The translations under genes were made by a program, and so were the position numbers. The notes below the pieces were generated by a model. The model was not told the DNA's origin. It saw only the letters and a list, made by a program, of their open reading frames with translations, and searched no databases. A DNA stretch of 64,000 nucleotides from Glycomyces harbinensis (GTDB lineage: Bacteria > Actinomycetota > Actinomycetes > Mycobacteriales > Micromonosporaceae), in the NCBI RefSeq assembly GCF_900101745.1, contig NZ_FNAD01000013.1, positions 112,525 through 176,524 on the forward strand, read 5' to 3'. This document shows, piece by piece, positions 1 through 64,000 of this stretch. The number at the start of each line of letters is the position of its first letter. Positions within the stretch are counted from its first letter, which is position 1.

Positions 1-767
1 AGGAACCTGCGGATGCCGTTGTCCCACACGTAGGACCGCAGCGTGTCGAGCCACTCGCCCATGCCCTCGGCGCTCAAGAGGAGGAGGTCGAGCTCCCCGT
101 CGGTGGGGTCCGCGTCGGGCAGGAGCGTGACGCCGCCCTGGAGCGTCCCGATGTTGCCGACCATGAACGTGTGCCCGGAGGCCCGCTCGGACTCGCCGCC
201 GTCGACCGCGATGTCGAACTCGACCACCGCGCTCGCGTCGAGGGCGCGGCCGAGCGACTCCACATAGGCCAGCCAGCCGACCTTGCTCTTGAGGTCCTCG
301 TCGGTCTCGGCGATCATGTGCGCGTCGATCCCGAACCCGGCCATGACGACGAAGGCCTGGCGCAGGTGCTCGCCGTCGACGTCGGCCTCGATCCAGGCGA
401 GGTCGACCGCGCGCGACTCGCCGCCGAAGGCCCGGGCGAGCGCGCCGGCGGTGTCGTTGACGGCGATGCCGAGATTGCGCGCGAGGAGGTTGCCGGTGCC
501 CTGCGGGACGATCACGAGTTCGGCCGCGGTGTCGTCGCGGGCGAGCCGCTCGGCGACGGCGCGGACGGTCCCGTCGCCGCCGACCGCGACGACGACGTCG
601 GCGCCGGCGGCGAGCGCCTCGTCGGCGGCGCCGACACCCGGGTCCTCGACGCTGGTCTCATGCCAGGTGAGCCCTGCGGCGGCGGCCTCCTCGGGCAGGG
701 CCTGCTCCAGGTCCTCCCGCGAGGCCTTCGAAGGGTTCCATACGATTGCGATCCGGCTCTCGGCCAC
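1..767 (-). CDS. Diacylglycerol kinase-family lipid kinase, C-terminus cut by window edge
   Basis: About 255 codons are visible; the gene runs off the left edge. The protein starts VAESRIAIVWNPSKAS and carries the family's nucleotide-binding motif GGDGTVRAVAERL about 60 residues in, then PQGTGNLLARNLGI, the two hallmarks of the DAGK catalytic domain (YegS/BmrU-type kinases that phosphorylate diacylglycerol or related lipids). The GTG start at 767 is chosen because AAGGAGAA lies just upstream and homology begins directly after it. There is no signal peptide; these enzymes act at the cytoplasmic membrane face. It is a single gene, separated from the pectate lyase by a hairpin terminator. The lipid substrate cannot be read from the sequence. 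Confidence 0.85.
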   Translation of the reverse strand, partial: MAESRIAIVWNPSKASREDLEQALPEEAAAAGLTWHETSVEDPGVGAADEALAAGADVVVAVGGDGTVRAVAERLARDDTAAELVIVPQGTGNLLARNLGIAVNDTAGALARAFGGESRAVDLAWIEADVDGEHLRQAFVVMAGFGIDAHMIAETDEDLKSKVGWLAYVESLGRALDASAVVEFDIAVDGGESERASGHTFMVGNIGTLQGGVTLLPDADPTDGELDLLLLSAEGMGEWLDTLRSYVWDNGIRRF

Positions 768-852
768 CAGGTTCTCCTTTTCGCGCACGAACGCGCAATG
801 TCCCTCGGGGACCGTGAGCGTACCGCCCGGGACCCTTCCCTGGCGCGAAGGC

Positions 853-879
853 GCCCCCGGCGGCGGGGCCGCCGGGGGC
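853..879 (-). terminator. Hairpin terminator of the pectate lyase gene
   Basis: A perfect 12-bp stem (GCCCCCGGCGGC at 853-864 pairing with 868-879) closes a 3-base loop, 46 bases past the pectate lyase stop. There is no long T run, as is usual in high-G+C actinomycetes. The rest of the 768-924 gap shows nothing else clear. Confidence 0.7.
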
Positions 880-924
880 TGTGAGGAGTCGATGATGCCC
901 GGTCCGGCATCGTCGGAGGGTCGG

Positions 925-3615
925 TTACAGGTCGACCACCCTGCCTCCCAACGTCACCGTCAGGACGCCGCCGGAGCCGAAGCTCCAGCCGAGGCCGCCG
1001 CCGTAGTTCGAGCATCGGGACCCGTTCGAGCCGGAGTCCCACTGGTTCGAGCTGTCGGTGTTGCCCACGATGCGGTCGTTCGAGCCGCTGTCGCAGGAGG
1101 TGTTGCCGCGGAAGACGGAGCTGCCCGCGTCGAAGTTGAAGTTGCGCTCGCCGTTGCCGATGCTCAGGTTGTTCGAGATCGTCATCGAGCCGGGGTTCGA
1201 GTTGTAGGTGAACCCGTGCTTGCCGTTCTCGAACGCGATCGACCGCACGACGGTGTGGTCGACGGCGATGTCCTCGCCGCCGAGCTTGAAGCCGTTGCGG
1301 TCGCCGTTGCCGGCCTGGCCGCCGTTGGAGAGCGTGCCGTTGTCGTAGGCCAGCGAGTCCTCGATGGTCACTTCACCGATGGGACCGGTGTCGTCCTTCG
1401 TGTACAGGTCCCAGCCGTCATCGATGTTGTTGTGCGCCACGCAGAACCGGAAGACGTTGCCGTCGCCCGAGGTGAGCTTTGCGGCGAAGCCGTCCGCGTC
1501 CTCGCCGTCGGAGTCGACGTTGTCGTGCGACTCCGAGCTCAGGACGAGGTTGTTCGCCGGCCACTCGCTGCTGGGCGCCCCCGCGGTGTAGCGCGCGATC
1601 TGGAGTCCCGTGTCGGCGTTGTGGCGCGTGACGACCCGCTCGATGACGTTGTTGCTGCCGCCGAGCAGGATGCCGTTGTCGCCCGCGTGCTCGACGACGA
1701 TGCCCCGCAGGTGCCACCAGTCGCCGCCGATGGCGATGCCCCGGTTGGCGGTGTCCTCGGCCTGGGCCGAGAAGTTCAGCACGGGGGTCTCGCCCGAGTA
1801 GGCGAACAGCTCGGTGCGGTTGCCCGACGTGCCGTCGTTGCCCGGCGCGATGGCGATGGTCGAGGACAGGTTGTAGGTCCCGCCCCGCAGGTAGATCGTT
1901 CCGCCCGGCTCGATCCGCGTGATCGCCGAGGCGAGCGTGGTCGGGTCGGACTGGGTGCCGGAGGCCCCGGCGCTGCCGCCCGGTGCCGCGTAGAGCGTGC
2001 CCGCACTGGGGCCGGGGTCAGTGGGGTCCGGGTCGGTGGGATCGGGGTCGGTGGGGTCGGGGTCGCTCGGACCCGAGCCCGCGTAGGTCTCGAACTCGGT
2101 GATCCTCGGCGTGCCGCTGGCAGTGAGGATCACGAAGTTGATCTTCGTCAGCGAAGTGGAGGCGAAGTTGATGACGCCCGCGCCGGTGCCCGAGGCCAGG
2201 ACGGCCCCGGTGTTGTTGTTGACCAGCTGCCAGGAGTCGATGTTGCCTTCGGTCCCGGCCGCTTCGCGGATGACCGCGGAGGACACGGTCGTGGCGCTGG
2301 ACCACTTGACCGACACGCGTCCGGTGGTGCCGCTGGGCGACCAGTAGGTGCTCGCGTTCCCGTCGATGACGTTGCCGTAGCTGGTGCCGCTGGCCTTGCT
2401 GGTGCCGTCGGCGCCCGCCCCGAGGCTGAGGTTCGTGCCGCTGGGCTCCTCGGGGTCGGTGGTCGGCTCCTCGGGGTCGGTCGTGGGGTCGGTGGGGTTC
2501 TCCGAGGGCGTCTCCGCCGAGCAGTTCCCGTCCGAGACCTTCAGGCCCTTGTTGGCGCCCGCGGTCTCCGCCACGATGGACGGCACGCAGCCGGCCTGGT
2601 CGAGCGGGTACGAGTACGGGATGCTGATCGTGGTGGTGGAGGGCATGCTCGGACCCGCGGGGTAGTTCTCACTGCCCTCGCTCGACCAGGTCACGTTGTC
2701 GAGAACGTTCCCGCTGGTCTGCCAGGTCCCGCGCTCGTTGGTGTAGAAGGTGCCCAGCACGTCCTTCGAGTCCTCGAAGTAGTTGTTGTCCACCTTGGCC
2801 TTGCCCCCGGCGCGGGAGTTGATGCCCGACTCCACGATCCCCACATAGTGGTTGTTGTAGACGTGGGCCGTCCCGCCGCGCAGCAGCGGCACCCGGGAGT
2901 TCAGGTTCTGGTACAGGTTGTGGTGGTACGTGATGAAGCTGTTCGAGGTGTCGGACTCGCTGGAGCCGACGAGGCCGCCGCGCTCGGAGTTGCGCATGAT
3001 GCTGTACGACAGGGTCACGTACTGGGTGTTGTTCTTCATGTCGAAGAGCCCGTCGTAGCCCTCCGCCTCACCGCCCGAAGCCTCCAGTGTGAGGTGGTCG
3101 GCCCACACGTTGCGGACGCCGTCCTCCATGCCGATCGCGTCGCCGCCGTTGGACGTGGGCGAGCCCGACTTCTTCACGTTCTTGACCGTGAAGTTCTGCA
3201 GGATGATATTGCTGGAATCGCGGATGTGGATGCCGATCTGGTCGAACACGGCGTTGCCCGTGCCGATGATCGAGACGTTGCTGATGCCCTTGAGCTCGAT
3301 GACGTCGTCGGCGGTGTCGCAGCTGTCGCCGTCGACGGCGCTGGTGTTGCCGTGGTTGATGGTGCCGGACACCTGGATGATGATCGGGGTGTCGCTGGAG
3401 GCCCGGTTGCACAGGGCCGCGTGGATGGCGGTGCCGGTGCTGGCCTGGACGACCTGGCCGCCCGCGCCGCCGTCGGTGCCGCCGTTCTGGGTCGCGTAAC
3501 CGGTGGCGCCGTTGGTCTGCGCGGACGCCGTGGTCATCGACAGCGCGACGCCGGCGACGACCACGGCCGCGGTGGCCAGCGCCGTCCCGACGCGTAGTAC
3601 GAGTTTTCGTCTCAT
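925..3615 (-). CDS. Secreted bimodular pectate lyase (PL1 - discoidin-like CBM - PL9)
   Basis: 896 residues, secreted: a basic N-terminus, hydrophobic core and cleavage near residue 32 (TASAQT). Residues ~35-365 form a PL1 parallel beta-helix with VWADHLTLE (170-178) and the catalytic RxPxxR region SRVPLLR (R241). A Thr/Asp/Pro/Glu linker follows (366-393). Residues ~395-513 look like a discoidin/F5-8C-type sugar-binding domain (NVIDGNASTYWSP). A second linker of PTDPDPTDPD repeats (515-537) leads to a PL9 lyase (~538-896) with the calcium/base motifs DSDGEDADGFAAK (701-713) and DDGWDLYTK (732-740). Both catalytic modules should cleave polygalacturonate by beta-elimination. RBS GAGAGG precedes the ATG. 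It is transcribed alone, from a good sigma70-type promoter with a LacI-type site just upstream. Confidence 0.9.
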   Translation of the reverse strand: MRRKLVLRVGTALATAAVVVAGVALSMTTASAQTNGATGYATQNGGTDGGAGGQVVQASTGTAIHAALCNRASSDTPIIIQVSGTINHGNTSAVDGDSCDTADDVIELKGISNVSIIGTGNAVFDQIGIHIRDSSNIILQNFTVKNVKKSGSPTSNGGDAIGMEDGVRNVWADHLTLEASGGEAEGYDGLFDMKNNTQYVTLSYSIMRNSERGGLVGSSESDTSNSFITYHHNLYQNLNSRVPLLRGGTAHVYNNHYVGIVESGINSRAGGKAKVDNNYFEDSKDVLGTFYTNERGTWQTSGNVLDNVTWSSEGSENYPAGPSMPSTTTISIPYSYPLDQAGCVPSIVAETAGANKGLKVSDGNCSAETPSENPTDPTTDPEEPTTDPEEPSGTNLSLGAGADGTSKASGTSYGNVIDGNASTYWSPSGTTGRVSVKWSSATTVSSAVIREAAGTEGNIDSWQLVNNNTGAVLASGTGAGVINFASTSLTKINFVILTASGTPRITEFETYAGSGPSDPDPTDPDPTDPDPTDPGPSAGTLYAAPGGSAGASGTQSDPTTLASAITRIEPGGTIYLRGGTYNLSSTIAIAPGNDGTSGNRTELFAYSGETPVLNFSAQAEDTANRGIAIGGDWWHLRGIVVEHAGDNGILLGGSNNVIERVVTRHNADTGLQIARYTAGAPSSEWPANNLVLSSESHDNVDSDGEDADGFAAKLTSGDGNVFRFCVAHNNIDDGWDLYTKDDTGPIGEVTIEDSLAYDNGTLSNGGQAGNGDRNGFKLGGEDIAVDHTVVRSIAFENGKHGFTYNSNPGSMTISNNLSIGNGERNFNFDAGSSVFRGNTSCDSGSNDRIVGNTDSSNQWDSGSNGSRCSNYGGGLGWSFGSGGVLTVTLGGRVVDL

Positions 3616-3658
3616 CGTTGAAACCTCTCGTGAGGGAGATATCGAGGTATTTCAATGA

Positions 3659-3687
3659 ATCTAAGGCAAGGGCTTTCAGAGAGTCAA
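3659..3687 (-). promoter_or_regulatory. Sigma70-type promoter of the pectate lyase gene
   Basis: On the minus strand TTGACT (3682-3687) is followed after 17 bases by TTAGAT (3659-3664), in an AT-rich pocket unlike the flanking DNA. The predicted start of transcription, about 3652, leaves a leader of about 37 bases. Confidence 0.65.
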
Positions 3688-3695
3688 GGGAAATC

Positions 3696-3709
3696 TGCAA
3701 CCGATTGCC
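3696..3709. promoter_or_regulatory. LacI-family-type operator upstream of the pectate lyase promoter
   Basis: TGCAACCGATTGCC is a 14-bp imperfect palindrome with the TGnAAnCGnTTnCA layout and central CG typical of LacI-family operators. It lies 8 bases upstream of the -35 box. No matching regulator gene sits next to it. Confidence 0.5.
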
Positions 3710-3847
3710 TCAAAGTCGGGATTTCTCGTCCGCAGACTCCGGCGAACGCCGTGACGCAGTGCTCCCGGATCGGATGCCCGATCGCGGCCAGCGGTTGCTG
3801 CCGGGCCCTGAAGCGCCAGCTGAACCGGCCGGCCCGGGCCGCGCTCC

Positions 3848-4786
3848 TCAGGTCCGGAACGTCCGGCGGTAGGCGCCGGGGGCCACGCCCACGGTCTGCC
3901 CGAACTGGGCGCGGAAGTTCGAGACGCTCGGGAAGCCGGTCTGCGCGGCGATCCGCTCCACCGTGTGGTCGGTGGTCTCCAGCAGCTCCTGCGCGTGGCG
4001 GATGCGCACGCCGCCGAGCCACTGGATCGGGCTCTGCCCCGTCTCGGCGGCGAAGCGCCTGGTGAGCGTCCGGGCGCTGAGCCCGGCCGCCGCGGCGATG
4101 TCGGCGAGCGTGAGGCCGCGGTGCGCGTGCTCCTCGATCCACTGGAGGACGCGTTCGAGCGTCGCGGTCTGGTAGGTCGGCCGGTTGCGAAGGATGTACT
4201 GTCCCTGGCCTCCCGTGCGCTGCAAGGGGGTCACCGCGAGACGCGCGGAGTCGGCCGCCACGGCCACCCCGTAGTCGCGCTGCACGATGTGGAGGCACAG
4301 GTCCAGCCCGGCCGCGGCGCCCGCCGAGGTGAGGACGTCGCCGTTGTCGGTGTAGAGCACGTCCGGGTCGACGCGGGCGCCCGGGAACCTGCGGGCCAGC
4401 TCCTCGGTGCCCAGCCAGTGCGTGGTGGCGTCCCGGTCCTCCAGCAGGCCCGCCTCGCCCAGGCTGAACGCGCCCACGCAGATCGAGGCGACGCGGGAGC
4501 CGCGCGCCGCCGCGCCGCGCAGCGCCTCGAGCACCGCCGGCGAGGTCGGGCGGAGCGGGTCGTTGCGGCCCGGCACCACGATCAGGTCGGCCCGCTCGCA
4601 CGCCTCCAGTCCGTCGTCGGCGGCGATGCGCAGCGGCCCGGCCGACACGACCGGGGCCTCGCCCGCCACGACGACCCGGTAGCCCGGCCGCCCGTCGGGC
4701 AGCCGGACGCGCCCGAACACCTCGACCGGCGTGGCCAGATCGAAGGGCAGCGAATCCTGGAGCGACAGCACCGCGACGGTATGCAT
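3848..4786 (-). CDS. GlxA-family regulator (DJ-1/PfpI domain + AraC HTH)
   Basis: 312 residues. The N-terminal half (about 1-180) is a DJ-1/PfpI-like domain: MHTVAVLSLQDSLPFDLATP, then ADLIVVPGRND and ASICVGAFSLGEAGLL, with Cys in the nucleophile-elbow position. The C-terminal ~110 residues hold two AraC-type helix-turn-helices (LTLADIAAAAGLSARTLTRR and ERIAAQTGFPSVSNFRAQF). Such proteins are cytoplasmic transcription activators sensing small metabolites through the DJ-1-like domain. It is divergent from the membrane-protein pair at 4949-5750, which is a plausible target. The ligand is unknown. Confidence 0.88.
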   Translation of the reverse strand: MHTVAVLSLQDSLPFDLATPVEVFGRVRLPDGRPGYRVVVAGEAPVVSAGPLRIAADDGLEACERADLIVVPGRNDPLRPTSPAVLEALRGAAARGSRVASICVGAFSLGEAGLLEDRDATTHWLGTEELARRFPGARVDPDVLYTDNGDVLTSAGAAAGLDLCLHIVQRDYGVAVAADSARLAVTPLQRTGGQGQYILRNRPTYQTATLERVLQWIEEHAHRGLTLADIAAAAGLSARTLTRRFAAETGQSPIQWLGGVRIRHAQELLETTDHTVERIAAQTGFPSVSNFRAQFGQTVGVAPGAYRRTFRT

Positions 4787-4948
4787 GCGCCGATGCTAGC
4801 CCGTCCGACTGCGCTTCCGCCTCCACCGGGAGCCGTCCGGCCGCCGACGCGGCACTGGCCGGATACAGGAGGAAGTTGGCGAGGCAGCCACTGTCGATTC
4901 CGCGGACACCGGGCGAACATGGGGGCACCTCCACAGGGAAGGAACACC

Positions 4949-5017
4949 ATGACCGAGACCCGCGCCCCATCCGAACGCCACGACCGCGGCCGCACCGCCG
5001 AAGGGACCGGCCGGTGA
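4949..5017 (+). CDS. 22-residue ORF overlapping the next gene start
   Basis: A hydrophilic 22-residue peptide (MTETRAPSERHDRGRTAEGT...) has a strong ribosome-binding site (AGGGAAGGA) 6 bases before its ATG and GC-rich third positions like real genes here. Its TGA overlaps the GTG of the next gene (GTGA), so it may couple translation to that gene. A competing reading is a TTG at 4876 behind CAGGAGG, which opens the downstream frame early and would fuse a basic, low-complexity N-terminus to the membrane protein. I prefer the short ORF plus GTG start, but cannot prove it. Confidence 0.45.
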   Translation: MTETRAPSERHDRGRTAEGTGR

Positions 5018-5484
5018 CCGCGTTCCTGCTGTCCGTCCACGTCCTCGCCGCGATCCTGACCATCGGCCCGGTCGCCATCGCCGCCAGCATGTTCCCGCCC
5101 GCGTGGCGGGCCGCCGGCCAGGACCCGTCGCACCCGCGCAAGGCCGCCGTCGTCGCCGTGCTGCACCGCATCTCGCGGGTCTACGCGACGATCGGCGTCC
5201 TCGTGCCCGTGTTCGGCGTCGCCACCGCCGCGAGCCTCGGCGTCCTGACCGACGCATGGCTGATCGCCTCGATGATCCTCACCGCCGGGGCGGCCGCGAT
5301 CCTCATCGCCCTCATCCTCCCGGCCCAGACCCGGGCCCTCGCGGCGCTCGACGACGAGCCCGCCGACGGCGTTTCGACCCGGATCGGCGGGCGCCTCGCG
5401 ATGCACACCGGCGTCTTCAACCTGCTCTGGGCGATCGTCGTCGTCCTGATGATCTACCGACCCGGCTCGACGACGGGAGTCTGA
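5014..5484 (+). CDS. DUF2269-like integral membrane protein
   Basis: 156 residues from the GTG at 5014. Hydrophobic segments are VTAFLLSVHVLAAILTIGPVA at the N-terminus, two more around VYATIGVLVPVFGVATAASL and AWLIASMILTAGAAAILIAL, and a last one near the C-terminus (FNLLWAIVVVLMI). The opening LLSVHVLAAIL and overall four-helix layout resemble DUF2269 proteins; biochemical role unknown. It is followed two bases later by another small membrane protein, so the two form an operon, divergent from the GlxA-type regulator. The start is supported by AAGGGA seven bases upstream and by the membrane helix beginning at once; the alternative TTG 4876 would add 46 basic residues. Confidence 0.65.
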   Translation: MTAFLLSVHVLAAILTIGPVAIAASMFPPAWRAAGQDPSHPRKAAVVAVLHRISRVYATIGVLVPVFGVATAASLGVLTDAWLIASMILTAGAAAILIALILPAQTRALAALDDEPADGVSTRIGGRLAMHTGVFNLLWAIVVVLMIYRPGSTTGV

Positions 5485-5486
5485 CC

Positions 5487-5750
5487 ATGCAACCGCGCCG
5501 CGTGCTCCATCTCATCGGCACCGTCGAACTGGCGACGCTCGTCCTGATGCTCCTGAACCTGGCCACGGTCCACCACCCCGCGATCACCGGCGTCCTCGGC
5601 CCGGTCCACGGCCTCGTCTACACCGGCACCGTCATCGCCGCCGCGCTGCTGATGAACGGCAGGCACCGGATCTGGCTCCTGGCCCTGATTCCCGGTGTCG
5701 GCGGCCTGCTGGCCGCCCGCAGCACCCCGGCGCCCCAGGAGGCGCCCTGA
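5487..5750 (+). CDS. Small DUF3817-like membrane protein
   Basis: 87 residues with about three hydrophobic helices. GPVHGLVYTGTVIAA and the closing P-G-V-G-GLLAAR resemble the GPLHG... and P.G...eaR signatures of DUF3817 proteins. The function of that family is not established. ATG follows the preceding stop by two bases, so it is co-transcribed with the DUF2269-like gene. It ends 15 bases before the stop of the convergent gene at 5766. Confidence 0.6.
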   Translation: MQPRRVLHLIGTVELATLVLMLLNLATVHHPAITGVLGPVHGLVYTGTVIAAALLMNGRHRIWLLALIPGVGGLLAARSTPAPQEAP

Positions 5751-5765
5751 TGCCGCGGGCGAGGA

Positions 5766-6026
5766 TCAGATCGTGTTCATGTACTGCTCGAAGGTCCCGT
5801 TGGCGGACTGGATGAGGCCCAGGACCTCTTCGAGGCGCTCGCGCGCCTGCTGGTACTGGCCGATCGCCTCGCCCGGAAGCGCGCTCGACGTCTCCTGAGT
5901 GGCCTCCATGCCGGAGGCCACCGCGGTCTCCAACTGCGACATCGACGCGCCGATCGCGCCGGACGCCTCGTTCGCCTGTTCGATCGCTGCCTGGAGCTGC
6001 GCCTTGATCTCTGCGGTACTGGCCAT
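5766..6026 (-). CDS. Small helical (WXG100-sized) protein of unknown function
   Basis: 86 residues from ATG 6026, preceded by GAAGGACC. The sequence (MASTAEIKAQLQAAIEQANE... ending FEQYMNTI) is almost wholly amphipathic helix, Ala/Gln/Glu-rich, with a Gly/Pro break near the middle (SSALPGEAIGQYQQARERLE). Length and two-helix layout resemble ESX/WXG100-type proteins, but there is no clear W-x-G and no secretion-system gene nearby, so that assignment is weak. A longer start at 6083 exists but lacks an RBS. Single gene, convergent with the membrane pair. Confidence 0.6.
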   Translation of the reverse strand: MASTAEIKAQLQAAIEQANEASGAIGASMSQLETAVASGMEATQETSSALPGEAIGQYQQARERLEEVLGLIQSANGTFEQYMNTI

Positions 6027-6132
6027 GAGCCGTGGTCCTTCACTGTTTCGAGGGTCGTTGCGCCACATGGTGGACACGGTCAACGGTAGCCGTGCGGCGG
6101 GAGCACGCCGCTGCGGGACACACGGGACGGCC

Positions 6133-6930
6133 TCAGGCGCCGGACGCCGCGGCGGCGATCACCAGCGCGGCGACCGGGGCGTACGCCGGATGCGGGTGCC
6201 ACTCGCCGCCGCCCGCGCGGCCCGCCTCCCGGTCGGTGATCATCCGGAACAGCAGGGCCCGCAGGAGCATCTGCGGCCAGTCCGACCGCTCCGCACCCGC
6301 CAGGAGCGAGCCGCCGGCGCCGTGCCAGCAGAGCGCGTCGACCACCGCCACCGCCGCGGCCCAGCCCGCGGGCCGCCAGTAGGGCGCCCAGTCGATGACG
6401 GCCGGCGGCAGTCCCGGTGCGTAGAGGACGTTGCCCAAGAGGTCGCCGTGCACCGCCTGCGCGGCGGCCCCGACGGGCCTGCGGGCCCGCATCAGCGGCT
6501 CCAGGGTCGGGTGCTCCTCGACCGCCTCCAGGTCCCATGAGACGCGGTCGGCCCGGCTCCACCAGTCGTCGCGGTCGTCCAGGAACGCCGGCCTCGCCAC
6601 CCCGGCGAGCGCCTCGTGGAACGCCGCGCCCGCGTCGAGGGCGTCGTCCCAGCGCTTCGGGTCGGTCCGGCCCTCCGCGTGGCGCCAGGCCTCCCAGCCC
6701 CCGTGCAGCCAGTCGCCCGAGGCGGCGCGGACCGGGCGCGCGACCCGGAACCGGCCCGTGTCGGCGACGGCCTCGAGAACCGAAGCGCGCCAGCGGGACT
6801 CGACCGGGAGGTCCGCCGGTTTGAGCACGATCGGCCCGGCGCGCCAGGTCCGGCCCCGACCCCCGTCGAGCAGACGCGGCGAACGGCCCGCGCCGAACGC
6901 GGCGAGGACGTCTTGAGGCGGCTGCTGCAC
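6133..6930 (-). CDS. APH-fold phosphotransferase (TIGR02569-like, actinobacterial)
   Basis: 265 residues from GTG 6930. The open frame continues upstream to 7530, but those residues are the reverse reading of a VOC gene. Opening PPQDVLAAFGAGRSPRLLDG, then GRTWRAGPIVLKP (Lys of the ATP site), QAVHGDLLGNVLY (HGDxxxxN catalytic loop) and AVIDWAPYWRP (metal-binding Asp) are those of an aminoglycoside-phosphotransferase-fold family restricted to actinobacteria. The substrate is unknown; resistance should not be assumed. No good RBS is seen, so translation may be leaderless. A 6-bp hairpin at 6094-6111 is a weak terminator candidate. Confidence 0.75.
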   Translation of the reverse strand: MQQPPQDVLAAFGAGRSPRLLDGGRGRTWRAGPIVLKPADLPVESRWRASVLEAVADTGRFRVARPVRAASGDWLHGGWEAWRHAEGRTDPKRWDDALDAGAAFHEALAGVARPAFLDDRDDWWSRADRVSWDLEAVEEHPTLEPLMRARRPVGAAAQAVHGDLLGNVLYAPGLPPAVIDWAPYWRPAGWAAAVAVVDALCWHGAGGSLLAGAERSDWPQMLLRALLFRMITDREAGRAGGGEWHPHPAYAPVAALVIAAAASGA

Positions 6931-7047
6931 CGGCCGACCGTAACCGCGGCCTCCCCGCGGCGTCAATCGCAATCTCCCGCGTCCTCGGACCTGATCGGTC
7001 AGGAATCGAGAAGCCCCTGCTCCTGCCCGCGCCATACGGTTGCCGAC

Positions 7048-7458
7048 ATGGACATCACGATTCAATCGAGCTTCCTCCCGCAGGACGACCCCGACGCCGC
7101 GCTGGCGTTCTACCGCGACATCCTCGGCTTCGAGGTCCGGGGCGACGTCGGCTACGACGGGATGCGCTGGATCACCGTCGGACCCGTCGGCCAGCCCGGC
7201 ACCTCCATCGTGCTGCATCCGCCCGCCGCCGACCCCGGCGTCACCGCGGACGAGAAGCGCACCATCGCCGAGATGATGGCCAAGGGCACCTACGCCGGCG
7301 TCAACCTCGCCACCGCCGACCTCGCCGCCGTCTTCGAACAGGCCGTCGCCCGCGGCGCCGAAGTCGTCCAAGAGCCCACCGACCAGCCCTGGGGCGTGCG
7401 AGACTGCGCCTTCCGCGACCCCGCGGGGAACATGATCCGCGTCAACGAACTGCACTGA
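7048..7458 (+). CDS. VOC-family (glyoxalase/bleomycin-resistance fold) protein
   Basis: 136 residues, one VOC domain of paired beta-alpha-beta-beta-beta units. FLPQDDPDAALAFYRDILGFEVR is the typical opening and CAFRDPAGNMIRVNEL the typical metal-site end. Such proteins act as dioxygenases, isomerases or drug-sequestering proteins; the substrate cannot be told here. TACGGT lies seven bases before the ATG in -10 position and there is no RBS, so the message may be leaderless. A second VOC gene follows 31 bases later, so the two are probably co-transcribed. Confidence 0.85.
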   Translation: MDITIQSSFLPQDDPDAALAFYRDILGFEVRGDVGYDGMRWITVGPVGQPGTSIVLHPPAADPGVTADEKRTIAEMMAKGTYAGVNLATADLAAVFEQAVARGAEVVQEPTDQPWGVRDCAFRDPAGNMIRVNELH

Positions 7459-7489
7459 ACCGCACGCATCAACCTGAAAGGACCGTCCA

Positions 7490-8092
7490 ATGGCCTCCAT
7501 CGCCTCCGTCCTCATCGAAACGCCCGACACCGCCGCCGCCGAGCGGTTCTACGCCGACGCCTTCGGGCTCGACTCCGAGCTCGGCGTCCGCGCCTCCGAT
7601 GCGCCGACCAGCGGCTTCCGCGGCTTCACCCTCTCGCTCGTCGTCGCCCAGCCGAGCATCGTCGACAGCCTCTACGGCACCGCCCTCGACGGCGGGGCCA
7701 CCGCGGTCAAGCCCGCCTCCAAGAGCCTGTGGGGCTACGGCGGCACGCTCCGCGACCCGTTCGGCGTGGTCTGGCAGATCGCGACCTCGAACAAGAAGAA
7801 CTCCGGCCCCGAGACCCGGGACGTCGACAGCGTGGTGTTCCTGCTCGGCGCCGCGGACATCCTCGCCACCAGGAAGTTCTACGAGGGCCGCGGCTTCGAG
7901 GTCGAGAAGGCCTACGGCCGCAAGTACATCGAGTTCAAGAACCCCGGCAGCGGCGTCACGCTGGCGCTCTACAACCGCAAGGGCCTCGCCAAGGTCGCCG
8001 GGGTCGACCCCGAGGGCTCGGGCTCGCACCGGATCGTCCTGCGCGGAGCGGGCGACTTCACCGACCCGGACGGGTTCGCCTGGGAGTCCTAG
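7490..8092 (+). CDS. Two-unit VOC-family protein
   Basis: 200 residues. The N-terminal unit (IASVLIETPDTAAAERFYAD ... RDPFGVVWQIAT) is followed after a short Lys/Asn-rich hinge (about 100-110) by a second, more degenerate unit (VDSVVFLLGAADILATRKFY ... GAGDFTDPDGFAWES). GAAAGGA stands 8 bases before the ATG. Members of this shape are often annotated as glyoxalases, but the substrate is unknown. It probably shares a transcript with the VOC gene at 7048. Confidence 0.8.
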   Translation: MASIASVLIETPDTAAAERFYADAFGLDSELGVRASDAPTSGFRGFTLSLVVAQPSIVDSLYGTALDGGATAVKPASKSLWGYGGTLRDPFGVVWQIATSNKKNSGPETRDVDSVVFLLGAADILATRKFYEGRGFEVEKAYGRKYIEFKNPGSGVTLALYNRKGLAKVAGVDPEGSGSHRIVLRGAGDFTDPDGFAWES

Positions 8093-8154
8093 GACCGAGC
8101 GGCGGGGGACTCACGGACCACTGGCGTCACTTCTTCCATCCCTTTATCGAAGCA

Positions 8155-8184
8155 TTTGACTTTGTGAGTGCTCGGTGCCACGAT
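8155..8184 (+). promoter_or_regulatory. Candidate promoter of the galactanase gene
   Basis: TTGACT (8155-8160) is followed after 18 bases by CACGAT (8179-8184). The -35 box is good, the -10 box modest. Confidence 0.4.
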
Positions 8185-8195
8185 GTTCTCCATTA

Positions 8196-8211
8196 GATAT
8201 CGATCGATGTC
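8196..8211. promoter_or_regulatory. Candidate operator between promoter and start of the galactanase gene
   Basis: GATATCGATCGATGTC is a 16-bp palindrome with 7 of 8 arm positions matching, just upstream of the RBS (GGAGA 8216-8220). Its position suits a repressor site; the regulator is unknown. Confidence 0.4.
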
Positions 8212-8225
8212 GATTGGAGATCGTC

Positions 8226-9683
8226 ATGCGCCGTCGCACGCTCCTCACCGCGGCCGGAGTCGGCGGCCTGGGGGCCGCCGCCGTTCCGGCCGCCGCCCAG
8301 GCCGACTACTCGACCACCGTCAACCCCGCGACCGACTGGGGCGCCTGGGAGGGCTGGGGCACCTCCCTGTGCTGGTGGGGCAAGGCCTTCGGCAACCGCA
8401 ACGACCTGGCCGACATCATGTTCACCCGCAACACCGTCGCCCTCGGCGGCACCTCGCTTCCGGGCCTGGGCATGAACATCGTGCGGTACAACGCCGGGGC
8501 GTGCTCGTGGAACTCGATCGGCGGCGAGTCGATGGCCGTCTCCCCGAACATGATGCCCTCGCGCCAGATGGAGGGCTACTGGCTCGACTGGAACTCCAGC
8601 GACCCCGCCTCCTCCAGCTGGAACTGGAACGTCGACAGCGCCCAGCGCAACCTCATGTGGAAGGCCCGCGACCGCGGCGCCAACCTCTTCGAGCTGTTCT
8701 CGAACTCGCCGATGTGGTGGATGTGCGCCAACCACAACCCCGCCGGCGGCGCCGACGGCAACGCCGACAACCTCCAGTCCTGGAACCGCCAGCAGCACGC
8801 GGTCTACATGGCCACGGTCGCGAAGTACGCGCACGACAACTGGGGCGTCGACTTCGACTACGTCGACCCCTTCAACGAGCCGATCGCGAACTGGTGGACG
8901 GCCGCCGGCACCCAGGAGGGCTGCCACTTCAACGTCGCCACCCAGTCGATCGTCATCGACCACCTCCGCACCGAGCTCAACGCGCGCGGCCTGAGCTCGA
9001 TGCCCATCACCGCCTCCGACGAGTCCCTGTACGACCAGGCCGTCAGCACCTGGAACGGCCTGACCTCCTCGGCGAAGAGCAAGGTCGCCAAGGTCAACGT
9101 CCACGGCTACCAGTACGAGGGCGGCCGGCGCGACTCGGTCTACAGCGCCGTCCGCGCCGCCGGGAAGACCCTGTGGAACTCCGAGTACGGCGAGAGCGAC
9201 GGCTCCGGCCTGCGCCTGGCCCGCAACCTCAACCTCGACTTCCGCTGGCTCCACCCCACGGCCTGGTGCTACTGGCAGGTCCTCGACGGCGGCGGCTGGG
9301 GCCTGATCCAGGCCGACAACGAGACCGGCACGCTCGGCGCGGTCAACCCCAAGTACTACGTCTACGCGCAGTACGCCCGCCACATCCGCCCCGGCATGAG
9401 GATCATCGACGGCGGCGAGGGCAACACCATCGCCGCCTACGACGCCGCCGCCCGCAAGCTCGTGCTCGTCACGACCAACTACGGCACGGCGCAGACCATC
9501 ACGTACGACCTGGCGGCGTTCGGCACCGTCCCGAACCAGACCGCCACGCGCTGGTCCACGCAGACGAACGGCTCGGAGCTCTACCGCAGCCACAGCGACA
9601 CCGCGGTCTCGGGCAAGCGCTTCTCCAGGGCCTTCCCGGCCAACACGGTGCAGACCTTCGAGATCAACAACGTGGTGCGGTGA
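8226..9683 (+). CDS. Secreted GH30 endo-beta-1,6-galactanase
   Basis: 485 residues from ATG 8226 behind GGAGATC. The N-terminus MRRRTLLTAAGVGGLGAAAV ... AAAQA is a Tat-type signal peptide. The mature protein begins with the GH30 hallmark DWGAWEGWGTSLCWWGKAFG, with the proton donor in DYVDPFNEPIANWW and the nucleophile Glu in TLWNSEYGES, as in GH30 (subfamily 5) endo-beta-1,6-galactanases that cut side chains of arabinogalactan. A short beta domain closes the protein (last ~100 residues). It is a single gene closed by a strong terminator. The LacI/GH42 operon at 50-57 kb could use its products, although the two loci are 40 kb apart. Confidence 0.88.
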   Translation: MRRRTLLTAAGVGGLGAAAVPAAAQADYSTTVNPATDWGAWEGWGTSLCWWGKAFGNRNDLADIMFTRNTVALGGTSLPGLGMNIVRYNAGACSWNSIGGESMAVSPNMMPSRQMEGYWLDWNSSDPASSSWNWNVDSAQRNLMWKARDRGANLFELFSNSPMWWMCANHNPAGGADGNADNLQSWNRQQHAVYMATVAKYAHDNWGVDFDYVDPFNEPIANWWTAAGTQEGCHFNVATQSIVIDHLRTELNARGLSSMPITASDESLYDQAVSTWNGLTSSAKSKVAKVNVHGYQYEGGRRDSVYSAVRAAGKTLWNSEYGESDGSGLRLARNLNLDFRWLHPTAWCYWQVLDGGGWGLIQADNETGTLGAVNPKYYVYAQYARHIRPGMRIIDGGEGNTIAAYDAAARKLVLVTTNYGTAQTITYDLAAFGTVPNQTATRWSTQTNGSELYRSHSDTAVSGKRFSRAFPANTVQTFEINNVVR

Positions 9684-9694
9684 CCGCATGACAC

Positions 9695-9745
9695 GGTGGG
9701 GCCCGGGGCGCCCTTGCGGACACCGGGGCGGCCCCGGGCCCCACC
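9695..9745. terminator. Bidirectional hairpin terminator
   Basis: 15-bp perfect arms (GGTGGGGCCCGGGGC, 9695-9709, and its complement, 9731-9745) around a 21-base loop lie between the galactanase stop and the convergent flavoprotein stop. Confidence 0.75.
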
Positions 9746-9773
9746 GCCCGGAGCCGTCCCGGCCCCGCGCCGA

Positions 9774-10400
9774 TCACGCCACCAGGTCGTCGATCGCGGC
9801 GTCGGCCCGCGCGAACAGCTCCCGGTAGTGCCGGTCGCGCCCGGCCCCCGCCAGCCCCTTCGCCTCGCTGTCGTACAGGACCGCCGTGCGCGTGTCCATC
9901 ACGCCGCAGTACTCCGAGACGCCCCGGCGCAGCGTGCCGTCCAGGAGGCTCCTGACGAGATCCGCGTTCGGATCGTCCTCGGGCAGCCCTGCCAGCGCCA
10001 GCCACAGCATCCGCTTGCCCCGCATGGGGGACTCGCGGCGCCCGTACGCCAGGCCGTGGTTCCAGACCCGGTCGAACCAGCCCTTCATCAACGCGGGCAG
10101 CCCGAACCACCAGACCGGGAAGACCGGGACGACGAGGTCGGCCGCGTGCACGCGCGCGATGTGGCGGTGCACCTCCTCGGTGTAGACCTTGTCCCGGTTC
10201 GAGTAGTCCGGCTCGTCGGCCCGGCTGTTGCGCGGGTCGAAGCCCTCGGCGTGGAGGTCGAGCAGGTCGACGCGGTACCCGGCGCCCTCCAGGCGCTTCG
10301 CGGCCCGCTCGGCCACGGCCGCGGTGAGCGCGTCGGAGCGGTGGTGGGACACGACGACGAGGGCGGTCGGTTCGTTCTCGGCGGGAAGGTCTCGGTTCAT
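9774..10400 (-). CDS. Flavodoxin-fold NAD(P)H:quinone oxidoreductase-like protein
   Basis: 208 residues from ATG 10400. TALVVVSHHRSDALTAAVAE is the flavin phosphate loop. VVPVFPVWWFGLPALMKGWFDRVW and GLAYG are the family's signature (MdaB/YwrO/KefF type). These are FMN/FAD enzymes making two-electron reductions of quinones or nitro compounds in the cytoplasm. It is divergent from the AraC regulator at 10481 with 80 bases between starts, so that regulator probably controls it in response to a redox or electrophilic compound. The actual substrate is not visible. Confidence 0.85.
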   Translation of the reverse strand: MNRDLPAENEPTALVVVSHHRSDALTAAVAERAAKRLEGAGYRVDLLDLHAEGFDPRNSRADEPDYSNRDKVYTEEVHRHIARVHAADLVVPVFPVWWFGLPALMKGWFDRVWNHGLAYGRRESPMRGKRMLWLALAGLPEDDPNADLVRSLLDGTLRRGVSEYCGVMDTRTAVLYDSEAKGLAGAGRDRHYRELFARADAAIDDLVA

Positions 10401-10480
10401 ACGACCAGTACAGCGCCGTCGTCGTGGACGAACCATGGTCGAGAGCCGGAACTTCCTTTGCGATCGTCTACGCTCGGCGC

Positions 10481-11389
10481 ATGGACCCGTTCAGCGACAT
10501 GCTCGGCGGCATCCGCGCCGAGCGGGCCGCGGTCAACCGCGCCGCGCTCGAGCCCGCCTGGAAGATCCGCTTCGGCGACGGCGCGCCGCTGACCATGCTC
10601 ACCATCGTGAGCGGCCGGGGCCGGCTCGTGCTGCACGACGGCGCCGAGTTCGAGGTCGCCGCGGGCGACACCGCGATCATCCTCGGCCCCGAGCCGTTCC
10701 ACCTCGCCGACCTCGACGCCACCGCTGACAGCGTCGGCCGCACCTACCTGGTCTCCTGCTTCGACCAGGAGGCCGACCGCGAACCGAAACAGGACGCGAA
10801 CGGTTCCACCACGCTCGTCGTGGGCGCCTACCGCGGCCTCAAGCCCCGCCACGAGCGGCTGCTGAAGGCGCTCCCGCCCGTGATCGTCCTCAACGAGGCC
10901 GTCGAGGACGTGGTCTGGCTCCAGGCCCTGGACGAGGCGCTGGCCCGCCGGTCCCGGCCCGGCGGCCGGGCCCTGGTCGACCGCGTCCTCGACTGGGGAC
11001 TCATCTGCACCCTGAGCTGCTGGTTCGACATACAGGGCGCGAAGGCGCCCGCCTGGTACCTCGGCGCGCTCGACCCGGTGGCCGGGCCCGCGCTCGAAGC
11101 GGTCCACCGGCGCCCGGGGGAGCGGTGGACCGTGGGCGCGCTGGCCGCCGTCGCGGGCGTCTCCCGAGCCCACTTCGCCAAGCGCTTCACCGAGGTCATG
11201 GGCCAGCCGCCGCTGGCCTATCTCACCGAATGGCGGATGTGCCTGGCCGAGGACCTGCTCGCCGACCCCGACCGGGCCGTCGCCGAAGTGGCCCGAGAGG
11301 TCGGCTACGCGGACCCGTTCGCCTTCAGCACCGCCTTCAAGCGGCTCCACGGCGCGAGCCCCAGCGCCTACCGGTCCAAGATCCCCTAG
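10481..11389 (+). CDS. AraC-family regulator with cupin sensor domain
   Basis: 302 residues from ATG 10481. The N-terminal ~190 residues form a cupin (AraC-binding/cupin_6-like) fold: GRGRLVLHDGAEFEVAAGDT, GPEPFHLAD. The C-terminal ~100 residues are the double HTH (VGALAAVAGVSRAHFAKRFT and VAEVAREVGYADPFAFSTAF ... GASPSAYR). TACGCT six bases upstream of the ATG sits in -10 position, suggesting a leaderless message. The likely target is the divergent quinone-reductase-like gene. Its TAG overlaps by four bases the stop of the convergent gene at 11386. Confidence 0.88.
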   Translation: MDPFSDMLGGIRAERAAVNRAALEPAWKIRFGDGAPLTMLTIVSGRGRLVLHDGAEFEVAAGDTAIILGPEPFHLADLDATADSVGRTYLVSCFDQEADREPKQDANGSTTLVVGAYRGLKPRHERLLKALPPVIVLNEAVEDVVWLQALDEALARRSRPGGRALVDRVLDWGLICTLSCWFDIQGAKAPAWYLGALDPVAGPALEAVHRRPGERWTVGALAAVAGVSRAHFAKRFTEVMGQPPLAYLTEWRMCLAEDLLADPDRAVAEVAREVGYADPFAFSTAFKRLHGASPSAYRSKIP

Positions 11390-12018
11390 TCGCCCAGGGC
11401 CGCTTCGCGTTCGGTGCGCCAGTTCCGCAAGTAGGGCTTGGCGGCGTCGGCCGCGTGGGCCGTTCGGACCGCCTTCGCCGCGGCGGCGAACGCATTGAGC
11501 TCCGGCTCGTCCAACCGCCACCCGTAGGGGTAGAGGAAGTGCTTGTGGAAGTGGTCCATCCACAGCAGCACCAGGTCGTCGTGCGATTCCAGGACCATCT
11601 CGACCCTCCGGGAGCCGCGCTCGTGGCTCTCGATCTCCCAACCGCCCTCCTCGCGGGGCGTCGCGGTGAAGTCGGGGTCGTAGTGCCAGTTCCAGCGCCC
11701 TCCCTGCTCGCGGGGAGGGAAGCGGTCGTGCGCCGCCAGCACGGCGGCGAGCGCCGCCGGGGTCCACGGCGCGGGGAAGTACGTCGACAGGGCCGCGTCG
11801 AGCTCCGTCCGGGTCAGGTCCGCGCCCTGGCCCTGCCCGGCGAGCGCTTCACCGAGGACCTTCGCCGCGAGCGACGGAGCGCCGTCGTCCACGAGGGCGA
11901 CGTGCAGTTGGAGGGCGCGCGTGAAGCGCTGGTGGTGGGCCGGGGACGCGAACGGGGGCAGCGGGATCGATGCCACCGCGGGGCGGCCCCACGGGACCGA
12001 GGGATCAGGTGTGCGCAT
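11386..12018 (-). CDS. Unrecognised cytoplasmic protein
   Basis: 210 residues from ATG 12018 (a GTG at 12045 is an alternative). There is no signal peptide or membrane segment and no motif I recognise. An Ala-rich helical N-terminal half (HHQRFTRALQLHVALVDD) is followed by an aromatic stretch (GGRWNWHYDPDF), a strand-rich section (ESHERGSRRVEMVLESHDDL) and HFHKHFLYPYGWRLDEPELN. Coding character is good (GC-rich third positions). It is convergent with the AraC gene (4-base overlap) and divergent from the epimerase at 12106. Confidence 0.6.
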   Translation of the reverse strand: MRTPDPSVPWGRPAVASIPLPPFASPAHHQRFTRALQLHVALVDDGAPSLAAKVLGEALAGQGQGADLTRTELDAALSTYFPAPWTPAALAAVLAAHDRFPPREQGGRWNWHYDPDFTATPREEGGWEIESHERGSRRVEMVLESHDDLVLLWMDHFHKHFLYPYGWRLDEPELNAFAAAAKAVRTAHAADAAKPYLRNWRTEREAALGD

Positions 12019-12105
12019 CGGCCCATCATGCCCGTCGGAGACCACCCGTCCCAGGGCGCGCAGGCGAGTAGGGTGGGACCGTCCTCAACCTGAAAGGGGT
12101 TTCAC

Positions 12106-13107
12106 GTGAGCGTCAGCGTGCTGTTCATCGGCGGTACCGGCCGGATCTCCACCTCGTGCGTGCGGGAGGCGGTCGCCCAGGGCATGGACGTCACCGTCCT
12201 CAACCGGGGCAAGACCAGCGAGCGCGCACTGCCCCCCGGCGTGACGACGATCGCGGCCGACGTCAACGACCCCGAGTCGGTCCGCGCCGCCCTCGGCGAC
12301 GCCTCCTTCGACGCGGTCGTCAACTGGGTCAACTTCACTCCCGCGCAGGTGCAGCGCGACATCGACCTGTTCTCCGGCCGGTGCGGCCAGTACCTGTTCA
12401 TCAGCTCGGCCTCGGCCTACCAGACCCCGCCCACGCACCTGCCCGTCGTCGAGTCCACGCCGCTGAAGAACCCCTTCTGGCAGTACTCGCGCGACAAGAT
12501 CGCCTGCGAGGAGCTGCTGACCGCCGCCTACCGCGACGACGACTTCCCGATGACGATCATCCGCCCCTCGCACACCTACGACGAGACCCTGCTGCCCTTC
12601 GACGGCGGCTGGACCGTGGTCGACCGCATGCGCAAGGGCAAGCCTGTCGTCGTGCACGGCGACGGCACCTCACTGTGGACGATCACCCACAGCCGCGACT
12701 TCGCGGTCGGCTTCACCGGCCTCCTCGGCAAGGAGGCCGCCGTCGGCGAGGCCTTCCACATCACCGGCGACGAGGCGCCCACCTGGAACCAGATCTTCGC
12801 CTACGTCGCCGACGCCGCGGGCGTCGAGGAGCTGAACCTGGTCCACGTGCCCTCCGACGCCATCGCCGCGGCCGACCCGAACTGGGGCGCCGGCCTCCTC
12901 GGCGACAAGGCGCACTCGATGGTCTTCGACAACGCCAAGGTCAAAGCCCTCGTCCCCGAGTTCGGCCGCAACACCACGCCGTACAAGCTCGGCGCGCGGG
13001 AGCTGATCGCCTGGTACGACGCCCACCCGGAGCAGCAGGTCGTCGACCCGGAGGTCGACGACCTGATGGACCGCCTCGCCGAGCGCTACGCGCCCCGGCC
13101 GCTGTAG
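12106..13107 (+). CDS. NAD-dependent epimerase/dehydratase (extended SDR)
   Basis: 333 residues from GTG 12106 behind GAAAGGGG. The N-terminal Rossmann motif is VLFIGGTGRISTSCVREA. The catalytic region is FISSASAYQTPP followed by YSRDKIACE, the YxxxK dyad of extended short-chain dehydrogenases (Tyr and Lys visible in QYSRDK). SHTYDE and the C-terminal half form the substrate domain. The family acts on nucleotide sugars or related hydroxy compounds; the substrate is unknown. Single gene. Its 3' end lies against, and may overlap antisense, the amidase-like gene at 12941-14860. Confidence 0.82.
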   Translation: MSVSVLFIGGTGRISTSCVREAVAQGMDVTVLNRGKTSERALPPGVTTIAADVNDPESVRAALGDASFDAVVNWVNFTPAQVQRDIDLFSGRCGQYLFISSASAYQTPPTHLPVVESTPLKNPFWQYSRDKIACEELLTAAYRDDDFPMTIIRPSHTYDETLLPFDGGWTVVDRMRKGKPVVVHGDGTSLWTITHSRDFAVGFTGLLGKEAAVGEAFHITGDEAPTWNQIFAYVADAAGVEELNLVHVPSDAIAAADPNWGAGLLGDKAHSMVFDNAKVKALVPEFGRNTTPYKLGARELIAWYDAHPEQQVVDPEVDDLMDRLAERYAPRPL

Positions 13108-14860
13108 ACCTTAAGTCCCGCACCAGTTCCCAGCCGTCCGCCACGAGGGCCGAGCCGTCATGCACGACGGCTCGGCCCTCGCGGACCTTGACCTTGTCGA
13201 CGTACACGCCCCGGCCCTGGTAGGCCGGGTCGGCCGTGTACCGCCAGCGCAGGAACATCGTCCCGTCGGGCACCTGCGCGCCCGCCTTGATCCACTGGCG
13301 CCCCGAGAACCCGGAGAACCGGCCGTCGGTCTCCCAGTGGTGGTCCTCGGTGCGCAGGTCCAGCGGCACCGGCGTCCACGCCTCGCCGTCCGGGCTCGCC
13401 TCCAGCGCGGCCACGTCCGTCGCCTCGGTGTCATACCAGAGCGCGAACGACGCCTCGGCGTCCAGGCTCGCCGTCGGCAGCACGGCCGTGAGCGTCGCGG
13501 TCGCGTCGTCGGCCTGCCCCGCGAACCACGCGTACTCGCCCGAGCGCGGCCGCACCGGGACCGCACGGCCCATCGGCCGGCTCGCCGCGCGCCGGTAGGC
13601 GCTCGCGGTGCCCCAGTTGCGGGTCGGGTGCACGCGGTTCGTCAAGAGCACCAGCAGCGTCCCGGCCAGCGGGTCGAGGACGATCGACGTCCCGGTGTAC
13701 CCGGTGTGGCCCACCGTGACCGGCGAGCTCATCGCGTCCATGTACCAGCGCTGGCCCAACTGCCAGCCCAGGCCCCGGGCGGCGCTCTCGCCCATCCCGG
13801 CGTTCTGGTCGGTGAAGACCAGGCGCGCGGTGGACTCGGAGAGGATCTCCGCGCCCCGGTAGCGGCCGCCGTTGAGGATCATCTGCCCGAACACGGCCAG
13901 GTCCCACGCGGTCGCGAAGACGCCCGCGTGCCCGGCGACGCCGCCGAAGGCCCACGCGTTCTCGTCGTGCACCTCGCCGCGGACCATGCCGCGCCCGGTC
14001 CACGGCTGGAACTCTGTCGCGGCCGTCCGGCCGGCCTCGGACGGGTTGTACCCGGTGTCCTTGAGCCCCAGCGGTTCGCAGATGATCTCGGTGACCAGCT
14101 CGTCCAGGGGCTGCCCGGCCACGGCCTCCAGGACCTTGCCCAGGACGATGAGGTTGAGGTCGGAGTACTCGTAGCCGCTGCCGGGCGGGCGCCGCAGGGG
14201 GTAGGCGTAGATCGCCTCCATGCGCGCCTGCTCGTCGGGCTTGTCGTACAGGTTGATGAACGCGATCATCCCGGAGGTGTGGCACAGCAGGTGCCCCAGC
14301 GTGATCGGGCTCTTCTCCGGATCGGACGAGTCGAAGTCCGGCAGGTACTCCACCACGGGGCTCTTGAGGTCGATGAGGCCCTCGTCGATGAAATGGCCGG
14401 TGACGGTGGCGGTGAAGAGCTTCGAGATGGAGGCGAGGTCGTAGACGGTGTCCTTCTCGGCCTCCTCCCACTGGTCCTCGGGCAGCTCGACCGCGGTCTT
14501 GGTCGCCTCGTCCCAGCTCTCGTAGCGCAGCTTGTGGCCCCCGGCCCGGTGCTCGACGACGACGCCGTGGCGTGCGGCCAGGACGGTGTAGCCGGGGAAG
14601 GAGGGGGCCGGGTCCGACATGAACGACTCGAGCTCGGGCACGATCCGCCCGATGTGCGAGGCGGTGAGCCGGGCCTCGCCGCAGGAGCCGTAACGGAGTC
14701 TGAGGGGGTGTTCGGGGAAGGTCACGTCGTAGGGTCCGGCTGTCGGCGGGCCGGTGAGTTCGGGCATGGAGGGGCGCTCCTCGGCGTTGGCGCGGGAGGC
14801 GAACGCGAGCGCCGAACAGATCGCCCCCGCCGCGCCCCCGAGCATGGTTCGACGCTGCAT
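12941..14860 (-). CDS. Secreted AmiE-like beta-lactamase-fold MurNAc-L-Ala amidase
   Basis: Up to 639 residues. The Tat-type signal is MQRRTMLGGAAGAICSALAF, ending ANA|EE. A beta-lactamase/DD-peptidase-fold domain has SISK (S144-K147), YSDLN and HTGYTG as its three active-site motifs. Residues ~440-560 resemble the MAM-like/immune-inhibitor C-terminal domain (FSGFSGRQWIKAG, RGVYVDKVKVREG). Gene order with namZ and nagZ matches Bacillus subtilis amiE-nagZ-namZ, where AmiE removes the stem peptide from MurNAc, so that role is inferred. The last ~70 residues are an Arg/Gly/Pro-rich run read antisense to the epimerase. A stop in the neighbouring frame at 13111, just after WELVRD, suggests the natural end is there and that a frameshift or base error exists. 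Confidence 0.75.
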   Translation of the reverse strand: MQRRTMLGGAAGAICSALAFASRANAEERPSMPELTGPPTAGPYDVTFPEHPLRLRYGSCGEARLTASHIGRIVPELESFMSDPAPSFPGYTVLAARHGVVVEHRAGGHKLRYESWDEATKTAVELPEDQWEEAEKDTVYDLASISKLFTATVTGHFIDEGLIDLKSPVVEYLPDFDSSDPEKSPITLGHLLCHTSGMIAFINLYDKPDEQARMEAIYAYPLRRPPGSGYEYSDLNLIVLGKVLEAVAGQPLDELVTEIICEPLGLKDTGYNPSEAGRTAATEFQPWTGRGMVRGEVHDENAWAFGGVAGHAGVFATAWDLAVFGQMILNGGRYRGAEILSESTARLVFTDQNAGMGESAARGLGWQLGQRWYMDAMSSPVTVGHTGYTGTSIVLDPLAGTLLVLLTNRVHPTRNWGTASAYRRAASRPMGRAVPVRPRSGEYAWFAGQADDATATLTAVLPTASLDAEASFALWYDTEATDVAALEASPDGEAWTPVPLDLRTEDHHWETDGRFSGFSGRQWIKAGAQVPDGTMFLRWRYTADPAYQGRGVYVDKVKVREGRAVVHDGSALVADGWELVRDLRSTAAGARSARRGGPSGRRPPGRRPAAPGGRRTRRSAPARRACTAWCCGRTRGRGL

Positions 14861-14883
14861 CGTGTCTCCTGGTTATCGTGCCA

Positions 14884-16134
14884 TCACTGAGCGGTGTGGC
14901 GATAGAGCAAATACGACTCTCTTTGCTCGGAAAACGCATCCAATTCCTCGGCCCACAGAGGTGCCAGATCGTCGACCTCAGCACCGTCCTCGATGGCCAG
15001 CCGCACCGCCTGGTTTCCGGTGAGCTTGTCCAGCCAGAACGACGTCACGTCCTGCGAGCGCCACCCGTACTGGGGGAACAGGCGGCGCTGCTCGATGATC
15101 ATCGCCAGGCCCGTCCGGATCGGGTCGAAGTCGCGCCGGTCGGTCACCTGGAGCTCGACGCCGCCGCAGACCTTGGTCGCCCACTTCGAGAACGTCGGCG
15201 TGAAGTACGCCTCGCGGAAGCGCGCCCCCGGCAGGCCCTGGACCGCCTCGGACCACGTGTGGTCGATCTCGGGCGCCCCGAGCAGCTCGAACGGCTTGGT
15301 CGTGCCGCGCCCCTCCGAGAGCGCGGAGGCCTCGAACAGGCACGTCCCCGGGTAGGCGATCGCGGTCGCGACCGTGGGCATGTTGGGGGAGGGCGCGATC
15401 CACGGCAGACCGGTGTCCTCGAAGTACATGTCCCGCTTCCAGCCGCTCATCTTCACCACGGTCAGGTCCGCCGGCTCGGGCAGGAACTCGTGGTTGAAGA
15501 AGCGGGCCAGCTCGCCCACGGTCATGCCGTGGCGCTGCGCGATCGGCTTGAGCCCCACGAACGTCGCGTGCTCGGGATGGAGCACCGGCCCGCTCGCGGC
15601 CCTGCCGGTCCCCGGGTTGGGACGGTCGAGCACGACGAACCGCAGGCCCAGCTGCCCGGCCGCCTCCAGCGCCAGGTACATGGTCCAGATGTAGGTGTAG
15701 AACCGCGCGCCGACGTCCTGGATGTCGAACACCAGGGTCTCGACCCCGGCCTCGGCCAGGAGCTCGGCCATCCGGTCCTTGTCGTTGTACGCGTTGTAGA
15801 CCGGGATGCCGGTCTTCGGGTCGAGGAAGAAGTCCTCGCCCTCGCCGGCCTGCGAGACGCCGCGGAAGCCGTGCTCGGGGCCGAACACGGCCACGATGTC
15901 GACCTTGCCGCTCTCGTGCATGAGGTCCACTTCGTGGCTCAGGTCCGGGAGCACGCCGGTCGGGTTGGAGATGACGCCGACCCTCTGGCCGGCGAGTTCG
16001 GCGAAGTCGTCGTCGGCGAGGACTTCGATGCCGGTCTTGACGCGGCGCCCGCCGGCGTGCGCGGGTACGGCCGCCGCGGTCGCGGCGAGTGCGGTGCCGG
16101 CGATGGCACTGCCGAGGAGTCTTCTGCGCTGCAC
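14884..16134 (-). CDS. namZ: NamZ-type (DUF1343) exo-beta-N-acetylmuramidase
   Basis: 416 residues with a Tat-type signal (MQRRRLLGSAIAGTALAATA ... AHA). The body is DUF1343: LAGQRVGVISNPTGVLPDLS near the mature start, then VAVFGPEHGFRG, KTGIPVYNAYN and VFDIQDVGARFYTYIWTMYL, as in B. subtilis NamZ (YbbC). That enzyme releases N-acetylmuramic acid from the non-reducing ends of peptidoglycan chains after NagZ has removed the terminal GlcNAc. Gaps of 9 bases from nagZ and 23 to the amidase gene place it in the middle of an operon. Length is normal. Function is inferred from family and context. Confidence 0.87.
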   Translation of the reverse strand: MQRRRLLGSAIAGTALAATAAAVPAHAGGRRVKTGIEVLADDDFAELAGQRVGVISNPTGVLPDLSHEVDLMHESGKVDIVAVFGPEHGFRGVSQAGEGEDFFLDPKTGIPVYNAYNDKDRMAELLAEAGVETLVFDIQDVGARFYTYIWTMYLALEAAGQLGLRFVVLDRPNPGTGRAASGPVLHPEHATFVGLKPIAQRHGMTVGELARFFNHEFLPEPADLTVVKMSGWKRDMYFEDTGLPWIAPSPNMPTVATAIAYPGTCLFEASALSEGRGTTKPFELLGAPEIDHTWSEAVQGLPGARFREAYFTPTFSKWATKVCGGVELQVTDRRDFDPIRTGLAMIIEQRRLFPQYGWRSQDVTSFWLDKLTGNQAVRLAIEDGAEVDDLAPLWAEELDAFSEQRESYLLYRHTAQ

Positions 16135-16143
16135 GGGTGCTCC

Positions 16144-17925
16144 TCAGTAGCTCAGGCCGTGGCCGAAGGCGAACAGGACCGCCTCCGGGTCGTCGGCGCG
16201 CGGGATGTCGACGGGCAGCTTCCCCTGCGGCGGCCTGCCGCCGAGGATGGCGCCCACGGCGGATTCGAGCCCGTCGGCGGCGTACGAGTAGGTTGCCAGG
16301 TAGGCGCTGACGTCGTCGGTGAAATGGGCGATGTCGTAGGGGTTCCTGACGCCGAGCGCGACCACCGGGACGCCCGTGGCGGCCAGTGCCTTGACGAGCG
16401 CGGTCTGGGTCGGGTTGGCGGCGACACCGTTGGTGGCCACCACGATCAGGCCCTGTCCCTCGGTGGCGGCGACCGCGGCATTGATCTGCGCCTGGGTCGG
16501 CGCGATCCCGGTGACGAGCCTGGTCGGCGACCAGCCGCGCTGCGTGAACTGGTCGCTGAGGACGGTCAGGGTGGTCTCGCCCCAGCCGGTGACGAGCACG
16601 GAGCCGCCGTCGGTGACCAGCGGCAGGACGCCGTCGTTGACGATCAATGTCGTGCTCTTGTCGCTGATCGCCTGCGCCGCTTCGAGGTGCTCGGGGATGC
16701 CGACGATCTCGGCCACTTCGCCGGGGTCGGCGAACGGGTCCCGGAACAGGCCGAGGCGGTACTTGAGGTCGAGGATGCGGGTGACCGACTCGTCGATGCG
16801 CCGCTCGGTGAGCTCGCCTTCGGCCACGGCGGCGAGCACCGCGTTGTAGGCCAGGTCGATGTCCATCGGCATGAGGAGCACGTCGACGCCGGCCTGGAGC
16901 GCGAGCACGGGCACGCGGTCGTCGCCGTAGCCCTCGCGCACGCCCTCCATCTGGAGCGAGTCGGTGTACACGACGCCGTCGTAGCCCAGCTCCTCGCGCA
17001 GCAGTCCGGTGAGGATCGGCCCGGAGAGCGTGGCGGGGCGCAGCGACTCGTCCAGGGCCGGGAACTGGATGTGCGCGGTCATGACCGCGTCGACGCCGGC
17101 CTCGACGGCGGCGCGGAACGGCGGGGCGTCGATCTGCAGCCACTCCTCGTAGGTGTGGTCGATGCGCGGCAGTTCGGCGTGGCTGTCGTCCTCGGTGTCG
17201 CCGTGGCCGGGGAAGTGCTTCACGGTCGAGCCGAGGTCGCGGCGGGCCTGGTAGCCCTCGACCTGGGCGGTGACGAAGGCGGCGACGTGCTCGGCGTCGG
17301 ACCCGAAGGACCGCACGCCGATCACGGGGTTGGCCGGGTTGACGTTGACGTCCGCGTCGGGGGCGAAGTTCTGGTTGAGGCCCATGGCGCGCAGCTCGGT
17401 CCCGGCGATGACGGCCGCCTCGCGCGCGGCCTCGGGGTCGTGGGTCGCGCCGAGGGCCATCGCGCCGGGCAGCTGGGTCGCGGGCGGGCCGATGCGGGTG
17501 ACGAGGCCGTGCTCCTGGTCGGTGGCGATGAGCAGCGGCGTCCCGCACGCGTCGGTCGCGGCCTCCTGGAGCCCGTTGGAGAGCGCGGTGATCTGGTCGG
17601 GGTTCGCGACGTTGTTGGACCAGGCGAAGTAGATGATCCCGCCGAGCTGGTACTTCTCCAGGAGGGCGACGCCGTTGTCGACCCCGTGCGCGGCCTGGTT
17701 GTTCGCGACGTCAGCGGCCGCGGTGGTGTCGGCGGTCTGGCCGTACGCGTACGTGGTGAAGAGCTGGCCGACCTTCTGCTCCAGGCTCATGGCCTTGAGG
17801 CGGCGCTTGACGAACCGGCGCCGCTCTTTGTCACCGCCGTGCGCTTGCGCGGTGCCGGCGGCGGCCACCGCGGCGGCGGCGCCCAGGGCGGCGGCGAGCA
17901 CGGTCCGTCGGGGATGCGTCTCCAT
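16144..17925 (-). CDS. nagZ: Secreted two-domain GH3 beta-N-acetylglucosaminidase (NagZ)
   Basis: 593 residues with a Tat-like signal (METHPRRTVLAAALGAAAAV ... AQA). The GH3 barrel carries KHFPGHGDTEDDSH, which holds the His of the NagZ His-Asp dyad, and GVVYTDSLQMEGV with the nucleophile Asp. The remaining ~220 residues are the second alpha/beta domain (SVLVTGWGETTLTVLSDQF), as in the long secreted NagZ of B. subtilis rather than the single-domain cytoplasmic E. coli enzyme. Role: removal of terminal GlcNAc from wall fragments outside the cell. A 155-base gap separates it from ldcA and carries a possible second promoter of the cluster. Confidence 0.9.
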   Translation of the reverse strand: METHPRRTVLAAALGAAAAVAAAGTAQAHGGDKERRRFVKRRLKAMSLEQKVGQLFTTYAYGQTADTTAAADVANNQAAHGVDNGVALLEKYQLGGIIYFAWSNNVANPDQITALSNGLQEAATDACGTPLLIATDQEHGLVTRIGPPATQLPGAMALGATHDPEAAREAAVIAGTELRAMGLNQNFAPDADVNVNPANPVIGVRSFGSDAEHVAAFVTAQVEGYQARRDLGSTVKHFPGHGDTEDDSHAELPRIDHTYEEWLQIDAPPFRAAVEAGVDAVMTAHIQFPALDESLRPATLSGPILTGLLREELGYDGVVYTDSLQMEGVREGYGDDRVPVLALQAGVDVLLMPMDIDLAYNAVLAAVAEGELTERRIDESVTRILDLKYRLGLFRDPFADPGEVAEIVGIPEHLEAAQAISDKSTTLIVNDGVLPLVTDGGSVLVTGWGETTLTVLSDQFTQRGWSPTRLVTGIAPTQAQINAAVAATEGQGLIVVATNGVAANPTQTALVKALAATGVPVVALGVRNPYDIAHFTDDVSAYLATYSYAADGLESAVGAILGGRPPQGKLPVDIPRADDPEAVLFAFGHGLSY

Positions 17926-18026
17926 TGACAGGGCTCCAGTCTGTGCGGGAATCGGGGGCTCGGAACATACCTCGCCGGTCCCTTTTCGACCGGGTATGAC
18001 CCGATCCGCTCATCCTGGCAGAAATC

Positions 18027-18069
18027 TTCATGTCAAGGCAAGACTACGGAGTGCATTTTCATGTGAAGG
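18027..18069. repeat. Direct repeat TTCATGTSAAGG upstream of nagZ
   Basis: TTCATGTCAAGG (18027-18038) and TTCATGTGAAGG (18058-18069) are direct copies 31 bases apart, about three helical turns. The first copy contains TGTCAA, a perfect TTGACA -35 box on the minus strand facing nagZ; its -10 box is poor. A third, related ATGTGAAG core lies at 29163 next to the promoter of the first gene of the cluster. Confidence 0.45.
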
Positions 18070-18080
18070 AACGATAACGA

Positions 18081-19004
18081 TCAGTGCAGGGCCGGTTCGT
18101 CGAAATGGAGGGTCCCCGCGTCGGCGTCCAGAGTCGCCTTGAGTCCCAAGGGGATCGTGAGCGAAAGGTCGCAATGCCCGAATCCGAACTCCTCCACGAC
18201 CGGGACGCCGAGGTCCCCGAGCCGGTCCTGGAGCACCGCGCGGGTCTCCTCGTACGGGCCGCAGTCGGCCCAGGAGCCGAGCACGATCCCGGCGAGGCCG
18301 TCGAGCCATCCGGCGCGGCGCAGCTGCGTGAGGGCGCGGTCGAGCCGGTACGGCGCCTCGCCGGTGTCCTCCAGCAGCAGCAGGCCCCCGCCGAGGTCGT
18401 CGCGGTGCTCCGCGGTCCCGATCCCGGCGGCCAGCAGCGTCAGCGTCCCGCCGACGGTGACGCCGGAGGCCTTGCCGCCCACCATGGTCCGCGCGGTGGG
18501 GGAGTCGAGCTTCTGCACCCGCTCCGGCTCGAACAGCGTCTGGCGCAGGTGCTCCCGCATCGCGGCGCTGTTCGCGAACGCCGACCAGGTGGGCATGGGC
18601 CCGTGGATCTGCGCGACCCCCAGGCGCAGGCCGACCGCCTCGTGGAGCGCCGTCACGTCGCTGAAGCCCACGAGCGCTTTCGGCTCGGCCCTCCGCAGCC
18701 GTTCCCAGTCGACGAGGTCGAGCATCCGCTGGGCGCCGTAGCCGCCGCGCGCGGCGATGACGGCCGCGAACGACGGGTCGGCCCAGGCCTCGGTGAAGTC
18801 GGCGGCCCGGTCCCGGTCGGTCCCGGCGAGGAAACCCGTGGTCTCGGTCGCGTGCGGCAGCACCACCGGATCGAGCCCCCAGCCGCGCAGCACCGCGAGC
18901 CCGGCGTCGAACCGCTCTGCGGGCGAAGGGCTCGCGGGGGAGACGATCGCGACCCGGTCGCCCTCGGCGAGGCGTCGGGGCCGAACCAGCGGTGCGAGGC
19001 TCAC
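18081..19004 (-). CDS. ldcA: LD-carboxypeptidase (peptidase S66, LdcA/MccF family)
   Basis: 307 residues, no signal peptide. The serine is in VGFSDVTALHEA, the Glu in LEDTGEAPYRLDR and the His in EEFGFGHCDLSLTIPLG, the S66 triad. RPRRLAEGDRVAIVSPASPS is the standard N-terminus. LdcA removes the terminal D-Ala from tetrapeptide muropeptides in the cytoplasm. Its GTG overlaps the S9 peptidase stop (GTGA), so it is translated from the same message. It is the last gene of the cytoplasmic part of the cluster. Confidence 0.9.
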   Translation of the reverse strand: MSLAPLVRPRRLAEGDRVAIVSPASPSPAERFDAGLAVLRGWGLDPVVLPHATETTGFLAGTDRDRAADFTEAWADPSFAAVIAARGGYGAQRMLDLVDWERLRRAEPKALVGFSDVTALHEAVGLRLGVAQIHGPMPTWSAFANSAAMREHLRQTLFEPERVQKLDSPTARTMVGGKASGVTVGGTLTLLAAGIGTAEHRDDLGGGLLLLEDTGEAPYRLDRALTQLRRAGWLDGLAGIVLGSWADCGPYEETRAVLQDRLGDLGVPVVEEFGFGHCDLSLTIPLGLKATLDADAGTLHFDEPALH

Positions 19005-21001
19005 GGGTGCAGCTCCAGTGCGAAGTCGGGGCCCTCGAAGCCGAAGACCCGGGCGTACAGGGCGTGCTCGGCGAGCACGGCGTCCACGATGGTCGAATCC
19101 CGCCGGAACCCGTGCTGCTCGCCCTCATAGGTGCGGTAGGCGTGCGGGACGCCCTTGCCCGCGATGCGCTCCAGCAGCCGCTCGGACTGCGCCGGCGGGC
19201 AGATCTCGTCCTCCAGGCCCTGGAGGAGGAGGAACGGGACCTTGATCCGGTCCGCGTGGTCCACAGGGGACCGCTCCTGTGAGCGCTCCTCCAGCACCTC
19301 GGGCGGGCCGACGAGCGAGTGCACGTACTGCGCCTCGAAGTCGTGGGTGTCGTCGCCGGTCCACCCCGACAGGGACAGGATCGGGTACTTGACCACCGCG
19401 CACGCGTAGAGGCCTTCGGCCGCAGGCGAAGTGAGCGACGCCGCCGAGGTCCACCCGCCCGCGCTGCCGCCCCGGATCGCCAGTCGCGCCGGATCGGCCG
19501 TGCCCTCCTCGGCCAGCGCCCGGGCGACGGCCGCGCAGTCCTCGACGTCGACCACGCCCCACTGCTCGCGCAGCCGCTCGCGGTACTCGCGCCCGTACCC
19601 GGTGGAGCCGCCGTAGTTGACCTCGGCGACGCCGATGCCGCGCGAGGTGAAGTAGGCCAGCTCCATGTCGAGCACGGCCCGCACGTTGCTGGTCGGGCCG
19701 CCGTGGACCCAGATCGCGTACGGCGGCAGCTCGCCTTCGGGCGCTTCGTGTCCGGGGTTGCGCGGCGGGTAGACGTGGGCGTGCACCTCGCGCCCGCCCG
19801 GACCGGTGAACGTCCGGTGCTCGGGGACCGGGTAGTAGGCCGGGTCGACCGCGTCGGCGTGCGCGGCCGCGATGACGCGCGAGGTGCCCTTCGCGGTGTC
19901 GACCTCGACCACCTCGTAGCCGCCGGCGGCGCTCGCGGCGAGCCCGAAGACCCTGTCGCCGACCGCGACCAGCCCTGCGGCCCAGTCGGTCCAAGGACCC
20001 TCGACCGGATTCAGCTCGCGGTCCCAGGCGTCGAAGACGCCGAGGCGGCTCTCGCCCCTGCCGTGGACGGTGGCGATGTCGCCGCTGGCGAGGATCTGGA
20101 ACCAGCGCATGCCCAAGCCCCACATGGGGCCCGCGAACTCCTCGTCCGCGGGGTGGATCTCGCCGGTGTTGCCGTTCTCGGGGTCGACCCAGTGCAGGTT
20201 CCACCAGCCCGTGCGGTCGCCCGCGAAGACGATCGTGCCGTCACCGGCCCATTCGACCTGCGCGATCGACTCGCCCTCGCCGCCGGCGACCGTGGCGGTC
20301 TCGACCAGCCGGCCGTCCGGGGTGATCTCGGCGACGCGCAGTTCCGTCTCGTCCCAGGGCATGTGCGGGTGGTTCCAGGCGATCCACGCGGCCGACGAAC
20401 CCGAGCGGCTGAGCTTCGGCCCGGTGAGGAACCGGTAGGAGTCGTCGGTCAGCTCCCGGATCTTCGACCGGTCGCCCGCGGCCGAGCCGTCGAGCGGGAC
20501 GGCCGCGAGGACGCGGCGCACGTCGGTGGGCCGCTCCCCGGTGAACTCCTCCAGGACCGCCCAGACCTCGTCGAACTCCTCCACGACCACCGGCTCGCAC
20601 CACCGCAGTCCGGCGCTGATCGCCGGGAGCGGCGTCAGCGGCACCGGCTCGGCGCCGCGGTTCTCGGCGGCACCGTCGGGCTCGAACCGGTAGAGCCGCT
20701 GGTCGGCGTAGTTCGTGAAGACCACCAGCGGCCCGTGCTCGCCGATGGTCCCGGCCCAGGGGTGGCCGCCGTACTCGTGGACGCGGTTGCGCACGTTCCA
20801 CGGCGCGGGCAGGACCGACTCGGCCGTGCCGTCCGGGCGGCGCCGGACCAGCGCCTTGCGCCCGCCCTCGGTCGGCCTCGGCTCGGTCCACCACAGCTCG
20901 CCGCCGATCGCGCCGAGATGTGCCGGTCTGCCGTCCGAAGCGGCCACCATCGCCGTGGTGATCGGGGATTCCCAAGTGCCGTAAGGGGACTGCTGCACCA
21001 T
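19001..21001 (-). CDS. S9C-type prolyl-oligopeptidase-family serine peptidase
   Basis: 666 residues, no signal. The N-terminal ~400 residues are beta-propeller-like (repeats around WVDPENGNTGEIHPADEEF). The C-terminal hydrolase has GGSAGGWTSAASL (nucleophile Ser), QGLEDEICPPAQS (Asp) and TYEGEQHGFRRD (His). The family contains oligopeptidases and acylaminoacyl-peptidases restricted to short peptides by the propeller. GAGGAG precedes ATG 21001. It lies between the M20 peptidase and LdcA in a muropeptide-salvage context, so imported cell-wall peptides are the likely substrates; that is inference. Confidence 0.87.
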   Translation of the reverse strand: MVQQSPYGTWESPITTAMVAASDGRPAHLGAIGGELWWTEPRPTEGGRKALVRRRPDGTAESVLPAPWNVRNRVHEYGGHPWAGTIGEHGPLVVFTNYADQRLYRFEPDGAAENRGAEPVPLTPLPAISAGLRWCEPVVVEEFDEVWAVLEEFTGERPTDVRRVLAAVPLDGSAAGDRSKIRELTDDSYRFLTGPKLSRSGSSAAWIAWNHPHMPWDETELRVAEITPDGRLVETATVAGGEGESIAQVEWAGDGTIVFAGDRTGWWNLHWVDPENGNTGEIHPADEEFAGPMWGLGMRWFQILASGDIATVHGRGESRLGVFDAWDRELNPVEGPWTDWAAGLVAVGDRVFGLAASAAGGYEVVEVDTAKGTSRVIAAAHADAVDPAYYPVPEHRTFTGPGGREVHAHVYPPRNPGHEAPEGELPPYAIWVHGGPTSNVRAVLDMELAYFTSRGIGVAEVNYGGSTGYGREYRERLREQWGVVDVEDCAAVARALAEEGTADPARLAIRGGSAGGWTSAASLTSPAAEGLYACAVVKYPILSLSGWTGDDTHDFEAQYVHSLVGPPEVLEERSQERSPVDHADRIKVPFLLLQGLEDEICPPAQSERLLERIAGKGVPHAYRTYEGEQHGFRRDSTIVDAVLAEHALYARVFGFEGPDFALELHP

Positions 21002-21038
21002 CGTGGGCTCCTCGCCTGTAACTCGTCGCGTGTGCCTG

Positions 21039-22355
21039 CTATGCGTGCCGCAGGAAGTCGTCCAGGACCCGCAGGCCGAACCGGAGGCCTTCGACCGGGA
21101 CCCGCTCGTCCACTCCGTGCGCCAGCCTCCCGTACCCGAACTCCGGGGGCAACCCCAGGGGGGAGAAACCGTAGCCGGTGATGCCCAGTTCGGAGAACTG
21201 CTTCGCGTCGGTGCCGCCGGACATGCAGAACGGCACCGGGTGCCCGTCGGGGTCGAACTTGCGGATCGCCTCGCGCATCGCGGCGAACGTCGGCGTGTCC
21301 ACCGGTGCGCCGAGACCCGACGTGCGGTGCTGGAACTCCCAGTGCACGTCCGGCCCGCACAGCTCGTCCATCGTGGCCGCGAACTCGTCCTCGAAGCCCG
21401 GCAGCATCCGTCCGTCCACTTCGGCGTTCGCGTGCTCGGGGATCACGTTGACCTTGTACCCGGCGTGCAGCACCGTCGGGTTGGCGCTGTTGCGCAGCGT
21501 CGACTCCACCAGCTGCGCGGCCGGACCGAGCTTGCCGATCAGATCGTCGACGTGCGCGAAGTCGGGCTCGGCGCCGTAGAGCGCGCCCAGCTCGGTCAGC
21601 GCGGCGCGCACCGTCGGCGTCAGGCGCACCGGCCACTCGTGCGCGCCGATGCGCGCGATGGCGGCCGCGAGTTTGCTGACCGCGTTGTCCGGGTTGGCCT
21701 TCGACCCGTGCCCGGCCCTGCCGCGGGCCGAGAGCTTCAGCCACGCGGTGCCGCGCTCGCCCGCCGCGATCGGATAGATCCGCAGGTCGTTCCCGCCGTG
21801 GAAGGTGAACCCGCCCGACTCGGAGACGCCCTCGGTGCACCCGGCGAACGCGTCGGCGTGCGACTCGGCGAGGTAGCCCGCGCCGTACTCGGCGCTGGCC
21901 TCCTCGTCGGCGGTGAACGCGATGACGATGGGCCGGCGCGGCTTCACGCCTTCGCGAGCCCAGGACCGCACGGTCGCCAGGACCATCGCGTCCATGCTCT
22001 TCATGTCGAGCGCCCCGCGGCCCCAGAGCATCCCGCCGTTCCCGTCGTCGGTGATCTCGCCGGAGAACGGGTGCACCGACCAGTCGGCGGCCTCGGCGGG
22101 CACCACGTCGAGGTGCCCGTGCACCAGCAGGGCCGGGGCGTCGGGCTCCGACCCCTCGATACGCGCGATCACGTTGGAGCGCAGCGGGGCCTTCTCCACG
22201 ATCGCGCCCTCGATCCCCGCGTCGAAGAGCTTGCCGACCGCGTACTCGGCGGCCTCGCGCTCGTTCCCGTCACCGCCGCCGCGGTTGGTGGTGTCGATCC
22301 GGATGAGCTCCGAGGTGAACGTGACGACCTCGTCGAGCGCTTGCGCGTCAACCAT
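21039..22355 (-). CDS. M20-family metallodipeptidase/deacylase
   Basis: 438 residues, cytoplasmic. The di-zinc motifs are in order: LLVHGHLDVVP (His, Asp), GRGALDMKS (bridging Asp), TADEEASAEYG (catalytic Glu pair), SESGG, and a final HG near the C-terminus (YGRLAHGVDERV). The dimerisation domain lies between (GRAGHGSKAN). The family hydrolyses dipeptides or N-acyl amino acids. It overlaps the upstream M55 gene by 8 bases, so it is translationally coupled. It probably finishes degradation of dipeptides released by the D-aminopeptidase; stereospecificity is unknown. Confidence 0.87.
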   Translation of the reverse strand: MVDAQALDEVVTFTSELIRIDTTNRGGGDGNEREAAEYAVGKLFDAGIEGAIVEKAPLRSNVIARIEGSEPDAPALLVHGHLDVVPAEAADWSVHPFSGEITDDGNGGMLWGRGALDMKSMDAMVLATVRSWAREGVKPRRPIVIAFTADEEASAEYGAGYLAESHADAFAGCTEGVSESGGFTFHGGNDLRIYPIAAGERGTAWLKLSARGRAGHGSKANPDNAVSKLAAAIARIGAHEWPVRLTPTVRAALTELGALYGAEPDFAHVDDLIGKLGPAAQLVESTLRNSANPTVLHAGYKVNVIPEHANAEVDGRMLPGFEDEFAATMDELCGPDVHWEFQHRTSGLGAPVDTPTFAAMREAIRKFDPDGHPVPFCMSGGTDAKQFSELGITGYGFSPLGLPPEFGYGRLAHGVDERVPVEGLRFGLRVLDDFLRHA

Positions 22356-23177
22356 ATTGCTCCTCCATCGCCTGCGAGGCGATCGTCGTGACGGCCTTGA
22401 AGCACCGCATGGCCTCGTACATGGTCGGCAGCGTGAACGCCGCCCGCCGCTCCCCGGCCGGCGCCACGCCGGGGATCACCGACACGGCCTGCACCAGGTG
22501 CTCGGCGTCGAACTCGACGTCGATGCGGTGCGGCCCGGCCCGTTCGGGCTCGCGCCGGCCCGCCAGCCGCACCGCCTCGGTCGCGCCCTGGCGGAGCAGC
22601 TCGGCGCTCACCGTGGGGGTGAAGCACTCCGCCGCGTACCGCGACACCGCGCGCTTGACCGCGACGCCGACGGCGTCGGGCGCGTAGTCCTCGGCGTCCT
22701 CGATCGTCCGGTCGTCGCCGGTCACCAGGATCACCGGCACGCCGTACTCGGCCGCGAGCGCCGCGTTGAGCCGGCCCTCGCTGGCGCGGACCCCGTTGAG
22801 CCACACCGACGTCAGCGTGTTCGCGAGATACGTGTGGGCCAGCACCCCTTCGGCGCCCGCCCCGGCGTGGTAGCCCAGGAAGACCACGCCGTCGACGTCG
22901 CCCTCCTGCACGCCCTCCATCATGGACAGCTCCTTGTGCCGTCCGGTGATCATGGTCGCGGCGTCGTGAAGCCGCTCCAAGAGCAGGTTCCGCATGGACC
23001 AGTGGGCCTCGTTGACGAGGACCTCGTGGGCGCCGTCCGACAGCACGCCCTCGATGACGGCGTTGACGTCCCCGGTGAACAGGGGCCGCATCCGCTCCCA
23101 GCCGGGCCCGCCCGGCAGGACGTCCGCGGGGCACGTCACGCCCGTCGCGCCCTCCATGTCGGCGCTGATGAGGATCT

Positions 23178-23181
<4 letters not shown>
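22348..23181 (-). CDS. dppA: M55 D-aminopeptidase (DppA family)
   Basis: 277 residues from a GTG overlapping the ATPase stop (GTGA). MKILISADMEGATGV has the DxE zinc ligands. VLVNEAHWSMRNLL and GVVFLGYHAGAGAEG supply the remaining ligands of the M55 decamer-forming enzymes. B. subtilis DppA cleaves D-Ala-D-Ala and D-Ala-Gly-Gly; its gene opens a dipeptide ABC operon, as this one adjoins one. Here it would act on D-amino-acid-containing peptides brought in from peptidoglycan. No signal peptide. Confidence 0.9.
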
Positions 23182-24264
<1,083 letters not shown>

Positions 24265-24275
<11 letters not shown>

Positions 24276-25263
24276 CGGGTTCCCCTTCCTGAGCCACGAA
24301 GCACGCACTGACGCGCGCCGGTCCCTCTCCGGCGGCGCCGGGCACCGCCAGGAGCGCCGGAACCTCCTCGCCGCACCGCTCCACGGCCACGGCGCACCGC
24401 GGGCGGAACGCGCAGCCGTCCGGCAGGCGCACCGGGTCGGGCGGATCCCCGGCCAGGCCCCCGGGGCGCTTGCGCGAAGCCGGGTCCCCGATCACCGGGA
24501 ACGCCGCCCCGAGCGCGGCCGAGTACGGGTGCCGCGCGTTCGCGAACACCTCGTGCGCCGGACCCTGCTCGACCACCGAACCCGCGTACATGACCGCGAC
24601 CTCGTCGCACACCTCCGAGAGCACCGACAGGTCGTGGCTGATCATGACCAGCCCCACGCCCCGCTCCGTCACGAGCCCCGAGATCAATTGCAGCACTTGG
24701 GCCTGCACCATCACATCGAGCGCGGTCGTCGCCTCGTCGGCGATGATGAGGTCCGGGTCGCACGCCAGCGCCATCGCGATCATCACCCGCTGGCGCTGCC
24801 CGCCGGACAGCTCGTGCGGGTAGGACCGCGCCCGCGAGGACGGCAGGCCGACCCGCTCCAGCAGTGCCTCGGCCCGCTCCGCCGCCTCGTTCGGGGAGAT
24901 CCCCTCCTCGTGCAGCAGGATCGGCTCGGCCACCTGCCTCCCGATCCGGTGCACCGCGTTGAGCGAGTGCATCGCGCCCTGGAACACGATCGAGGCGCCC
25001 GTCCAGCGGACCGCCCGCAGCCGGCCCCAGCCCATCGTCAGCAGGTCCTCGCCGTTGAGCAGGATCTCGCCGGTCACCTCGGCGCTCTTGGGGAGCAGCC
25101 GCAGCACCGCCATCGCCAGCGTCGACTTCCCGCAGCCGGACTCACCCGCGATGCCGAGCGTCCTCCCGGACTCCACCTTCAGGTCCACGCCGCGCACGGC
25201 GGGGATGCGCCCGCGCGAGCCCGTGTAGGTCACGTGCAGGTCCTTGAACTCCAGCAGCGTCAC
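24265..25263 (-). CDS. dppD: Oligopeptide ABC transporter ATPase (DppD/OppD type)
   Basis: 332 residues, GTG start overlapping the permease stop (GTGA). Walker A is GESGCGKSTLAMAVL, the signature HELSGGQRQRVMIAMAL and Walker B LIIADEATTALD, followed by the C-terminal extension GCAFRPRCAVAVERC that marks peptide-type importers. It is a cytoplasmic subunit of the same transporter as the neighbouring genes. Confidence 0.9.
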
Positions 25264-26171
25264 GACTGCTCACCTCGCAGCCTCGGATTGAACACGGCCT
25301 CCAGCGCCCGCCCGCACATCATGAACGCGAGCACCACCAGCAGGATCGCCAGGCCCGGCGGCAGCAGGTACCACCACGCGTGCGCCGACACCGCCCCGTT
25401 GCTGGAGGCGCGGTTGAGGATCGAGCCCCACGAGACCACGTTCGGGTCGCCCAGCCCCAGCCACGCCAGCGAGGACTCCATGAGGATCGCCGAGGGCACC
25501 AGGAGCGTCGCGCTGGCGAGCACCAGCGGCAGGACGTTCGGCAGGATGTGCTTGGTCATCTGGTGCCAGTGCCCCGCCCCGAGCGCCTTGGCGCGCTCCA
25601 GGTACGGCCGCGCCTGCACCGTGAGCGTCTGGGCCCGCACGAGTCTCGTGGTGCCCGACCAGGACACCATCGCGATGACCAGGATCGTGGTGGACATGCT
25701 GCGCCCGAGCACGGCCAGCAGCGCGATCGCCACGACCAGGCTGGGCAGCACCATGAACCAGTCGGAGAAGCGCAGGGCGATCCAGCCGTACCAGCCGCCG
25801 ATGTGCCCGGCGGTGACGCCGATGGCGGTGCCGACGAGGATCGCGACCACCGTCGCGGTGAGTCCGATGAGGAGCGACAACCGGGCGCCCCAGAGCGTCA
25901 GCGCCAGGATCGAGCGGCCCACCTCGTCGGTGCCGAGCGGGAAGCCGGCGCTGGGCGGCTCCATGCGCCCGCCGGTGGCCTGCGTGACCGAGAGCTGCGA
26001 CTCGTCGACCAGGATCGGGGCGGCCAGCGCGAGGATCACGATGGCGGCCAGCAGGAACAGGCCGATCATGCCGGTGCGCTGGGAGCGGTAGGCGTTCCAG
26101 GAACGCGTGAAGGACTGCCGCCTGCGCGCCCATCTGAGGGAGCGCGGGGAGACCGGAGTCGTGGTCGTCAT
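25260..26171 (-). CDS. dppC: Oligopeptide ABC transporter permease (DppC type)
   Basis: 303 residues with six predicted membrane helices. The N-terminal OppC/DppC extension is present (SFTRSWNAYRSQRTGMIGLF), followed by the periplasmic-side loop with GFPLGTDEVGRSIL. The EAA-like ATPase contact loop is ERAKALGAGHWHQMTKHILP. It starts seven bases after the DppB stop. With DppB it forms the channel of the importer. Confidence 0.9.
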   Translation of the reverse strand: MTTTTPVSPRSLRWARRRQSFTRSWNAYRSQRTGMIGLFLLAAIVILALAAPILVDESQLSVTQATGGRMEPPSAGFPLGTDEVGRSILALTLWGARLSLLIGLTATVVAILVGTAIGVTAGHIGGWYGWIALRFSDWFMVLPSLVVAIALLAVLGRSMSTTILVIAMVSWSGTTRLVRAQTLTVQARPYLERAKALGAGHWHQMTKHILPNVLPLVLASATLLVPSAILMESSLAWLGLGDPNVVSWGSILNRASSNGAVSAHAWWYLLPPGLAILLVVLAFMMCGRALEAVFNPRLRGEQS

Positions 26172-26178
26172 GGTCGTG

Positions 26179-27237
26179 TCAGCCGGACCTTCTGATGCGT
26201 GGGTCGATGAACCAGTAGAGGATCTCCGCGCCCAGCACCGCGAGGATGGTCGAGCTGGAGAACAGCACGAACAGCGCCTGGAGGACGGGCCGGTCGGGGT
26301 AGAAGATCGACTGGACGAACAGGCTGCCGAGCCCGGGCCAGCTGAAGACGGTCTCGGTCACGATCGAGCCGTTCACGACCCCGCCGAGGGCCAGGAACAC
26401 CAGGGTCACCGTGGGCAGCAGCGCGTTCGGCACCGCGTGCTTGCGCCGCACCTCGTCGTCGCGCAGCCCCTTGGCGCGCGCGGTCGTGAGGTAGTCGCTG
26501 CCGATCTCGTCCAGCAGGGACGAGCGCATGATCATGAGGTACCCGGCGTAGACGACCGCCGTGTAGGTGAGCACCGGCAGCACCAGGTGGTAGCCGATGT
26601 CGGCCGCCTGGGACCAGAAGTCCGGCGGCGTGCTCGGCGAGCGCATCCCGTTGACCGGGAACAGGCCCAGGTACCTGGCGAAGACCAGGATGATGATCAT
26701 GCCGAGCCAGAACGTGGGCGCCGAGTACAGCAGGAGCCCGGTCGCGACGTGGCCCTTGTCGAAGCGCGTGCCCTGCTTCCAGCCCGCGCGCGTCCCGATC
26801 CAGAACCCGAGCACGACCGCCAGCACCATGCCGGTGCCCGAGAGGATGAGCGTGGCGGGGAGCCGCTCGACGATGAGGTCGAAGATCGGCCGGCGGTACT
26901 GGAACGACTCGCCGAGGTCCATGGTGAGGGTCCCGGTGATGTAGTCCCAGAACTGCTGCCACATCGGCTGGTCGAGGCCGAGTTCGGCGCGCATCGCGGC
27001 GCGCTCCTCGGGCGAGACCGGGCGCTCGCGGGTGAGCTGGTCGATCGGGTCCCCGGCGATGAGCCGGAAGATGAAGAACGAGGAGAACAGCACCAGCAGC
27101 AGCGACACGGCGGCGCCGCCGACGTGCTTGAACAGGTACCGCCCGAAGCCTGAGGAGACGCGCCCGCCGGGCCTGGAGCGCCCCGCGGACGGGGCCTCGG
27201 TGGAGGCCCCGTCCGCGGTCGACGAACCGTCCGTCAT
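26179..27237 (-). CDS. dppB: Oligopeptide ABC transporter permease (DppB type)
   Basis: 352 residues from ATG 27237, which overlaps the substrate-binding protein stop (ATGA). An open frame continues far upstream, but that part is the binding-protein gene in the wrong frame. A ~30-residue Ser/Gly-rich cytoplasmic tail precedes YLFKHVGGAAVSLLLVLFSS. The typical RLIAGDPIDQL and the long extracellular loop before helix 2 are present, and the ATPase contact loop is LTTARAKGLRDDEVRRKHAV. Confidence 0.9.
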   Translation of the reverse strand: MTDGSSTADGASTEAPSAGRSRPGGRVSSGFGRYLFKHVGGAAVSLLLVLFSSFFIFRLIAGDPIDQLTRERPVSPEERAAMRAELGLDQPMWQQFWDYITGTLTMDLGESFQYRRPIFDLIVERLPATLILSGTGMVLAVVLGFWIGTRAGWKQGTRFDKGHVATGLLLYSAPTFWLGMIIILVFARYLGLFPVNGMRSPSTPPDFWSQAADIGYHLVLPVLTYTAVVYAGYLMIMRSSLLDEIGSDYLTTARAKGLRDDEVRRKHAVPNALLPTVTLVFLALGGVVNGSIVTETVFSWPGLGSLFVQSIFYPDRPVLQALFVLFSSSTILAVLGAEILYWFIDPRIRRSG

Positions 27238-29048
27238 TCGCGCTCGTCCGCCGTCTTCCTGCGCTGGAGCACGAAGACGATCGCGCCGGCGGCCACGACG
27301 ACGACCGCCGCGGCGACCGCGATCCAGACCCACATCGGGGTCCCGCCCTCGTCCTCGGCGTCGGCCGGCTGCGCCGTGACGTACGCCCACGCGTAGCCCT
27401 GCTGGCCGGTGATCATGCCGCCCTCGCTGGGCTGCATGGTCATGCCGGTGATCTTGTCGCTGTTGTACGCCTCCAGGACGTTCTGGTAGTAGAGGTAGAT
27501 CACCGGGGTGTCCTCGTACATCAGCCGCTGCTGCTCCCTGACGAGCTCGGCGCGCGCCTCGGGGTCGGACTCGACCTTCTGCTGCTCGTGGAGCGCGTCG
27601 AACTCGGCGTTGCAGTAGTTGTTCTCGCTGGAGCGCTCGGTGCCGTCGGTGAGGGTCGGCAGCACCGCGCACGTGTGCATGCCCAGCTGCTCGGTCGGGT
27701 TGGGGCCCACGCCCCAGCCCGAGAAGGCGATGTCGAACTCGCCGAGGTAGGCCAGGTCGTTCAGGGTGCCCTGCTCGATGGCCTCGGGCGTGATCTCCAG
27801 GCCCAGCTCGGCCCACCACTCGGACACGAACTGCGCGATCGTGGCGTAGTCGGTGCTGTCGGCGTGCTGGTAGAAGCGGAAGCTCAGCGGCTCGCCGGTG
27901 CCCGGCATGGTCCGGATCCCGTCGTCGCCGCGCACGTACCCGGCCTCGTCGAGCAGCGCGTTCGCCGCCTCGATGTCGAAGTCGAGCACGGCGTCGCCGC
28001 CGTCCCAGTGGTACTGCTCGAAGATCTCGGGGATGATCGAGGTCGCGGGCTGCCCGTTGCCGTCGAGCACGGTGTCCACGAGTTCCTGCTTGTCGATCGC
28101 CATGTGCATGGCCTGTCTGACGATCGGGTCCTTGAGCGCGGGGTGCCCGTCGCCGAACTCGGTGCCGTCCTTCGTCACCGAGTTGTAGTTGATGGTGAGC
28201 GAGACGTACCGGCGGCCCTGCGCGTTGTTGACCGTGATGCCGTCCTGGCCCTCCAGGGCCCCTATCTGGGCGGGGTTGAGGCCGCTCACGATGTCCACTT
28301 CGCCCGCTTCGAGGGCGGCCACCGCCGCGTCGCTCTCCTCGTAATAGTCGAAGACGACCTCGTCGAAGCCGGGAGCGCCGTCCCAGTAGCCCTCGTTGGC
28401 CTCGAGCGTGATGAACTCGCCCGTCTCGTACTCGGTGACCTGGAACGGGCCGGAGCCGACCAGCGGGAGCTGGTTCGCGTCGTCCGCGGACGGGTCGGGG
28501 TAGGTCGACCAGACGTGCTCGGGGACGACGAACACCTCGCGGGTGAGCACGTCCCAGGGGGAGGGCTGGGCGAGGGTGAGGACGAACGTGGTGTCGTCGG
28601 GGGCCTCGGCGCTGACCAGGTTCCCCGCGAAGTCGATGTTCCAGTCGCGGATCGCCTGGTTCTCGATGAGCAGGCCGTAGGTGTAGGCGACGTCCTGGGC
28701 CGTCAGGGGCTCGCCGTCCGACCACTCCACGCCCTCGCGGATCGTGAACGTCCAGGTGAGACCGTCCTCGGACTCCTCCCACTCGGTCGCCAGACCCGGC
28801 TCCGGCTCGTAGTCGGCGCCCATGCGCACGAGGGTCTCGTACGTCATGAGGCTGGTGTTGTAGGTGATGACGAACCGTCGCTTGAACGGGTTGAAGGTGT
28901 CGACCTCCTGGTCCGTCGCGATGAGCAGGCTGTCGGTGTCGTTCTCCTGGGCCGCGGCGCTCGGGGCGGCGACCGCGAGCGCCCCCGCCGACAGCAGCAG
29001 CGCGGCTGCGGCCGAGAGGCACCGCCGCATCAGGGCATGGGGATTCAT
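27234..29048 (-). CDS. Peptide ABC transporter substrate-binding protein with C-terminal membrane anchor
   Basis: 604 residues from ATG 29048 (GAGGAA upstream; a TTG at 29057 is possible). The signal peptide spans MNPHALMRRCLSAAAALLLS to SAAAQE. It is an SBP_bac_5 fold: DTFNPFKRRFVITYN, YETLVRMGADYEPEPGLATE, GVEWSDGEPLTAQDVAYTY, HMAIDKQELVDTVL. No lipobox is seen. Instead a transmembrane helix (MWVWIAVAAAVVVVAAGAIV) and a basic tail lie at the C-terminus, so the protein should be anchored by its C-terminus. It is the first gene of the cluster and sets the specificity of the importer, probably wall-derived peptides. Confidence 0.88.
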   Translation of the reverse strand: MNPHALMRRCLSAAAALLLSAGALAVAAPSAAAQENDTDSLLIATDQEVDTFNPFKRRFVITYNTSLMTYETLVRMGADYEPEPGLATEWEESEDGLTWTFTIREGVEWSDGEPLTAQDVAYTYGLLIENQAIRDWNIDFAGNLVSAEAPDDTTFVLTLAQPSPWDVLTREVFVVPEHVWSTYPDPSADDANQLPLVGSGPFQVTEYETGEFITLEANEGYWDGAPGFDEVVFDYYEESDAAVAALEAGEVDIVSGLNPAQIGALEGQDGITVNNAQGRRYVSLTINYNSVTKDGTEFGDGHPALKDPIVRQAMHMAIDKQELVDTVLDGNGQPATSIIPEIFEQYHWDGGDAVLDFDIEAANALLDEAGYVRGDDGIRTMPGTGEPLSFRFYQHADSTDYATIAQFVSEWWAELGLEITPEAIEQGTLNDLAYLGEFDIAFSGWGVGPNPTEQLGMHTCAVLPTLTDGTERSSENNYCNAEFDALHEQQKVESDPEARAELVREQQRLMYEDTPVIYLYYQNVLEAYNSDKITGMTMQPSEGGMITGQQGYAWAYVTAQPADAEDEGGTPMWVWIAVAAAVVVVAAGAIVFVLQRRKTADERE

Positions 29049-29131
29049 GGGGTGCAAGTTCCTCGCTTCTCGTTTCGGGCGCCGGGCGCGCTCACGGCAG
29101 CGGGCGCGCCGGGTCCTCGATGTACCGATCA

Positions 29132-29160
29132 GAATGACGGAACACTTCTTGAGTTGTCAA
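29132..29160 (-). promoter_or_regulatory. Promoter of the transporter/peptidase operon
   Basis: On the minus strand a consensus TTGACA (29155-29160) and TCATTC (29132-29137) are 17 bases apart, in AT-rich sequence. ATGTGAAGAAA at 29163-29173 lies just upstream of the -35 box and resembles the repeat before nagZ. Confidence 0.55.
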
Positions 29161-29218
29161 CGATGTGAAGAAAGTTTTCATTGCTGCAATATGCGAAGGA
29201 CCCGAACTTCCGAACCCG

Positions 29219-29247
29219 GTGACCGTCCCTCCTCATTCGGTTAGATT
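29219..29247 (+). promoter_or_regulatory. Candidate promoter of the aspT-asdA-aspT operon
   Basis: GTGACC (29219-29224), 17 bases, TAGATT (29242-29247). The leader to the GTG at 29281 would be about 27 bases and contains GGGAGGG as RBS. Confidence 0.35.
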
Positions 29248-29280
29248 CAATCCACTACTGACGGTGACGGGAGGGTCGCG

Positions 29281-30990
29281 GTGTGGCATTGGCTGTCCGA
29301 CGCGCTCGTCGCCCACCCCGAGATCGCCATCTTCCTCGCCCTCGGCGCGGGGTTCTTCATCGGCAAGCTCAAGATCAAGGGCATCGTGCTCGGACCCGTC
29401 ACCGGCACCCTCCTCGCCGGCGTCCTCGTCGGCATCGTCTTCGACGGCCTCGACATCCCCGACCTGGTCAAGACCGTCGCCTTCGTCGCCTTCCTGTTCG
29501 CCCTCGGCTACAACGTCGGCCCCCAGTTCTTCGCGGGCCTGCGCGGCGACGGCGTCAAGCAGGTCATCCTCGCCGTCGTCAACTGCGTGATCGGCCTCGC
29601 CGTCGTCATCGTCCTCGCCAAGGCCCTCGGCTACGGCCCCGGCTGGGGCGCGGGCCTGCTCGCCGGCGGCCTCACCCAGTCCGCCGTCATCGGCGTCGCC
29701 GACTCCGCCATCGCCGCCCTGCCGGGCCTCAGCGACGCCGACGTCAAGGAGATGGAGTCGCAGGTCGCCGTCGGCTACGCCGTCTGCTACCTCTTCGGCA
29801 CCGCCGCCGCCGCGTTCTTCCTCTCCACCATCGCGCCCCGCATGCTCGGCTCCAAGAGCCTCGCCGCCGACGCCCACGCGATGGAGCAGCGGCTCGGCGT
29901 CGCCAAGGAGCCCGGCATCGGCCGCGCCTACTACTCGGTCGTGCGCCGCGCCTACCGCATCGGCGGCACCGGCGCCGAAGGCACGATCGTCGGCCGCACG
30001 GTCGGCGAACTCGAGGACCGCGCGCTGGCCCTGGGCCACCGCGTCATGTTCCACGAACTGCGCCGCGGCGACGAGGTCACGCCCGTCCACCGCTCCACGG
30101 CCCTCGCGGTCGGCGACGTGGTCACCCTCGCCGCCCGCCGCCCCGACCTGGTGGCGCTCAACGTCGACCAGTGGGGCGAGGAGGTCGACGACGAATCGCT
30201 CCTGGCCTACTCGATCGAGACCCTCGCGATCGTCATCACCAAGAAGGAGCTCGTCGGCGCACGCGTCGGCGACGCCTTCGCCGAGCACGCGCCGCGCCTG
30301 TTCGTGACCAAGGTCGTGCGCGGGGGCCAGGACCTGCCCTGGAGCGACGACACCGCCATCCACCGCGGCGACGAGATCACCGTCCAGGGCGGCAAGGAGG
30401 AGGTCGAGGCGGTCGTCGGCGACCTCGGCTACCCCAACCGCGCCTCGGACGCCACCGACTGGAGCTACGTCGGCATCGGGATCGTCATCGGCGCGCTCAT
30501 CGGCGTCCCGACGATCGCGGTGGCCGGCGCCGACATCGGCCTGACCACCTCGGGCGGCGCGCTCATCATGGGCCTGGTCTTCGGCTGGCTGCGCGCCAAG
30601 TCGCCGACGTTCGGGCAGTTCCCGCCCGCCGCCAACTGGATGCTCTCGACCGGCGGCCTGTGCATGTTCGTCGGCATCGTCGGCATCATGGCCGGGCCCG
30701 ACTTCGTCTCCGGCGTCAGGTCCGAGGGCCTGAGCCTGGTCTTCGCCGGACTCGTGGTCACGCTGCTGCCCATGCTCGTCACCATGTACCTCGCGAAGTG
30801 GCTGTTCAAGATCCCCGTGCCGATCAACCTCGGCATCGTGGCCGGGTCCAACACCACGACCGCGTCCATCGGCGCCATCACCGACTCGGCCAGGAGCCAG
30901 GTGCCGGTGCTGGGCTACACGATCCCGTACGCCATCGGCAACGTCCTGCTCACGATCTGGGGCGCGGTCATCGTGGCCGTGCTCTCCTGA
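29281..30990 (+). CDS. aspT: AspT-family aspartate:alanine exchanger, first copy
   Basis: 569 residues from GTG 29281 behind GGGAGGG. Two AAEx membrane blocks (about 1-190 and 395-569) flank a cytoplasmic region with two TrkA-C/RCK-C-like domains (GRTVGELEDRALALGHRVMF and GARVGDAFAEHAPRLFVTKV). Glycine motifs such as GLLAGGLTQSAVIG and GIVAGSNTTTASIGAITD match the family. AspT of Tetragenococcus exchanges L-Asp(-) for L-Ala, making proton-motive force together with aspartate decarboxylase. Here asdA follows 25 bases later and a second aspT-like gene after it, so a shared operon is near certain. Actual substrates of this copy are inferred. Confidence 0.87.
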   Translation: MWHWLSDALVAHPEIAIFLALGAGFFIGKLKIKGIVLGPVTGTLLAGVLVGIVFDGLDIPDLVKTVAFVAFLFALGYNVGPQFFAGLRGDGVKQVILAVVNCVIGLAVVIVLAKALGYGPGWGAGLLAGGLTQSAVIGVADSAIAALPGLSDADVKEMESQVAVGYAVCYLFGTAAAAFFLSTIAPRMLGSKSLAADAHAMEQRLGVAKEPGIGRAYYSVVRRAYRIGGTGAEGTIVGRTVGELEDRALALGHRVMFHELRRGDEVTPVHRSTALAVGDVVTLAARRPDLVALNVDQWGEEVDDESLLAYSIETLAIVITKKELVGARVGDAFAEHAPRLFVTKVVRGGQDLPWSDDTAIHRGDEITVQGGKEEVEAVVGDLGYPNRASDATDWSYVGIGIVIGALIGVPTIAVAGADIGLTTSGGALIMGLVFGWLRAKSPTFGQFPPAANWMLSTGGLCMFVGIVGIMAGPDFVSGVRSEGLSLVFAGLVVTLLPMLVTMYLAKWLFKIPVPINLGIVAGSNTTTASIGAITDSARSQVPVLGYTIPYAIGNVLLTIWGAVIVAVLS

Positions 30991-31015
30991 CCCGAACGCC
31001 CGGAGGGAAACCACC

Positions 31016-32635
31016 ATGTCCAAGGTCGACCGCGACGAAGAACGCCGCCTCGAAGGGCTGAGCCCGTTCGAGCTGAAGAACCGGCTCATCGACCTCGCCG
31101 GGGACAACGAGCGCGCCAACGCCCTCGCGATGGTCAACGCCGGACGCGGCAATCCCAACTGGACGGCCACCGCCCCGCGTGAGGCGTTCTTCCTGCTGGG
31201 GCAGTTCGCCGTGACCGAGACGCGCCGCGACTGGGACGAGTTCGAGAACCTCGGCGGGATGCCGCAGAGCGACGGCATCGCCGAGCGGCTCGCGGACTAC
31301 CTCAAGGCCGACGCCTCCGCGCCGGGCGCCGCCGCGCTCGCGTCCTATATCGCCTACGGCACCGACACCCTCGGGTTCGAGGCCGACGCCTGGGTCGGCG
31401 AGCTGGCCGACGCGATCATCGGCGACCACTACCCGGTGCCCGACCGGATGCTCGTCCATGCCGAGCAGGTCGTCCACGCCTACCTCGACGCCGAGATGGG
31501 CGGCGCGCCCAAGGGCGGCTGGGACCTGTACGCGGTCGAGGGCGGCACCGCCGCCATGTGCTACCTCTTCGACTCCGCGCAGGTCAACGGCCTGCTCAAC
31601 CAGGGCGACCGGATCGCGATCATGGTCCCGATCTTCACGCCCTACCTGGAGATCCCGCACCTCCAGCGCTACGACTTCGACATCGTGGAGCTCCAGGCCT
31701 CCAAGGACACCGACGAGGGCGTCCACACCTGGCAGTACCCGGACTCGGAGATCGACAAGCTCAAGGACCCCTCGATCAAGGCGCTGTTCCTGGTCAACCC
31801 GTCGAACCCGCCGTCGGTCAAGCTCGCCGAGGCCACCCTGGAGCGCATCCGGTCCATCGTCGCGAACGACAACCCGGGCCTGACGATCATCACCGACGAC
31901 GTCTACGGCACCTTCACGAACGGGTTCACCTCGCTCATGTCGAGCCAGGCGTCCAACACCATGGGCGTCTACTCGTTCTCGAAGTACTTCGGCTGCACCG
32001 GCTGGCGCCTGGGCGTCATCGCCATCGCCCGCGAGAACGTCTTCGACAAGCGCATCAGGGCCCTCGACGAGGCGCACACCTCGGTGCTGCGCGAGCGGTA
32101 CTCATCGATCTCGCTCGAACCGGAGAAGATCAAGTTCATCGACCGGATCGTGGCCGACTCCCGCGACGTGGCGCTCAACCACACCGCGGGCCTGTCCACG
32201 CCGCAGCAGGTCCAGATGGTCCTGTTCTCGCTGCACTGCCTCACCGACGCCGAGGGCGCCTACAAGAGGGACTGCCAGGCGATCATCGCCCGGCGCCTCA
32301 AGGCCCTCGTGGAGGGCCTCGACGTGCCCTACCCGGCCGACCCCGAGGCGGCGAACTACTACGTGGAGCTCGACCTGCTCAGCTGGGCCGAGCGGAACTG
32401 GGGCGCGGAGTTCGCCGACTGGATGCAGGCCAACTTCGAGCCCGTCGACCCGGTCTTCCGCCTCGCGGAGGAGGAGTCGGTGGTGCTGCTCAACGGCGGC
32501 GGCTTCGACGGTCCCGAATGGTCGGTGCGGGTGAGCCTGGCGAACCTGCGCATGGACGCCTACGAGCGGATCGGCACCGCGCTGCGCCGGATCGGCGACG
32601 AGTACCACGCCGCCTTCCAGCGGCAGCAGCGCTAG
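31016..32635 (+). CDS. asdA: Aspartate 4-decarboxylase (PLP, fold type I)
   Basis: 539 residues behind GGAGGGAAA. FELKNRLIDLAGDNERANAL and MVNAGRGNPNW are the AsdA N-terminal signature. The PLP lysine is K323 in YSFSKYFGCTGWRLG, preceded by LVNPSNPPSV and TIITDDVYGTF, as in AsdA enzymes of Pseudomonas, Alcaligenes and Tetragenococcus (about 530 residues). Reaction: L-aspartate to L-alanine plus CO2, consuming a proton in the cytoplasm. Sandwiched between two AspT exchangers, it should drive an electrogenic Asp/Ala cycle. Confidence 0.92.
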   Translation: MSKVDRDEERRLEGLSPFELKNRLIDLAGDNERANALAMVNAGRGNPNWTATAPREAFFLLGQFAVTETRRDWDEFENLGGMPQSDGIAERLADYLKADASAPGAAALASYIAYGTDTLGFEADAWVGELADAIIGDHYPVPDRMLVHAEQVVHAYLDAEMGGAPKGGWDLYAVEGGTAAMCYLFDSAQVNGLLNQGDRIAIMVPIFTPYLEIPHLQRYDFDIVELQASKDTDEGVHTWQYPDSEIDKLKDPSIKALFLVNPSNPPSVKLAEATLERIRSIVANDNPGLTIITDDVYGTFTNGFTSLMSSQASNTMGVYSFSKYFGCTGWRLGVIAIARENVFDKRIRALDEAHTSVLRERYSSISLEPEKIKFIDRIVADSRDVALNHTAGLSTPQQVQMVLFSLHCLTDAEGAYKRDCQAIIARRLKALVEGLDVPYPADPEAANYYVELDLLSWAERNWGAEFADWMQANFEPVDPVFRLAEEESVVLLNGGGFDGPEWSVRVSLANLRMDAYERIGTALRRIGDEYHAAFQRQQR

Positions 32636-32659
32636 AGCACCACGAGCGGAGGAGGGAAG

Positions 32660-34348
32660 ATGGACTGGATCAAGGAGACGCTCTCGAGTACTCCGGAGAT
32701 CGCGCTGTTCGTATGCCTGGCCCTGGGTTTCGCGGTCGGCAAGGTGCGGATCTGGAAGATCTCGCTGGGCGGCGTGGCCGGGACGCTGATCGTGGCGATC
32801 GTGATCGGCATGTTCGCCGACATCGAGCTGAACGACCAGGTCAAGACGATCGCGTTCGCGCTGTTCATCTTCACGCTCGGCTACATTTCGGGGCCGACGT
32901 TCTTCGCCAGCCTCAACCGCAAGAGCCTGCGGTACGCGACCTTCACCGGCATCGAGGTGGTCTCGGTCCTGGCGATCACCGCGGCGGCCGTGCTCATCAT
33001 GGACCTGGACGTCGGCACCGCGGCGGGCCTGCTCGCCGGCGGCGCGACCGAGTCGGCGGCGGTCGGCACGGCCACCGACGCGATCGGGCGGCTCGACCTC
33101 TCGGACGCCGAGATCGCGACGCTCCAGGCCAACGTCGGCACCGCGTACTCGATCTCCTACATCTGCGGGCTCATCACGATCGTGCTCCTGTCGAGCCAGT
33201 TCTTCCCGCTCATCATGCGCGTGAACCTGCGCGAGGAGGCCGCGAAGCTCTGGAAGCAGCTCGGCGGCAGCGCCGACGAGGACACGGCCGCCCCGGCGGC
33301 CCCGGCGGTCGTCGGGCGCGAGTACCAGGTCACGACGGCGGCCGGCCAGACCGTCGCGGCGCTGCAGGAGTCCCTCGGCGAGGCCACGGTCGAGGAGGTC
33401 TCGCGCGACGGCGGCAGCGTCGCCCTCGCGCCGGACCTGCGGCTCGAGCACGGCGACCGGGTCCTCATCGTGGGCCGCCGCGAGGCGCTCGTCGGCGCCG
33501 GCGCGAAGATCGGCGAGGAGCGGCCCCTCGACGAGGCGATGGCGATGAACCTCGACCTCGCGGACGTCGTGGTCACCCGCAAGGGCTACCAGGCGACGAC
33601 CTTGGGGGACATCCGCAAGGACTTCGAGTCCGAGCGCCAGGGCGTCTTCCTGCAGAAGATCACCCGCGGCGACCACGAGCTGCCGGTCAAGCCGTCCACG
33701 ATGATCCAGCACGGCGACACGCTGCGCCTGTCCGGCGCGAGCCGCGACCTGCGCCGCGTCGTCCCGATGGTCGGCTTCCGCATCGACCCGACCGTCCGCT
33801 TCGACATGGTGTTCATCGCCATCGGCGTCGTGCTCGGCTTCCTCATCGGGATGCTGGTGTGGACGGTGGGGACGATCCCGCTGACGCTCGGCACCGGCGG
33901 CGGGTGCCTGCTCGCGGGCCTGCTGTTCGGCTGGATCCGCTCCAAGCGGCCCACGTTCGGGCAGTACGACTCGGCCGCGGCCGACGTGATCAAGACCCTG
34001 GGCCTGTCGGTGTTCATCTGCGCGGTCGGGCTCTCGTCGGGACCGCAGGCGGTCGACCTGGTGAAGCAGTTCGGCATCGGCCTGCCGATCGCGGGCATCG
34101 CGATGACCGCGATCCCGGCCTTCATCTCGCTGTTCGTGGCCTGGAAGGTCATGAAGCTCCCGGCGCCGCTGACGCTCGGCTCGGTGACCGGGCAGCAGTG
34201 CTCGACGCCGGGTGTGACGGCCGTGCAGGCGGCCGCGGGCAACGCCACGCCGCTCATCGCTTACACGATCGTCTACGCCTTCTCCAACGTCGTCCTGCCG
34301 CTGCTGGGCCCGATCGTGGTCGCCATGGCCCACAGCCTCGGGAGCTAG
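32660..34348 (+). CDS. aspT: AspT-family aspartate:alanine exchanger, second copy
   Basis: 562 residues behind GGAGGAGGGAAG. It has the same architecture as the first copy: membrane block with GLLAGGATESAAVGTATDAI, two TrkA-C-like domains (TVAALQESLGEATVEEVSRD; LGDIRKDFESERQGVFLQKI) and a second membrane block with GSVTGQQCSTPGVTAVQAAA. It is clearly diverged from copy one, so not a recent duplication; the two may form a heteromer or have different substrates. Its TAG stop lies inside a perfect palindrome. Confidence 0.87.
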   Translation: MDWIKETLSSTPEIALFVCLALGFAVGKVRIWKISLGGVAGTLIVAIVIGMFADIELNDQVKTIAFALFIFTLGYISGPTFFASLNRKSLRYATFTGIEVVSVLAITAAAVLIMDLDVGTAAGLLAGGATESAAVGTATDAIGRLDLSDAEIATLQANVGTAYSISYICGLITIVLLSSQFFPLIMRVNLREEAAKLWKQLGGSADEDTAAPAAPAVVGREYQVTTAAGQTVAALQESLGEATVEEVSRDGGSVALAPDLRLEHGDRVLIVGRREALVGAGAKIGEERPLDEAMAMNLDLADVVVTRKGYQATTLGDIRKDFESERQGVFLQKITRGDHELPVKPSTMIQHGDTLRLSGASRDLRRVVPMVGFRIDPTVRFDMVFIAIGVVLGFLIGMLVWTVGTIPLTLGTGGGCLLAGLLFGWIRSKRPTFGQYDSAAADVIKTLGLSVFICAVGLSSGPQAVDLVKQFGIGLPIAGIAMTAIPAFISLFVAWKVMKLPAPLTLGSVTGQQCSTPGVTAVQAAAGNATPLIAYTIVYAFSNVVLPLLGPIVVAMAHSLGS

Positions 34349-34376
34349 GGCGTGTTCGGTCCCGAACACGCCCTAG
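34345..34376. terminator. Palindromic bidirectional terminator containing both flanking stop codons
   Basis: A perfect 15-bp stem (CTAGGGCGTGTTCGG and its complement) with a 2-base centre. The outer CTAG copies supply the TAG stop of aspT on the plus strand and of the lactonase on the minus strand. The arm sequence recurs at 63752-63910. Confidence 0.75.
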
Positions 34377-35260
34377 AGCCTCCAGGCCCCGTTGGTGTTC
34401 AGGTGGATCGAGTACACCGAGTCGGTGGCGGTGATGAACAGGCGGTTGCGCTTGGGGCCGCCCCAGACCAGGTTGGACACCGCGGGCTGCGGGATCTTCA
34501 AGGCGGCGAGCAGGGTCCCGTCGGGGTCGAAGCAGTCGACGTCGGCCGCGGCGGCCCAGACGCGGCCCTCCACGTCCACGCGCAGGCCGTCGAAGTTCCC
34601 GCCGGGGCTCTCGGCGAAGACCCCGCCGCCGGTGAGAGCGCCGCCGTCGACGTCGAAGACCCGCAGGTGCCCGCGGAGGGTGTCGGCGACGTAGAGGCGG
34701 CGCTCGTCGGGGGAGAACGCGAGCCCGTTGGGCCGCTCGAAGTCGTCGGCGACGCGCTCGACCACGCCGGAGGGGTCGATGCGGTAGACGTGGCAGCCGT
34801 CGATCTCCTGCTCGGCCCGGTGCCCCTCGTAGTCGCTGGTGATCCCGTAGGGCGGGTCGGTGAACCACACCGCGCCGGACGAGTCCACCACGGCGTCGTT
34901 GGGGCTGTTGAACCGCAGGCCGTTCCAGCGGTCGGCCAGGACCGTGGTCGAGCCGTCCAGTTCGGTCCGCGTCACGCGCCGGCCACCGTGCTCGCACGAG
35001 ACCAGCCGGCCCTGCCGGTCGAGGGCGTGGCCGTTGGCGTGGTTCGCGGGGGAGCGGAAGACGCTCACCGTCCCGTCGGTCTCGTCCCAGCGCATGATCC
35101 GGTCGTTCGGGATGTCGCTGAACAGCAGGTACTTCCCGGAGGGCACGTACACCGGGCCCTCGGTCCAGCGCCCGTCGGAGAACAGGTGTTCGAGCGAGTC
35201 GTCGCCGGCCACGTTCCAGCGCTCGTCGAAGACCTCGAAGCTCGCGGCGGTCTTTCCCAT
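34373..35260 (-). CDS. SMP-30/gluconolactonase-family lactonase
   Basis: 295 residues, no signal peptide, six-bladed propeller. DGRWTEGPVYVPSGKYLLFS has the metal-ligand Glu of blade 1. NANGHALDRQGRL, RFNSPNDAVVDSSGAVWFTD (metal Asn) and RPNGLAFSPDERRLYVAD (second metal Asp in the ADT motif) follow. The family opens sugar lactones or hydrolyses related esters with a divalent metal. GAGGGAG precedes the ATG. Single gene; the substrate is not indicated by its neighbours. Confidence 0.87.
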   Translation of the reverse strand: MGKTAASFEVFDERWNVAGDDSLEHLFSDGRWTEGPVYVPSGKYLLFSDIPNDRIMRWDETDGTVSVFRSPANHANGHALDRQGRLVSCEHGGRRVTRTELDGSTTVLADRWNGLRFNSPNDAVVDSSGAVWFTDPPYGITSDYEGHRAEQEIDGCHVYRIDPSGVVERVADDFERPNGLAFSPDERRLYVADTLRGHLRVFDVDGGALTGGGVFAESPGGNFDGLRVDVEGRVWAAAADVDCFDPDGTLLAALKIPQPAVSNLVWGGPKRNRLFITATDSVYSIHLNTNGAWRL

Positions 35261-35373
35261 CAGTGACTCCCTCTTCGTCCGACGTCCCGAGGAATCTAGC
35301 CCCGCGCGGGGCCGCCGTCCACCCGCCCCCGATGCCGCCGGGTTTTCCGAAACCTCCAGGGGCGTTCTGACGC

Positions 35374-35402
35374 TTGTATCCCGAAGACTCCGGGAATAAC
35401 GT
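35374..35402 (+). promoter_or_regulatory. Candidate promoter of the CBM2-metalloprotease gene
   Basis: TTGTAT (35374-35379), 17 bases, TAACGT (35397-35402), within an AT-rich island. The 85-base leader includes the imperfect palindrome CGATATCAATATCGG just downstream. Confidence 0.35.
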
Positions 35403-35486
35403 ATCGAATGTGATCGATATCAATATCGGTCTGCGACCCTCACGGCCGGGACGGGCCCGGCCGCAACGACCAGATGGGACTTCGAC

Positions 35487-36767
35487 ATGGGACCGGCACT
35501 CCCCGAGACACCGCCGTTGAGACGGCATCGGCGCCTGCGCGCCGCCATCGCGGCCACAGCGGTGGCGGTGGTCGCCGCGGGCGCGACCGCGTTCACGGTG
35601 ATGACGGCATCGGCCGCCACCGCCGGGTGCGATGTGGACTACCAGGTCACCGCGCAGTGGCCCGGCGGGTTCAACGCGAACGTGGAGATCACCAACCTCG
35701 GCGACACGGCGCTCGACCCGTGGAAGCTCGAATGGGACTACACCGACGGCCAGAGGGTCGGCAACGCCTGGAACACCACCGCGTCCCAGTCGGGCGCGCA
35801 CGTCACCGCGAACGGCGTCGCGCACAACCGGCGCCTCACGGCCGACTCGACGGTGAGCTTCGGCTTCACCGGCACGCTCTCGGGAACGGCGAACTCCCTG
35901 CCGACGACGTTCCGGCTCAACGGGTCCGTGTGCACCGGCGACACCGACCCGGTGCCGACCGACCCGCCCACCGACGTCACCGAGCCGCCTACCGAGGAGC
36001 CCACCGAGGAGCCCACCGGCGGCCCCGGCCAGGACGAGTGGAACCCGCCCTCGAACCTGGTCCAGCCCCTCAACGAGGTCTGGGCGCACGTCGAGGACAC
36101 CTACAACCTGAACTTCCGCAACTTCGGGTGGGACCAGATCATGGCCACCGGCGGCTCCATCGACTACTGCGTCCGCTGGGACTCGCAGAACTCGGTGACC
36201 CTCCAGACGCGGGACGCGATCGAGGCGAAGCTCCAGCAGCAGTACGACCTCTGGTTCGACCAGATGGCCGGCTGGAGCGAGTTCCCGTTCGAGCAGATCG
36301 AGGTGAACGTCGTCGGCTGGGCCGCCCGCGACCGCAACCTCCTCCAGTGGTCGGACAACGCCGTGGACGTCTACATCGGCGACATCCGCGAGAACGCGCC
36401 GCAGTGCTCCGAGGACTGCGGGCGCTTCTTCCACCAGGACGGGAACTACTCCCGGTGCCCCGGCGGCGAAGCGCACCACTACGACCAGAGCCTGTGGCTC
36501 ACCCAGGGCATGGGCGGCGGCGCCGGCGGCGACTGGGGCCAGCGCATGGGCCAGGAGTACTTCGTGAACTCCCTGAACTCCGCGCAGATCACGATCTACC
36601 TCCATGAGCTGGGACACACCTTCGGGCTCGACGACTTCTACGACTGGACGCCGACGGGCCAGTGCTGCTTCATCATGAGGGCGGGCTCCTCCTCGACCAT
36701 CACCGAATTCGACGAGTGGATGCTCCGCGACTGGTGGCGGCACCTCAAGAGCCGCTACGGCTACTAG
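35487..36767 (+). CDS. Secreted CBM2-linked zinc metalloprotease (metzincin motif)
   Basis: 426 residues. A signal peptide (LRAAIAATAVAVVAAGATAF, cleavage after ASAATA) leads to a CBM2 cellulose/chitin-binding domain (about 45-148; WPGGFNANVEITNLGD, Cys near both ends). A Pro/Thr/Glu linker follows (about 150-185), then a catalytic domain with YLHELGHTFGLDDF (HExxHxxGxxD zinc site) and a Met-turn-like CCFIMRAG ahead of the C-terminus. Six or more Cys suggest disulfides. The protease probably works on proteins associated with plant or fungal wall polysaccharides; its target is unknown. No strong RBS is seen. A T-tailed terminator follows. Confidence 0.8.
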   Translation: MGPALPETPPLRRHRRLRAAIAATAVAVVAAGATAFTVMTASAATAGCDVDYQVTAQWPGGFNANVEITNLGDTALDPWKLEWDYTDGQRVGNAWNTTASQSGAHVTANGVAHNRRLTADSTVSFGFTGTLSGTANSLPTTFRLNGSVCTGDTDPVPTDPPTDVTEPPTEEPTEEPTGGPGQDEWNPPSNLVQPLNEVWAHVEDTYNLNFRNFGWDQIMATGGSIDYCVRWDSQNSVTLQTRDAIEAKLQQQYDLWFDQMAGWSEFPFEQIEVNVVGWAARDRNLLQWSDNAVDVYIGDIRENAPQCSEDCGRFFHQDGNYSRCPGGEAHHYDQSLWLTQGMGGGAGGDWGQRMGQEYFVNSLNSAQITIYLHELGHTFGLDDFYDWTPTGQCCFIMRAGSSSTITEFDEWMLRDWWRHLKSRYGY

Positions 36768-36780
36768 GAACCACCGGAAG

Positions 36781-36808
36781 GCGGCGGGACGCGGTCCCGC
36801 CGCTTTTT
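36781..36808 (+). terminator. Intrinsic terminator of the metalloprotease gene
   Basis: A 10-bp perfect stem GCGGCGGGAC/GTCCCGCCGC with loop GCG is followed by TTTTT. Confidence 0.85.
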
Positions 36809-36865
36809 CCCATGCCTCGGTCCGCGGTGATGTCGGTCCGCATCTGGTCGGCAAGGACCGATAGT

Positions 36866-36884
36866 GTTTAGCATTGTCGAACGG
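36866..36884. promoter_or_regulatory. Candidate IclR/GylR binding site upstream of the regulator gene
   Basis: GTTTAGCATTGTCGAACGG shares CATTGTCGAACG with the site before glpF (37893-37904), and its GTTTAGC is the complement of GCTAAAC there. It lies 85 bases before the regulator start, next to a TAGTGT -10-like box, which suits autoregulation. Confidence 0.5.
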
Positions 36885-36968
36885 CGGTATTTCGAATGCC
36901 CGCCGAGCACGGCGGAGCCCCCTGCGGCAGCCGCCGGGCGCGGACCTCGAAGGAACGGAGGCGTCCGG

Positions 36969-37733
36969 ATGGCCAAGAACATCCAGTCGCTGGAGCGCGC
37001 GGCGGCGATGCTGCGGCTGCTCGCGGGCGGCGAGCGGCGCCTCGGCCTGTCCGACATCGCCTCGGCCCTCGGCCTGGCCAAGGCCACCGCCCACGGCATC
37101 CTCCGCACCCTCCAGCACGAGGGCTTCGTCGAACAGGACCCCGATTCGGGCCGCTACCAGCTCGGCGCCGAGCTCCTGCGCCTGGGCACGACCTACCTCG
37201 ACGTCCACGAGCTGCGCGCCCGCGCCCTGGTCTGGACCGACGACCTGGCCCGCTCCGGCGGCGAGGCGGTCTACCTCGGGGTGCTCCACCTCCAGGGCGT
37301 CCTGGTCGTCCACCACGTCTTCCGCCCCGACGACAGCCGCCAGGTGCTGGAGGTCGGCGCGATGCAGCCGCTGCACTCCACCGCGCTGGGCAAGGTCCTC
37401 TCGGCCTTCGACCCGGTCGCGCACGCCGAACTCGTCGACGCCAAGCGCGAGCCGTTCACGGCCCGCACCGTCACCGACCTCGACGCGATCGAGCGGGACC
37501 TGGACCTGATCCGCGCCCAGGGCTACGCCACCGACGCCGAGGAGACCTGGGAGGGCGTCGCAGCTCTGGCGGCCCCGATCTTCGACCGGCACCGCATGTC
37601 GGTGGGCGCGGTCGGCATTACCGGAGCCGTCGAACGGGTGTGCCGGGACGGCGAGCCGCGCCCGGAGCTCATCGCGGCCCTGCGCGACACCGCGCGCTCC
37701 GTTTCGCGCGATCTGGGCGCGAAGCCGTTTTAG
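36969..37733 (+). CDS. gylR: IclR-family glycerol operon regulator (GylR type)
   Basis: 254 residues from ATG 36969 with GGAGG 8 bases upstream; the frame is open to 36864 but without an RBS. The N-terminal winged helix (SLERAAAMLRLLAGGERRLG, IASALGLAKATAHGILRTLQ) is followed by the IclR effector domain (VHHVFRPDDSRQVLEVGAMQ, PLHSTALGKVLSAF, VAALAAPIFD). The gene order IclR-glpF-glpK-glpD is that of gylR-gylCAB in Streptomyces, where GylR represses glycerol use until glycerol-3-phosphate is present. Shared sequence motifs before this gene and before glpF support the same circuit. Confidence 0.85.
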   Translation: MAKNIQSLERAAAMLRLLAGGERRLGLSDIASALGLAKATAHGILRTLQHEGFVEQDPDSGRYQLGAELLRLGTTYLDVHELRARALVWTDDLARSGGEAVYLGVLHLQGVLVVHHVFRPDDSRQVLEVGAMQPLHSTALGKVLSAFDPVAHAELVDAKREPFTARTVTDLDAIERDLDLIRAQGYATDAEETWEGVAALAAPIFDRHRMSVGAVGITGAVERVCRDGEPRPELIAALRDTARSVSRDLGAKPF

Positions 37734-37846
37734 CGGTACGCCCTTTTCCTCCACTTCCCAGCGGGCCCGCTGTGACCCTGGTATGCCTGTCTTGCAGGCG
37801 TTTCACATGGTTCGCGATTTGAGATGTGTCGGTCGTCACATACCTA

Positions 37847-37875
37847 TTGACGAGCAGGTAACATAGGAGAACACT
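37847..37875 (+). promoter_or_regulatory. Candidate promoter of the glp operon
   Basis: TTGACG (37847-37852), 17 bases, AACACT (37870-37875). The -10 is weak. The palindromic site at 37887-37912 would lie just downstream of the start of transcription, a repressor position. Confidence 0.35.
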
Positions 37876-37886
37876 TTGCGTACGTC

Positions 37887-37912
37887 GGTCGACATTGTCG
37901 AACGCTAAACGG
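37887..37912. promoter_or_regulatory. Candidate GylR operator before glpF
   Basis: GGTCGACA-T-TGTCGAAC is an imperfect palindrome with 7 of 8 arm matches (37887-37903), running on into GCTAAACGG. It shares CATTGTCGAACG with the site upstream of the IclR gene. Confidence 0.5.
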
Positions 37913-38005
37913 CTTCAGCGTTCGATACGGCCGCCGACCGGAACAAGCCCTTCCCACGAGGGCGGAGCCCCGGCTCCGGCCTCGGACGCAGACAAAGGAG
38001 TCGGT

Positions 38006-38779
38006 GTGTCCAACGCAGACATCATCATTGGCGAGGTAACCGGCACGGCAGTGCTCATCCTGCTCGGCGCGGGCGTATGCGCCGCCGTCACCCTCAAGAA
38101 GTCCAAGGCCCAGAACGCCGGATGGCTCGCCATCGCCTTCGGCTGGGGCTTCGCGGTCCTCACCGCGGCCTACCTCTCCGCCGGCGTCTCCGGCGCACAC
38201 CTCAACCCGGCCGTCACGATCGGCCTCGCCGTCGAAGGCGCCACCCCGTGGGACCAGGTCCCGCTCTACATCGTCTCCCAGATGGCCGGCGCCATGCTCG
38301 GCGCGTTCCTCGCCTGGATCGCCTACTACGGACAGTTCAAGGCCCACATGGCCGACCTCGCGAACCAGCCCGAACCCGCCGAAGGCGCCGACGACGCCAA
38401 GGCCGGCCCGGTCCTCGGCATCTTCTCCACCGGCCCCGAGGTCAGGAACGCCCCGCAGAACCTCGCCACCGAGATCATCGGCACCTTCGTCCTGGTCATC
38501 GCGATCCTCACGCAGGGCCTCAACGACGAGGGCAACGGCCTGGGCACCCTCGGCGTGCTCATCACCGCGCTCGTCGTGGTCAGCATCGGCCTCTCGCTCG
38601 GCGGCCCCACCGGCTACGCCATCAACCCGGCGCGCGACCTCGGCCCCCGCATCGTCCACGCCCTCCTGCCCCTCAAGGGCAAGGGCCGCTCGGACTGGGG
38701 CTACGCCTGGGTCCCCGTCGTGGGCCCGATCGTCGGCGCCGTCCTCGCCGGACTCCTCTACAACGTTGCCTTCGCATAG
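38006..38779 (+). CDS. glpF: Glycerol facilitator (MIP family)
   Basis: 257 residues from GTG 38006 behind AAAGGAG. The two channel motifs are [13 protein letters not shown] and [12 protein letters not shown]; the Asp after the second NPAR is the mark of glycerol-conducting aquaglyceroporins. Six membrane helices are present. A hydrophilic stretch with [13 protein letters not shown] (about residues 122-135) sits between repeats. First gene of glpFKD; 55 bases before glpK. Confidence 0.93.
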
Positions 38780-38834
38780 GCGCGGCGACACAATCGAGAC
38801 AACCCGCTTTGACAACGACGTTTTGGAGCGCAAC

Positions 38835-40364
38835 ATGACCGACACGCACACCGGCCCGTTCATCGCGGCCATCGACCAGGGGACCACGTCCTCGCGGTGC
38901 ATCGTCTTCGACAAGGACGGCCGCATCGTCGCCGTCGACCAGAAGGAGCACGCCCAGATCTTCCCGAAGCCGGGCTGGGTCGAGCACGACGCCTCCGAGA
39001 TCTGGCGCAACGTCCAAGAGGTCGTCGCCGGGGCCATGGTCAAGGCCGGCATCGGCCGCGAGGACATCCTCGCCATCGGCATCACCAACCAGCGCGAGAC
39101 CACCATGCTGTGGGACAAGCACACCGGCAAGCCCGTCCACAACGCCATCGTCTGGCAGGACACCCGCACCGACATGCTCTGCAAGCAGCTCGGCGGCGAC
39201 GTCGGCCAGGACCGCTGGCGCCGCGAGACCGGCCTTCCCCTCGCCGCCTACTTCGCCGGGCCCAAGATCGCCTGGCTCCTCGACAACGTCGAAGGCCTGC
39301 GCGCCAGGGCCGAAGCCGGCGACCTCCTCTTCGGCACCATGGACTCGTGGGTCATCTGGAACCTCACCGGCGGCGTCAACGGCGGCGTCCACGTCACCGA
39401 CGTCACCAACGCCTCCCGCACCCTCCTGATGAACCTCGAGGACCTCAGCTGGAACGAGGACATCGCGGCCGAGATGGGCGTGCCCCTCCAGGTGCTCCCC
39501 GAGATCCGCTCCTCCTCCGAGGTCTACGGCACCGTCACCGGCGGCTCCCTCGGCTCCCTCCTCGCGGGCGTCCCGGTCGCCTCCGCCCTCGGCGACCAGC
39601 AGGCCGCCCTGTTCGGACAGACCTGCTTCAGCGTCGGCGAGGCCAAGTCCACCTACGGCACCGGCACGTTCATGCTCATGAACACCGGCGAGAAGCTCAT
39701 CCACTCCGAGTCGGGCCTGCTGACCACCGTCGGCTACCGCATCGGCGAGCAGGACCCGGTCTACGCGCTCGAAGGCTCGATCGCCGTCACCGGCTCCCTC
39801 GTCCAGTGGATGCGCGACCAGATGGGGCTCATCAGCACCGCCGCCGAGATCGAGACCCTCGCGCTCACCGTCGAGGACAACGGCGGGGCCTACTTCGTCC
39901 CCGCCTTCTCCGGGCTCTTCGCGCCCTACTGGCGCTCCGACGCCCGCGGCGTGATCGCCGGCCTCACCAGGTACGTCACCAAGGCCCACATCGCCCGCGC
40001 CGTCCTGGAGGCCACCGCCTGGCAGACCCGCGAGATCACCGACGCCATGACCAAGGACTCCGGCGTGGAGCTCTCCGCGCTGAAGGTCGACGGCGGCATG
40101 ACCTCGAACAACCTCCTCATGCAGTTCCTGGCCGACGTGCTCGACGCCCCCGTCGTGCGCCCGATGGTCGCCGAGACCACCTGCCTCGGCGCGGCCTACG
40201 CGGCCGGCATCGCGGTCGGGTTCTGGGACTCCGTCGAGGACCTGCGCGCCAACTGGCGCCGGGCCGCCGAATGGACCCCCGACATGGACCCGGCCGTCCG
40301 GGACCGCGAGTACAAGCACTGGCTCAAGGCCGTCGAACGGACCATGGGCTGGCAGGACGAATAA
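38835..40364 (+). CDS. glpK: Glycerol kinase
   Basis: 509 residues, standard length. [17 protein letters not shown] is the FGGY N-terminal phosphate site, with [15 protein letters not shown] and WQDTRTD following. [13 protein letters not shown] and [16 protein letters not shown] lead into the second domain, ending in [18 protein letters not shown]. It phosphorylates glycerol to sn-glycerol-3-phosphate, trapping it and probably producing the GylR inducer. GGAG precedes the ATG. Confidence 0.95.
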
Positions 40365-40393
40365 GACGAGCCCGACCTAGAAGGAGTGCGGCC

Positions 40394-42013
40394 ATGACCA
40401 CCTTGCAGCACGTCTCCCACCCGGAGGCGGACCCGACCGCGGGCGTGCACTTCACCGAGTGCCACGACCGGGCCGAACAGCGCGAGCAGCTGACGAACGC
40501 CACCGTCGACCTGCTCGTCATCGGCGGCGGCATCCTGGGCATCTCCACCGCCTGGCACGCCGCCCAGTCGGGGCTGCGGGTGGCCCTGGTCGACGCCGGC
40601 GACTTCGCCGGGGCGACCTCCTCCGCCTCCTCGAAGATGCTCCACGGCGGACTGCGCTACCTCCAGACCGGCGCGGTGAAACTCGTGGCGGAGAACCACT
40701 TCGAACGCCGCGCCGTCACCCGCCAGGTCGCGCCGCACCTGTCCCGGCCGCTCACCTTCTACCTGCCGATCTACAAGGGCGGACCCCACGGGGCCGCCAA
40801 GCTGGGCGCCGGCGTGTTCGCCTACTCCGCGCTCTCGGCCTTCGGCGACGGCGTCGGCCACCTGCTCAACCCCGCCAAGGCCCGCATGGCCGTGCCGGAA
40901 CTGCGCACCGAGGACCTCAAGGCCGTCGCCGTCTACGGCGACAGCCAGATGAACGACGCCCGCATGGCGCTCATGACCGCTCGCGCCGCCGCCCGGGCCG
41001 GCGCCGCCGTGCTCAACCACGCCGAGGTCACCGGCCTGCGCTTCACCCGCGGCCGGGTCTCCGGCGCCGAACTGCGCGACCGCGTCGACGGCACCGAGTT
41101 CGGCGTGAACGCCCACGTGGTCCTCAACGCCACCGGCCCGTGGGTCGACCGCCTGCGCCGCATGGAGAACGCCGGCGCCGACCCGTCCATCCGCCTGTCC
41201 AAGGGCGCGCACCTGGTCCTCAAGCGCACCGCGCACTGGAAGGCCGCGCTGGCGACCCCGATCGACAAGTACCGCATCACGTTCGCGCTGCCGTGGGAGG
41301 ACATGCTCCTGCTCGGCACCACCGACGAGGTCTACGAGGGCGACCCCGGCGATCTCGCGGTGACCGAGAAGGACCGGGCGCAGATCCTCGACGAGGCGAG
41401 CATCTCGGTGCGCGCCGAGCAGTTGCGGCCCGAGCTCATCACGTACTCCTTCGCGGGACTGCGCGTCCTGCCCGGCGGGCCGGGCGACACCGCCAAGGCC
41501 AAGCGGGAGACGGTGGTGACCGAGGGCCGAGGCGGGATGCTCTCGGTGGCGGGCGGCAAGTGGACCACGTTCCGCCACATCGGACGGACCGTGATGAAGA
41601 AGCTCGCGGCGATGCCCGGGTACTCGCTCGGCTCCCGGATGGAGCCGATGCACGATCTTCCGCAGCGCCTGCCGCTGCCGGGGATCGCGAACCCGCACGC
41701 GGTGGAGCACCGGCTGCTCTCCGAGGGCGGCGCGCCGCTGGAGCACCTGGGCGAGGACACCGCGAAGCACCTCGCGACGCACTACGGTTCGATCGCGTTC
41801 GACATCGCCCGCCTGGCGGGCGAGCACCCGGAGCTGGCCGAGCGCGTCCATCCGGACGCGCCGGAGATCTGGGCCCAGGTCGTGTACGCGCGCGACCGCG
41901 AATGGGCCGAGACGGCCGACGACGTGCTGCGCCGCCGCACCACATTGACGATCCGCGGCCTCGACACCCCCGAGGTGCGGGCGCGGGTCCAACGAATACT
42001 CGACCGGAAATGA
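40394..42013 (+). CDS. glpD: FAD-dependent glycerol-3-phosphate dehydrogenase
   Basis: 539 residues behind AAGGAG. LLVIGGGILGISTAWHAAQS is the FAD dinucleotide fold. SSKMLHGGLRYLQTGAVKLV is the GlpD signature, and FAGLRVLPGG with GGKWTTFRHIGRTVM closes the catalytic part. The C-terminal ~120 residues form the helical cap. It oxidises glycerol-3-phosphate to dihydroxyacetone phosphate and passes electrons to the quinone pool at the membrane. Last gene of the operon. Confidence 0.95.
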   Translation: MTTLQHVSHPEADPTAGVHFTECHDRAEQREQLTNATVDLLVIGGGILGISTAWHAAQSGLRVALVDAGDFAGATSSASSKMLHGGLRYLQTGAVKLVAENHFERRAVTRQVAPHLSRPLTFYLPIYKGGPHGAAKLGAGVFAYSALSAFGDGVGHLLNPAKARMAVPELRTEDLKAVAVYGDSQMNDARMALMTARAAARAGAAVLNHAEVTGLRFTRGRVSGAELRDRVDGTEFGVNAHVVLNATGPWVDRLRRMENAGADPSIRLSKGAHLVLKRTAHWKAALATPIDKYRITFALPWEDMLLLGTTDEVYEGDPGDLAVTEKDRAQILDEASISVRAEQLRPELITYSFAGLRVLPGGPGDTAKAKRETVVTEGRGGMLSVAGGKWTTFRHIGRTVMKKLAAMPGYSLGSRMEPMHDLPQRLPLPGIANPHAVEHRLLSEGGAPLEHLGEDTAKHLATHYGSIAFDIARLAGEHPELAERVHPDAPEIWAQVVYARDREWAETADDVLRRRTTLTIRGLDTPEVRARVQRILDRK

Positions 42014-42020
42014 GGGAGCC

Positions 42021-42118
42021 GGACCGATCGGCGACTCGCGGGTTTTAGCCGAGCCTTCTTGCGAGCCGCCGATCGGTCCGCCGAAACGGGGCGGGATCTG
42101 AGGGGGTCCCGCCCCGTT
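42021..42118 (+). terminator. Tandem hairpin terminators after glpFKD
   Basis: Hairpin 1: GGACCGATCGGCG (42021-42033) pairs with 42067-42079, with five further pairs inside after one mismatch. Hairpin 2: AACGGGGCGGGA (42085-42096) pairs with 42107-42118. The rest of the gap to 42309 is CT-rich and shows no gene; a short GCGAA/TTCGC hairpin near its right end may terminate the convergent regulator. Confidence 0.75.
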
Positions 42119-42309
42119 CTCGCTCTCCCGCCAGGTCTGTCGCCCTCGCACTGACCCGTTCTCTCGCTTGTTCGTCCCCGCCCCGGTCTCACGTTCGTTC
42201 TCGGCTCGTCCACCGGCCGGTTCTCAGTCGCTGTCGGACCCCCGCGCAATGCTCGAACCGGGGGCGCCTCGCGAATGAGCATCGTTCGCAAACCAACCCG
42301 GCCAGTGCA

Positions 42310-42849
42310 TCAATCCCGCCCGGCATCGGGGAAGGCCACCAGGAACAGCGAGTACGCCCGAGCACCCGGCCCGGGCTCGATCTCCTTGACCTCCTCCACG
42401 AGCGCGGAGAAGCGGCGCTCGACCTCCTGGTACTGGTCGTCGTTCAGTCGCAGCCCCATGCGGGTCGACCGCACCATCGCGAGGTCGGGCACCTGGGCGA
42501 CCTCGACGCGGAACGCTTCGAGCATCGCGCTCGCCAGGCCGGTCTGGTGCTCGTCGTCCAGCCGCAGCCGCCAGGACTTCCCGGTCGCCAGGTACGGGAT
42601 CTCCCGCGCCCCCTTCGCACCGATCCGCTCCTGCTGTGGTGCCAGGAATCCCGTCTCGACGAGCTTGCGCACGTGGTGCAGCACCGTCGCCGGATTCGCT
42701 CCCAGCCGCTCGGCGATCTCCTTGTTCGTCAGGGACTTGTCGAGGCACAGCCGCAGGATCCGCAGCCGCACTGCGGACGCCAGTGCCTTCGCCTCGGCCT
42801 CGCTCGCCAGCGGTCGGTCGTCCTCGAAGTCCTTGTGCTCGTCTGCCAC
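42310..42849 (-). CDS. ArsR-like winged-helix regulator
   Basis: 179 residues from GTG 42849. The HTH is in SAVRLRILRLCLDKSLTNKE IAERLGANPATVLHHVRKLV, ArsR/SmtB fold. A metal-binding Cys pair is absent, so it is not a classical metal sensor. The C-terminal ~90 residues (HQTGLASAMLEAFRVEVAQV ... FSALVEEVKEIEPGPGARAY) form an effector/dimer domain seen in regulators beside transporters. It is divergent from an MFS exporter with a perfect palindrome inside the exporter promoter, its evident operator. Confidence 0.85.
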   Translation of the reverse strand: MADEHKDFEDDRPLASEAEAKALASAVRLRILRLCLDKSLTNKEIAERLGANPATVLHHVRKLVETGFLAPQQERIGAKGAREIPYLATGKSWRLRLDDEHQTGLASAMLEAFRVEVAQVPDLAMVRSTRMGLRLNDDQYQEVERRFSALVEEVKEIEPGPGARAYSLFLVAFPDAGRD

Positions 42850-42874
42850 GCCATCATCCTAACGGCATGTTCGG

Positions 42875-42903
42875 TTGACTTTTCCCAATCGATTGGGAAT
42901 ACT
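42875..42903 (+). promoter_or_regulatory. Promoter of the MFS gene
   Basis: TTGACT (42875-42880), 17 bases, AATACT (42898-42903). The predicted start of transcription falls at 42910-42911, on the ATG at 42911, and there is no RBS, so the message should be leaderless. Confidence 0.75.
42882..42899. promoter_or_regulatory. Perfect 18-bp operator between -35 and -10 of the MFS promoter
   Basis: TTCCCAATCGATTGGGAA is its own complement and fills the spacer of the MFS promoter. Binding by the divergent ArsR-like protein would block RNA polymerase. Confidence 0.75.
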
Positions 42904-42910
42904 CAATCAC

Positions 42911-44209
42911 ATGATCTCCCTCGGCGACCCCGGTCCAGCCCTTCCCGAGAAACCCGACCGTCTCGGGCTCCTGCGCGACCGCGACTTCCGCGGCCTGTTC
43001 CTGTCGACCACCGTGGCCCAGTTCGGCTACCAGATCACCTCCCTCGCGCTGCCGCTCGCGGCGGTCATCGCGCTCGACGTGAGCGAGTTCGAGGTCGGCG
43101 TGCTCTCCTCGATGAGCATGATCGCGTTCCTGCTCATCGGCCTGCCCGCCGGCGCCTGGATCGACCGGATGCGCCGCCGCCGGGTCCTCATCGTCAGCGA
43201 CCTGGTGCGCGCCGCCGTACTGCTCACCGTCCCGATCGCCTGGTGGACCGACACCCTCACCATCTGGCACCTGTACGCCGTCGCCCTGATCATCGGCGTC
43301 TTCACCGTCTTCTTCGACGTCTCCTACCAGAGCTACCTCCCGCACCTGGTCGGGCGCAAGCACCTCGTCGAAGGCAACGCGAAACTGGAGTCCGTGCGCT
43401 CCACCGCCCAGCTCGGCGGCCCCGTGCTCGCCGGGCAGCTCATCGAATGGCTCACCGCACCGGTCGCCCTCGCCTTCGACGCGGTCGCCATGGGCGCCTC
43501 TGCGCTGTTCCTCGTGCGCATCCGCCGCCGCGAGCCGAAACCCGAGGTCGTCCACGGCTCCAAGGTGATCACCGAGGTCAGGGAGGGACTGCGGTTCGTG
43601 CTGCGCGAACGCCTGCTGGCCTCGATCGTGGCCTGCACCGGCAGCTGGAACTTCTGGATGGGCGCGTCCATGGCGATGCTCGTCGTGTTCCTGCCCCGAG
43701 ACATGGGCATGAGCCCCGGCGAGATCGGCCTGTTCTTCGCCCTCTCCGGAGTCGGCGGCGTGGTGGGCGCCTTCACGGTCGGCGCCGTCACCCGCCGGCT
43801 GGGGGAAGGGCGCACCATCTGGGTCTCGGTCGCCGTCACCTCACCGCTGCTGTTCCTCATCCCGGCCGCAGAGCCGGGCTGGCGGATCTGGGTCGGCGCG
43901 TTCGCCATGACCTTCGTCGGGATCGGCGGCGTGGTCTACAACGTGACCCAGGTCAGCTTCCGCCAGCGCCTGACCCCCGACGGGATGCTCGGCCGCATGA
44001 ACGCCACCGTCCGCTTCGTGGTCTACGGCGCCTACGCCGTCGGCGCGCTCCTCGGCGGCGTCCTCGGCCAGTTCCTCGGCGCGCGGACCACGCTGTGGAT
44101 CGGCGCTGCCGGGATCTGCCTGGCGTTCCTACCGGTCTTCTTCTCGCCCTTGCGGAACATGCGCGAGCTGCCGGACCCCGAGCACGAGGAGGCCCGGGCC
44201 GCGGCCTAG
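42911..44209 (+). CDS. MFS transporter (MFS_3/enterobactin-exporter-like)
   Basis: 432 residues, 12 predicted helices. The N-terminus RDRDFRGLFLSTTVAQFGYQ and the loop 2-3 motif GLPAGAWIDRMRRRRVLI mark the MFS_3/EntS-like group of actinobacterial exporters. A middle loop (FLVRIRRREPKPEVVHGSKV) separates the halves, and the tail is acidic. It probably exports a drug or metabolite that also acts on the divergent ArsR-like repressor; the ligand is unknown. Confidence 0.87.
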   Translation: MISLGDPGPALPEKPDRLGLLRDRDFRGLFLSTTVAQFGYQITSLALPLAAVIALDVSEFEVGVLSSMSMIAFLLIGLPAGAWIDRMRRRRVLIVSDLVRAAVLLTVPIAWWTDTLTIWHLYAVALIIGVFTVFFDVSYQSYLPHLVGRKHLVEGNAKLESVRSTAQLGGPVLAGQLIEWLTAPVALAFDAVAMGASALFLVRIRRREPKPEVVHGSKVITEVREGLRFVLRERLLASIVACTGSWNFWMGASMAMLVVFLPRDMGMSPGEIGLFFALSGVGGVVGAFTVGAVTRRLGEGRTIWVSVAVTSPLLFLIPAAEPGWRIWVGAFAMTFVGIGGVVYNVTQVSFRQRLTPDGMLGRMNATVRFVVYGAYAVGALLGGVLGQFLGARTTLWIGAAGICLAFLPVFFSPLRNMRELPDPEHEEARAAA

Positions 44210-44237
44210 GCCTCCGCGAGTTCCCGCCCCGTGAGCC

Positions 44238-44297
44238 GGGCCCGCCCGGCGGCGATTGCCGAAGTCTCGTCGGCGCCTGCCGCCGCCGGGCGGGCCC
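44238..44297. terminator. Strong bidirectional hairpin terminator
   Basis: 17-bp perfect arms (GGGCCCGCCCGGCGGCG, 44238-44254; complement 44281-44297) with an inner GCCGA/TCGGC pairing, between the MFS stop and the convergent acetyltransferase stop. Confidence 0.8.
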
Positions 44298-44326
44298 TCA
44301 TCCGAAGCCGCCGAGCACCCGCCCGG

Positions 44327-44845
44327 TCAGCCGAACTCGTTGAACGCGGGGGAGTAGGCGTAGGTCCCGCGCAAGGCGTCCCGCCAGGCGGTGAGGAGCC
44401 GGATCTGGAAGTACGCGCCCCAGTTCGGGTCGGGCGCCTCGACGCCGTGCTCGGCGGCGGGCCCGAACCCGAACCGGCCGTAGAGCTCCGGGCTGCCGAG
44501 GAGGACGATCGCCGGCTCGTTCCGGGCCTCGGCGGCGCCGATCGCCGCGTGCATGAGTGCCGATCCGATCCCCTTGCCGTGCAAGGCGGGGTCGACGCCG
44601 ATCGGGCCGAGCCCGAGGACGCGCTCGCCCGCGAGGCGGCCGTACGTGGACACCACGTGGCCGACCGGCTTGCCGTCCGCCTCGGCCACGAGCGAGTACT
44701 CGGGTACCCAGTCGCCGCTGGTGCGCAGGGCGTCGACGAGGTCGGCCTCGTGGCCGGAGGAGTGTTCGGTGGTGGCGAAGGCGGCGTCGTGGATGGCGTG
44801 GATGAGCGGGGCGTCGCCCTCGGTCTCGCGTCGGATCACAGTCAT
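44327..44845 (-). CDS. GNAT-family N-acetyltransferase
   Basis: 172 residues from ATG 44845. IRRETEGDAPLIHAIHDAAF opens the fold. LGLGPIGVDPALHGKGIGSALMHAAI holds the acetyl-CoA pyrophosphate loop (Q/R-x-x-G-x-G/A form). LLGSPELYGRFGFGPA is typical of the YhbS-like subgroup (COG3153). The substrate is unknown. Single gene. Confidence 0.87.
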   Translation of the reverse strand: MTVIRRETEGDAPLIHAIHDAAFATTEHSSGHEADLVDALRTSGDWVPEYSLVAEADGKPVGHVVSTYGRLAGERVLGLGPIGVDPALHGKGIGSALMHAAIGAAEARNEPAIVLLGSPELYGRFGFGPAAEHGVEAPDPNWGAYFQIRLLTAWRDALRGTYAYSPAFNEFG

Positions 44846-44918
44846 CGCCCGAGTATCGGCGCACCGGTGCGTCACCGCAACGGAATTGCCCGGCCGCGGC
44901 ACGCCGACGCGCTTGCGG

Positions 44919-44939
44919 GGGCCGCCTCCTGGGCGGCCC
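44919..44939 (-). terminator. Hairpin terminator of the DUF4267 gene
   Basis: 8-bp stem GGGCCGCC/GGCGGCCC around TCCTG, 21 bases past the stop at 44960. Confidence 0.6.
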
Positions 44940-44959
44940 TCGCGCGAGCGGCGGATCCG

Positions 44960-45382
44960 CTATCGGACGGGAGCGGGCTCGCGGTCCCGAGGGGCGGCGT
45001 CCTTGGCGACCTTGAGCTGGAGCAGGCCGAGGACGATGACGCCCGCCGCCGTGGCGTAGTGCATGCCGAACGCCGCGGCGGCGCTGCCGCCGTGGACGAG
45101 GATGAGGGAGCCGTCGCCGATCGGGATGAGCGCGGTGGCGAGGAGCGCCCATCCGAGTGCGCGGCGTTCGCGGATCACCAGCAGGACCAGGAGCACGATC
45201 GCGGAACCCAGGTCGCGCGCTCCCTTGACGCTGAGGAAGTCGGCGGCGTCGCCGGTGGGCCAGTGGGCGAAGCCCATGCTCGGGGCGACCGCGGCGGGGG
45301 TGATGAGGTACTGGAGGCCGAAGGAGAAGACGAAGAGGATGCTCACGACGGTGAGGACGTCGGCGATGATGCGGCGGGCCAT
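44960..45382 (-). CDS. DUF4267-like small membrane protein
   Basis: 140 residues with four hydrophobic segments (ADVLTVVSILFVFSFGLQYL at the N-terminus; then AIVLLVLLVI, ALLATALIPIGD and AAGVIVLGLLQL) and the GFAHWPTGDAADFLSVKGAR loop that resembles DUF4267 proteins. Function unknown. It is divergent from a TetR regulator, and the two operator copies lie between them, so it is probably repressed by that regulator. Confidence 0.7.
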   Translation of the reverse strand: MARRIIADVLTVVSILFVFSFGLQYLITPAAVAPSMGFAHWPTGDAADFLSVKGARDLGSAIVLLVLLVIRERRALGWALLATALIPIGDGSLILVHGGSAAAAFGMHYATAAGVIVLGLLQLKVAKDAAPRDREPAPVR

Positions 45383-45415
45383 GGGGGACTCCTTGTTTGA
45401 GGGCGGCTAGAAAAT

Positions 45416-45428
45416 CTAGCGTTGCTAG
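45416..45428. promoter_or_regulatory. TetR operator copy 1
   Basis: CTAGC-GTT-GCTAG, a perfect 5-bp inverted repeat within TCTAGCGTTGCTAGGA. It lies on the DUF4267 side of the divergent region, just upstream of that gene. Confidence 0.65.
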
Positions 45429-45453
45429 GAACATGAATGACGCTAACATAGCC

Positions 45454-45481
45454 TTGCTCGATTGTCTAGCGGTGCTAGGAT
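45454..45481 (+). promoter_or_regulatory. Promoter of the TetR gene
   Basis: TTGCTC (45454-45459), 16 bases, TAGGAT (45476-45481). The expected start of transcription coincides with ATG 45489, so the mRNA should be leaderless. Operator copy 2 lies in the spacer and -10. Confidence 0.55.
45466..45478. promoter_or_regulatory. TetR operator copy 2
   Basis: CTAGC-GGT-GCTAG within TCTAGCGGTGCTAGGA, identical to copy 1 except one centre base, 50 bases downstream of it and overlapping the tetR promoter, which suggests autorepression. Confidence 0.65.
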
Positions 45482-45488
45482 TGTGATC

Positions 45489-46058
45489 ATGGCTACCCAG
45501 CAGCGCCGCGAACGCGAACGCGCCCAACGCGAAACGCTCATCGTCAACGCCGCCCGCGACATGGCCGAGGCGGACGGCTGGTCCTCGGTGACCATCCGGC
45601 GACTCGCCGAGCGGATCGAGTACAGCCAGCCCGTCCTCTACAGCCACTTCGCCGGCCGGGGAGCGATCGTGGACGCGGTGGCCCTCCAGGGCATCGCCGA
45701 GCTCACCGAGGTCTTCAAGGCGGCGCGGGCCGGCGCCGAGCCGGGCGGGGAGCTCGCGGCCGTCGTGGGGGCCTACCTCGACTTCGCGACCGCCAACCCG
45801 GCCCTGTTCGAGGCGATCTTCACCCTCGCCGAGGGACTGCCGTTCGGGGTCGACGCCCCCGAGGTGCTCAAGGCCGCCTTCGCGGAGCTGTACGCGGTGT
45901 TCGCGCCGCTCGCCGGAGAACGCGACCCCGATGCCTTCACCGAGGTCGGCTGGGCCGCGATCCACGGCCTGGCCGTCCTGGGCAGCGGCGGCCGCCTGCG
46001 CCCGGACCTCCTGGAACAGCGCCTGGCGATCCTGGTGGGCCAGTTCGTCAAAGGCTGA
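45489..46058 (+). CDS. TetR-family regulator
   Basis: 189 residues. The N-terminal HTH is LIVNAARDMAEADGWSSVTI RRLAERIEYSQPVLYSHFAG, typical of the family, and a TetR_C-type helical domain follows (FEAIFTLAEGLPFGVDAPEV). Two near-identical operators in the intergenic region argue that it represses itself and the divergent DUF4267 membrane-protein gene. The start is ATG 45489; the upstream open frame (to 45462) contains the operator. Confidence 0.9.
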   Translation: MATQQRRERERAQRETLIVNAARDMAEADGWSSVTIRRLAERIEYSQPVLYSHFAGRGAIVDAVALQGIAELTEVFKAARAGAEPGGELAAVVGAYLDFATANPALFEAIFTLAEGLPFGVDAPEVLKAAFAELYAVFAPLAGERDPDAFTEVGWAAIHGLAVLGSGGRLRPDLLEQRLAILVGQFVKG

Positions 46059-46144
46059 AGGCGGCGCGCCCGCGTCCTCCTGTCACACTCCCCGCCGTCC
46101 GCGGGTCAGTACAGTTGACCGACATTTTCACGGAGGCGGGACCG

Positions 46145-47026
46145 ATGAGCGACGAGTTCGACGACGAGTACCGGCAGGTGCGGCGCTTCGAGGCGCACCG
46201 CGACCACCTGCGGGCCGTCGCGTTCCGGATGCTCGGCAGCACCGGCGAGGCCGACGACGCCGTCCAGGAGGCCTGGATGCGCTTCGCCCGCACCGACACC
46301 GCCGACGTCGAGAACCTGCGCGGCTGGCTCACCACGGTCGTCTCCCGCATCTGCCTGAACCTGCTGCGCTCGCGCCGGACCCGCCGCGAGGAAGCCCTCG
46401 ACGCCGACCTCCCGCTCTCCGCCGAACCGGGCGCCGGGGACGACCCCGAGGCGGCGGCGGTCATGGCCGACTCGGTCGGCCTCGCCCTCCAGGTCGTCCT
46501 CGACTCCCTCGGCCCCGCCGAGCGCCTCGCGTTCGTGCTCCACGACCTCTTCGGCGTGCCCTTCGACCGCATCGCCCCGATCCTCGACCGCACCCCCGAA
46601 GCCGCCCGCCAGCTCGCGAGCCGCGCCCGCCGCCGCGTCCGGTCGGGACGGCCCGCACCCGACGTGCGGCGCCAGAAGAGCGTGGTCGACGCGTTCCTCG
46701 CCGCCGCCCGTGAAGGCCGCTTCGAGGACCTGCTCGCCGTGCTCGACCCCGACATCGTCGTGGTCGCCGACGCGGCGGCGGTGGCGACCGGCTTCTCCGG
46801 CCGCGAGGTCATCGGCGCCGAGACCGTCGCCGCACTGTTCAACGGCCAAGCGCGGCAGGCGGTCGCGGTCCTCGTGGACGGCACGGCCGGCGCGATGTGG
46901 GCCCCCGGCGGCGACCCGCGCTCCGTGCTGGCCTTCACGGTGATCGACGGCAAGGTCGCCGGCATCGACATCGTGAACGACCCCGAGGCCATCGCCGCAC
47001 TCGACCTGGTCGCGTTCGGCGACTGA
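46145..47026 (+). CDS. ECF sigma factor with SnoaL-like domain (SigJ/ECF41 group)
   Basis: 293 residues from ATG 46145 behind GGAGGCGGG. Sigma region 2 is in HLRAVAFRMLGSTGEADDAV QEAWMRF. Region 4 is in LDSLGPAERLAFVLHDLFGV PFDRIAPILDRTPEAARQLA. The last ~110 residues are a SnoaL/NTF2-like domain (KSVVDAFLAAAREGRFEDLL) of the type that modulates activity in ECF41 sigma factors, replacing an anti-sigma protein. No partner gene is adjacent; ECF41 factors often control a nearby carboxymuconolactone-decarboxylase or oxidoreductase gene, which is not present here. Confidence 0.88.
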   Translation: MSDEFDDEYRQVRRFEAHRDHLRAVAFRMLGSTGEADDAVQEAWMRFARTDTADVENLRGWLTTVVSRICLNLLRSRRTRREEALDADLPLSAEPGAGDDPEAAAVMADSVGLALQVVLDSLGPAERLAFVLHDLFGVPFDRIAPILDRTPEAARQLASRARRRVRSGRPAPDVRRQKSVVDAFLAAAREGRFEDLLAVLDPDIVVVADAAAVATGFSGREVIGAETVAALFNGQARQAVAVLVDGTAGAMWAPGGDPRSVLAFTVIDGKVAGIDIVNDPEAIAALDLVAFGD

Positions 47027-47113
47027 ACCGGCCCTCGGGCGGCCCGCCATCCTCGACGGACGTTCAGGGCGCGGCCGACCGCCCGATCCCGCCCGGCACC
47101 GCGGCGAACCGCC

Positions 47114-48088
47114 TCAGCCCCGCCCGCCCCGATCATCGAGCGCGCGGCCCAGCCGCTCCCCGAAGCCCTTGAGCCCCTGCCGAAACCGATCCGGCCCCTC
47201 GATCGCGAAATCGGCGTCCAGGAACGCGAGCGCCACCAGCGGCCACTCCCACGTCTCCAACCGCAGGCGAACCCTGGTGCGCCGCTCGCCCAGCGGCTCC
47301 ACCTCGGCGTTGTCGAACCGGAACGCGTCCGCGACCGCGTCCGCCGGAGCCTCCACCGTGATCACCATCGCCTCGCGCGACCGGTTGATGCCGCTCGCGA
47401 GATAGTCGATCGCGGTGTCGGCGGGCACCGGCCGCGACGCGAAACGCGCCGTCGAGACCCGCAGCCCGCTCATGCGGTCGACCCGGAAGACCCGCCAGTC
47501 GCCACGGTCCACGTCCCAGCCCAGCAGGTACCAGCGCTCCAGATGGTGGGCCTGACGGTGCGGTTCGACCCGCCGCGACGTCACCGCACCGCCCTTGCGC
47601 TCATAGTCGAACACCACGACCTGCCGACTCCCGATCGCGTCCGCGAGCAGGCCCACGTCCGCCGCGCTGATGCTCGGCGCCGACTTCGGACCGGTCTCCA
47701 GACTGGTCCGCAACCGCGCGATCCGCGGACGCAGGCGCTTGGGCAGGAACTGCTCGAGCTTCCCGTAGGCACGGGTGGCCGCATCGTCCAGACTCCCCTC
47801 GTCGGCACTGCCTGCCGCCCCCAGCGCCGCCAGCCCGAGCAGCATCGCCATCGCCTCGTCGTCCTCCAGCATCAGCGGCGGCATCGTCCTGCCCGCCGCG
47901 AGCCGGTAATGGCCGCCCGGCCCCGGCCGCGTCTCGACCGGATAGCCGTGGCCGCGCAACCGGTCGACGTCCCGCCGCAGCGTGCGAGGGCTGACGCCGA
48001 GCCGAGCGGCGAGCTCCTCGCCGCTGAACGACCGCCCCGTCTGCAGCGTGGCCAGCAGCGACAGCATCCGCCCGGTGACATCCGACAT
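47114..48088 (-). CDS. YafY-type HTH/WYL-domain regulator
   Basis: 324 residues from ATG 48088. An HTH_11 (RMLSLLATLQTGRSFSGEEL AARLGVSPRTLRRDVDRLRG) is followed by the WYL domain (FDYERKGGAVTSRRVEPHRQ, WYLLGWDVDRGDWRVFRVDR) and a WCX-like C-terminal extension. WYL domains bind nucleic acid or nucleotide ligands and occur in DNA-damage and phage-defence regulators. It is divergent from a UvrA-like ATPase with 62 bases between starts, a likely target. Confidence 0.9.
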   Translation of the reverse strand: MSDVTGRMLSLLATLQTGRSFSGEELAARLGVSPRTLRRDVDRLRGHGYPVETRPGPGGHYRLAAGRTMPPLMLEDDEAMAMLLGLAALGAAGSADEGSLDDAATRAYGKLEQFLPKRLRPRIARLRTSLETGPKSAPSISAADVGLLADAIGSRQVVVFDYERKGGAVTSRRVEPHRQAHHLERWYLLGWDVDRGDWRVFRVDRMSGLRVSTARFASRPVPADTAIDYLASGINRSREAMVITVEAPADAVADAFRFDNAEVEPLGERRTRVRLRLETWEWPLVALAFLDADFAIEGPDRFRQGLKGFGERLGRALDDRGGRG

Positions 48089-48150
48089 GCCTCCAGTCTG
48101 CCGCCTGACGCGGTCAGAAAGCGGCCGCATCTGCGCATAGCGTCGGAGCC

Positions 48151-50382
48151 ATGAACGAGCGAATGATCCGAATCCGCGGCGCCCGGTCCAACAACCTGCG
48201 GTCGGTGGACCTCGACCTGCCCCGCGGCAGCCTGACCGTGTTCGCGGGCGTGTCCGGCTCCGGCAAGTCCTCGCTGGTCTTCGACACGATCGCCGCCGAA
48301 GCCGGCCATCAACTCAACGAGACCTACCCGCCCTTCACGCGCAACCGCCTCCCGAAATGGACCCGGCCCGAGGCCGACGAGCTGTCCGGCCTGTCGCCGG
48401 TCGTCGTGATCGACCAGCGCCGCATCGGCGGCAACGCCAGGTCCACGGTCGGCACCCTCACCGACACCTGGACCTACCTGCGACTCCTGTACTCCCGCAT
48501 CGGCACGCCGCACGTCGGCGAGTCCAACCGGTTCTCCTTCAACGACCCCGCCGGCATGTGCCCGAACTGCTCGGGCCTCGGCGAGGCGGTCGAGATCGAC
48601 GTCGACCGCTTCCTCGACCCCGACCGGTCCCTCAGCGAAGGCGCGATCCTGCTGCCCGGCTTCGTCGGCGGCGGCTACTGGTTCGGCAAGATCGCCGACA
48701 CTGGCAGCTTCCCGGTCGACACCCCGGTCAGGGACTGGACCGAGGACCGGCGAACGGCGCTGCTCCACGGCGGCGGGCCCGCCGCCCGCCTCGACCCGAG
48801 GCCGCCCGCGGACTTCGAGGCCCTCGTGCCGTGGTTCGAGCGGATCTACCTGCGCACCTCCGACGACCTCTCCGACCGCAAGCAGGCGGCCATCGACCAG
48901 TTCACGCGCTCCGGGACCTGCCCCGAATGCGGCGGCGACCGCCTCAACGCCGAAGCCCGCGCCGTCCGCGTGCTCGACCGCACCATCGGCGAGATGTCGC
49001 GCCTCGAAGTCGCCGAACTCGCCGACCTCGTGGACCAGGTCCGCGAACCCGAAGTGGCCCCCGTCGCGACCGCCCTCGGCGACCGGCTGCGGGCGATGAC
49101 CGCGATCGGGCTCGGCTACCTCCACCTCGGCCGCGCCACCACCACCCTCTCGGGCGGCGAGTCGCAGCGGGTGAAGACCGTCAAGCACCTCGGCAGCAGC
49201 CTCGTAGAGCTCCTCTACGTGTTCGACGAGCCCACCGTCGGGCTCCACCCGCACGACGTCGACGCCATGACCGGCCTGCTCGAACGCCTGCGCGACAAGG
49301 GGAACACCGTGCTCGTGGTCGAACACGACCCCGCGGTGATGGCCATCGCCGACCAGATCGTGGAGATCGGCCCGGGCGCCGGAACGGACGGGGGACGAGT
49401 CGTGTTCCAGGGCCCGTTCGCAGACCTCAAGCGCGCGGACACGCCGACCGCGCTGGCGCTCGAGCGCCGGACTCCGGTCAACACCGTTCCGCGGGAGCGG
49501 AACGGCACCGTCACCGTCGAGAAGGCCGACCGCAACAACCTCCAGAACGTCACCGTCGCGATCCCGACCGGGGTGCTCACCGTGCTCACCGGCGTGGCCG
49601 GCTCGGGCAAGTCCAGCCTGGCCGCCGAACTGGTGGACCGGCACGGCGCGATAGTGGTCGACCAGCGGCCGGTCGGCGCCAACCGGCGCTCGACGCCGAT
49701 CACGTACACCGGCATCGCCGCCCCGATCCGCAGGCTCTTCGCGAAGGCGAGCGGCCTGCCCGCCAAGTACTTCAGCGCCAACTCCGAAGGCGGCTGCCCC
49801 GACTGCGGCGGCCTCGGCGTGCGCTACACCGACCTGGCGTTCATGGACGGCCAGGAGACCGTGTGCGACACGTGCGGCGGCCGGCGGTTCACCGAGAGGG
49901 CCCTTCAGCACCGGGTCGACGGGCTCACCATCGCCGACGTGGACGAGCTGTCCGTCGCCGACGCGATCCACCGGCTCGAAGACCCCGCCATCCGCAAGGC
50001 GCTGCACGGCCTCGACCGCGTCGGGCTCGGCTACCTGCGGCTCGGGCAGCCGCTCACCACGCTCTCGGGCGGCGAGTGCCAGCGCGTCAAGATCGCCCGC
50101 GAGCTGCGCGAGGCCACGGAGGCGTCGCTGTACGTCTTCGACGAGCCCACGACCGGGCTCCACCTCAGCGACATCGACACGCTCGTCGGGGTGCTCGACC
50201 AGCTGGTGGAGCGCGGGCACACGGTGGTCGTCATCGAGCACAACCTCGACGTGATCCGCCGCGCGGACTGGGTGGTCGACCTCGGGCCCGGCGCCGGCCG
50301 GCACGGCGGCCGCGTGCTCTACGAGGGGCCCGTCGCCGGGATCGAAGGGACCGCCACCGCCAGGGCGCTCCAGACCGGTTGA
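48151..50382 (+). CDS. Short UvrA-like ABC ATPase
   Basis: 743 residues against about 950 for UvrA. It has two ABC ATPase halves: Walker A GVSGSGKSSLVFDT and GVAGSGKSSLAAEL, signatures LSGGESQRVKTVKHLG and LSGGECQRVKIARELR, Walker B LYVFDEPTVGLHP and LYVFDEPTTGLHL. Zinc modules are CPNCSGLG, CPECGGDR and CPDCGGLG with CDTCGGRR. The region between the first Walker A and zinc module is short, so the UvrB-binding and DNA-insertion domains look reduced, as in UvrA2/DrrC-type paralogues linked to resistance to DNA-binding drugs. TAGCGT seven bases upstream of the ATG suggests a leaderless message. The divergent WYL regulator probably controls it. Confidence 0.85.
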   Translation: MNERMIRIRGARSNNLRSVDLDLPRGSLTVFAGVSGSGKSSLVFDTIAAEAGHQLNETYPPFTRNRLPKWTRPEADELSGLSPVVVIDQRRIGGNARSTVGTLTDTWTYLRLLYSRIGTPHVGESNRFSFNDPAGMCPNCSGLGEAVEIDVDRFLDPDRSLSEGAILLPGFVGGGYWFGKIADTGSFPVDTPVRDWTEDRRTALLHGGGPAARLDPRPPADFEALVPWFERIYLRTSDDLSDRKQAAIDQFTRSGTCPECGGDRLNAEARAVRVLDRTIGEMSRLEVAELADLVDQVREPEVAPVATALGDRLRAMTAIGLGYLHLGRATTTLSGGESQRVKTVKHLGSSLVELLYVFDEPTVGLHPHDVDAMTGLLERLRDKGNTVLVVEHDPAVMAIADQIVEIGPGAGTDGGRVVFQGPFADLKRADTPTALALERRTPVNTVPRERNGTVTVEKADRNNLQNVTVAIPTGVLTVLTGVAGSGKSSLAAELVDRHGAIVVDQRPVGANRRSTPITYTGIAAPIRRLFAKASGLPAKYFSANSEGGCPDCGGLGVRYTDLAFMDGQETVCDTCGGRRFTERALQHRVDGLTIADVDELSVADAIHRLEDPAIRKALHGLDRVGLGYLRLGQPLTTLSGGECQRVKIARELREATEASLYVFDEPTTGLHLSDIDTLVGVLDQLVERGHTVVVIEHNLDVIRRADWVVDLGPGAGRHGGRVLYEGPVAGIEGTATARALQTG

Positions 50383-50392
50383 GCCGGAACGA

Positions 50393-50428
50393 ACCGTGCG
50401 CCGGCCGTCGAGACGGCCGGCGCACGGT
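50393..50428. terminator. Bidirectional hairpin terminator
   Basis: 17-bp perfect arms (ACCGTGCGCCGGCCGTC, 50393-50409; complement 50412-50428) with a 2-base centre, between the convergent UvrA-like and beta-galactosidase genes. Confidence 0.8.
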
Positions 50429-50462
50429 CACCCCCGATGAGGCCCGCCCGCAAGGCGGACCC

Positions 50463-52574
50463 CTAGGGCTCGATCAGGACCTTCACGTCCCACGGGCCCA
50501 GTCGCAGCGTCTCGCCCGCCGCGTACTCGGTGTCGTCCAGCAGGTCCCGGACCGCCCCGGGAAGGGCGTACTCCGCCGGGTCCCAGGACCAGTTGTGCAC
50601 GAACCGCGCCGTCCTGCCGTCGCCGGTGGTGCCGCTGGTCGCGGTCACGCTCGGGTTCGCGGGCCGCCACGCGTCCTCGGGCGCGACCCAGGTGAACAGG
50701 GCCTTTCCGAAGGCGCCGTTCGGGATCGTCCCGACATAGGTCACCCGGCCCCGGCCGTGAACCTTCGTCGCGGCGGCCGTGAACCTGCCGTAGTGCGGGT
50801 GCACGTACTCGGCCAGGGCCTCGGCCCCCTCCAGGTACACGCCGTCGGCCCACTTCACCGCGGCGGCCGCGTCGTCGAGCGCCAGCGGGGAGCCCTCGGC
50901 CGCCCGCAGCGGAACCTCGCCGGTGAGGTTGGCGAACTCCTCGTACCAGACCCCGGCGGCCTCGCGGAGCCTCGCGGGCTTGACGTCGAGGCGCGCCCGC
51001 GACTCCTCGTCGCCGTAGCCGGTGCGCGGGCCGAGGATGAGGTGCCCGCCCGCGGCCGCGTACTCGCCGAGCCAGTCCAGCAGCGCGTCGTCGGCCACGT
51101 ACAGTCCAGCGGCGACCAGCACCGGGAACTGCGCTACCGCCTCGGCCGGGTCGCCGAGATGCTCGGTGTGGACGATCCGCGCCTGGAGTCCGGCGTCGAA
51201 GGCGCCCTGGTAGAACGGGCCGGTGATCGACTCGAACGAGTGGCGGTCCGGCCCGCCGTTCTCCGTCGCGATCGCCGGGTGGGCCGCCAGGCCCCATTCG
51301 CTCGGCTTGGAGTACAGCACCGCGACGTCGGCGCCGGGCGTCAGGCCGTCAAGGGCCGCACCGGCCTTGCGCAGTTCGGCGCCGAGACCGGCGAGTTCGC
51401 GGTAGGCCCGGCCCGGCTCCTGGCTGTGCGGCAGGATGCCGCCCCAGTAGGTCTCGGTGCCGAAGTGGAGCGTGTGCCAGTGCCAGTACTCGATCATCTT
51501 GGCGCCCCGCGAGATCAGCGCCCACGCGGCCTGGCGCCACTGGCCGTCGTATGCGGGATGGTTCTCCCAGGGCGAGCCGATGGCCTGCGCGTTCGTCTCG
51601 GTGACCAGGAACGGCTCCTGCCGGGAGGAGTACATCCGGTCGGCCGAGTGGTAGAGACTCCAAGTGCCCCTGGTGTTCCAGTCCAAGGCGGTCCCGTCCT
51701 GGCTCGGCAGGGCGAGGCCGTCCTGCATGCGGTAGTACGGGTTCCCTGCCGTCACGTCGAGGCGGGCGGTGAGCGCCCGGTCGTCGATGGCGGGCCGCGA
51801 GTAGGAGATGCACGTGGTCGTGAACTGGTCCTCGCGCGCGTATTCGCGGGCGATGTCGGCCTGCCAGCCGATGAAATCGTTGGTCAGCTCGGTCTGGAAC
51901 CGGCGCCACGCCTGCTCGTACTGCGGCTGCGCGTTCCCGTCGGGCCGCCACAGGTCGGCCCAGGTCGACAGCCGGTGGGACCAGTAGACCAGGCCCCATT
52001 CGCGGTTGAGGGTCTCCACGTCGCCGTACTGGTGGCGCAGGTAGTCGGTGAACTGCTGGAACACGCCCTCGTTGTGGAAGATCTGGAGCCCGGGCTCGTT
52101 GTCGACCTGGTAGCCGATGACGGCCGGGTGGTCGGCGTAGCGGGCGAGGATCTTGCGGATGACGCGCTCGGCGTGGAACTTGAAGGCGGGGTGCGTGTAG
52201 TCGACCTCCTGGCGCCCGCCCCAGCCGATGGGCTCGCCGGTGCGGCGCTCGCCGGCGATCTCGGGGTACAGGCGGGTGAGCCACGGCGGGACGGCGTACG
52301 TCGGGGTGCCGACGATGACGCCGATGCCGCGCTCGTGCGCGCCGTCGAGGACCGGCTGCAGCCAGTCGAGGTCGAAGCGGCCGTTCTCGGGTTCCCAAGT
52401 GCTCCAGACGGATTCGCCGACGCGGATCACCGAGAACCCGGCCTCGACCATGAGGTCGAGGTCGGTCTTGAGCCGCTGGAGTCCGGCTTCGGTGTCGAGG
52501 CCGTCCTCGGCGGCGGGCTGGTACTCGTAGTAGTACGCGGCTCCGAACAGGATCGGGTTGGGCCAGTTGGTCAT
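50463..52574 (-). CDS. GH42 beta-galactosidase
   Basis: 703 residues from ATG 52574 behind AAAGGAA. PILFGAAYYYEYQPAAEDGL opens the GH42 barrel. The acid/base is in IGYQVDNEPGLQIFHNEG and the nucleophile Glu in PFLVTETNAQAIG. A trimerisation domain with GADVAVLYSKPSEWGL and a C-terminal beta domain follow. There is no signal peptide, so it hydrolyses imported beta-galactosides in the cytoplasm. It is the last gene of the LacI-SBP-permease-permease operon, 76 bases after the second permease, which points to galacto-oligosaccharides, possibly from arabinogalactan, as the sugar taken up. Confidence 0.92.
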   Translation of the reverse strand: MTNWPNPILFGAAYYYEYQPAAEDGLDTEAGLQRLKTDLDLMVEAGFSVIRVGESVWSTWEPENGRFDLDWLQPVLDGAHERGIGVIVGTPTYAVPPWLTRLYPEIAGERRTGEPIGWGGRQEVDYTHPAFKFHAERVIRKILARYADHPAVIGYQVDNEPGLQIFHNEGVFQQFTDYLRHQYGDVETLNREWGLVYWSHRLSTWADLWRPDGNAQPQYEQAWRRFQTELTNDFIGWQADIAREYAREDQFTTTCISYSRPAIDDRALTARLDVTAGNPYYRMQDGLALPSQDGTALDWNTRGTWSLYHSADRMYSSRQEPFLVTETNAQAIGSPWENHPAYDGQWRQAAWALISRGAKMIEYWHWHTLHFGTETYWGGILPHSQEPGRAYRELAGLGAELRKAGAALDGLTPGADVAVLYSKPSEWGLAAHPAIATENGGPDRHSFESITGPFYQGAFDAGLQARIVHTEHLGDPAEAVAQFPVLVAAGLYVADDALLDWLGEYAAAGGHLILGPRTGYGDEESRARLDVKPARLREAAGVWYEEFANLTGEVPLRAAEGSPLALDDAAAAVKWADGVYLEGAEALAEYVHPHYGRFTAAATKVHGRGRVTYVGTIPNGAFGKALFTWVAPEDAWRPANPSVTATSGTTGDGRTARFVHNWSWDPAEYALPGAVRDLLDDTEYAAGETLRLGPWDVKVLIEP

Positions 52575-52650
52575 GCGTGGATTCCTTTGCAGTTGTCGCG
52601 GGAGTGGTGCGGTCCGGGCGCCTTCCTTGCGAGCCGCCCGGACCACGAGG

Positions 52651-53538
52651 TCACTGCTTGACGCTGCCGGAGACCAGGCCGGTCTGCCAGTAGCGCTGGA
52701 GCAGCAGGAACGCGAGGATCAGCGGCGCGATCGAGATGAGCGAGCCGGTGATCACCATCGGCACGAGGTCGCCGCTGGCGCCGCCGGAGGCCGAGGCCTG
52801 GCTCTGCCAGTTCGCGAGGCCGACGGTGATCGGGTACAGGTCGGGGTCGTTGAGCATGATCAGCGGCAGGAAGTAGTTGTTCCAGGTCTGGACCAGCATG
52901 AACAGCGTGACCGTGGCGATCGCCGGCGTGAGCAGGCGGCCGGTGACCTGGAAGAAGATCCTGAACTCGCCCGCGCCGTCGATCCGGCCGGCCTCGATGA
53001 GGCTGTCGGGGACGGCGCTGTCGGCGTAGATCCGCATGAAGTACAGCGCGAACGGGTGGCTCGCCATGGACGGCAGGATGATCGCCCACGGCGTGTCGAC
53101 CAGGCCCGCCTGGCTGAACAGCAGGTAGGTCGGGATCGCCAGGGCGGTCGAGGGCACGGCCATCGCACCCAGGACGCCCATGAACATGGTCCGGTTGCCC
53201 CTGAACCTGTACTTGGCGAAGCCGTAGCCCCCGAGGGTCGCGAGGAACGCGCCGGCGGCGGCCGAGGCGACCGCGTACAGCAGCGTGTTGCCGAGCCATC
53301 GGGCGTACACGCCGTCCTCTTGCGAGAACGTGGCCTTGAGGTTGGCGATGAAGCTGTTGTCGCCGGAGAACCACAGGCCGAAGGTCGAGAAGAGGTCTCC
53401 GGTGCTCTTGGTGGAGGCCACGATCAGCCAGAACAGCGGTAGCAGGAAGTAGGCGGCGGCGACGATGAGCGCGATGGTGAGCAGTGTGCTGCGCCTGGCG
53501 CGCTTGCCTCTTCTCTTCTGGACGGTGGCGGCGCTCAT
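52651..53538 (-). CDS. Sugar ABC transporter permease (MalG type)
   Basis: 295 residues, six helices; basic N-terminal tail (MSAATVQKRRGKRARR) then TLLTIALIVAAAYFLLPLFW. The EAA loop is SLIEAGRIDGAGEFRIFFQV. Its ATG overlaps the upstream permease stop (ATGA). It forms the channel with the MalF-type subunit. The ATPase is not encoded nearby, so a shared MsiK-like ATPase elsewhere is likely, as in other actinomycetes. Confidence 0.9.
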   Translation of the reverse strand: MSAATVQKRRGKRARRSTLLTIALIVAAAYFLLPLFWLIVASTKSTGDLFSTFGLWFSGDNSFIANLKATFSQEDGVYARWLGNTLLYAVASAAAGAFLATLGGYGFAKYRFRGNRTMFMGVLGAMAVPSTALAIPTYLLFSQAGLVDTPWAIILPSMASHPFALYFMRIYADSAVPDSLIEAGRIDGAGEFRIFFQVTGRLLTPAIATVTLFMLVQTWNNYFLPLIMLNDPDLYPITVGLANWQSQASASGGASGDLVPMVITGSLISIAPLILAFLLLQRYWQTGLVSGSVKQ

Positions 53539-54467
53539 GACCGGCTCCTGCGGTTGGTGACGAACATGAAGAGGTACGACCCGGCCATGATCACGAAGCC
53601 GAGCACGAAGGACACGGCGGCCGAGTAGTTGTACTCCTGGCCGACGAACGCGAGGTTGTAGGCGTAGAGATTGGGCGTGTACGAGGCGTCGATGACGTTG
53701 GGGGCCAGCGCCTTCATGAGGCTCGGCTCGTTGAACAGCTGGAAGCTGCCGATGACCGAGAAGATCAGGCAGAGCAGGAGGGCCGGTCGCAGCGACGGGA
53801 TCTTGATGGACCAGGCGATGCGCCAGGGCCCGGCCCCGTCGACCGCGGCGGCCTCGTACAGCTCGGTCGGAACGGCGCGCAGGGCGGCGTACAGCAGGAT
53901 CATGTTGTAGCCGGTGAACTCCCAGAACACGACGTTGGCGAGCGATCCGAGCATGAGGTCGGCGCCGAGGAAGTCCGGTGCGGTCGCACCGATCTTGTCG
54001 GCGAGCTGGGCGATGGGCCCGAAGTCGGGGCCGTACAGGTAGCCCCACATCAGCGCGGCGACGACGCTCGGCACGGCGTAGGGCAGGAAGATCCCCAGCC
54101 GGACCGTCTTCGCCAGGCGCAGCAGGCCCGAGTCGAGGGCGAGGGCGAAGAACAGCGCCATGGCGAGCATGATCGGGACCTGGATGAGGAAGAACAGCGC
54201 GACCCGGCCGAGGCCCTCGAACAGCAGCGGGTCGGTGAAGGCCCTGGCGTAGTTCTCGAAGCCGACGAAGACGCTGCCGCCCACCAGCTGTTCGCGGAAG
54301 AGGCTGAAGTAGGCCGCGTACGCGAGCGGCACCAGGAACATCGCCGTGAAGGCGATCATGAACGGGCCGACGAACAGGTACCCGGTCTTGGCGTAGCGCG
54401 GTCCCTTGCGGCCCTTGGCGCCGCGCCCGCGCTGCGGGGCGGTCGCGGTCGTCGTTTCGGCGCTCAT
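53535..54467 (-). CDS. Sugar ABC transporter permease (MalF type)
   Basis: 310 residues from ATG 54467, overlapping the binding-protein stop (ATGA). After a ~28-residue basic tail comes TGYLFVGPFMIAFTAMFLVP, then six helices with the EAA loop TELYEAAAVDGAGPWRIAWS. It is a CUT1-family subunit. The upstream open frame beyond 54467 is the binding-protein gene in another frame and is not part of it. Confidence 0.9.
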   Translation of the reverse strand: MSAETTTATAPQRGRGAKGRKGPRYAKTGYLFVGPFMIAFTAMFLVPLAYAAYFSLFREQLVGGSVFVGFENYARAFTDPLLFEGLGRVALFFLIQVPIMLAMALFFALALDSGLLRLAKTVRLGIFLPYAVPSVVAALMWGYLYGPDFGPIAQLADKIGATAPDFLGADLMLGSLANVVFWEFTGYNMILLYAALRAVPTELYEAAAVDGAGPWRIAWSIKIPSLRPALLLCLIFSVIGSFQLFNEPSLMKALAPNVIDASYTPNLYAYNLAFVGQEYNYSAAVSFVLGFVIMAGSYLFMFVTNRRSRS

Positions 54468-55813
54468 GACTCCTCCACCGTGAATCCCTGGAGTTCGGCG
54501 TATTCGGTGACGCGCGACTGCCACTGGTCGAGGGCGCCGAGGGCGTCGCCGCCTTCGGCGATCGCGGTGCCGACGGTGTCGCTGTAGTCGGCGTAGACCT
54601 GGTCCTGGAACGGCGGCCACTGGAAGTCGGGTGAGACGGTGTCGCTGATCTGCGCGAACACCTCGTTGACCCTCTGGCCGCCGTAGAACTCCGGTTCCTG
54701 GCCGGTGAACGCGGGGTCCTCCAGCAGCGCCTTGGTGGGCGGGAACAGGAACTGCTCGGTGGCCATGGTCATGGTCGACTCGGGGTCGGTGTTGATGAAC
54801 TGGGCGAAGACCGCGGCGGCGATGCGATTCTCGGAGACGGCGAAGACCGCGGACGTCGAGCCGCCCCAGTTGCCCGAGACGGCGTCGCCCGCCTCCCACT
54901 GCGGCATCGGGGCCGCCCGCCACTTGCCGCTGGTGGAGGCCGCGGTCGACTGGAGGAAGACCGGGCCCCAGGCGGCGGTGATCCACGTGGCGTACTTGCC
55001 GCGGTTGAGCGCCTGGTACCACTGGTCGCTGAAGTCGGGGTCGGTCGAGACCACGCCTTCGGCGGCCAGGCCGGACCAGTACTCGGTGACCCGCCGGGCT
55101 TGTTCGGAGGTGAGGTCGACGCGCAGGTCCTCGCCGGCGGACCCGCCGAAGGGGTCGCCGCCGGCCTGCCAGAGCGCGCCGGAGAAGAACGCCCCCTGGC
55201 TCGGCGCGAAGTTCGTCAGGTACACCTCGGGGTCGGCCTCGTGCAGGGCCCGGGCGGCCTCGGCGAACGCCTCCCACGTCTCGGGGACCGCGATGCCGTG
55301 CTCCTCGAAGATGTCGGCCCGGTAGAGCATGCCCATGGGACCGGTGTCCTGCGGGATGGCCCAGACCTCGCCGTCGACGCCGCTGACCTGCGCCCAGACC
55401 CATGCGACGAACTGGTCCTCGAGGTCGCCGGCGCCGTACGGGCGCAGGTCCAGGAGGTGGTCGGTGATGCTGAACGCCGGGACCATCTGGTATTCGAGCT
55501 GCGCCACGTCCGGTGCACCGCGCCCGGCGCGCAGCGCGGTGCGGAGCTTGGCGTAGTGCCCGGCGCCCTGGCCGGAGTTGGTGACGTCCACTTTGATGTC
55601 CGGGTAGGCCTCCTGGAACAGGGCGACCTGCTTCTCGATGCCGGGCACCCAGGTCCAGAAGTCGAGCTCGGTGGGCGTGTGCATGGCCTCGTCGATCTCG
55701 GCCTGGCTGACGTGGTCGGGCGCCGGCTCGGGTTCGCGGGCGCAGGCGCCGAACGCCAGCGGCCCGGCGATCGCCGCGGCGAGCCCCGTTCTGCGTCGTA
55801 TGCGGGGATTCAT
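54464..55813 (-). CDS. Sugar ABC transporter substrate-binding lipoprotein
   Basis: 449 residues; ATG overlaps the lacI-type stop (ATGA). The signal LAAAIAGPLAFGACAREPEP carries a lipobox-like FGAC, so Cys lipidation outside the membrane is expected. SBP_bac_1 features: LDFWTWVPGIEKQVALFQEA near the mature N-terminus and WAIPQDTGPMGMLYRADIFE in the cleft. It is a CUT1-type binder for oligosaccharides. The neighbouring GH42 gene suggests beta-galactosides. Confidence 0.9.
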   Translation of the reverse strand: MNPRIRRRTGLAAAIAGPLAFGACAREPEPAPDHVSQAEIDEAMHTPTELDFWTWVPGIEKQVALFQEAYPDIKVDVTNSGQGAGHYAKLRTALRAGRGAPDVAQLEYQMVPAFSITDHLLDLRPYGAGDLEDQFVAWVWAQVSGVDGEVWAIPQDTGPMGMLYRADIFEEHGIAVPETWEAFAEAARALHEADPEVYLTNFAPSQGAFFSGALWQAGGDPFGGSAGEDLRVDLTSEQARRVTEYWSGLAAEGVVSTDPDFSDQWYQALNRGKYATWITAAWGPVFLQSTAASTSGKWRAAPMPQWEAGDAVSGNWGGSTSAVFAVSENRIAAAVFAQFINTDPESTMTMATEQFLFPPTKALLEDPAFTGQEPEFYGGQRVNEVFAQISDTVSPDFQWPPFQDQVYADYSDTVGTAIAEGGDALGALDQWQSRVTEYAELQGFTVEES

Positions 55814-56901
55814 CGTGCGTCCTTTCCTGGCTCTTCCTTGAGCCGGCTCGGGGACGGAGCGGTGGAGGCGCGGACCACCAGCGAAGGCCCGGTTGCGGGT
55901 GCCGGAGGGTCGGGCTCGGGCGCGTCGGTGGACGCGCCGGGGAGCCGCCGCAGGATCGTGCCGAGGGCGCGGATCGCGTCGGCCTCGAACCGCTGCCGGA
56001 TCGTGGTCAGCGGCGGGGTCAGGTAGGCGGCGGCGGGGATGTCGTCGAAGCCGGTGACGCTCACCCGCTCCGGGACGGACCTGCCGGCCTCGGTGAAGGC
56101 CCGGACGAGACCGATGGCCATGTCGTCGTTCGCGCAGGCCACGGCCGTCACGTCCGGGTCGCGCACCAGCTGGAGGCCCGCGCGGTATCCGGAGGCGGGG
56201 GACCAGTCGCCCTGCAGCATCGGCGGCGGCTCGATGCCGCGCGCCTCGTGCGCGTCGCGCCAGCCCTGGGCGCGTTCCCTTGCGGCGTACCACTTCTCGG
56301 GCCCGGCGACATGCCAGACCCGGGCGTGTCCCAGGTCCAGGAGGTGTTCGGCGGCCTCGCGCCCGGCGATGCGGTTGAACTCGCCGGTGAGGAGGTTCTG
56401 CGCCTCGGGCACGCCCCGGGCCTGCCCGAGACTGTAGATCGGGACCTCGGTGTCGATCTCGACCGGCTCGTCCTCGTCGATGGGCTCGGAGATCACGATG
56501 GCGTCCACACCCTGCTGGAGCAGCCATTCGACCGCTTCGGCGATCGCGCCGGGCTGCCCTTCGAGGGTGTTGGCGACCATCACGGAGACGCCCGCGGACC
56601 GGGTGGCGCGCTCCATCGCCACCTGCAGCGACGCGGGGCCGTACAGCGCGGTGCCGAGCGAGACCACGCCGATGCGCCGGAAGCGCCCGGTGATGAGCGC
56701 CCGCGCGGCCGTGTTCGGCCTGAACCCCAGTTCGCGGGCGGCCCGCAGGACCTTCTCGCGCACGTCGTCGGAGACGTAGCGCTCGTTGTTGACCACTCGC
56801 GACACGGTCTTCTGCGACACCCCGGCGAGGCGCGCGACGTCGGTCATGCCGGGCGGCCGCCGTCGCTGCGGGGTCTCACCGAAGGGGGACGAGGGGGGCA
56901 T
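55810..56901 (-). CDS. LacI-family repressor, first gene of its own operon
   Basis: 363 residues. The HTH begins at residue ~19 (MTDVARLAGVSQKTVSRVVN, hinge RPNTAARALITG). The sugar-binding domain (RRIGVVSLGTALYGPASLQV, AVACANDDMAIGLVRAFTEA, GFDDIPAAAYLTPPLTTIRQ) follows. GCAGGAG precedes the ATG. A consensus promoter with an inverted repeat over its -10 box lies upstream, so it probably represses the whole operon including itself. Translation is coupled to the binding-protein gene (ATGA). Confidence 0.93.
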   Translation of the reverse strand: MPPSSPFGETPQRRRPPGMTDVARLAGVSQKTVSRVVNNERYVSDDVREKVLRAARELGFRPNTAARALITGRFRRIGVVSLGTALYGPASLQVAMERATRSAGVSVMVANTLEGQPGAIAEAVEWLLQQGVDAIVISEPIDEDEPVEIDTEVPIYSLGQARGVPEAQNLLTGEFNRIAGREAAEHLLDLGHARVWHVAGPEKWYAARERAQGWRDAHEARGIEPPPMLQGDWSPASGYRAGLQLVRDPDVTAVACANDDMAIGLVRAFTEAGRSVPERVSVTGFDDIPAAAYLTPPLTTIRQRFEADAIRALGTILRRLPGASTDAPEPDPPAPATGPSLVVRASTAPSPSRLKEEPGKDAR

Positions 56902-56923
56902 ACGGGCTCCTGCCGAAGTCTGA

Positions 56924-56946
56924 CTACGTTGTCATGTGCAACGTAG
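56924..56946. promoter_or_regulatory. Inverted-repeat operator of the LacI/GH42 operon
   Basis: CTACGTTG (56924-56931) and CAACGTAG (56939-56946) are perfect 8-bp arms around TCATGTG. The right arm contains the -10 box, so binding would block transcription. Confidence 0.65.
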
Positions 56947-56968
56947 GCCACACTGCAAGCCTTGTCAA
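56940..56968 (-). promoter_or_regulatory. Promoter of the LacI/GH42 operon
   Basis: Minus strand: consensus TTGACA (56963-56968), 17 bases, TACGTT (56940-56945). The start of transcription is expected near 56933, leaving a ~32-base leader. Confidence 0.75.
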
Positions 56969-56969
56969 G

Positions 56970-56986
56970 CCGCCCGGTTCGGGCGG
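56970..56986 (-). terminator. Short hairpin after the dehydrogenase operon
   Basis: CCGCCCG-GTT-CGGGCGG, 7-bp stem, just past the stop at 57019 and directly before the -35 box of the LacI-type operon. Confidence 0.45.
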
Positions 56987-57018
56987 TTTCGGAAAGGTTC
57001 CTACGAGATCGAGTCGGC

Positions 57019-58428
57019 CTACCGGTCGATCCCGAACGGCCGCGCCGCCGCTTCCGCGTCGACCGGCGCCTCCGCCCGCGACTCCTCGGCGAGCTCACTC
57101 AACCGCAGCGGCACCGCGATCGGGCGCTTCGCGAACGCCGCCGGATCGTCCAGGCCCGCCAGCTCGGCCGCGTTCCTGCCGCAGATCCGGCCCTGGCACA
57201 GGCCCAGCCCGGCCCCGCTCACCAGCTTCAGCGGGCCGGCGGCGCCCACGTCCCGCTCGTCCACCGCGCGGTACAGCGCCCGCTTGGCGACCTCCTCGCA
57301 TCGGCACACGACGGTGTCGTCCCGCAGCCAGTCCTGCCAGCCCGAACGCACCGGGTACGCCGCCGCCAGGGCCCGCGCGAACCGCCGCCCCGCACGCACC
57401 CGTGACATCGCCCGCAGCGGCGCCTCCACCACGGCCCCGAGCCGCTTCGCCGCCGCGAAGCCCGCGACCGCGCCTTCGGCGGCCGCCAGGTCCGCGCCGC
57501 CGATGCCGGTCAGCTCGCCCGCGGCGAACACGCCGTCCACCGAGGTGCCCTGCGCCGCGTCCACCGCCACGAAACCGTCCTCGAGGCGGCACCGGGCCGC
57601 CAGCGCCAACTCCAGCTGCGGCGTGAACCCGAACCCGACCGCCACCGCATCGGCCTCGACGCGCCGCTCGGTCCCGGGCACCGGACTCCAGTCCCGGTCG
57701 AGCCGGGCCACCGTCACGGACTCGACCGACTCGGCGCCGTGCGCGGCGAGCACCGCCGTCCGCGACCGGTACGGCACCCCGTGGCGCGCCAGCACTCCCG
57801 CGTACCGCGCCAGCTCACCGGCCTTCGACCAGCCCGCCATCGCACCGGTCGGCCGCGAGAGCCAGCCGGTCACCGCGGCGTTCGCCTCGGCCACCTCCAC
57901 CACGCGGGCGCCGACGCCGACGAGCGAGGACGCGACCGGCAGCAGGAACGGGCCGGTCCCGCCGACCACCACCCGGTCGCCGACCGCGACCCCCTGGCCC
58001 TTCGCGAGCGCCTGCGCCGCACCGGCGGTGAACACCCCCGGCAGGTCCCAGCCCGGGAACGGCAGCGCGCGGTCATAGGCGCCCGTGGCGAGTACGAGCG
58101 CCCGCGTCGCGAACACCCGGCCCTCGCGCGAGGGGTCGTCGGCGAGTCCCACGCGCACGTGGACCCGGTGGCCGCCGTCGACGGCCTCGACCGCCCACGC
58201 CGACGCGTCCGGCACGTGCTCGACGTTCTCGGGCGACGTCCATCGACGGTCCGCGTGCGCCGCCGAAGGCGCGAGGCGGTCCTCCGAGGACAGGCCGTCC
58301 TGCCGGTGGTACTGCCCGCCGAGCTTCGGCGCGGCGTCGATCAGGACCACCTCGACCCCGCGCGAGGCCGCCGCCTCCGCCGCGGCCATCCCCGCCGGGC
58401 CGCCGCCGACGACCACCACGCGGCTCAT
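57019..58428 (-). CDS. FAD/NAD(P)-binding subunit of an opine/hydroxyproline-type dehydrogenase
   Basis: 469 residues from ATG 58428 (ATGA overlap with the ferredoxin-like gene). MSRVVVVGGGPAGMAAAEAA binds FAD. VGDRVVVGGTGPFLLPVASS is the second dinucleotide fold. TVVCRCEEVAKRALYRAVDE with GLGLCQGRICGR is the C-terminal Cys-rich [Fe-S] region (BFD-like) of HcnB/OoxA-type subunits. Three-subunit enzymes of this sort oxidise opines, D-hydroxyproline, glycine or related amines at the membrane. The substrate is not determinable. Confidence 0.87.
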   Translation of the reverse strand: MSRVVVVGGGPAGMAAAEAAASRGVEVVLIDAAPKLGGQYHRQDGLSSEDRLAPSAAHADRRWTSPENVEHVPDASAWAVEAVDGGHRVHVRVGLADDPSREGRVFATRALVLATGAYDRALPFPGWDLPGVFTAGAAQALAKGQGVAVGDRVVVGGTGPFLLPVASSLVGVGARVVEVAEANAAVTGWLSRPTGAMAGWSKAGELARYAGVLARHGVPYRSRTAVLAAHGAESVESVTVARLDRDWSPVPGTERRVEADAVAVGFGFTPQLELALAARCRLEDGFVAVDAAQGTSVDGVFAAGELTGIGGADLAAAEGAVAGFAAAKRLGAVVEAPLRAMSRVRAGRRFARALAAAYPVRSGWQDWLRDDTVVCRCEEVAKRALYRAVDERDVGAAGPLKLVSGAGLGLCQGRICGRNAAELAGLDDPAAFAKRPIAVPLRLSELAEESRAEAPVDAEAAARPFGIDR

Positions 58429-58700
58429 GACGGCAGCTCCGCGCCGCGCTGCGGCCGGATGTCGTCCCCGTCGGCCACCAGGCGCTGGCAGGCCCGCACG
58501 TCGGGCACCCCGTTGACCCGCACCAGGCAGTCGAAGCAGACCCCGATGCCGCAGAACAGGCCCCGCGGCCGGCCTTCGGCGCGCGTGGTCCGCCAGGACC
58601 GGACCCCGTTCGCGATCAGCACGCCGGCGACGGTCTGGCCCGGCCGGGCCTCGACCTCCCGGCCGTCCCACGTCACCCGCACGTCCGCTCCTGCGCTCAC
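58425..58700 (-). CDS. Small 2Fe-2S subunit of the dehydrogenase (HcnA-like)
   Basis: 91 residues from GTG 58700, overlapping both neighbours by four bases (GTGA upstream, ATGA downstream). It has a ferredoxin-like fold with GLFCGIGVCFDCLVRVNGVP and RACQ: the Cx4Cx2C...C set for one 2Fe-2S cluster. ARPGQTVAGVLIANGVRSWR is the typical HcnA/OoxA-gamma N-terminal part. It carries electrons between the two flavin subunits. It is easily missed because it shares its frame with antisense sequence of the next gene. Confidence 0.88.
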   Translation of the reverse strand: MSAGADVRVTWDGREVEARPGQTVAGVLIANGVRSWRTTRAEGRPRGLFCGIGVCFDCLVRVNGVPDVRACQRLVADGDDIRPQRGAELPS

Positions 58701-59914
58701 CGCTCCACCGCCGATCCGACGATGACCGCCGGGCGGTCCACCCGGAACGGCATCGCGTCCAGTTCCGGTTCGCGCCCGCACATCAAGTCCGCCAGCAGCC
58801 TTCCGGTGGCCGGCGCCAGTCCGATCCCCGCGCCCTCGTGCCCGGTCGCGTGCCACAGGCCCGGGGTCCGCGGGTCCTCGCCGATCACCGGCAGGTGGTC
58901 GGGCGTGTAGGGTCGGAACCCGCCGTAGGCCCGCATCACCGGCACTCCCGACAGGACCGGGAACAGCGCGATCGCGCTGCGCGCCAACCGCTGCAGCACC
59001 TCGACCTCCAGTGCGTCGTCGAATCCGACGCGCCGGCGGCTGGACCCGATCAGGACGGTGCCCGTGGCGGTCGACTCGACCACCGGCGACACCTGGAGGT
59101 CCACGGCGCCGCTCGCGACCGCCGCCACATAGTCGGCGGCGTACACCTTGCGGCGCACCACCGGCGGCAGCGGCGCGGTCACCAGGACCATGCCGCGGCG
59201 CGGCAGCACCTCGACCGGTGCCCCCGCGGCCACGCTGAGATGCCCGGCCCAGGGGCCGCACGCGTTGACGACAGCGCCGCACGGGATCGCGTCGCCGTCC
59301 ACGCGCACGCCGCAGACCGCGCCGCCGGGGTCGTAGACCACGCCGTGCGCCTCGACGCCGCCGCGCACTTCGCCGCCGCGGGCGCGCACGGCCGCCAGGA
59401 GCGCCATCGCGGCCAGCACCGGCTGCAACTGGGCGTCCTCGGGATAGTGGGCCGCCGCCTCGACGCGCTCGGTCAGGTGCGGCTCCATGTCACGGGCGGC
59501 CGCGGCGTCCAGGTCGACCGCCTCGATCCCGGCCGCGCGCTGCGCCCGCGTCAGCGCGGCCAGCGGACCGACCGCTTCGGGCTCGGTCGCGACCATCAGG
59601 CCGCCCTTGGGCTCCCACTCGACGCGGGCGAGCTCGTCCCCGAGCTCCTCGCGGAGCGAGTCGATGAGGTCCGGCCAGCGGCGCCGGGACGCGACCGCCA
59701 GGTCGAGCTCGGGCCCGGGGCCCTTGTCCGACACCAGCACGTTGCCCTCTCCGGAGGCGGTGGTAGCCGCGGCGGGCGCGCCGCGGTCGAGCACCAGCAC
59801 CCGCAGTCCGGCGGCGCTGAGCGCCTCGGCGCAGGCGGCGCCGATGATCCCGGCCCCGACGACGACCACGTCGGCAGACTCGATCCGTCCCACCCGCCCC
59901 TCTGAACTCGGCAC
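58697..59914 (-). CDS. DAO-family FAD catalytic subunit of the dehydrogenase
   Basis: 405 residues from GTG 59914. ADVVVVGAGIIGAACAEALS binds FAD. RRGMVLVTAPLPP and YGGFRPYTPDHLPVIGEDPR with WHATGHEGAGIGLAPATGRL are the C-terminal DAO motifs (HcnC/OoxB type). It is expected to remove hydride from an amino-acid C-N bond. CATACT at 59923-59928 sits where a -10 box would give an almost leaderless mRNA. It is the first gene of the three-subunit operon. Confidence 0.88.
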   Translation of the reverse strand: MPSSEGRVGRIESADVVVVGAGIIGAACAEALSAAGLRVLVLDRGAPAAATTASGEGNVLVSDKGPGPELDLAVASRRRWPDLIDSLREELGDELARVEWEPKGGLMVATEPEAVGPLAALTRAQRAAGIEAVDLDAAAARDMEPHLTERVEAAAHYPEDAQLQPVLAAMALLAAVRARGGEVRGGVEAHGVVYDPGGAVCGVRVDGDAIPCGAVVNACGPWAGHLSVAAGAPVEVLPRRGMVLVTAPLPPVVRRKVYAADYVAAVASGAVDLQVSPVVESTATGTVLIGSSRRRVGFDDALEVEVLQRLARSAIALFPVLSGVPVMRAYGGFRPYTPDHLPVIGEDPRTPGLWHATGHEGAGIGLAPATGRLLADLMCGREPELDAMPFRVDRPAVIVGSAVER

Positions 59915-60081
59915 GATCAGAGAGTATGCCCGATTTCGGAGGTCTTACACGGAGACTGGCGCAGGCGCCGCCCGGGCAATGTCCGTGCCGCTCCCGCATG
60001 GTGAGGACATGCGGGACCCACCGGTGCCGCTCGGCCAGGGCCTCCGGCTACCGCGAAGGACCCCGCCGCCCGCCCGCCGGG

Positions 60082-60414
60082 TCAGCGCATGACGATCGCG
60101 ACGGGGAACACGCCGCTGCGCAGCACCGCCAGCAGCTCGTACGAGCCCTTGCCGGTGCACCGCTCGCCGAGCACGTCGAGCACGTCGGCCCCGGGCTCGC
60201 CGCCGAGCACCGCGATGAGCGCGTCGAGGTGCTCGGGCGCCACGGTGTGGAACGTCTCGGCCTCGTCGGCGCCGATCACCGCTTCCAGCGCCGGGTCGAT
60301 GTCGTGGCCGTCGACGTGGAGCGCGCCCGCCGCGTCCACGTACGCCCACAGCCAGTGCCGCTGGCCGGGGCCCTTCTCGGACCGCAGCGTGATCCGCCGG
60401 ATGTCGTTGCCCAT
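60082..60414 (-). CDS. Conserved-looking small protein of unknown function
   Basis: 110 residues from ATG 60414; soluble alpha/beta composition. GNDIRRITLRSEKGPGQRHW LWAYVDAAGALHVDGHDIDP opens with strands. A GERCTGKGSYELLAVLRSGV segment closes it. I do not recognise the family. It lies 54 bases after the Tet(M)-like gene on the same strand and may be co-transcribed. GC-rich third positions support coding. Confidence 0.6.
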   Translation of the reverse strand: MGNDIRRITLRSEKGPGQRHWLWAYVDAAGALHVDGHDIDPALEAVIGADEAETFHTVAPEHLDALIAVLGGEPGADVLDVLGERCTGKGSYELLAVLRSGVFPVAIVMR

Positions 60415-60468
60415 GACCCATGCGACCACGCCCGGCGGCCCGACCGCGACCCGGGGCCCCACGGCCGT

Positions 60469-62376
60469 TCAGCCGCGCCTCGGCGGGGTGCCGAAGACCG
60501 GGCGGTACTCGGCGAACTCGGTGGTGAACAGCGCCAGCCCCTCGGTGATGCCCGGGAGGCGGCGCTCCAGGCCGTGGACCGCCTCGGTCGGCATGAAGCC
60601 GGAGACGTACCCGGTCGTCTCGGTCGAGAACTGGCCCTTGATGTCCGAGCGGGCCTCGCCGAGCGCCTTCAGGACCGCGTTGCCCGTCCCGGCCGGGAAC
60701 TCCACGTCGAAGCGGTTGACCGGCTCGCACACCGTCGTGCCCGCCTCCTTGAGCATCTCGTCGAGCAGGAACTTCGTGACCTCGCGGAAGTCGCCAGCGG
60801 TGCTCGCCCGTCCGATGTAGCCGGTGGCGGTCAGGTACACGCGGCAATCCCTCACGGCCCAGCCGAAGACGCCGCGCCGCAGCACCTCGTGGACGGTCTC
60901 CTCCACGGCGTTGCGCAGCGCCCGCGTCAGCGAGCCGCGCTCGACCTCCAGCCCGTACGCCAGGCCCGAACCCGGCTCGCCGGGCTCCAGCCGCAGCCCC
61001 ACGGTCGCCAGGTGCGGGGTCTGCTGCCACGGCCCCATCTCGTGCAGCGCCGAGACGACCGCGTTCGGACGCTCGATGTGGATCGCCCGCGTCTCCTCGA
61101 ACGCGACGCCGATCCCGAACTCCTCCAACAGGAGCGAGGCCACGACCTCCTTCTGGACCTCCCCGTAGAGGCGGATCGCCATCTCCTCGGACAACTCGTC
61201 CAAGTGCGGGTCGACCAGCGGATCGCGTTCGGCCAGGCTCAGCAGGGCCCGGTTCAGGGGGACGCGGTCGGCCGGCCGCGCCGGGCGCACCGTCGTCTCC
61301 AGCGTCGGCGGCGTGAAGAACCCGCCGGCCGCCAGCTCGTCGGGCGAGCCGATCGCGTCGCCGATGCGCACGTCGACCAGGCCCCGCACCTTCGCGATGC
61401 TCCCCGGCTCGGCGACCGCGGTCACGGTCGACGTGCCGGTCGCGAACACCTCGACCCCGGTCACCTTGCCCTCGAACGACTCCACCACGCCGCGCTCGCC
61501 CCGGCGGAACACCGCCAGGTGCTCGCGCGGAGCGATCCGGCCGCCGCGCAGGCGGATATAGGCGACCTTCTGGCCCGCCGCCCCGTGCTCCACTTTGAAC
61601 ACCGTCCCGCGCGGCTCCCCGTGCACGTCGCGGACGGGCGCGGGCAGGTACCGGCGGACGCCCTCGGTCAGCGCCGCGACCCCCGCGCCGGTCACCGCCG
61701 ACCCGAAGTACACCGGGTGCGCCCGGCCCGAGCGCACCTGCGCGGCGAGCTCGCCGTCGCAGTCGAGCGACTCGGGGCGTTCGACGTACTCGGCCAGGAA
61801 GTCGTCCGACCCCTCGGTCAGCATCTCCACGGCCCGCTCGGTGAACTCGGGCCGCGCGAACGAGAACGCCTCGACCGACGCCGCCTTCGTCCCGATCGCG
61901 CGCACCGCGCCCATCGGCAGCAGCCGCGGACTCAGCTTCGCGGCCAGGTCCTCGAGCAGGTCCGCCTCGCGGGCGCCGCGGCGGTCGACCTTGTTGACGA
62001 ACAGGAGCGTCGGCACGCCGAGCCGCTCCAGCGTGCGGAACAGGACCCGCGTCTGGGCCTGGACGCCCTCGACGGCCGAGACGACCAGCACCGCGCCGTC
62101 GAGCACCCGCAGCGCCCGCTCCACCTCGGCGATGAAGTCGGTGTGCCCGGGCGTGTCGATGAGATTGACCGTGAGGCCGCCCAAGCGGAACGCGACGACC
62201 GCCGACTGGATGGTGATCCCTCGGCGCCGCTCCAGGTCCATGGAGTCGGTCTGCGTGCTGCCGGAGTCGACGCTGCCGACGTGGTCGATGATCCCCGCGT
62301 CGAACAGCAGCCGTTCGGTCAGGCTGGTCTTACCGGCGTCGACATGGGCGAGAATCCCTAGATTGAGATACGACAT
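60469..62376 (-). CDS. Tet(M)-type ribosomal protection GTPase
   Basis: 635 residues (Tet(M) is 639). G motifs: AHVDAGKTS (10-18), the switch I RRRGITIQS (T55), DTPGHTD (74-80) and NKVD (128-131), then EF-G-like domains II-V (GTVFKVEHGAAGQKVAYIRL; RLYGEVQKEVVASLLLEEFG; SYELLAVL-like features absent). ALREVTKFLL-type domain IV and a C-terminal tail follow. Such proteins displace tetracyclines from the ribosome; in actinomycetes they are often intrinsic (OtrA-like). An overlapping short upstream reading frame with its own strong RBS precedes it, so expression may depend on leader translation. Confidence 0.87.
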   Translation of the reverse strand: MSYLNLGILAHVDAGKTSLTERLLFDAGIIDHVGSVDSGSTQTDSMDLERRRGITIQSAVVAFRLGGLTVNLIDTPGHTDFIAEVERALRVLDGAVLVVSAVEGVQAQTRVLFRTLERLGVPTLLFVNKVDRRGAREADLLEDLAAKLSPRLLPMGAVRAIGTKAASVEAFSFARPEFTERAVEMLTEGSDDFLAEYVERPESLDCDGELAAQVRSGRAHPVYFGSAVTGAGVAALTEGVRRYLPAPVRDVHGEPRGTVFKVEHGAAGQKVAYIRLRGGRIAPREHLAVFRRGERGVVESFEGKVTGVEVFATGTSTVTAVAEPGSIAKVRGLVDVRIGDAIGSPDELAAGGFFTPPTLETTVRPARPADRVPLNRALLSLAERDPLVDPHLDELSEEMAIRLYGEVQKEVVASLLLEEFGIGVAFEETRAIHIERPNAVVSALHEMGPWQQTPHLATVGLRLEPGEPGSGLAYGLEVERGSLTRALRNAVEETVHEVLRRGVFGWAVRDCRVYLTATGYIGRASTAGDFREVTKFLLDEMLKEAGTTVCEPVNRFDVEFPAGTGNAVLKALGEARSDIKGQFSTETTGYVSGFMPTEAVHGLERRLPGITEGLALFTTEFAEYRPVFGTPPRRG

Positions 62377-62437
62377 TGACAGTCCTCAGAGGCGAGATCG
62401 GCTGGTTTCGGATGAAGCACTCCGAAGTTCGGCGCAT
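62330..62437 (-). CDS. 35-residue leader peptide overlapping the Tet(M)-like start
   Basis: ATG 62437 is preceded by GGAAAGGGAGA at ideal spacing and opens a 35-codon frame (MRRTSECFIRNQPISPLRTV..., ending in an Arg-rich SRPCRRR). It runs past the GTPase start codon at 62376 and stops 47 bases inside that gene in another frame. The GTPase has its own weaker SD (GAGG). The layout resembles leader ORFs that control antibiotic-resistance genes by stalling or by ribosome arrival; no coding homology is claimed. Confidence 0.6.
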   Translation of the reverse strand: MRRTSECFIRNQPISPLRTVNVVSQSRDSRPCRRR

Positions 62438-62558
62438 GGCGATCTCCCTTTCCGGGCAGGACTGACACGTCGATCCGACGATGCGCACGACGGTAGGGGC
62501 CCCGGCGGGACCGCGCAACCGAATTTCGGCCGCGCACCGGCGCGATAGCATCCGCGGT

Positions 62559-63755
62559 ATGGGCACGAGTGAGGGAACCTTCCAGCAGGCCTTGACGGCC
62601 GCCGACGTGGACGCCGCCAACGACCTGACCCGGCGCTGGCTCGCCGCCCGCGCCGAAGTCCCGGCCGCCGCCTCCGGCCTCGGCGTCTGGCCGCTCCTGG
62701 CCGTCCTCGCCACCGGCGCGGCGGCCGCGACCCGGGACGAGCTCCTCGCCGCCGCCGCGCTCGACGCCGACCGCGCCGCCACCGTCCCCGCCTCCCTCCT
62801 GGCCGCGGCCAGGGACGCTCCGGCGATCAGTCTCGCCCTCGCCGTCTGGGCCGGCGAGCGCGTCACCCTCGACCCCGAATGGGTCGCGGGCCTGCCCGTG
62901 GACGCGGTCGGCTCGCTCACCGGCGACCCCGCCGCGGACAAGGCCGCCCTCGACGCCTGGGCCTCACGCAACACCCAGGGCCTCATCGAGCGGATGCCCC
63001 TCGACTTCACCCAGCCCATCGACCTCGTCCTGGCCAGCGCCCTCGCCGTGCGCACCACCTGGACCACCCCGTTCGCCGACCACAGCCGCGCCTTCGCGAC
63101 CGGCCCCTGGTCGGGTCTCGGCCGCTGCCGGACCCTCAACGCCGTGCTCCACGACGACGTGCTGCGCGTCGCCGACCACGCCTCCGTCCTCACTGTGCGC
63201 GGCGACGGCGACATCGACGTCCTCCTCGGCCTCGGCCGCGACGACCTCCCGCCCCACGCGGTCATGGACGCCCTCCTCGACGCCAACGACCCCGCCTGGG
63301 GCCGCTCGGCGACCGAGCTGTCCATAGGGGACCGCGCCGTGGGCGTCCAGGTCGCCCAGTACATGGGCACGCGGCCCCAGGCCGGACCCGAGATCGACGT
63401 CCAGGCCGTCCGCTTCAAACTCGACGCCGACCTCGACCTCAGCGAGGACGCCGCCGCACTCGGCCTGGAACTCGCCGCCGACGAGCAGCGCGCCCGCTTC
63501 GACCGCCTCGCGGCCGAACCGGTCTACGTCAGCCAGGCCCGCCAGACCTGCACGGCCGAGTTCAGCGCCACCGGCTTCGAGGCCGCCGCGGTCACCGCGA
63601 TCGCGATGGCCCGCGCCGCCGGCCTCCCGAAGCGCGACCACCGCCGCGTCAAGACCTCCGTCGCGTTCGACCGGCCCTTCGCCTACCTCGCCAGGCACCG
63701 CCCGACCGGCCTCGTGCTCGTCGCCGGCTGGGTCGCCGAACCCGAACGGGTCTAG
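62559..63755 (+). CDS. Serpin-like protein
   Basis: 398 residues from ATG 62559. ANDLTRRWLAARAEVPAAAS and LGVWPLLAVLATGAAAATRD match the start of the serpin fold. ASRNTQGLIERMPLDFTQPI DLVLASALAVRTTWTTPF covers the breach region. The reactive-centre segment is the Ala-rich EFSATGFEAAAVTAIAMARA, and VAFDRPFAYLARHRPTGLVL VAGWV is the closing strand. No signal peptide, so it may be cytoplasmic. The sequence is divergent and the hinge unusual, so inhibitor activity is uncertain. TAGCAT seven bases before the ATG fits a leaderless message. Confidence 0.75.
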   Translation: MGTSEGTFQQALTAADVDAANDLTRRWLAARAEVPAAASGLGVWPLLAVLATGAAAATRDELLAAAALDADRAATVPASLLAAARDAPAISLALAVWAGERVTLDPEWVAGLPVDAVGSLTGDPAADKAALDAWASRNTQGLIERMPLDFTQPIDLVLASALAVRTTWTTPFADHSRAFATGPWSGLGRCRTLNAVLHDDVLRVADHASVLTVRGDGDIDVLLGLGRDDLPPHAVMDALLDANDPAWGRSATELSIGDRAVGVQVAQYMGTRPQAGPEIDVQAVRFKLDADLDLSEDAAALGLELAADEQRARFDRLAAEPVYVSQARQTCTAEFSATGFEAAAVTAIAMARAAGLPKRDHRRVKTSVAFDRPFAYLARHRPTGLVLVAGWVAEPERV

Positions 63756-63910
63756 TGCGTGTTCGGGAATCCCGGGCGGTCGCTGTCCGGTCCGCTCGCC
63801 GCGTTGTCGGCCCTCCGAATACAACACCGGTATTCGGAGGGCCTTCCGCCTTGCGAGCGAACGAACGGCCCCGGATACCGCCTCACCGGGGATTCCCGAA
63901 CATGCCCTAG
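63752..63910. mobile_element. MITE-like inverted-repeat element bounded by CTAG, at the serpin stop codon
   Basis: Outer arms of 22 bases (63752-63773 and 63889-63910) match at 20 positions when one is complemented (core GTTCGGGAATCCC), each ending in CTAG. Inside lies a perfect 14-bp hairpin (GGCCCTCCGAATAC, 63809-63822, with 63830-63843). The left CTAG contains the serpin TAG stop. No coding capacity is seen. The arm start is shared with the palindrome at 34345-34376. It may also act as terminator. Confidence 0.5.
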
Positions 63911-63919
63911 CCTTGATTT

Positions 63920-64000
63920 TTAACCTTTGGTGCTGGTCAGGTGCTGTTCTCGCTCTCTCATGGTTTTTTCGCGTTTGGCTTTCTTGCCCGGGTCGCGGAT
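63920..64000 (-). CDS. C-terminal fragment of an unidentified gene (window edge)
   Basis: The last 26 codons read IRDPGKKAKREKTMREREQH... and end with TAA. The stretch is Lys/Arg/Glu-rich and clearly less GC-rich than its surroundings (runs such as GAAAAAACC), suggesting a foreign gene such as an insertion-sequence transposase or a small basic protein. Too little is visible to name it, and coding itself is not certain. Confidence 0.3.
   Translation of the reverse strand: MRDPGKKAKREKTMREREQHLTSTKG

Follow-up and report, generated by a model that had tools for sequence, protein, structure and literature searches.

Does a locus that sets wall-degrading enzymes beside a peptide importer belong to one pathway, and if so, what holds it together? 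In the window, the whole 64,000-nucleotide stretch of DNA analysed here from the soil actinomycete Glycomyces harbinensis, twelve minus-strand genes span positions 12941-29057, and an earlier note had read them as a cluster for muropeptide salvage. Profile searches of the ORF proteins bore out the twelve same-strand genes and the families that it named: a beta-lactamase fold, NamZ_N+NamZ_C, GH3, S66, S9, M20, M55, two oligo_HPY ABC ATPases, permeases and SBP_bac_5. No tRNA genes or Rfam families were found within the 64-kb window.

Two neighbouring gene blocks

Block A runs in the order SBP-permease-permease-ABC-ABC-M55-M20-S9-S66, all on the minus strand. Its first gene (27234..29057) encodes an SBP_bac_5 substrate-binding protein of 607 residues (PF00496, 317 bits) with a predicted C-terminal membrane helix at residues 576-605 and, by eye, no lipobox. 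It is followed by a DppB-like permease (26179..27237), assigned from its ORF and from orthologues at the matching position in related loci without a Pfam scan of its own, a DppC-like permease (25260..26171; BPD_transp_1, OppC_N), and the DppD-like (24265..25263) and DppF-like (23178..24308) ATPases, both with ABC_tran and oligo_HPY. The M55 D-aminopeptidase-like protein (22348..23181; PF04951, 303.7 bits), the only M55 copy in a search of the genome, matches DppA (1hi9, 1.4e-39); B. subtilis DppA is a member of the M55 family. Next come an M20 metallo-hydrolase of the PRK07906 subfamily (21039..22355; 636.6 bits against a cut-off of 382), an S9 aminopeptidase-like protein (19001..21001; PF00326; 903 bits to PDB 3azo) and an S66 LD-carboxypeptidase-like protein (18081..19004; PF02016 and PF17676) on the LdcA side of its family, with 118 bits to PA5198 and 82 bits to MccF. 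One block hence holds an M55 protein, a Dpp-type importer and an S66 protein together.

Block B, also on the minus strand, has the order NagZ-NamZ-AmiE. The GH3 NagZ-like glucosaminidase (NagZ1, 16144..17925; PF00933) scores 302 bits against B. subtilis YbbD/NagZ and, in comparison with that protein, retains the KHFPGHGDTEDDSH motif. The NamZ exo-muramidase-like protein (14884..16134; PF07075 258 bits, PF20732 165 bits) is the only NamZ in the genome. The AmiE/PBP4B-like serine hydrolase (12941..14860; PF00144 215 bits, PF20773 38 bits) has SISK at residue 144 and a MAM-like C-terminal domain; its best NCBIfam match is PBP4B at 161.9 bits, under the cut-off of 385. This combination of GH3 NagZ, NamZ_N+NamZ_C and a serine amidase fold within one gene block has a predicted extracellular role. 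The wall enzymes begin with MQRRTML, MQRRRLL and METHPRRTVL, each followed by a hydrophobic stretch; judged by eye these starts are Tat-like, as the earlier note had proposed, and inspection of the S66, S9, M20 and M55 N-termini found no such start. Overall, the cluster families correspond to B. subtilis wall-salvage genes and dpp-ykf genes, and no Pfam family of a YkfB-type epimerase or a YkfC-type NlpC/P60 peptidase was found among the cluster proteins scanned.

The twelve genes are likely two operons, A and B. Genes said to be mostly overlapping by 4-8 bases do so at only five of the eleven junctions; one overlap is 44 bp, and the other five junctions are gaps of 7, 37, 155, 9 and 23 bp. 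The 155-bp gap (158 bp with the stop codon included) divides A from B and contains its own promoter-like block.

An operator-like element shared with the MurQ promoter

MurQ, a predicted MurNAc-6-phosphate etherase, and a kinase are absent from the cluster, as had been noted, and present on another contig of the genome (C25). There, MurQ, a BadF-type kinase, an NgcE-type ABC importer and a second NagZ (NagZ2) form a separate conserved locus, and the idea that peptides are taken up instead of the sugars does not hold. A reading of this MurQ locus yielded no PTS gene. The AmiE-NagZ-NamZ set is unlinked to murQ in this genome and linked to it in Natronoglycomyces. An RpiR-family gene, RpiR1, adjoins MurQ in 20/20 Glycomyces MurQ loci fetched; it is divergent from murQ. 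Since it scores 97.9 bits against the curated MurR model PRK15482, far under the cut-off of 408 (PRK11337, 172.3 against 378), we term it MurR-like, not MurR. Between this gene and MurQ lies the palindrome TGAA-N7-TTCA, on a contig other than that of the cluster.

The same operator-like element precedes both blocks on the minus strand. That of operon A (29131..29180) consists of box 1 (29166-29180), TTGACA (29155-29160), box 2 (about 29140-29149) and a -10-like CATTCT (29131-29136). That of operon B (18012..18061) follows the same layout, with box 1 at 18047-18061, its right half degenerate, and box 2 at about 18021-18030. The two promoters have a common 50-bp layout with equal spacing (28/28 places in 1.51 Mb); the halves, for which separate and unrelated transcription had been considered, look separately transcribed, yet their promoter layout is common to both. 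Exact matches to TGAAANYTYNCTTCA occur at two places only in the 6.17-Mb genome, 5' of MurQ and 5' of the SBP gene (control 0), and one further match of the motif with a single mismatch is seen in G000. With a matrix built from 20 Glycomyces MurQ sites (threshold 15 bits), the operon A element scores 25.4 bits and the degenerate operon B element, the NagZ1 site of the window, 15.7 bits without an exact motif match.

Across 22 Glycomyces genomes, which as relatives are non-independent samples in all element counts, 35 of the 39 motif matches lie at SBP (15), MurQ (15) or NagZ1 (5) promoters, against 2 in the reversed control; the motif shape was chosen after viewing the SBP, NagZ1 and MurQ promoters, so these motif tests are partly non-blind. 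The other four matches fall at other places (G009, G014, G016 and G018). In the first test set the MurQ matrix reached at least 15 bits at 13/13 SBP, 16/20 NagZ1 and 16/17 GH25 promoters, and at no promoter of NagZ2 (0/19), the kinase (0/16) or the sugar SBP (0/19). The NagZ1 scores under the threshold are 14.5 bits (G004 and G009), 11.9 (G025) and 11.2 (G034). SBP promoters score at least 16.1 bits in 20/20 SBP-bearing Glycomyces, eight of them unseen when the motif was chosen. The SBP site is also kept in four genomes with unlinked halves, including Natronoglycomyces, where A and B lie 0.7 Mb apart, so the link between importer and salvage is independent of proximity. Judged from these promoter sequences, the proposed role of the peptide importer in wall salvage is supported, and on better grounds than proximity. 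Beyond the Glycomycetaceae, among 20 class-level loci, no promoter-linked element was found, matrix hits being scattered in L109, L112, L114, L122, L124 and L127. Control of the cluster by DasR, whose dre-like sites have the consensus ACTGGTCTAGACCAGT, was rejected, as the window holds 0 dre-like matches at three mismatches or fewer.

Operon A might instead scavenge peptides in general, lying beside the wall enzymes by chance and carrying the element of a broader nutrient regulator. We consider this unlikely: the element is nearly limited to MurQ, SBP, NagZ1 and GH25 promoters, and the S66 and M55 families are linked to D-amino acid bonds. Such scavenging would nevertheless suit a cluster without a gamma-D-Glu-specific peptidase, a complete S66-S9-M20-M55 set in two other families sampled, without operon B nearby, and an SBP whose nearest solved relatives bind varied ligands. 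The SBP model (pLDDT 85.1; built with 38 of the best 120 proteins of 1164 found) has a fold common to the murein-peptide binders MppA and DppE, but also to nickel, heme, EDTA and chitosugar binders, and the fold was dropped as ligand evidence. In an alignment, WGVG of the SBP stands opposite WTGD of DppA, whose Asp holds the amino end of the peptide; since AppA is also without that Asp, WGVG allows no conclusion about the ligand.

Joining of the two blocks in one clade

The two blocks lie next to each other in 14 of the 22 Glycomyces genomes and nowhere else among the loci seen. With the fragmented G019, these 14 group as a single clade in each of the two FastTree trees (support 0.955 in the peptidase tree, only 0.293 in the NagZ-NamZ-AmiE tree); the neighbourhood, whose conservation the earlier note had put up for checking, is kept in this clade and confined to it. 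In G015, operon A is without M55. Gene order and strand are identical across the 14 joined loci, which would fit a single transcript from SBP to AmiE, with the block conserved between S66 and NagZ as a remnant of the old NagZ promoter, and box 1 of NagZ1 has indeed decayed in the joined genomes. Nonetheless every joined locus keeps an open gap: counted with the stop codon, it measures 111-616 bp in 13 of the 14 and 2808 bp in the remaining one, and its -35, box 2 and -10-like parts remain conserved, which makes a single transcript decidedly improbable. That operon A serves to take in and break down antibiotics of the peptide or aminoacyl-nucleoside kind hardly merits credence: the S9 protein is very close to 3azo, a puromycin hydrolase (a literature search found no paper on this link), and the S66 family includes MccF, but our S66 protein matches LdcA above MccF, the importer would carry the drug inward, and a MurQ-type element lies upstream.

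We lean slightly towards one MurR-type regulon throughout the Glycomycetaceae, in which wall sugar would be the signal for wall-peptide harvest and one operator would govern the sugar locus, the exolytic enzymes, the GH25/amidase pair, and the stem-peptide importer with its four-peptidase line. The operator would be the older feature, and a single later event, in the ancestor of one Glycomyces clade, would have brought the operons side by side.

A proposed wall-salvage scheme and its known relatives

Since the A and B promoters carry the operator-like element of the MurQ promoter, both are likely opened by the same MurR-type regulator beside murQ during wall-sugar recycling, and we regard the wall-salvage scheme as a whole as probable. 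RpiR1 would be the binder, although RpiR2 could take its place, and MurNAc-6P the presumed inducer. Exported via their Tat-like signals, NagZ, NamZ and AmiE would break down extracellular peptidoglycan, leaving GlcNAc, MurNAc and free stem peptides. Uptake of the sugars would fall to the separate MurQ locus, with its NgcE-type ABC importer, BadF-type kinase and MurQ; the SBP would capture the stem peptides, and the DppBCDF-like transporter would bring them in. Once inside, they would lose their terminal D-Ala to S66 and their first residue to the S9 aminopeptidase, with the remainder left to M20 and M55. Sugar and peptide harvest would be switched on together.

The DNA element would tie importer and peptidases to MurNAc recycling genus-wide, even where the genes lie far apart. 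What was a conjecture based on gene neighbourhood becomes a regulon that can be tested, and the actinobacterial S66-S9-M20-M55 set becomes a candidate line for degrading wall peptides. The wall-peptide permease of B. subtilis was called unidentified in 2010, in the excerpted text of PMC2954226. Wall stem-peptide uptake is poorly assigned in Gram-positive bacteria generally. A later structure reportedly has DppE with a wall tripeptide. Titles and abstracts of the open-access literature yielded neither a Glycomyces wall-salvage regulon nor a MurR-controlled peptide importer.

As far as the excerpts of the cited sources go, several known systems resemble parts of the scheme. The operators of S. 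pneumoniae NanR, of the RpiR family, are likewise TGAA..TTCA-type near-palindromes with a degenerate half-site downstream, but effector and spacing differ, and the Glycomyces element is a predicted site (PMC12713135, preprint). In E. coli, murQ-murP-yfeW with divergent murR parallels the arrangement of RpiR1 and murQ; PBP4B is the product of yfeW, and the excerpt describes no peptide importer there (PMC5061867). The B. subtilis murQ-murR-murP-amiE-nagZ-ybbC (namZ) cluster (PMC5061867) has the same three exolytic genes, and in Natronoglycomyces murQ and a MurR-type gene are also nearby, whereas most Glycomyces enzyme sets lie away from murQ, joined to a peptide importer, and no PTS turned up in the MurQ locus here. 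The B. subtilis dpp-ykf genes likewise bring together a DppA-type M55 protein, a Dpp-type ABC importer and an S66 protein (PMC2954226); here, by contrast, S9 and M20 replace the YkfB epimerase and the YkfC NlpC/P60 peptidase, and the operator is of MurQ type. Finally, Agrobacterium YejBEF-YepA also places a peptide-type ABC importer in wall recycling, but in a Gram-negative bacterium, with muropeptides as the imported substrate and YepA encoded away from the transporter genes (PMC9790009).

Gene content and operon structure

The window covers positions 112525-176524 of contig C26 in a 6.17-Mb genome. Twelve genes, all on the minus strand, occupy positions 12941-29057 of the window, and their Pfam matches agree with the families that the earlier note had named. 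In transcription order, the first nine encode an SBP_bac_5 binding protein (SBP), two permeases, two oligo_HPY ATPases, and M55, M20, S9 and S66 peptidases; after a 155-bp gap, the last three encode a GH3 NagZ, NamZ and an AmiE/PBP4B-like serine hydrolase. A search of the genome found one copy each of NamZ and M55. A solved relative of the M55 protein is B. subtilis DppA, and one of the GH3 protein is B. subtilis YbbD/NagZ. For S66, PA5198 (LdcA) ranks above MccF among the solved relatives, and a very close solved relative of S9 is PDB 3azo (“Aminopeptidase”), known as puromycin hydrolase. Of seven named loci related to the M55 locus, six are from Glycomyces.

The AmiE-like protein (12941-14860) carries a MAM-like domain C-terminal to its serine hydrolase domain, and alignment of this stretch reaches about residue 577-582 in many relatives. 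Overall, AmiE alignments end at residues 570-597 in most relatives and reach 613-637 in four loci (L052, L061, L067, L126). The reading frame closes with an Arg/Pro-rich tail and overlaps a convergent epimerase gene (12106-13107) at 12941-13107; a frameshift is possible.

All junctions in the cluster other than S66-NagZ range from a 44-bp overlap to a 37-bp gap. Across the 14 loci in which the two halves are joined, the S66-NagZ gap, counted with the stop codon, spans 2808 bp in one and 111-616 bp in the other 13. It contains a strongly conserved block, and a similar block lies 5′ of NagZ where NagZ-NamZ-AmiE stands alone. Because the gap stays open and holds this block, the cluster likely comprises two operons, A (SBP to S66) and B (NagZ-NamZ-AmiE). 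One joined locus, L049, has an additional 1.4-kb gap between M55 and M20.

Distribution among relatives

The neighbourhood conservation within 20 kb that the earlier note proposed to check holds in part of the genus: the halves are joined in 14 of 22 Glycomyces genomes and apart in three (G012, G015, G021). In G019 contig breaks hide the arrangement, and it is counted as neither. Two genomes (G001, G003) have the enzyme set only, and two (G010, G020) have the importer block and lack NamZ. Directly after S66 in G010 (locus L053, 4265-5488) lies a gene resembling AmiE that covers residues 1-420 of 639; it would be either a relic of the joined state or a stage on the way to it. Operon A of G015 (L149, 5036-15117) lacks its M55 gene, and no M55 match was found in that genome. 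G019 groups with the joined genomes in a single clade, both in the peptidase tree (support 0.955) and in the NagZ-NamZ-AmiE tree (support 0.293).

Outside the genus such conservation was not seen. NamZ and M55 co-occur in six of 39 other relatives, with none of the six seen to hold them within 20 kb (G026 is on short contigs). Across 147 further genomes of the class, which share a few members with the 39, lists compared by hand gave NamZ in 26 and M55 in 36 (one of these under the cut-off). Both occur in 22, where about 6 would be expected under independence, a figure that ignores kinship. None of these 22 has both on one contig within 20 kb, and contig breaks may hide some. The S66-S9-M20-M55 set is more widespread than the joined locus, being whole in eight of ten M55 loci fetched from the 36 class genomes; a ninth is cut by a contig end and one lacks the set.

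A promoter element shared with the MurQ locus

MurQ of this genome lies on another contig, C25, together with a second NagZ (NagZ2), a GH25 protein, an Amidase_2 protein, a divergent MurR-like gene (RpiR1), a BadF-type kinase, a second RpiR-family gene (RpiR2) and an ABC sugar importer whose binding protein scores above the cut-off of the NgcE equivalog model (517.3 vs 399.65 bits). RpiR1 adjoins MurQ in all 20 Glycomyces MurQ loci and scores under the cut-off of curated MurR-type models; the remaining genes are also present in most of these loci, some of which end at contig ends.

The element TGAA-N7-TTCA occurs in the RpiR1-MurQ intergenic region, in SBP promoters and in promoters of the operon B NagZ (NagZ1). 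Its shape was picked after all three groups were viewed, so tests on it are not fully blind, and for all motif counts the relatives are kin and not independent samples. The window's genome has two exact copies of TGAAANYTYNCTTCA, one 5′ of MurQ and one 5′ of SBP (reversed control 0), with one further place at one mismatch. Of the matches to TGAARNYTYNCTTCA in 61 relatives, 39 fall in the 22 Glycomyces genomes: 15 at SBP, 15 at MurQ (two assigned from HMM coordinates), 5 at NagZ1 and the remaining 4 at different places (the reversed control gives 2). The other 39 relatives gave 12 (control 4), one being the SBP promoter of G034, probably Natronoglycomyces albus.

A matrix built from 20 Glycomyces MurQ sites, at a threshold of at least 15 bits, recovers 13/13 SBP, 16/20 NagZ1 and 16/17 GH25 promoters, 3/19 of RpiR2, and none of NagZ2 (0/19), the kinase (0/16) or the sugar-binding protein (0/19). 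By comparison, when 215-bp windows are drawn at random from these loci with the true sites left in, 1.5% reach this score, and 100 column-shuffled matrices recover on average 0.34 of the 33 SBP and NagZ1 promoters (maximum 4). SBP is present in 20 of 22 Glycomyces genomes, and all 20 promoters score at least 16.1 bits, including eight absent from the motif choice (G005, G006, G013, G015, G016, G018, G019, G020). NagZ1 promoters are weaker in places: the window's own box is degenerate (TGAAAATGCACTCCG, 15.7 bits), and scores are 14.5 bits in G004 and G009, 11.9 in G025 and 11.2 in G034. SBP and NagZ1 promoters have a common layout: box 1 is followed after five bases by TTGNNN, and then come a second GAAG box and, 18 bases on from TTGNNN, a hexamer resembling a -10 element. 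Written as a 50-bp expression, this layout matches 28 places in 1.51 Mb (13 SBP, 15 NagZ1, 0 other), and fails at the SBP promoters of G015 and G020 and at several NagZ1 promoters (L047, L052, L057, L061, L068).

From the GH25 result, the lysozyme/amidase pair of the MurQ locus may belong to the same regulon; these GH25 sites lie upstream of GH25 in loci L043 and L084-L101. RpiR2 is a second candidate binder of the element. Divergent from SBP, at 29281-34348 on the plus strand, lies a trio encoding an AspT-type exchanger, an aminotransferase-fold (aspartate decarboxylase-like) protein and another AspT-type exchanger, which shares with SBP the intergenic region holding the operator-like element of operon A. 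The trio adjoins SBP in several Glycomyces loci (L007-L009, L047, L051, L053, L054, L151) and was not found in L006, L010 and L012.

In G034 the enzyme set adjoins MurQ and the importer is ~0.7 Mb away; its SBP promoter scores 29.9 bits and its RpiR1-MurQ region 21.6 bits. G012, G015 and G021, with the halves also apart, retain an SBP site scoring 16.1-19.2 bits. Since the site persists in such genomes, shared control seems older than the neighbouring position of the two operons. The link of the peptide importer to wall salvage, drawn in the earlier note, thereby gains evidence beyond proximity.

Proposed pathway and known systems

NamZ trims sugars outside the B. subtilis cell. Here, NagZ and NamZ would trim sugars outside the cell and AmiE would free the stem peptide, the roles reported for NagZ and AmiE in B. 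subtilis (PMC5061867). Uptake of the sugars would go through the MurQ locus, with MurNAc-6P as the putative signal, the part it is reported to play with the E. coli regulator MurR (PMC5061867). In the cell, S66 would cleave DAP-D-Ala and S9 would remove the first residue, which in N. albus is glycine, described as typical of the family (PMC8289206). M20 and M55 would handle the remainder; the importer block of G015 is maintained without M55. Pfam finds no epimerase or NlpC/P60 family among the proteins of the cluster, so none of them is assigned to the Glu-DAP bond.

The earlier note was thus right in its observation and half right in its reading: its option that peptides are taken up instead of sugars is not supported, as MurQ, a kinase and an NgcE-type sugar importer sit at the separate locus on C25. 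A predicted MurR-type regulon, coupling wall-sugar with wall-peptide salvage, is the added finding. Compared with B. subtilis, operon A lacks the YkfB/YkfC of dpp-ykf and operon B of this genome lacks the murQ linkage of amiE-nagZ-namZ; for these reasons we file the cluster as neither module, yet it would work like the two combined.
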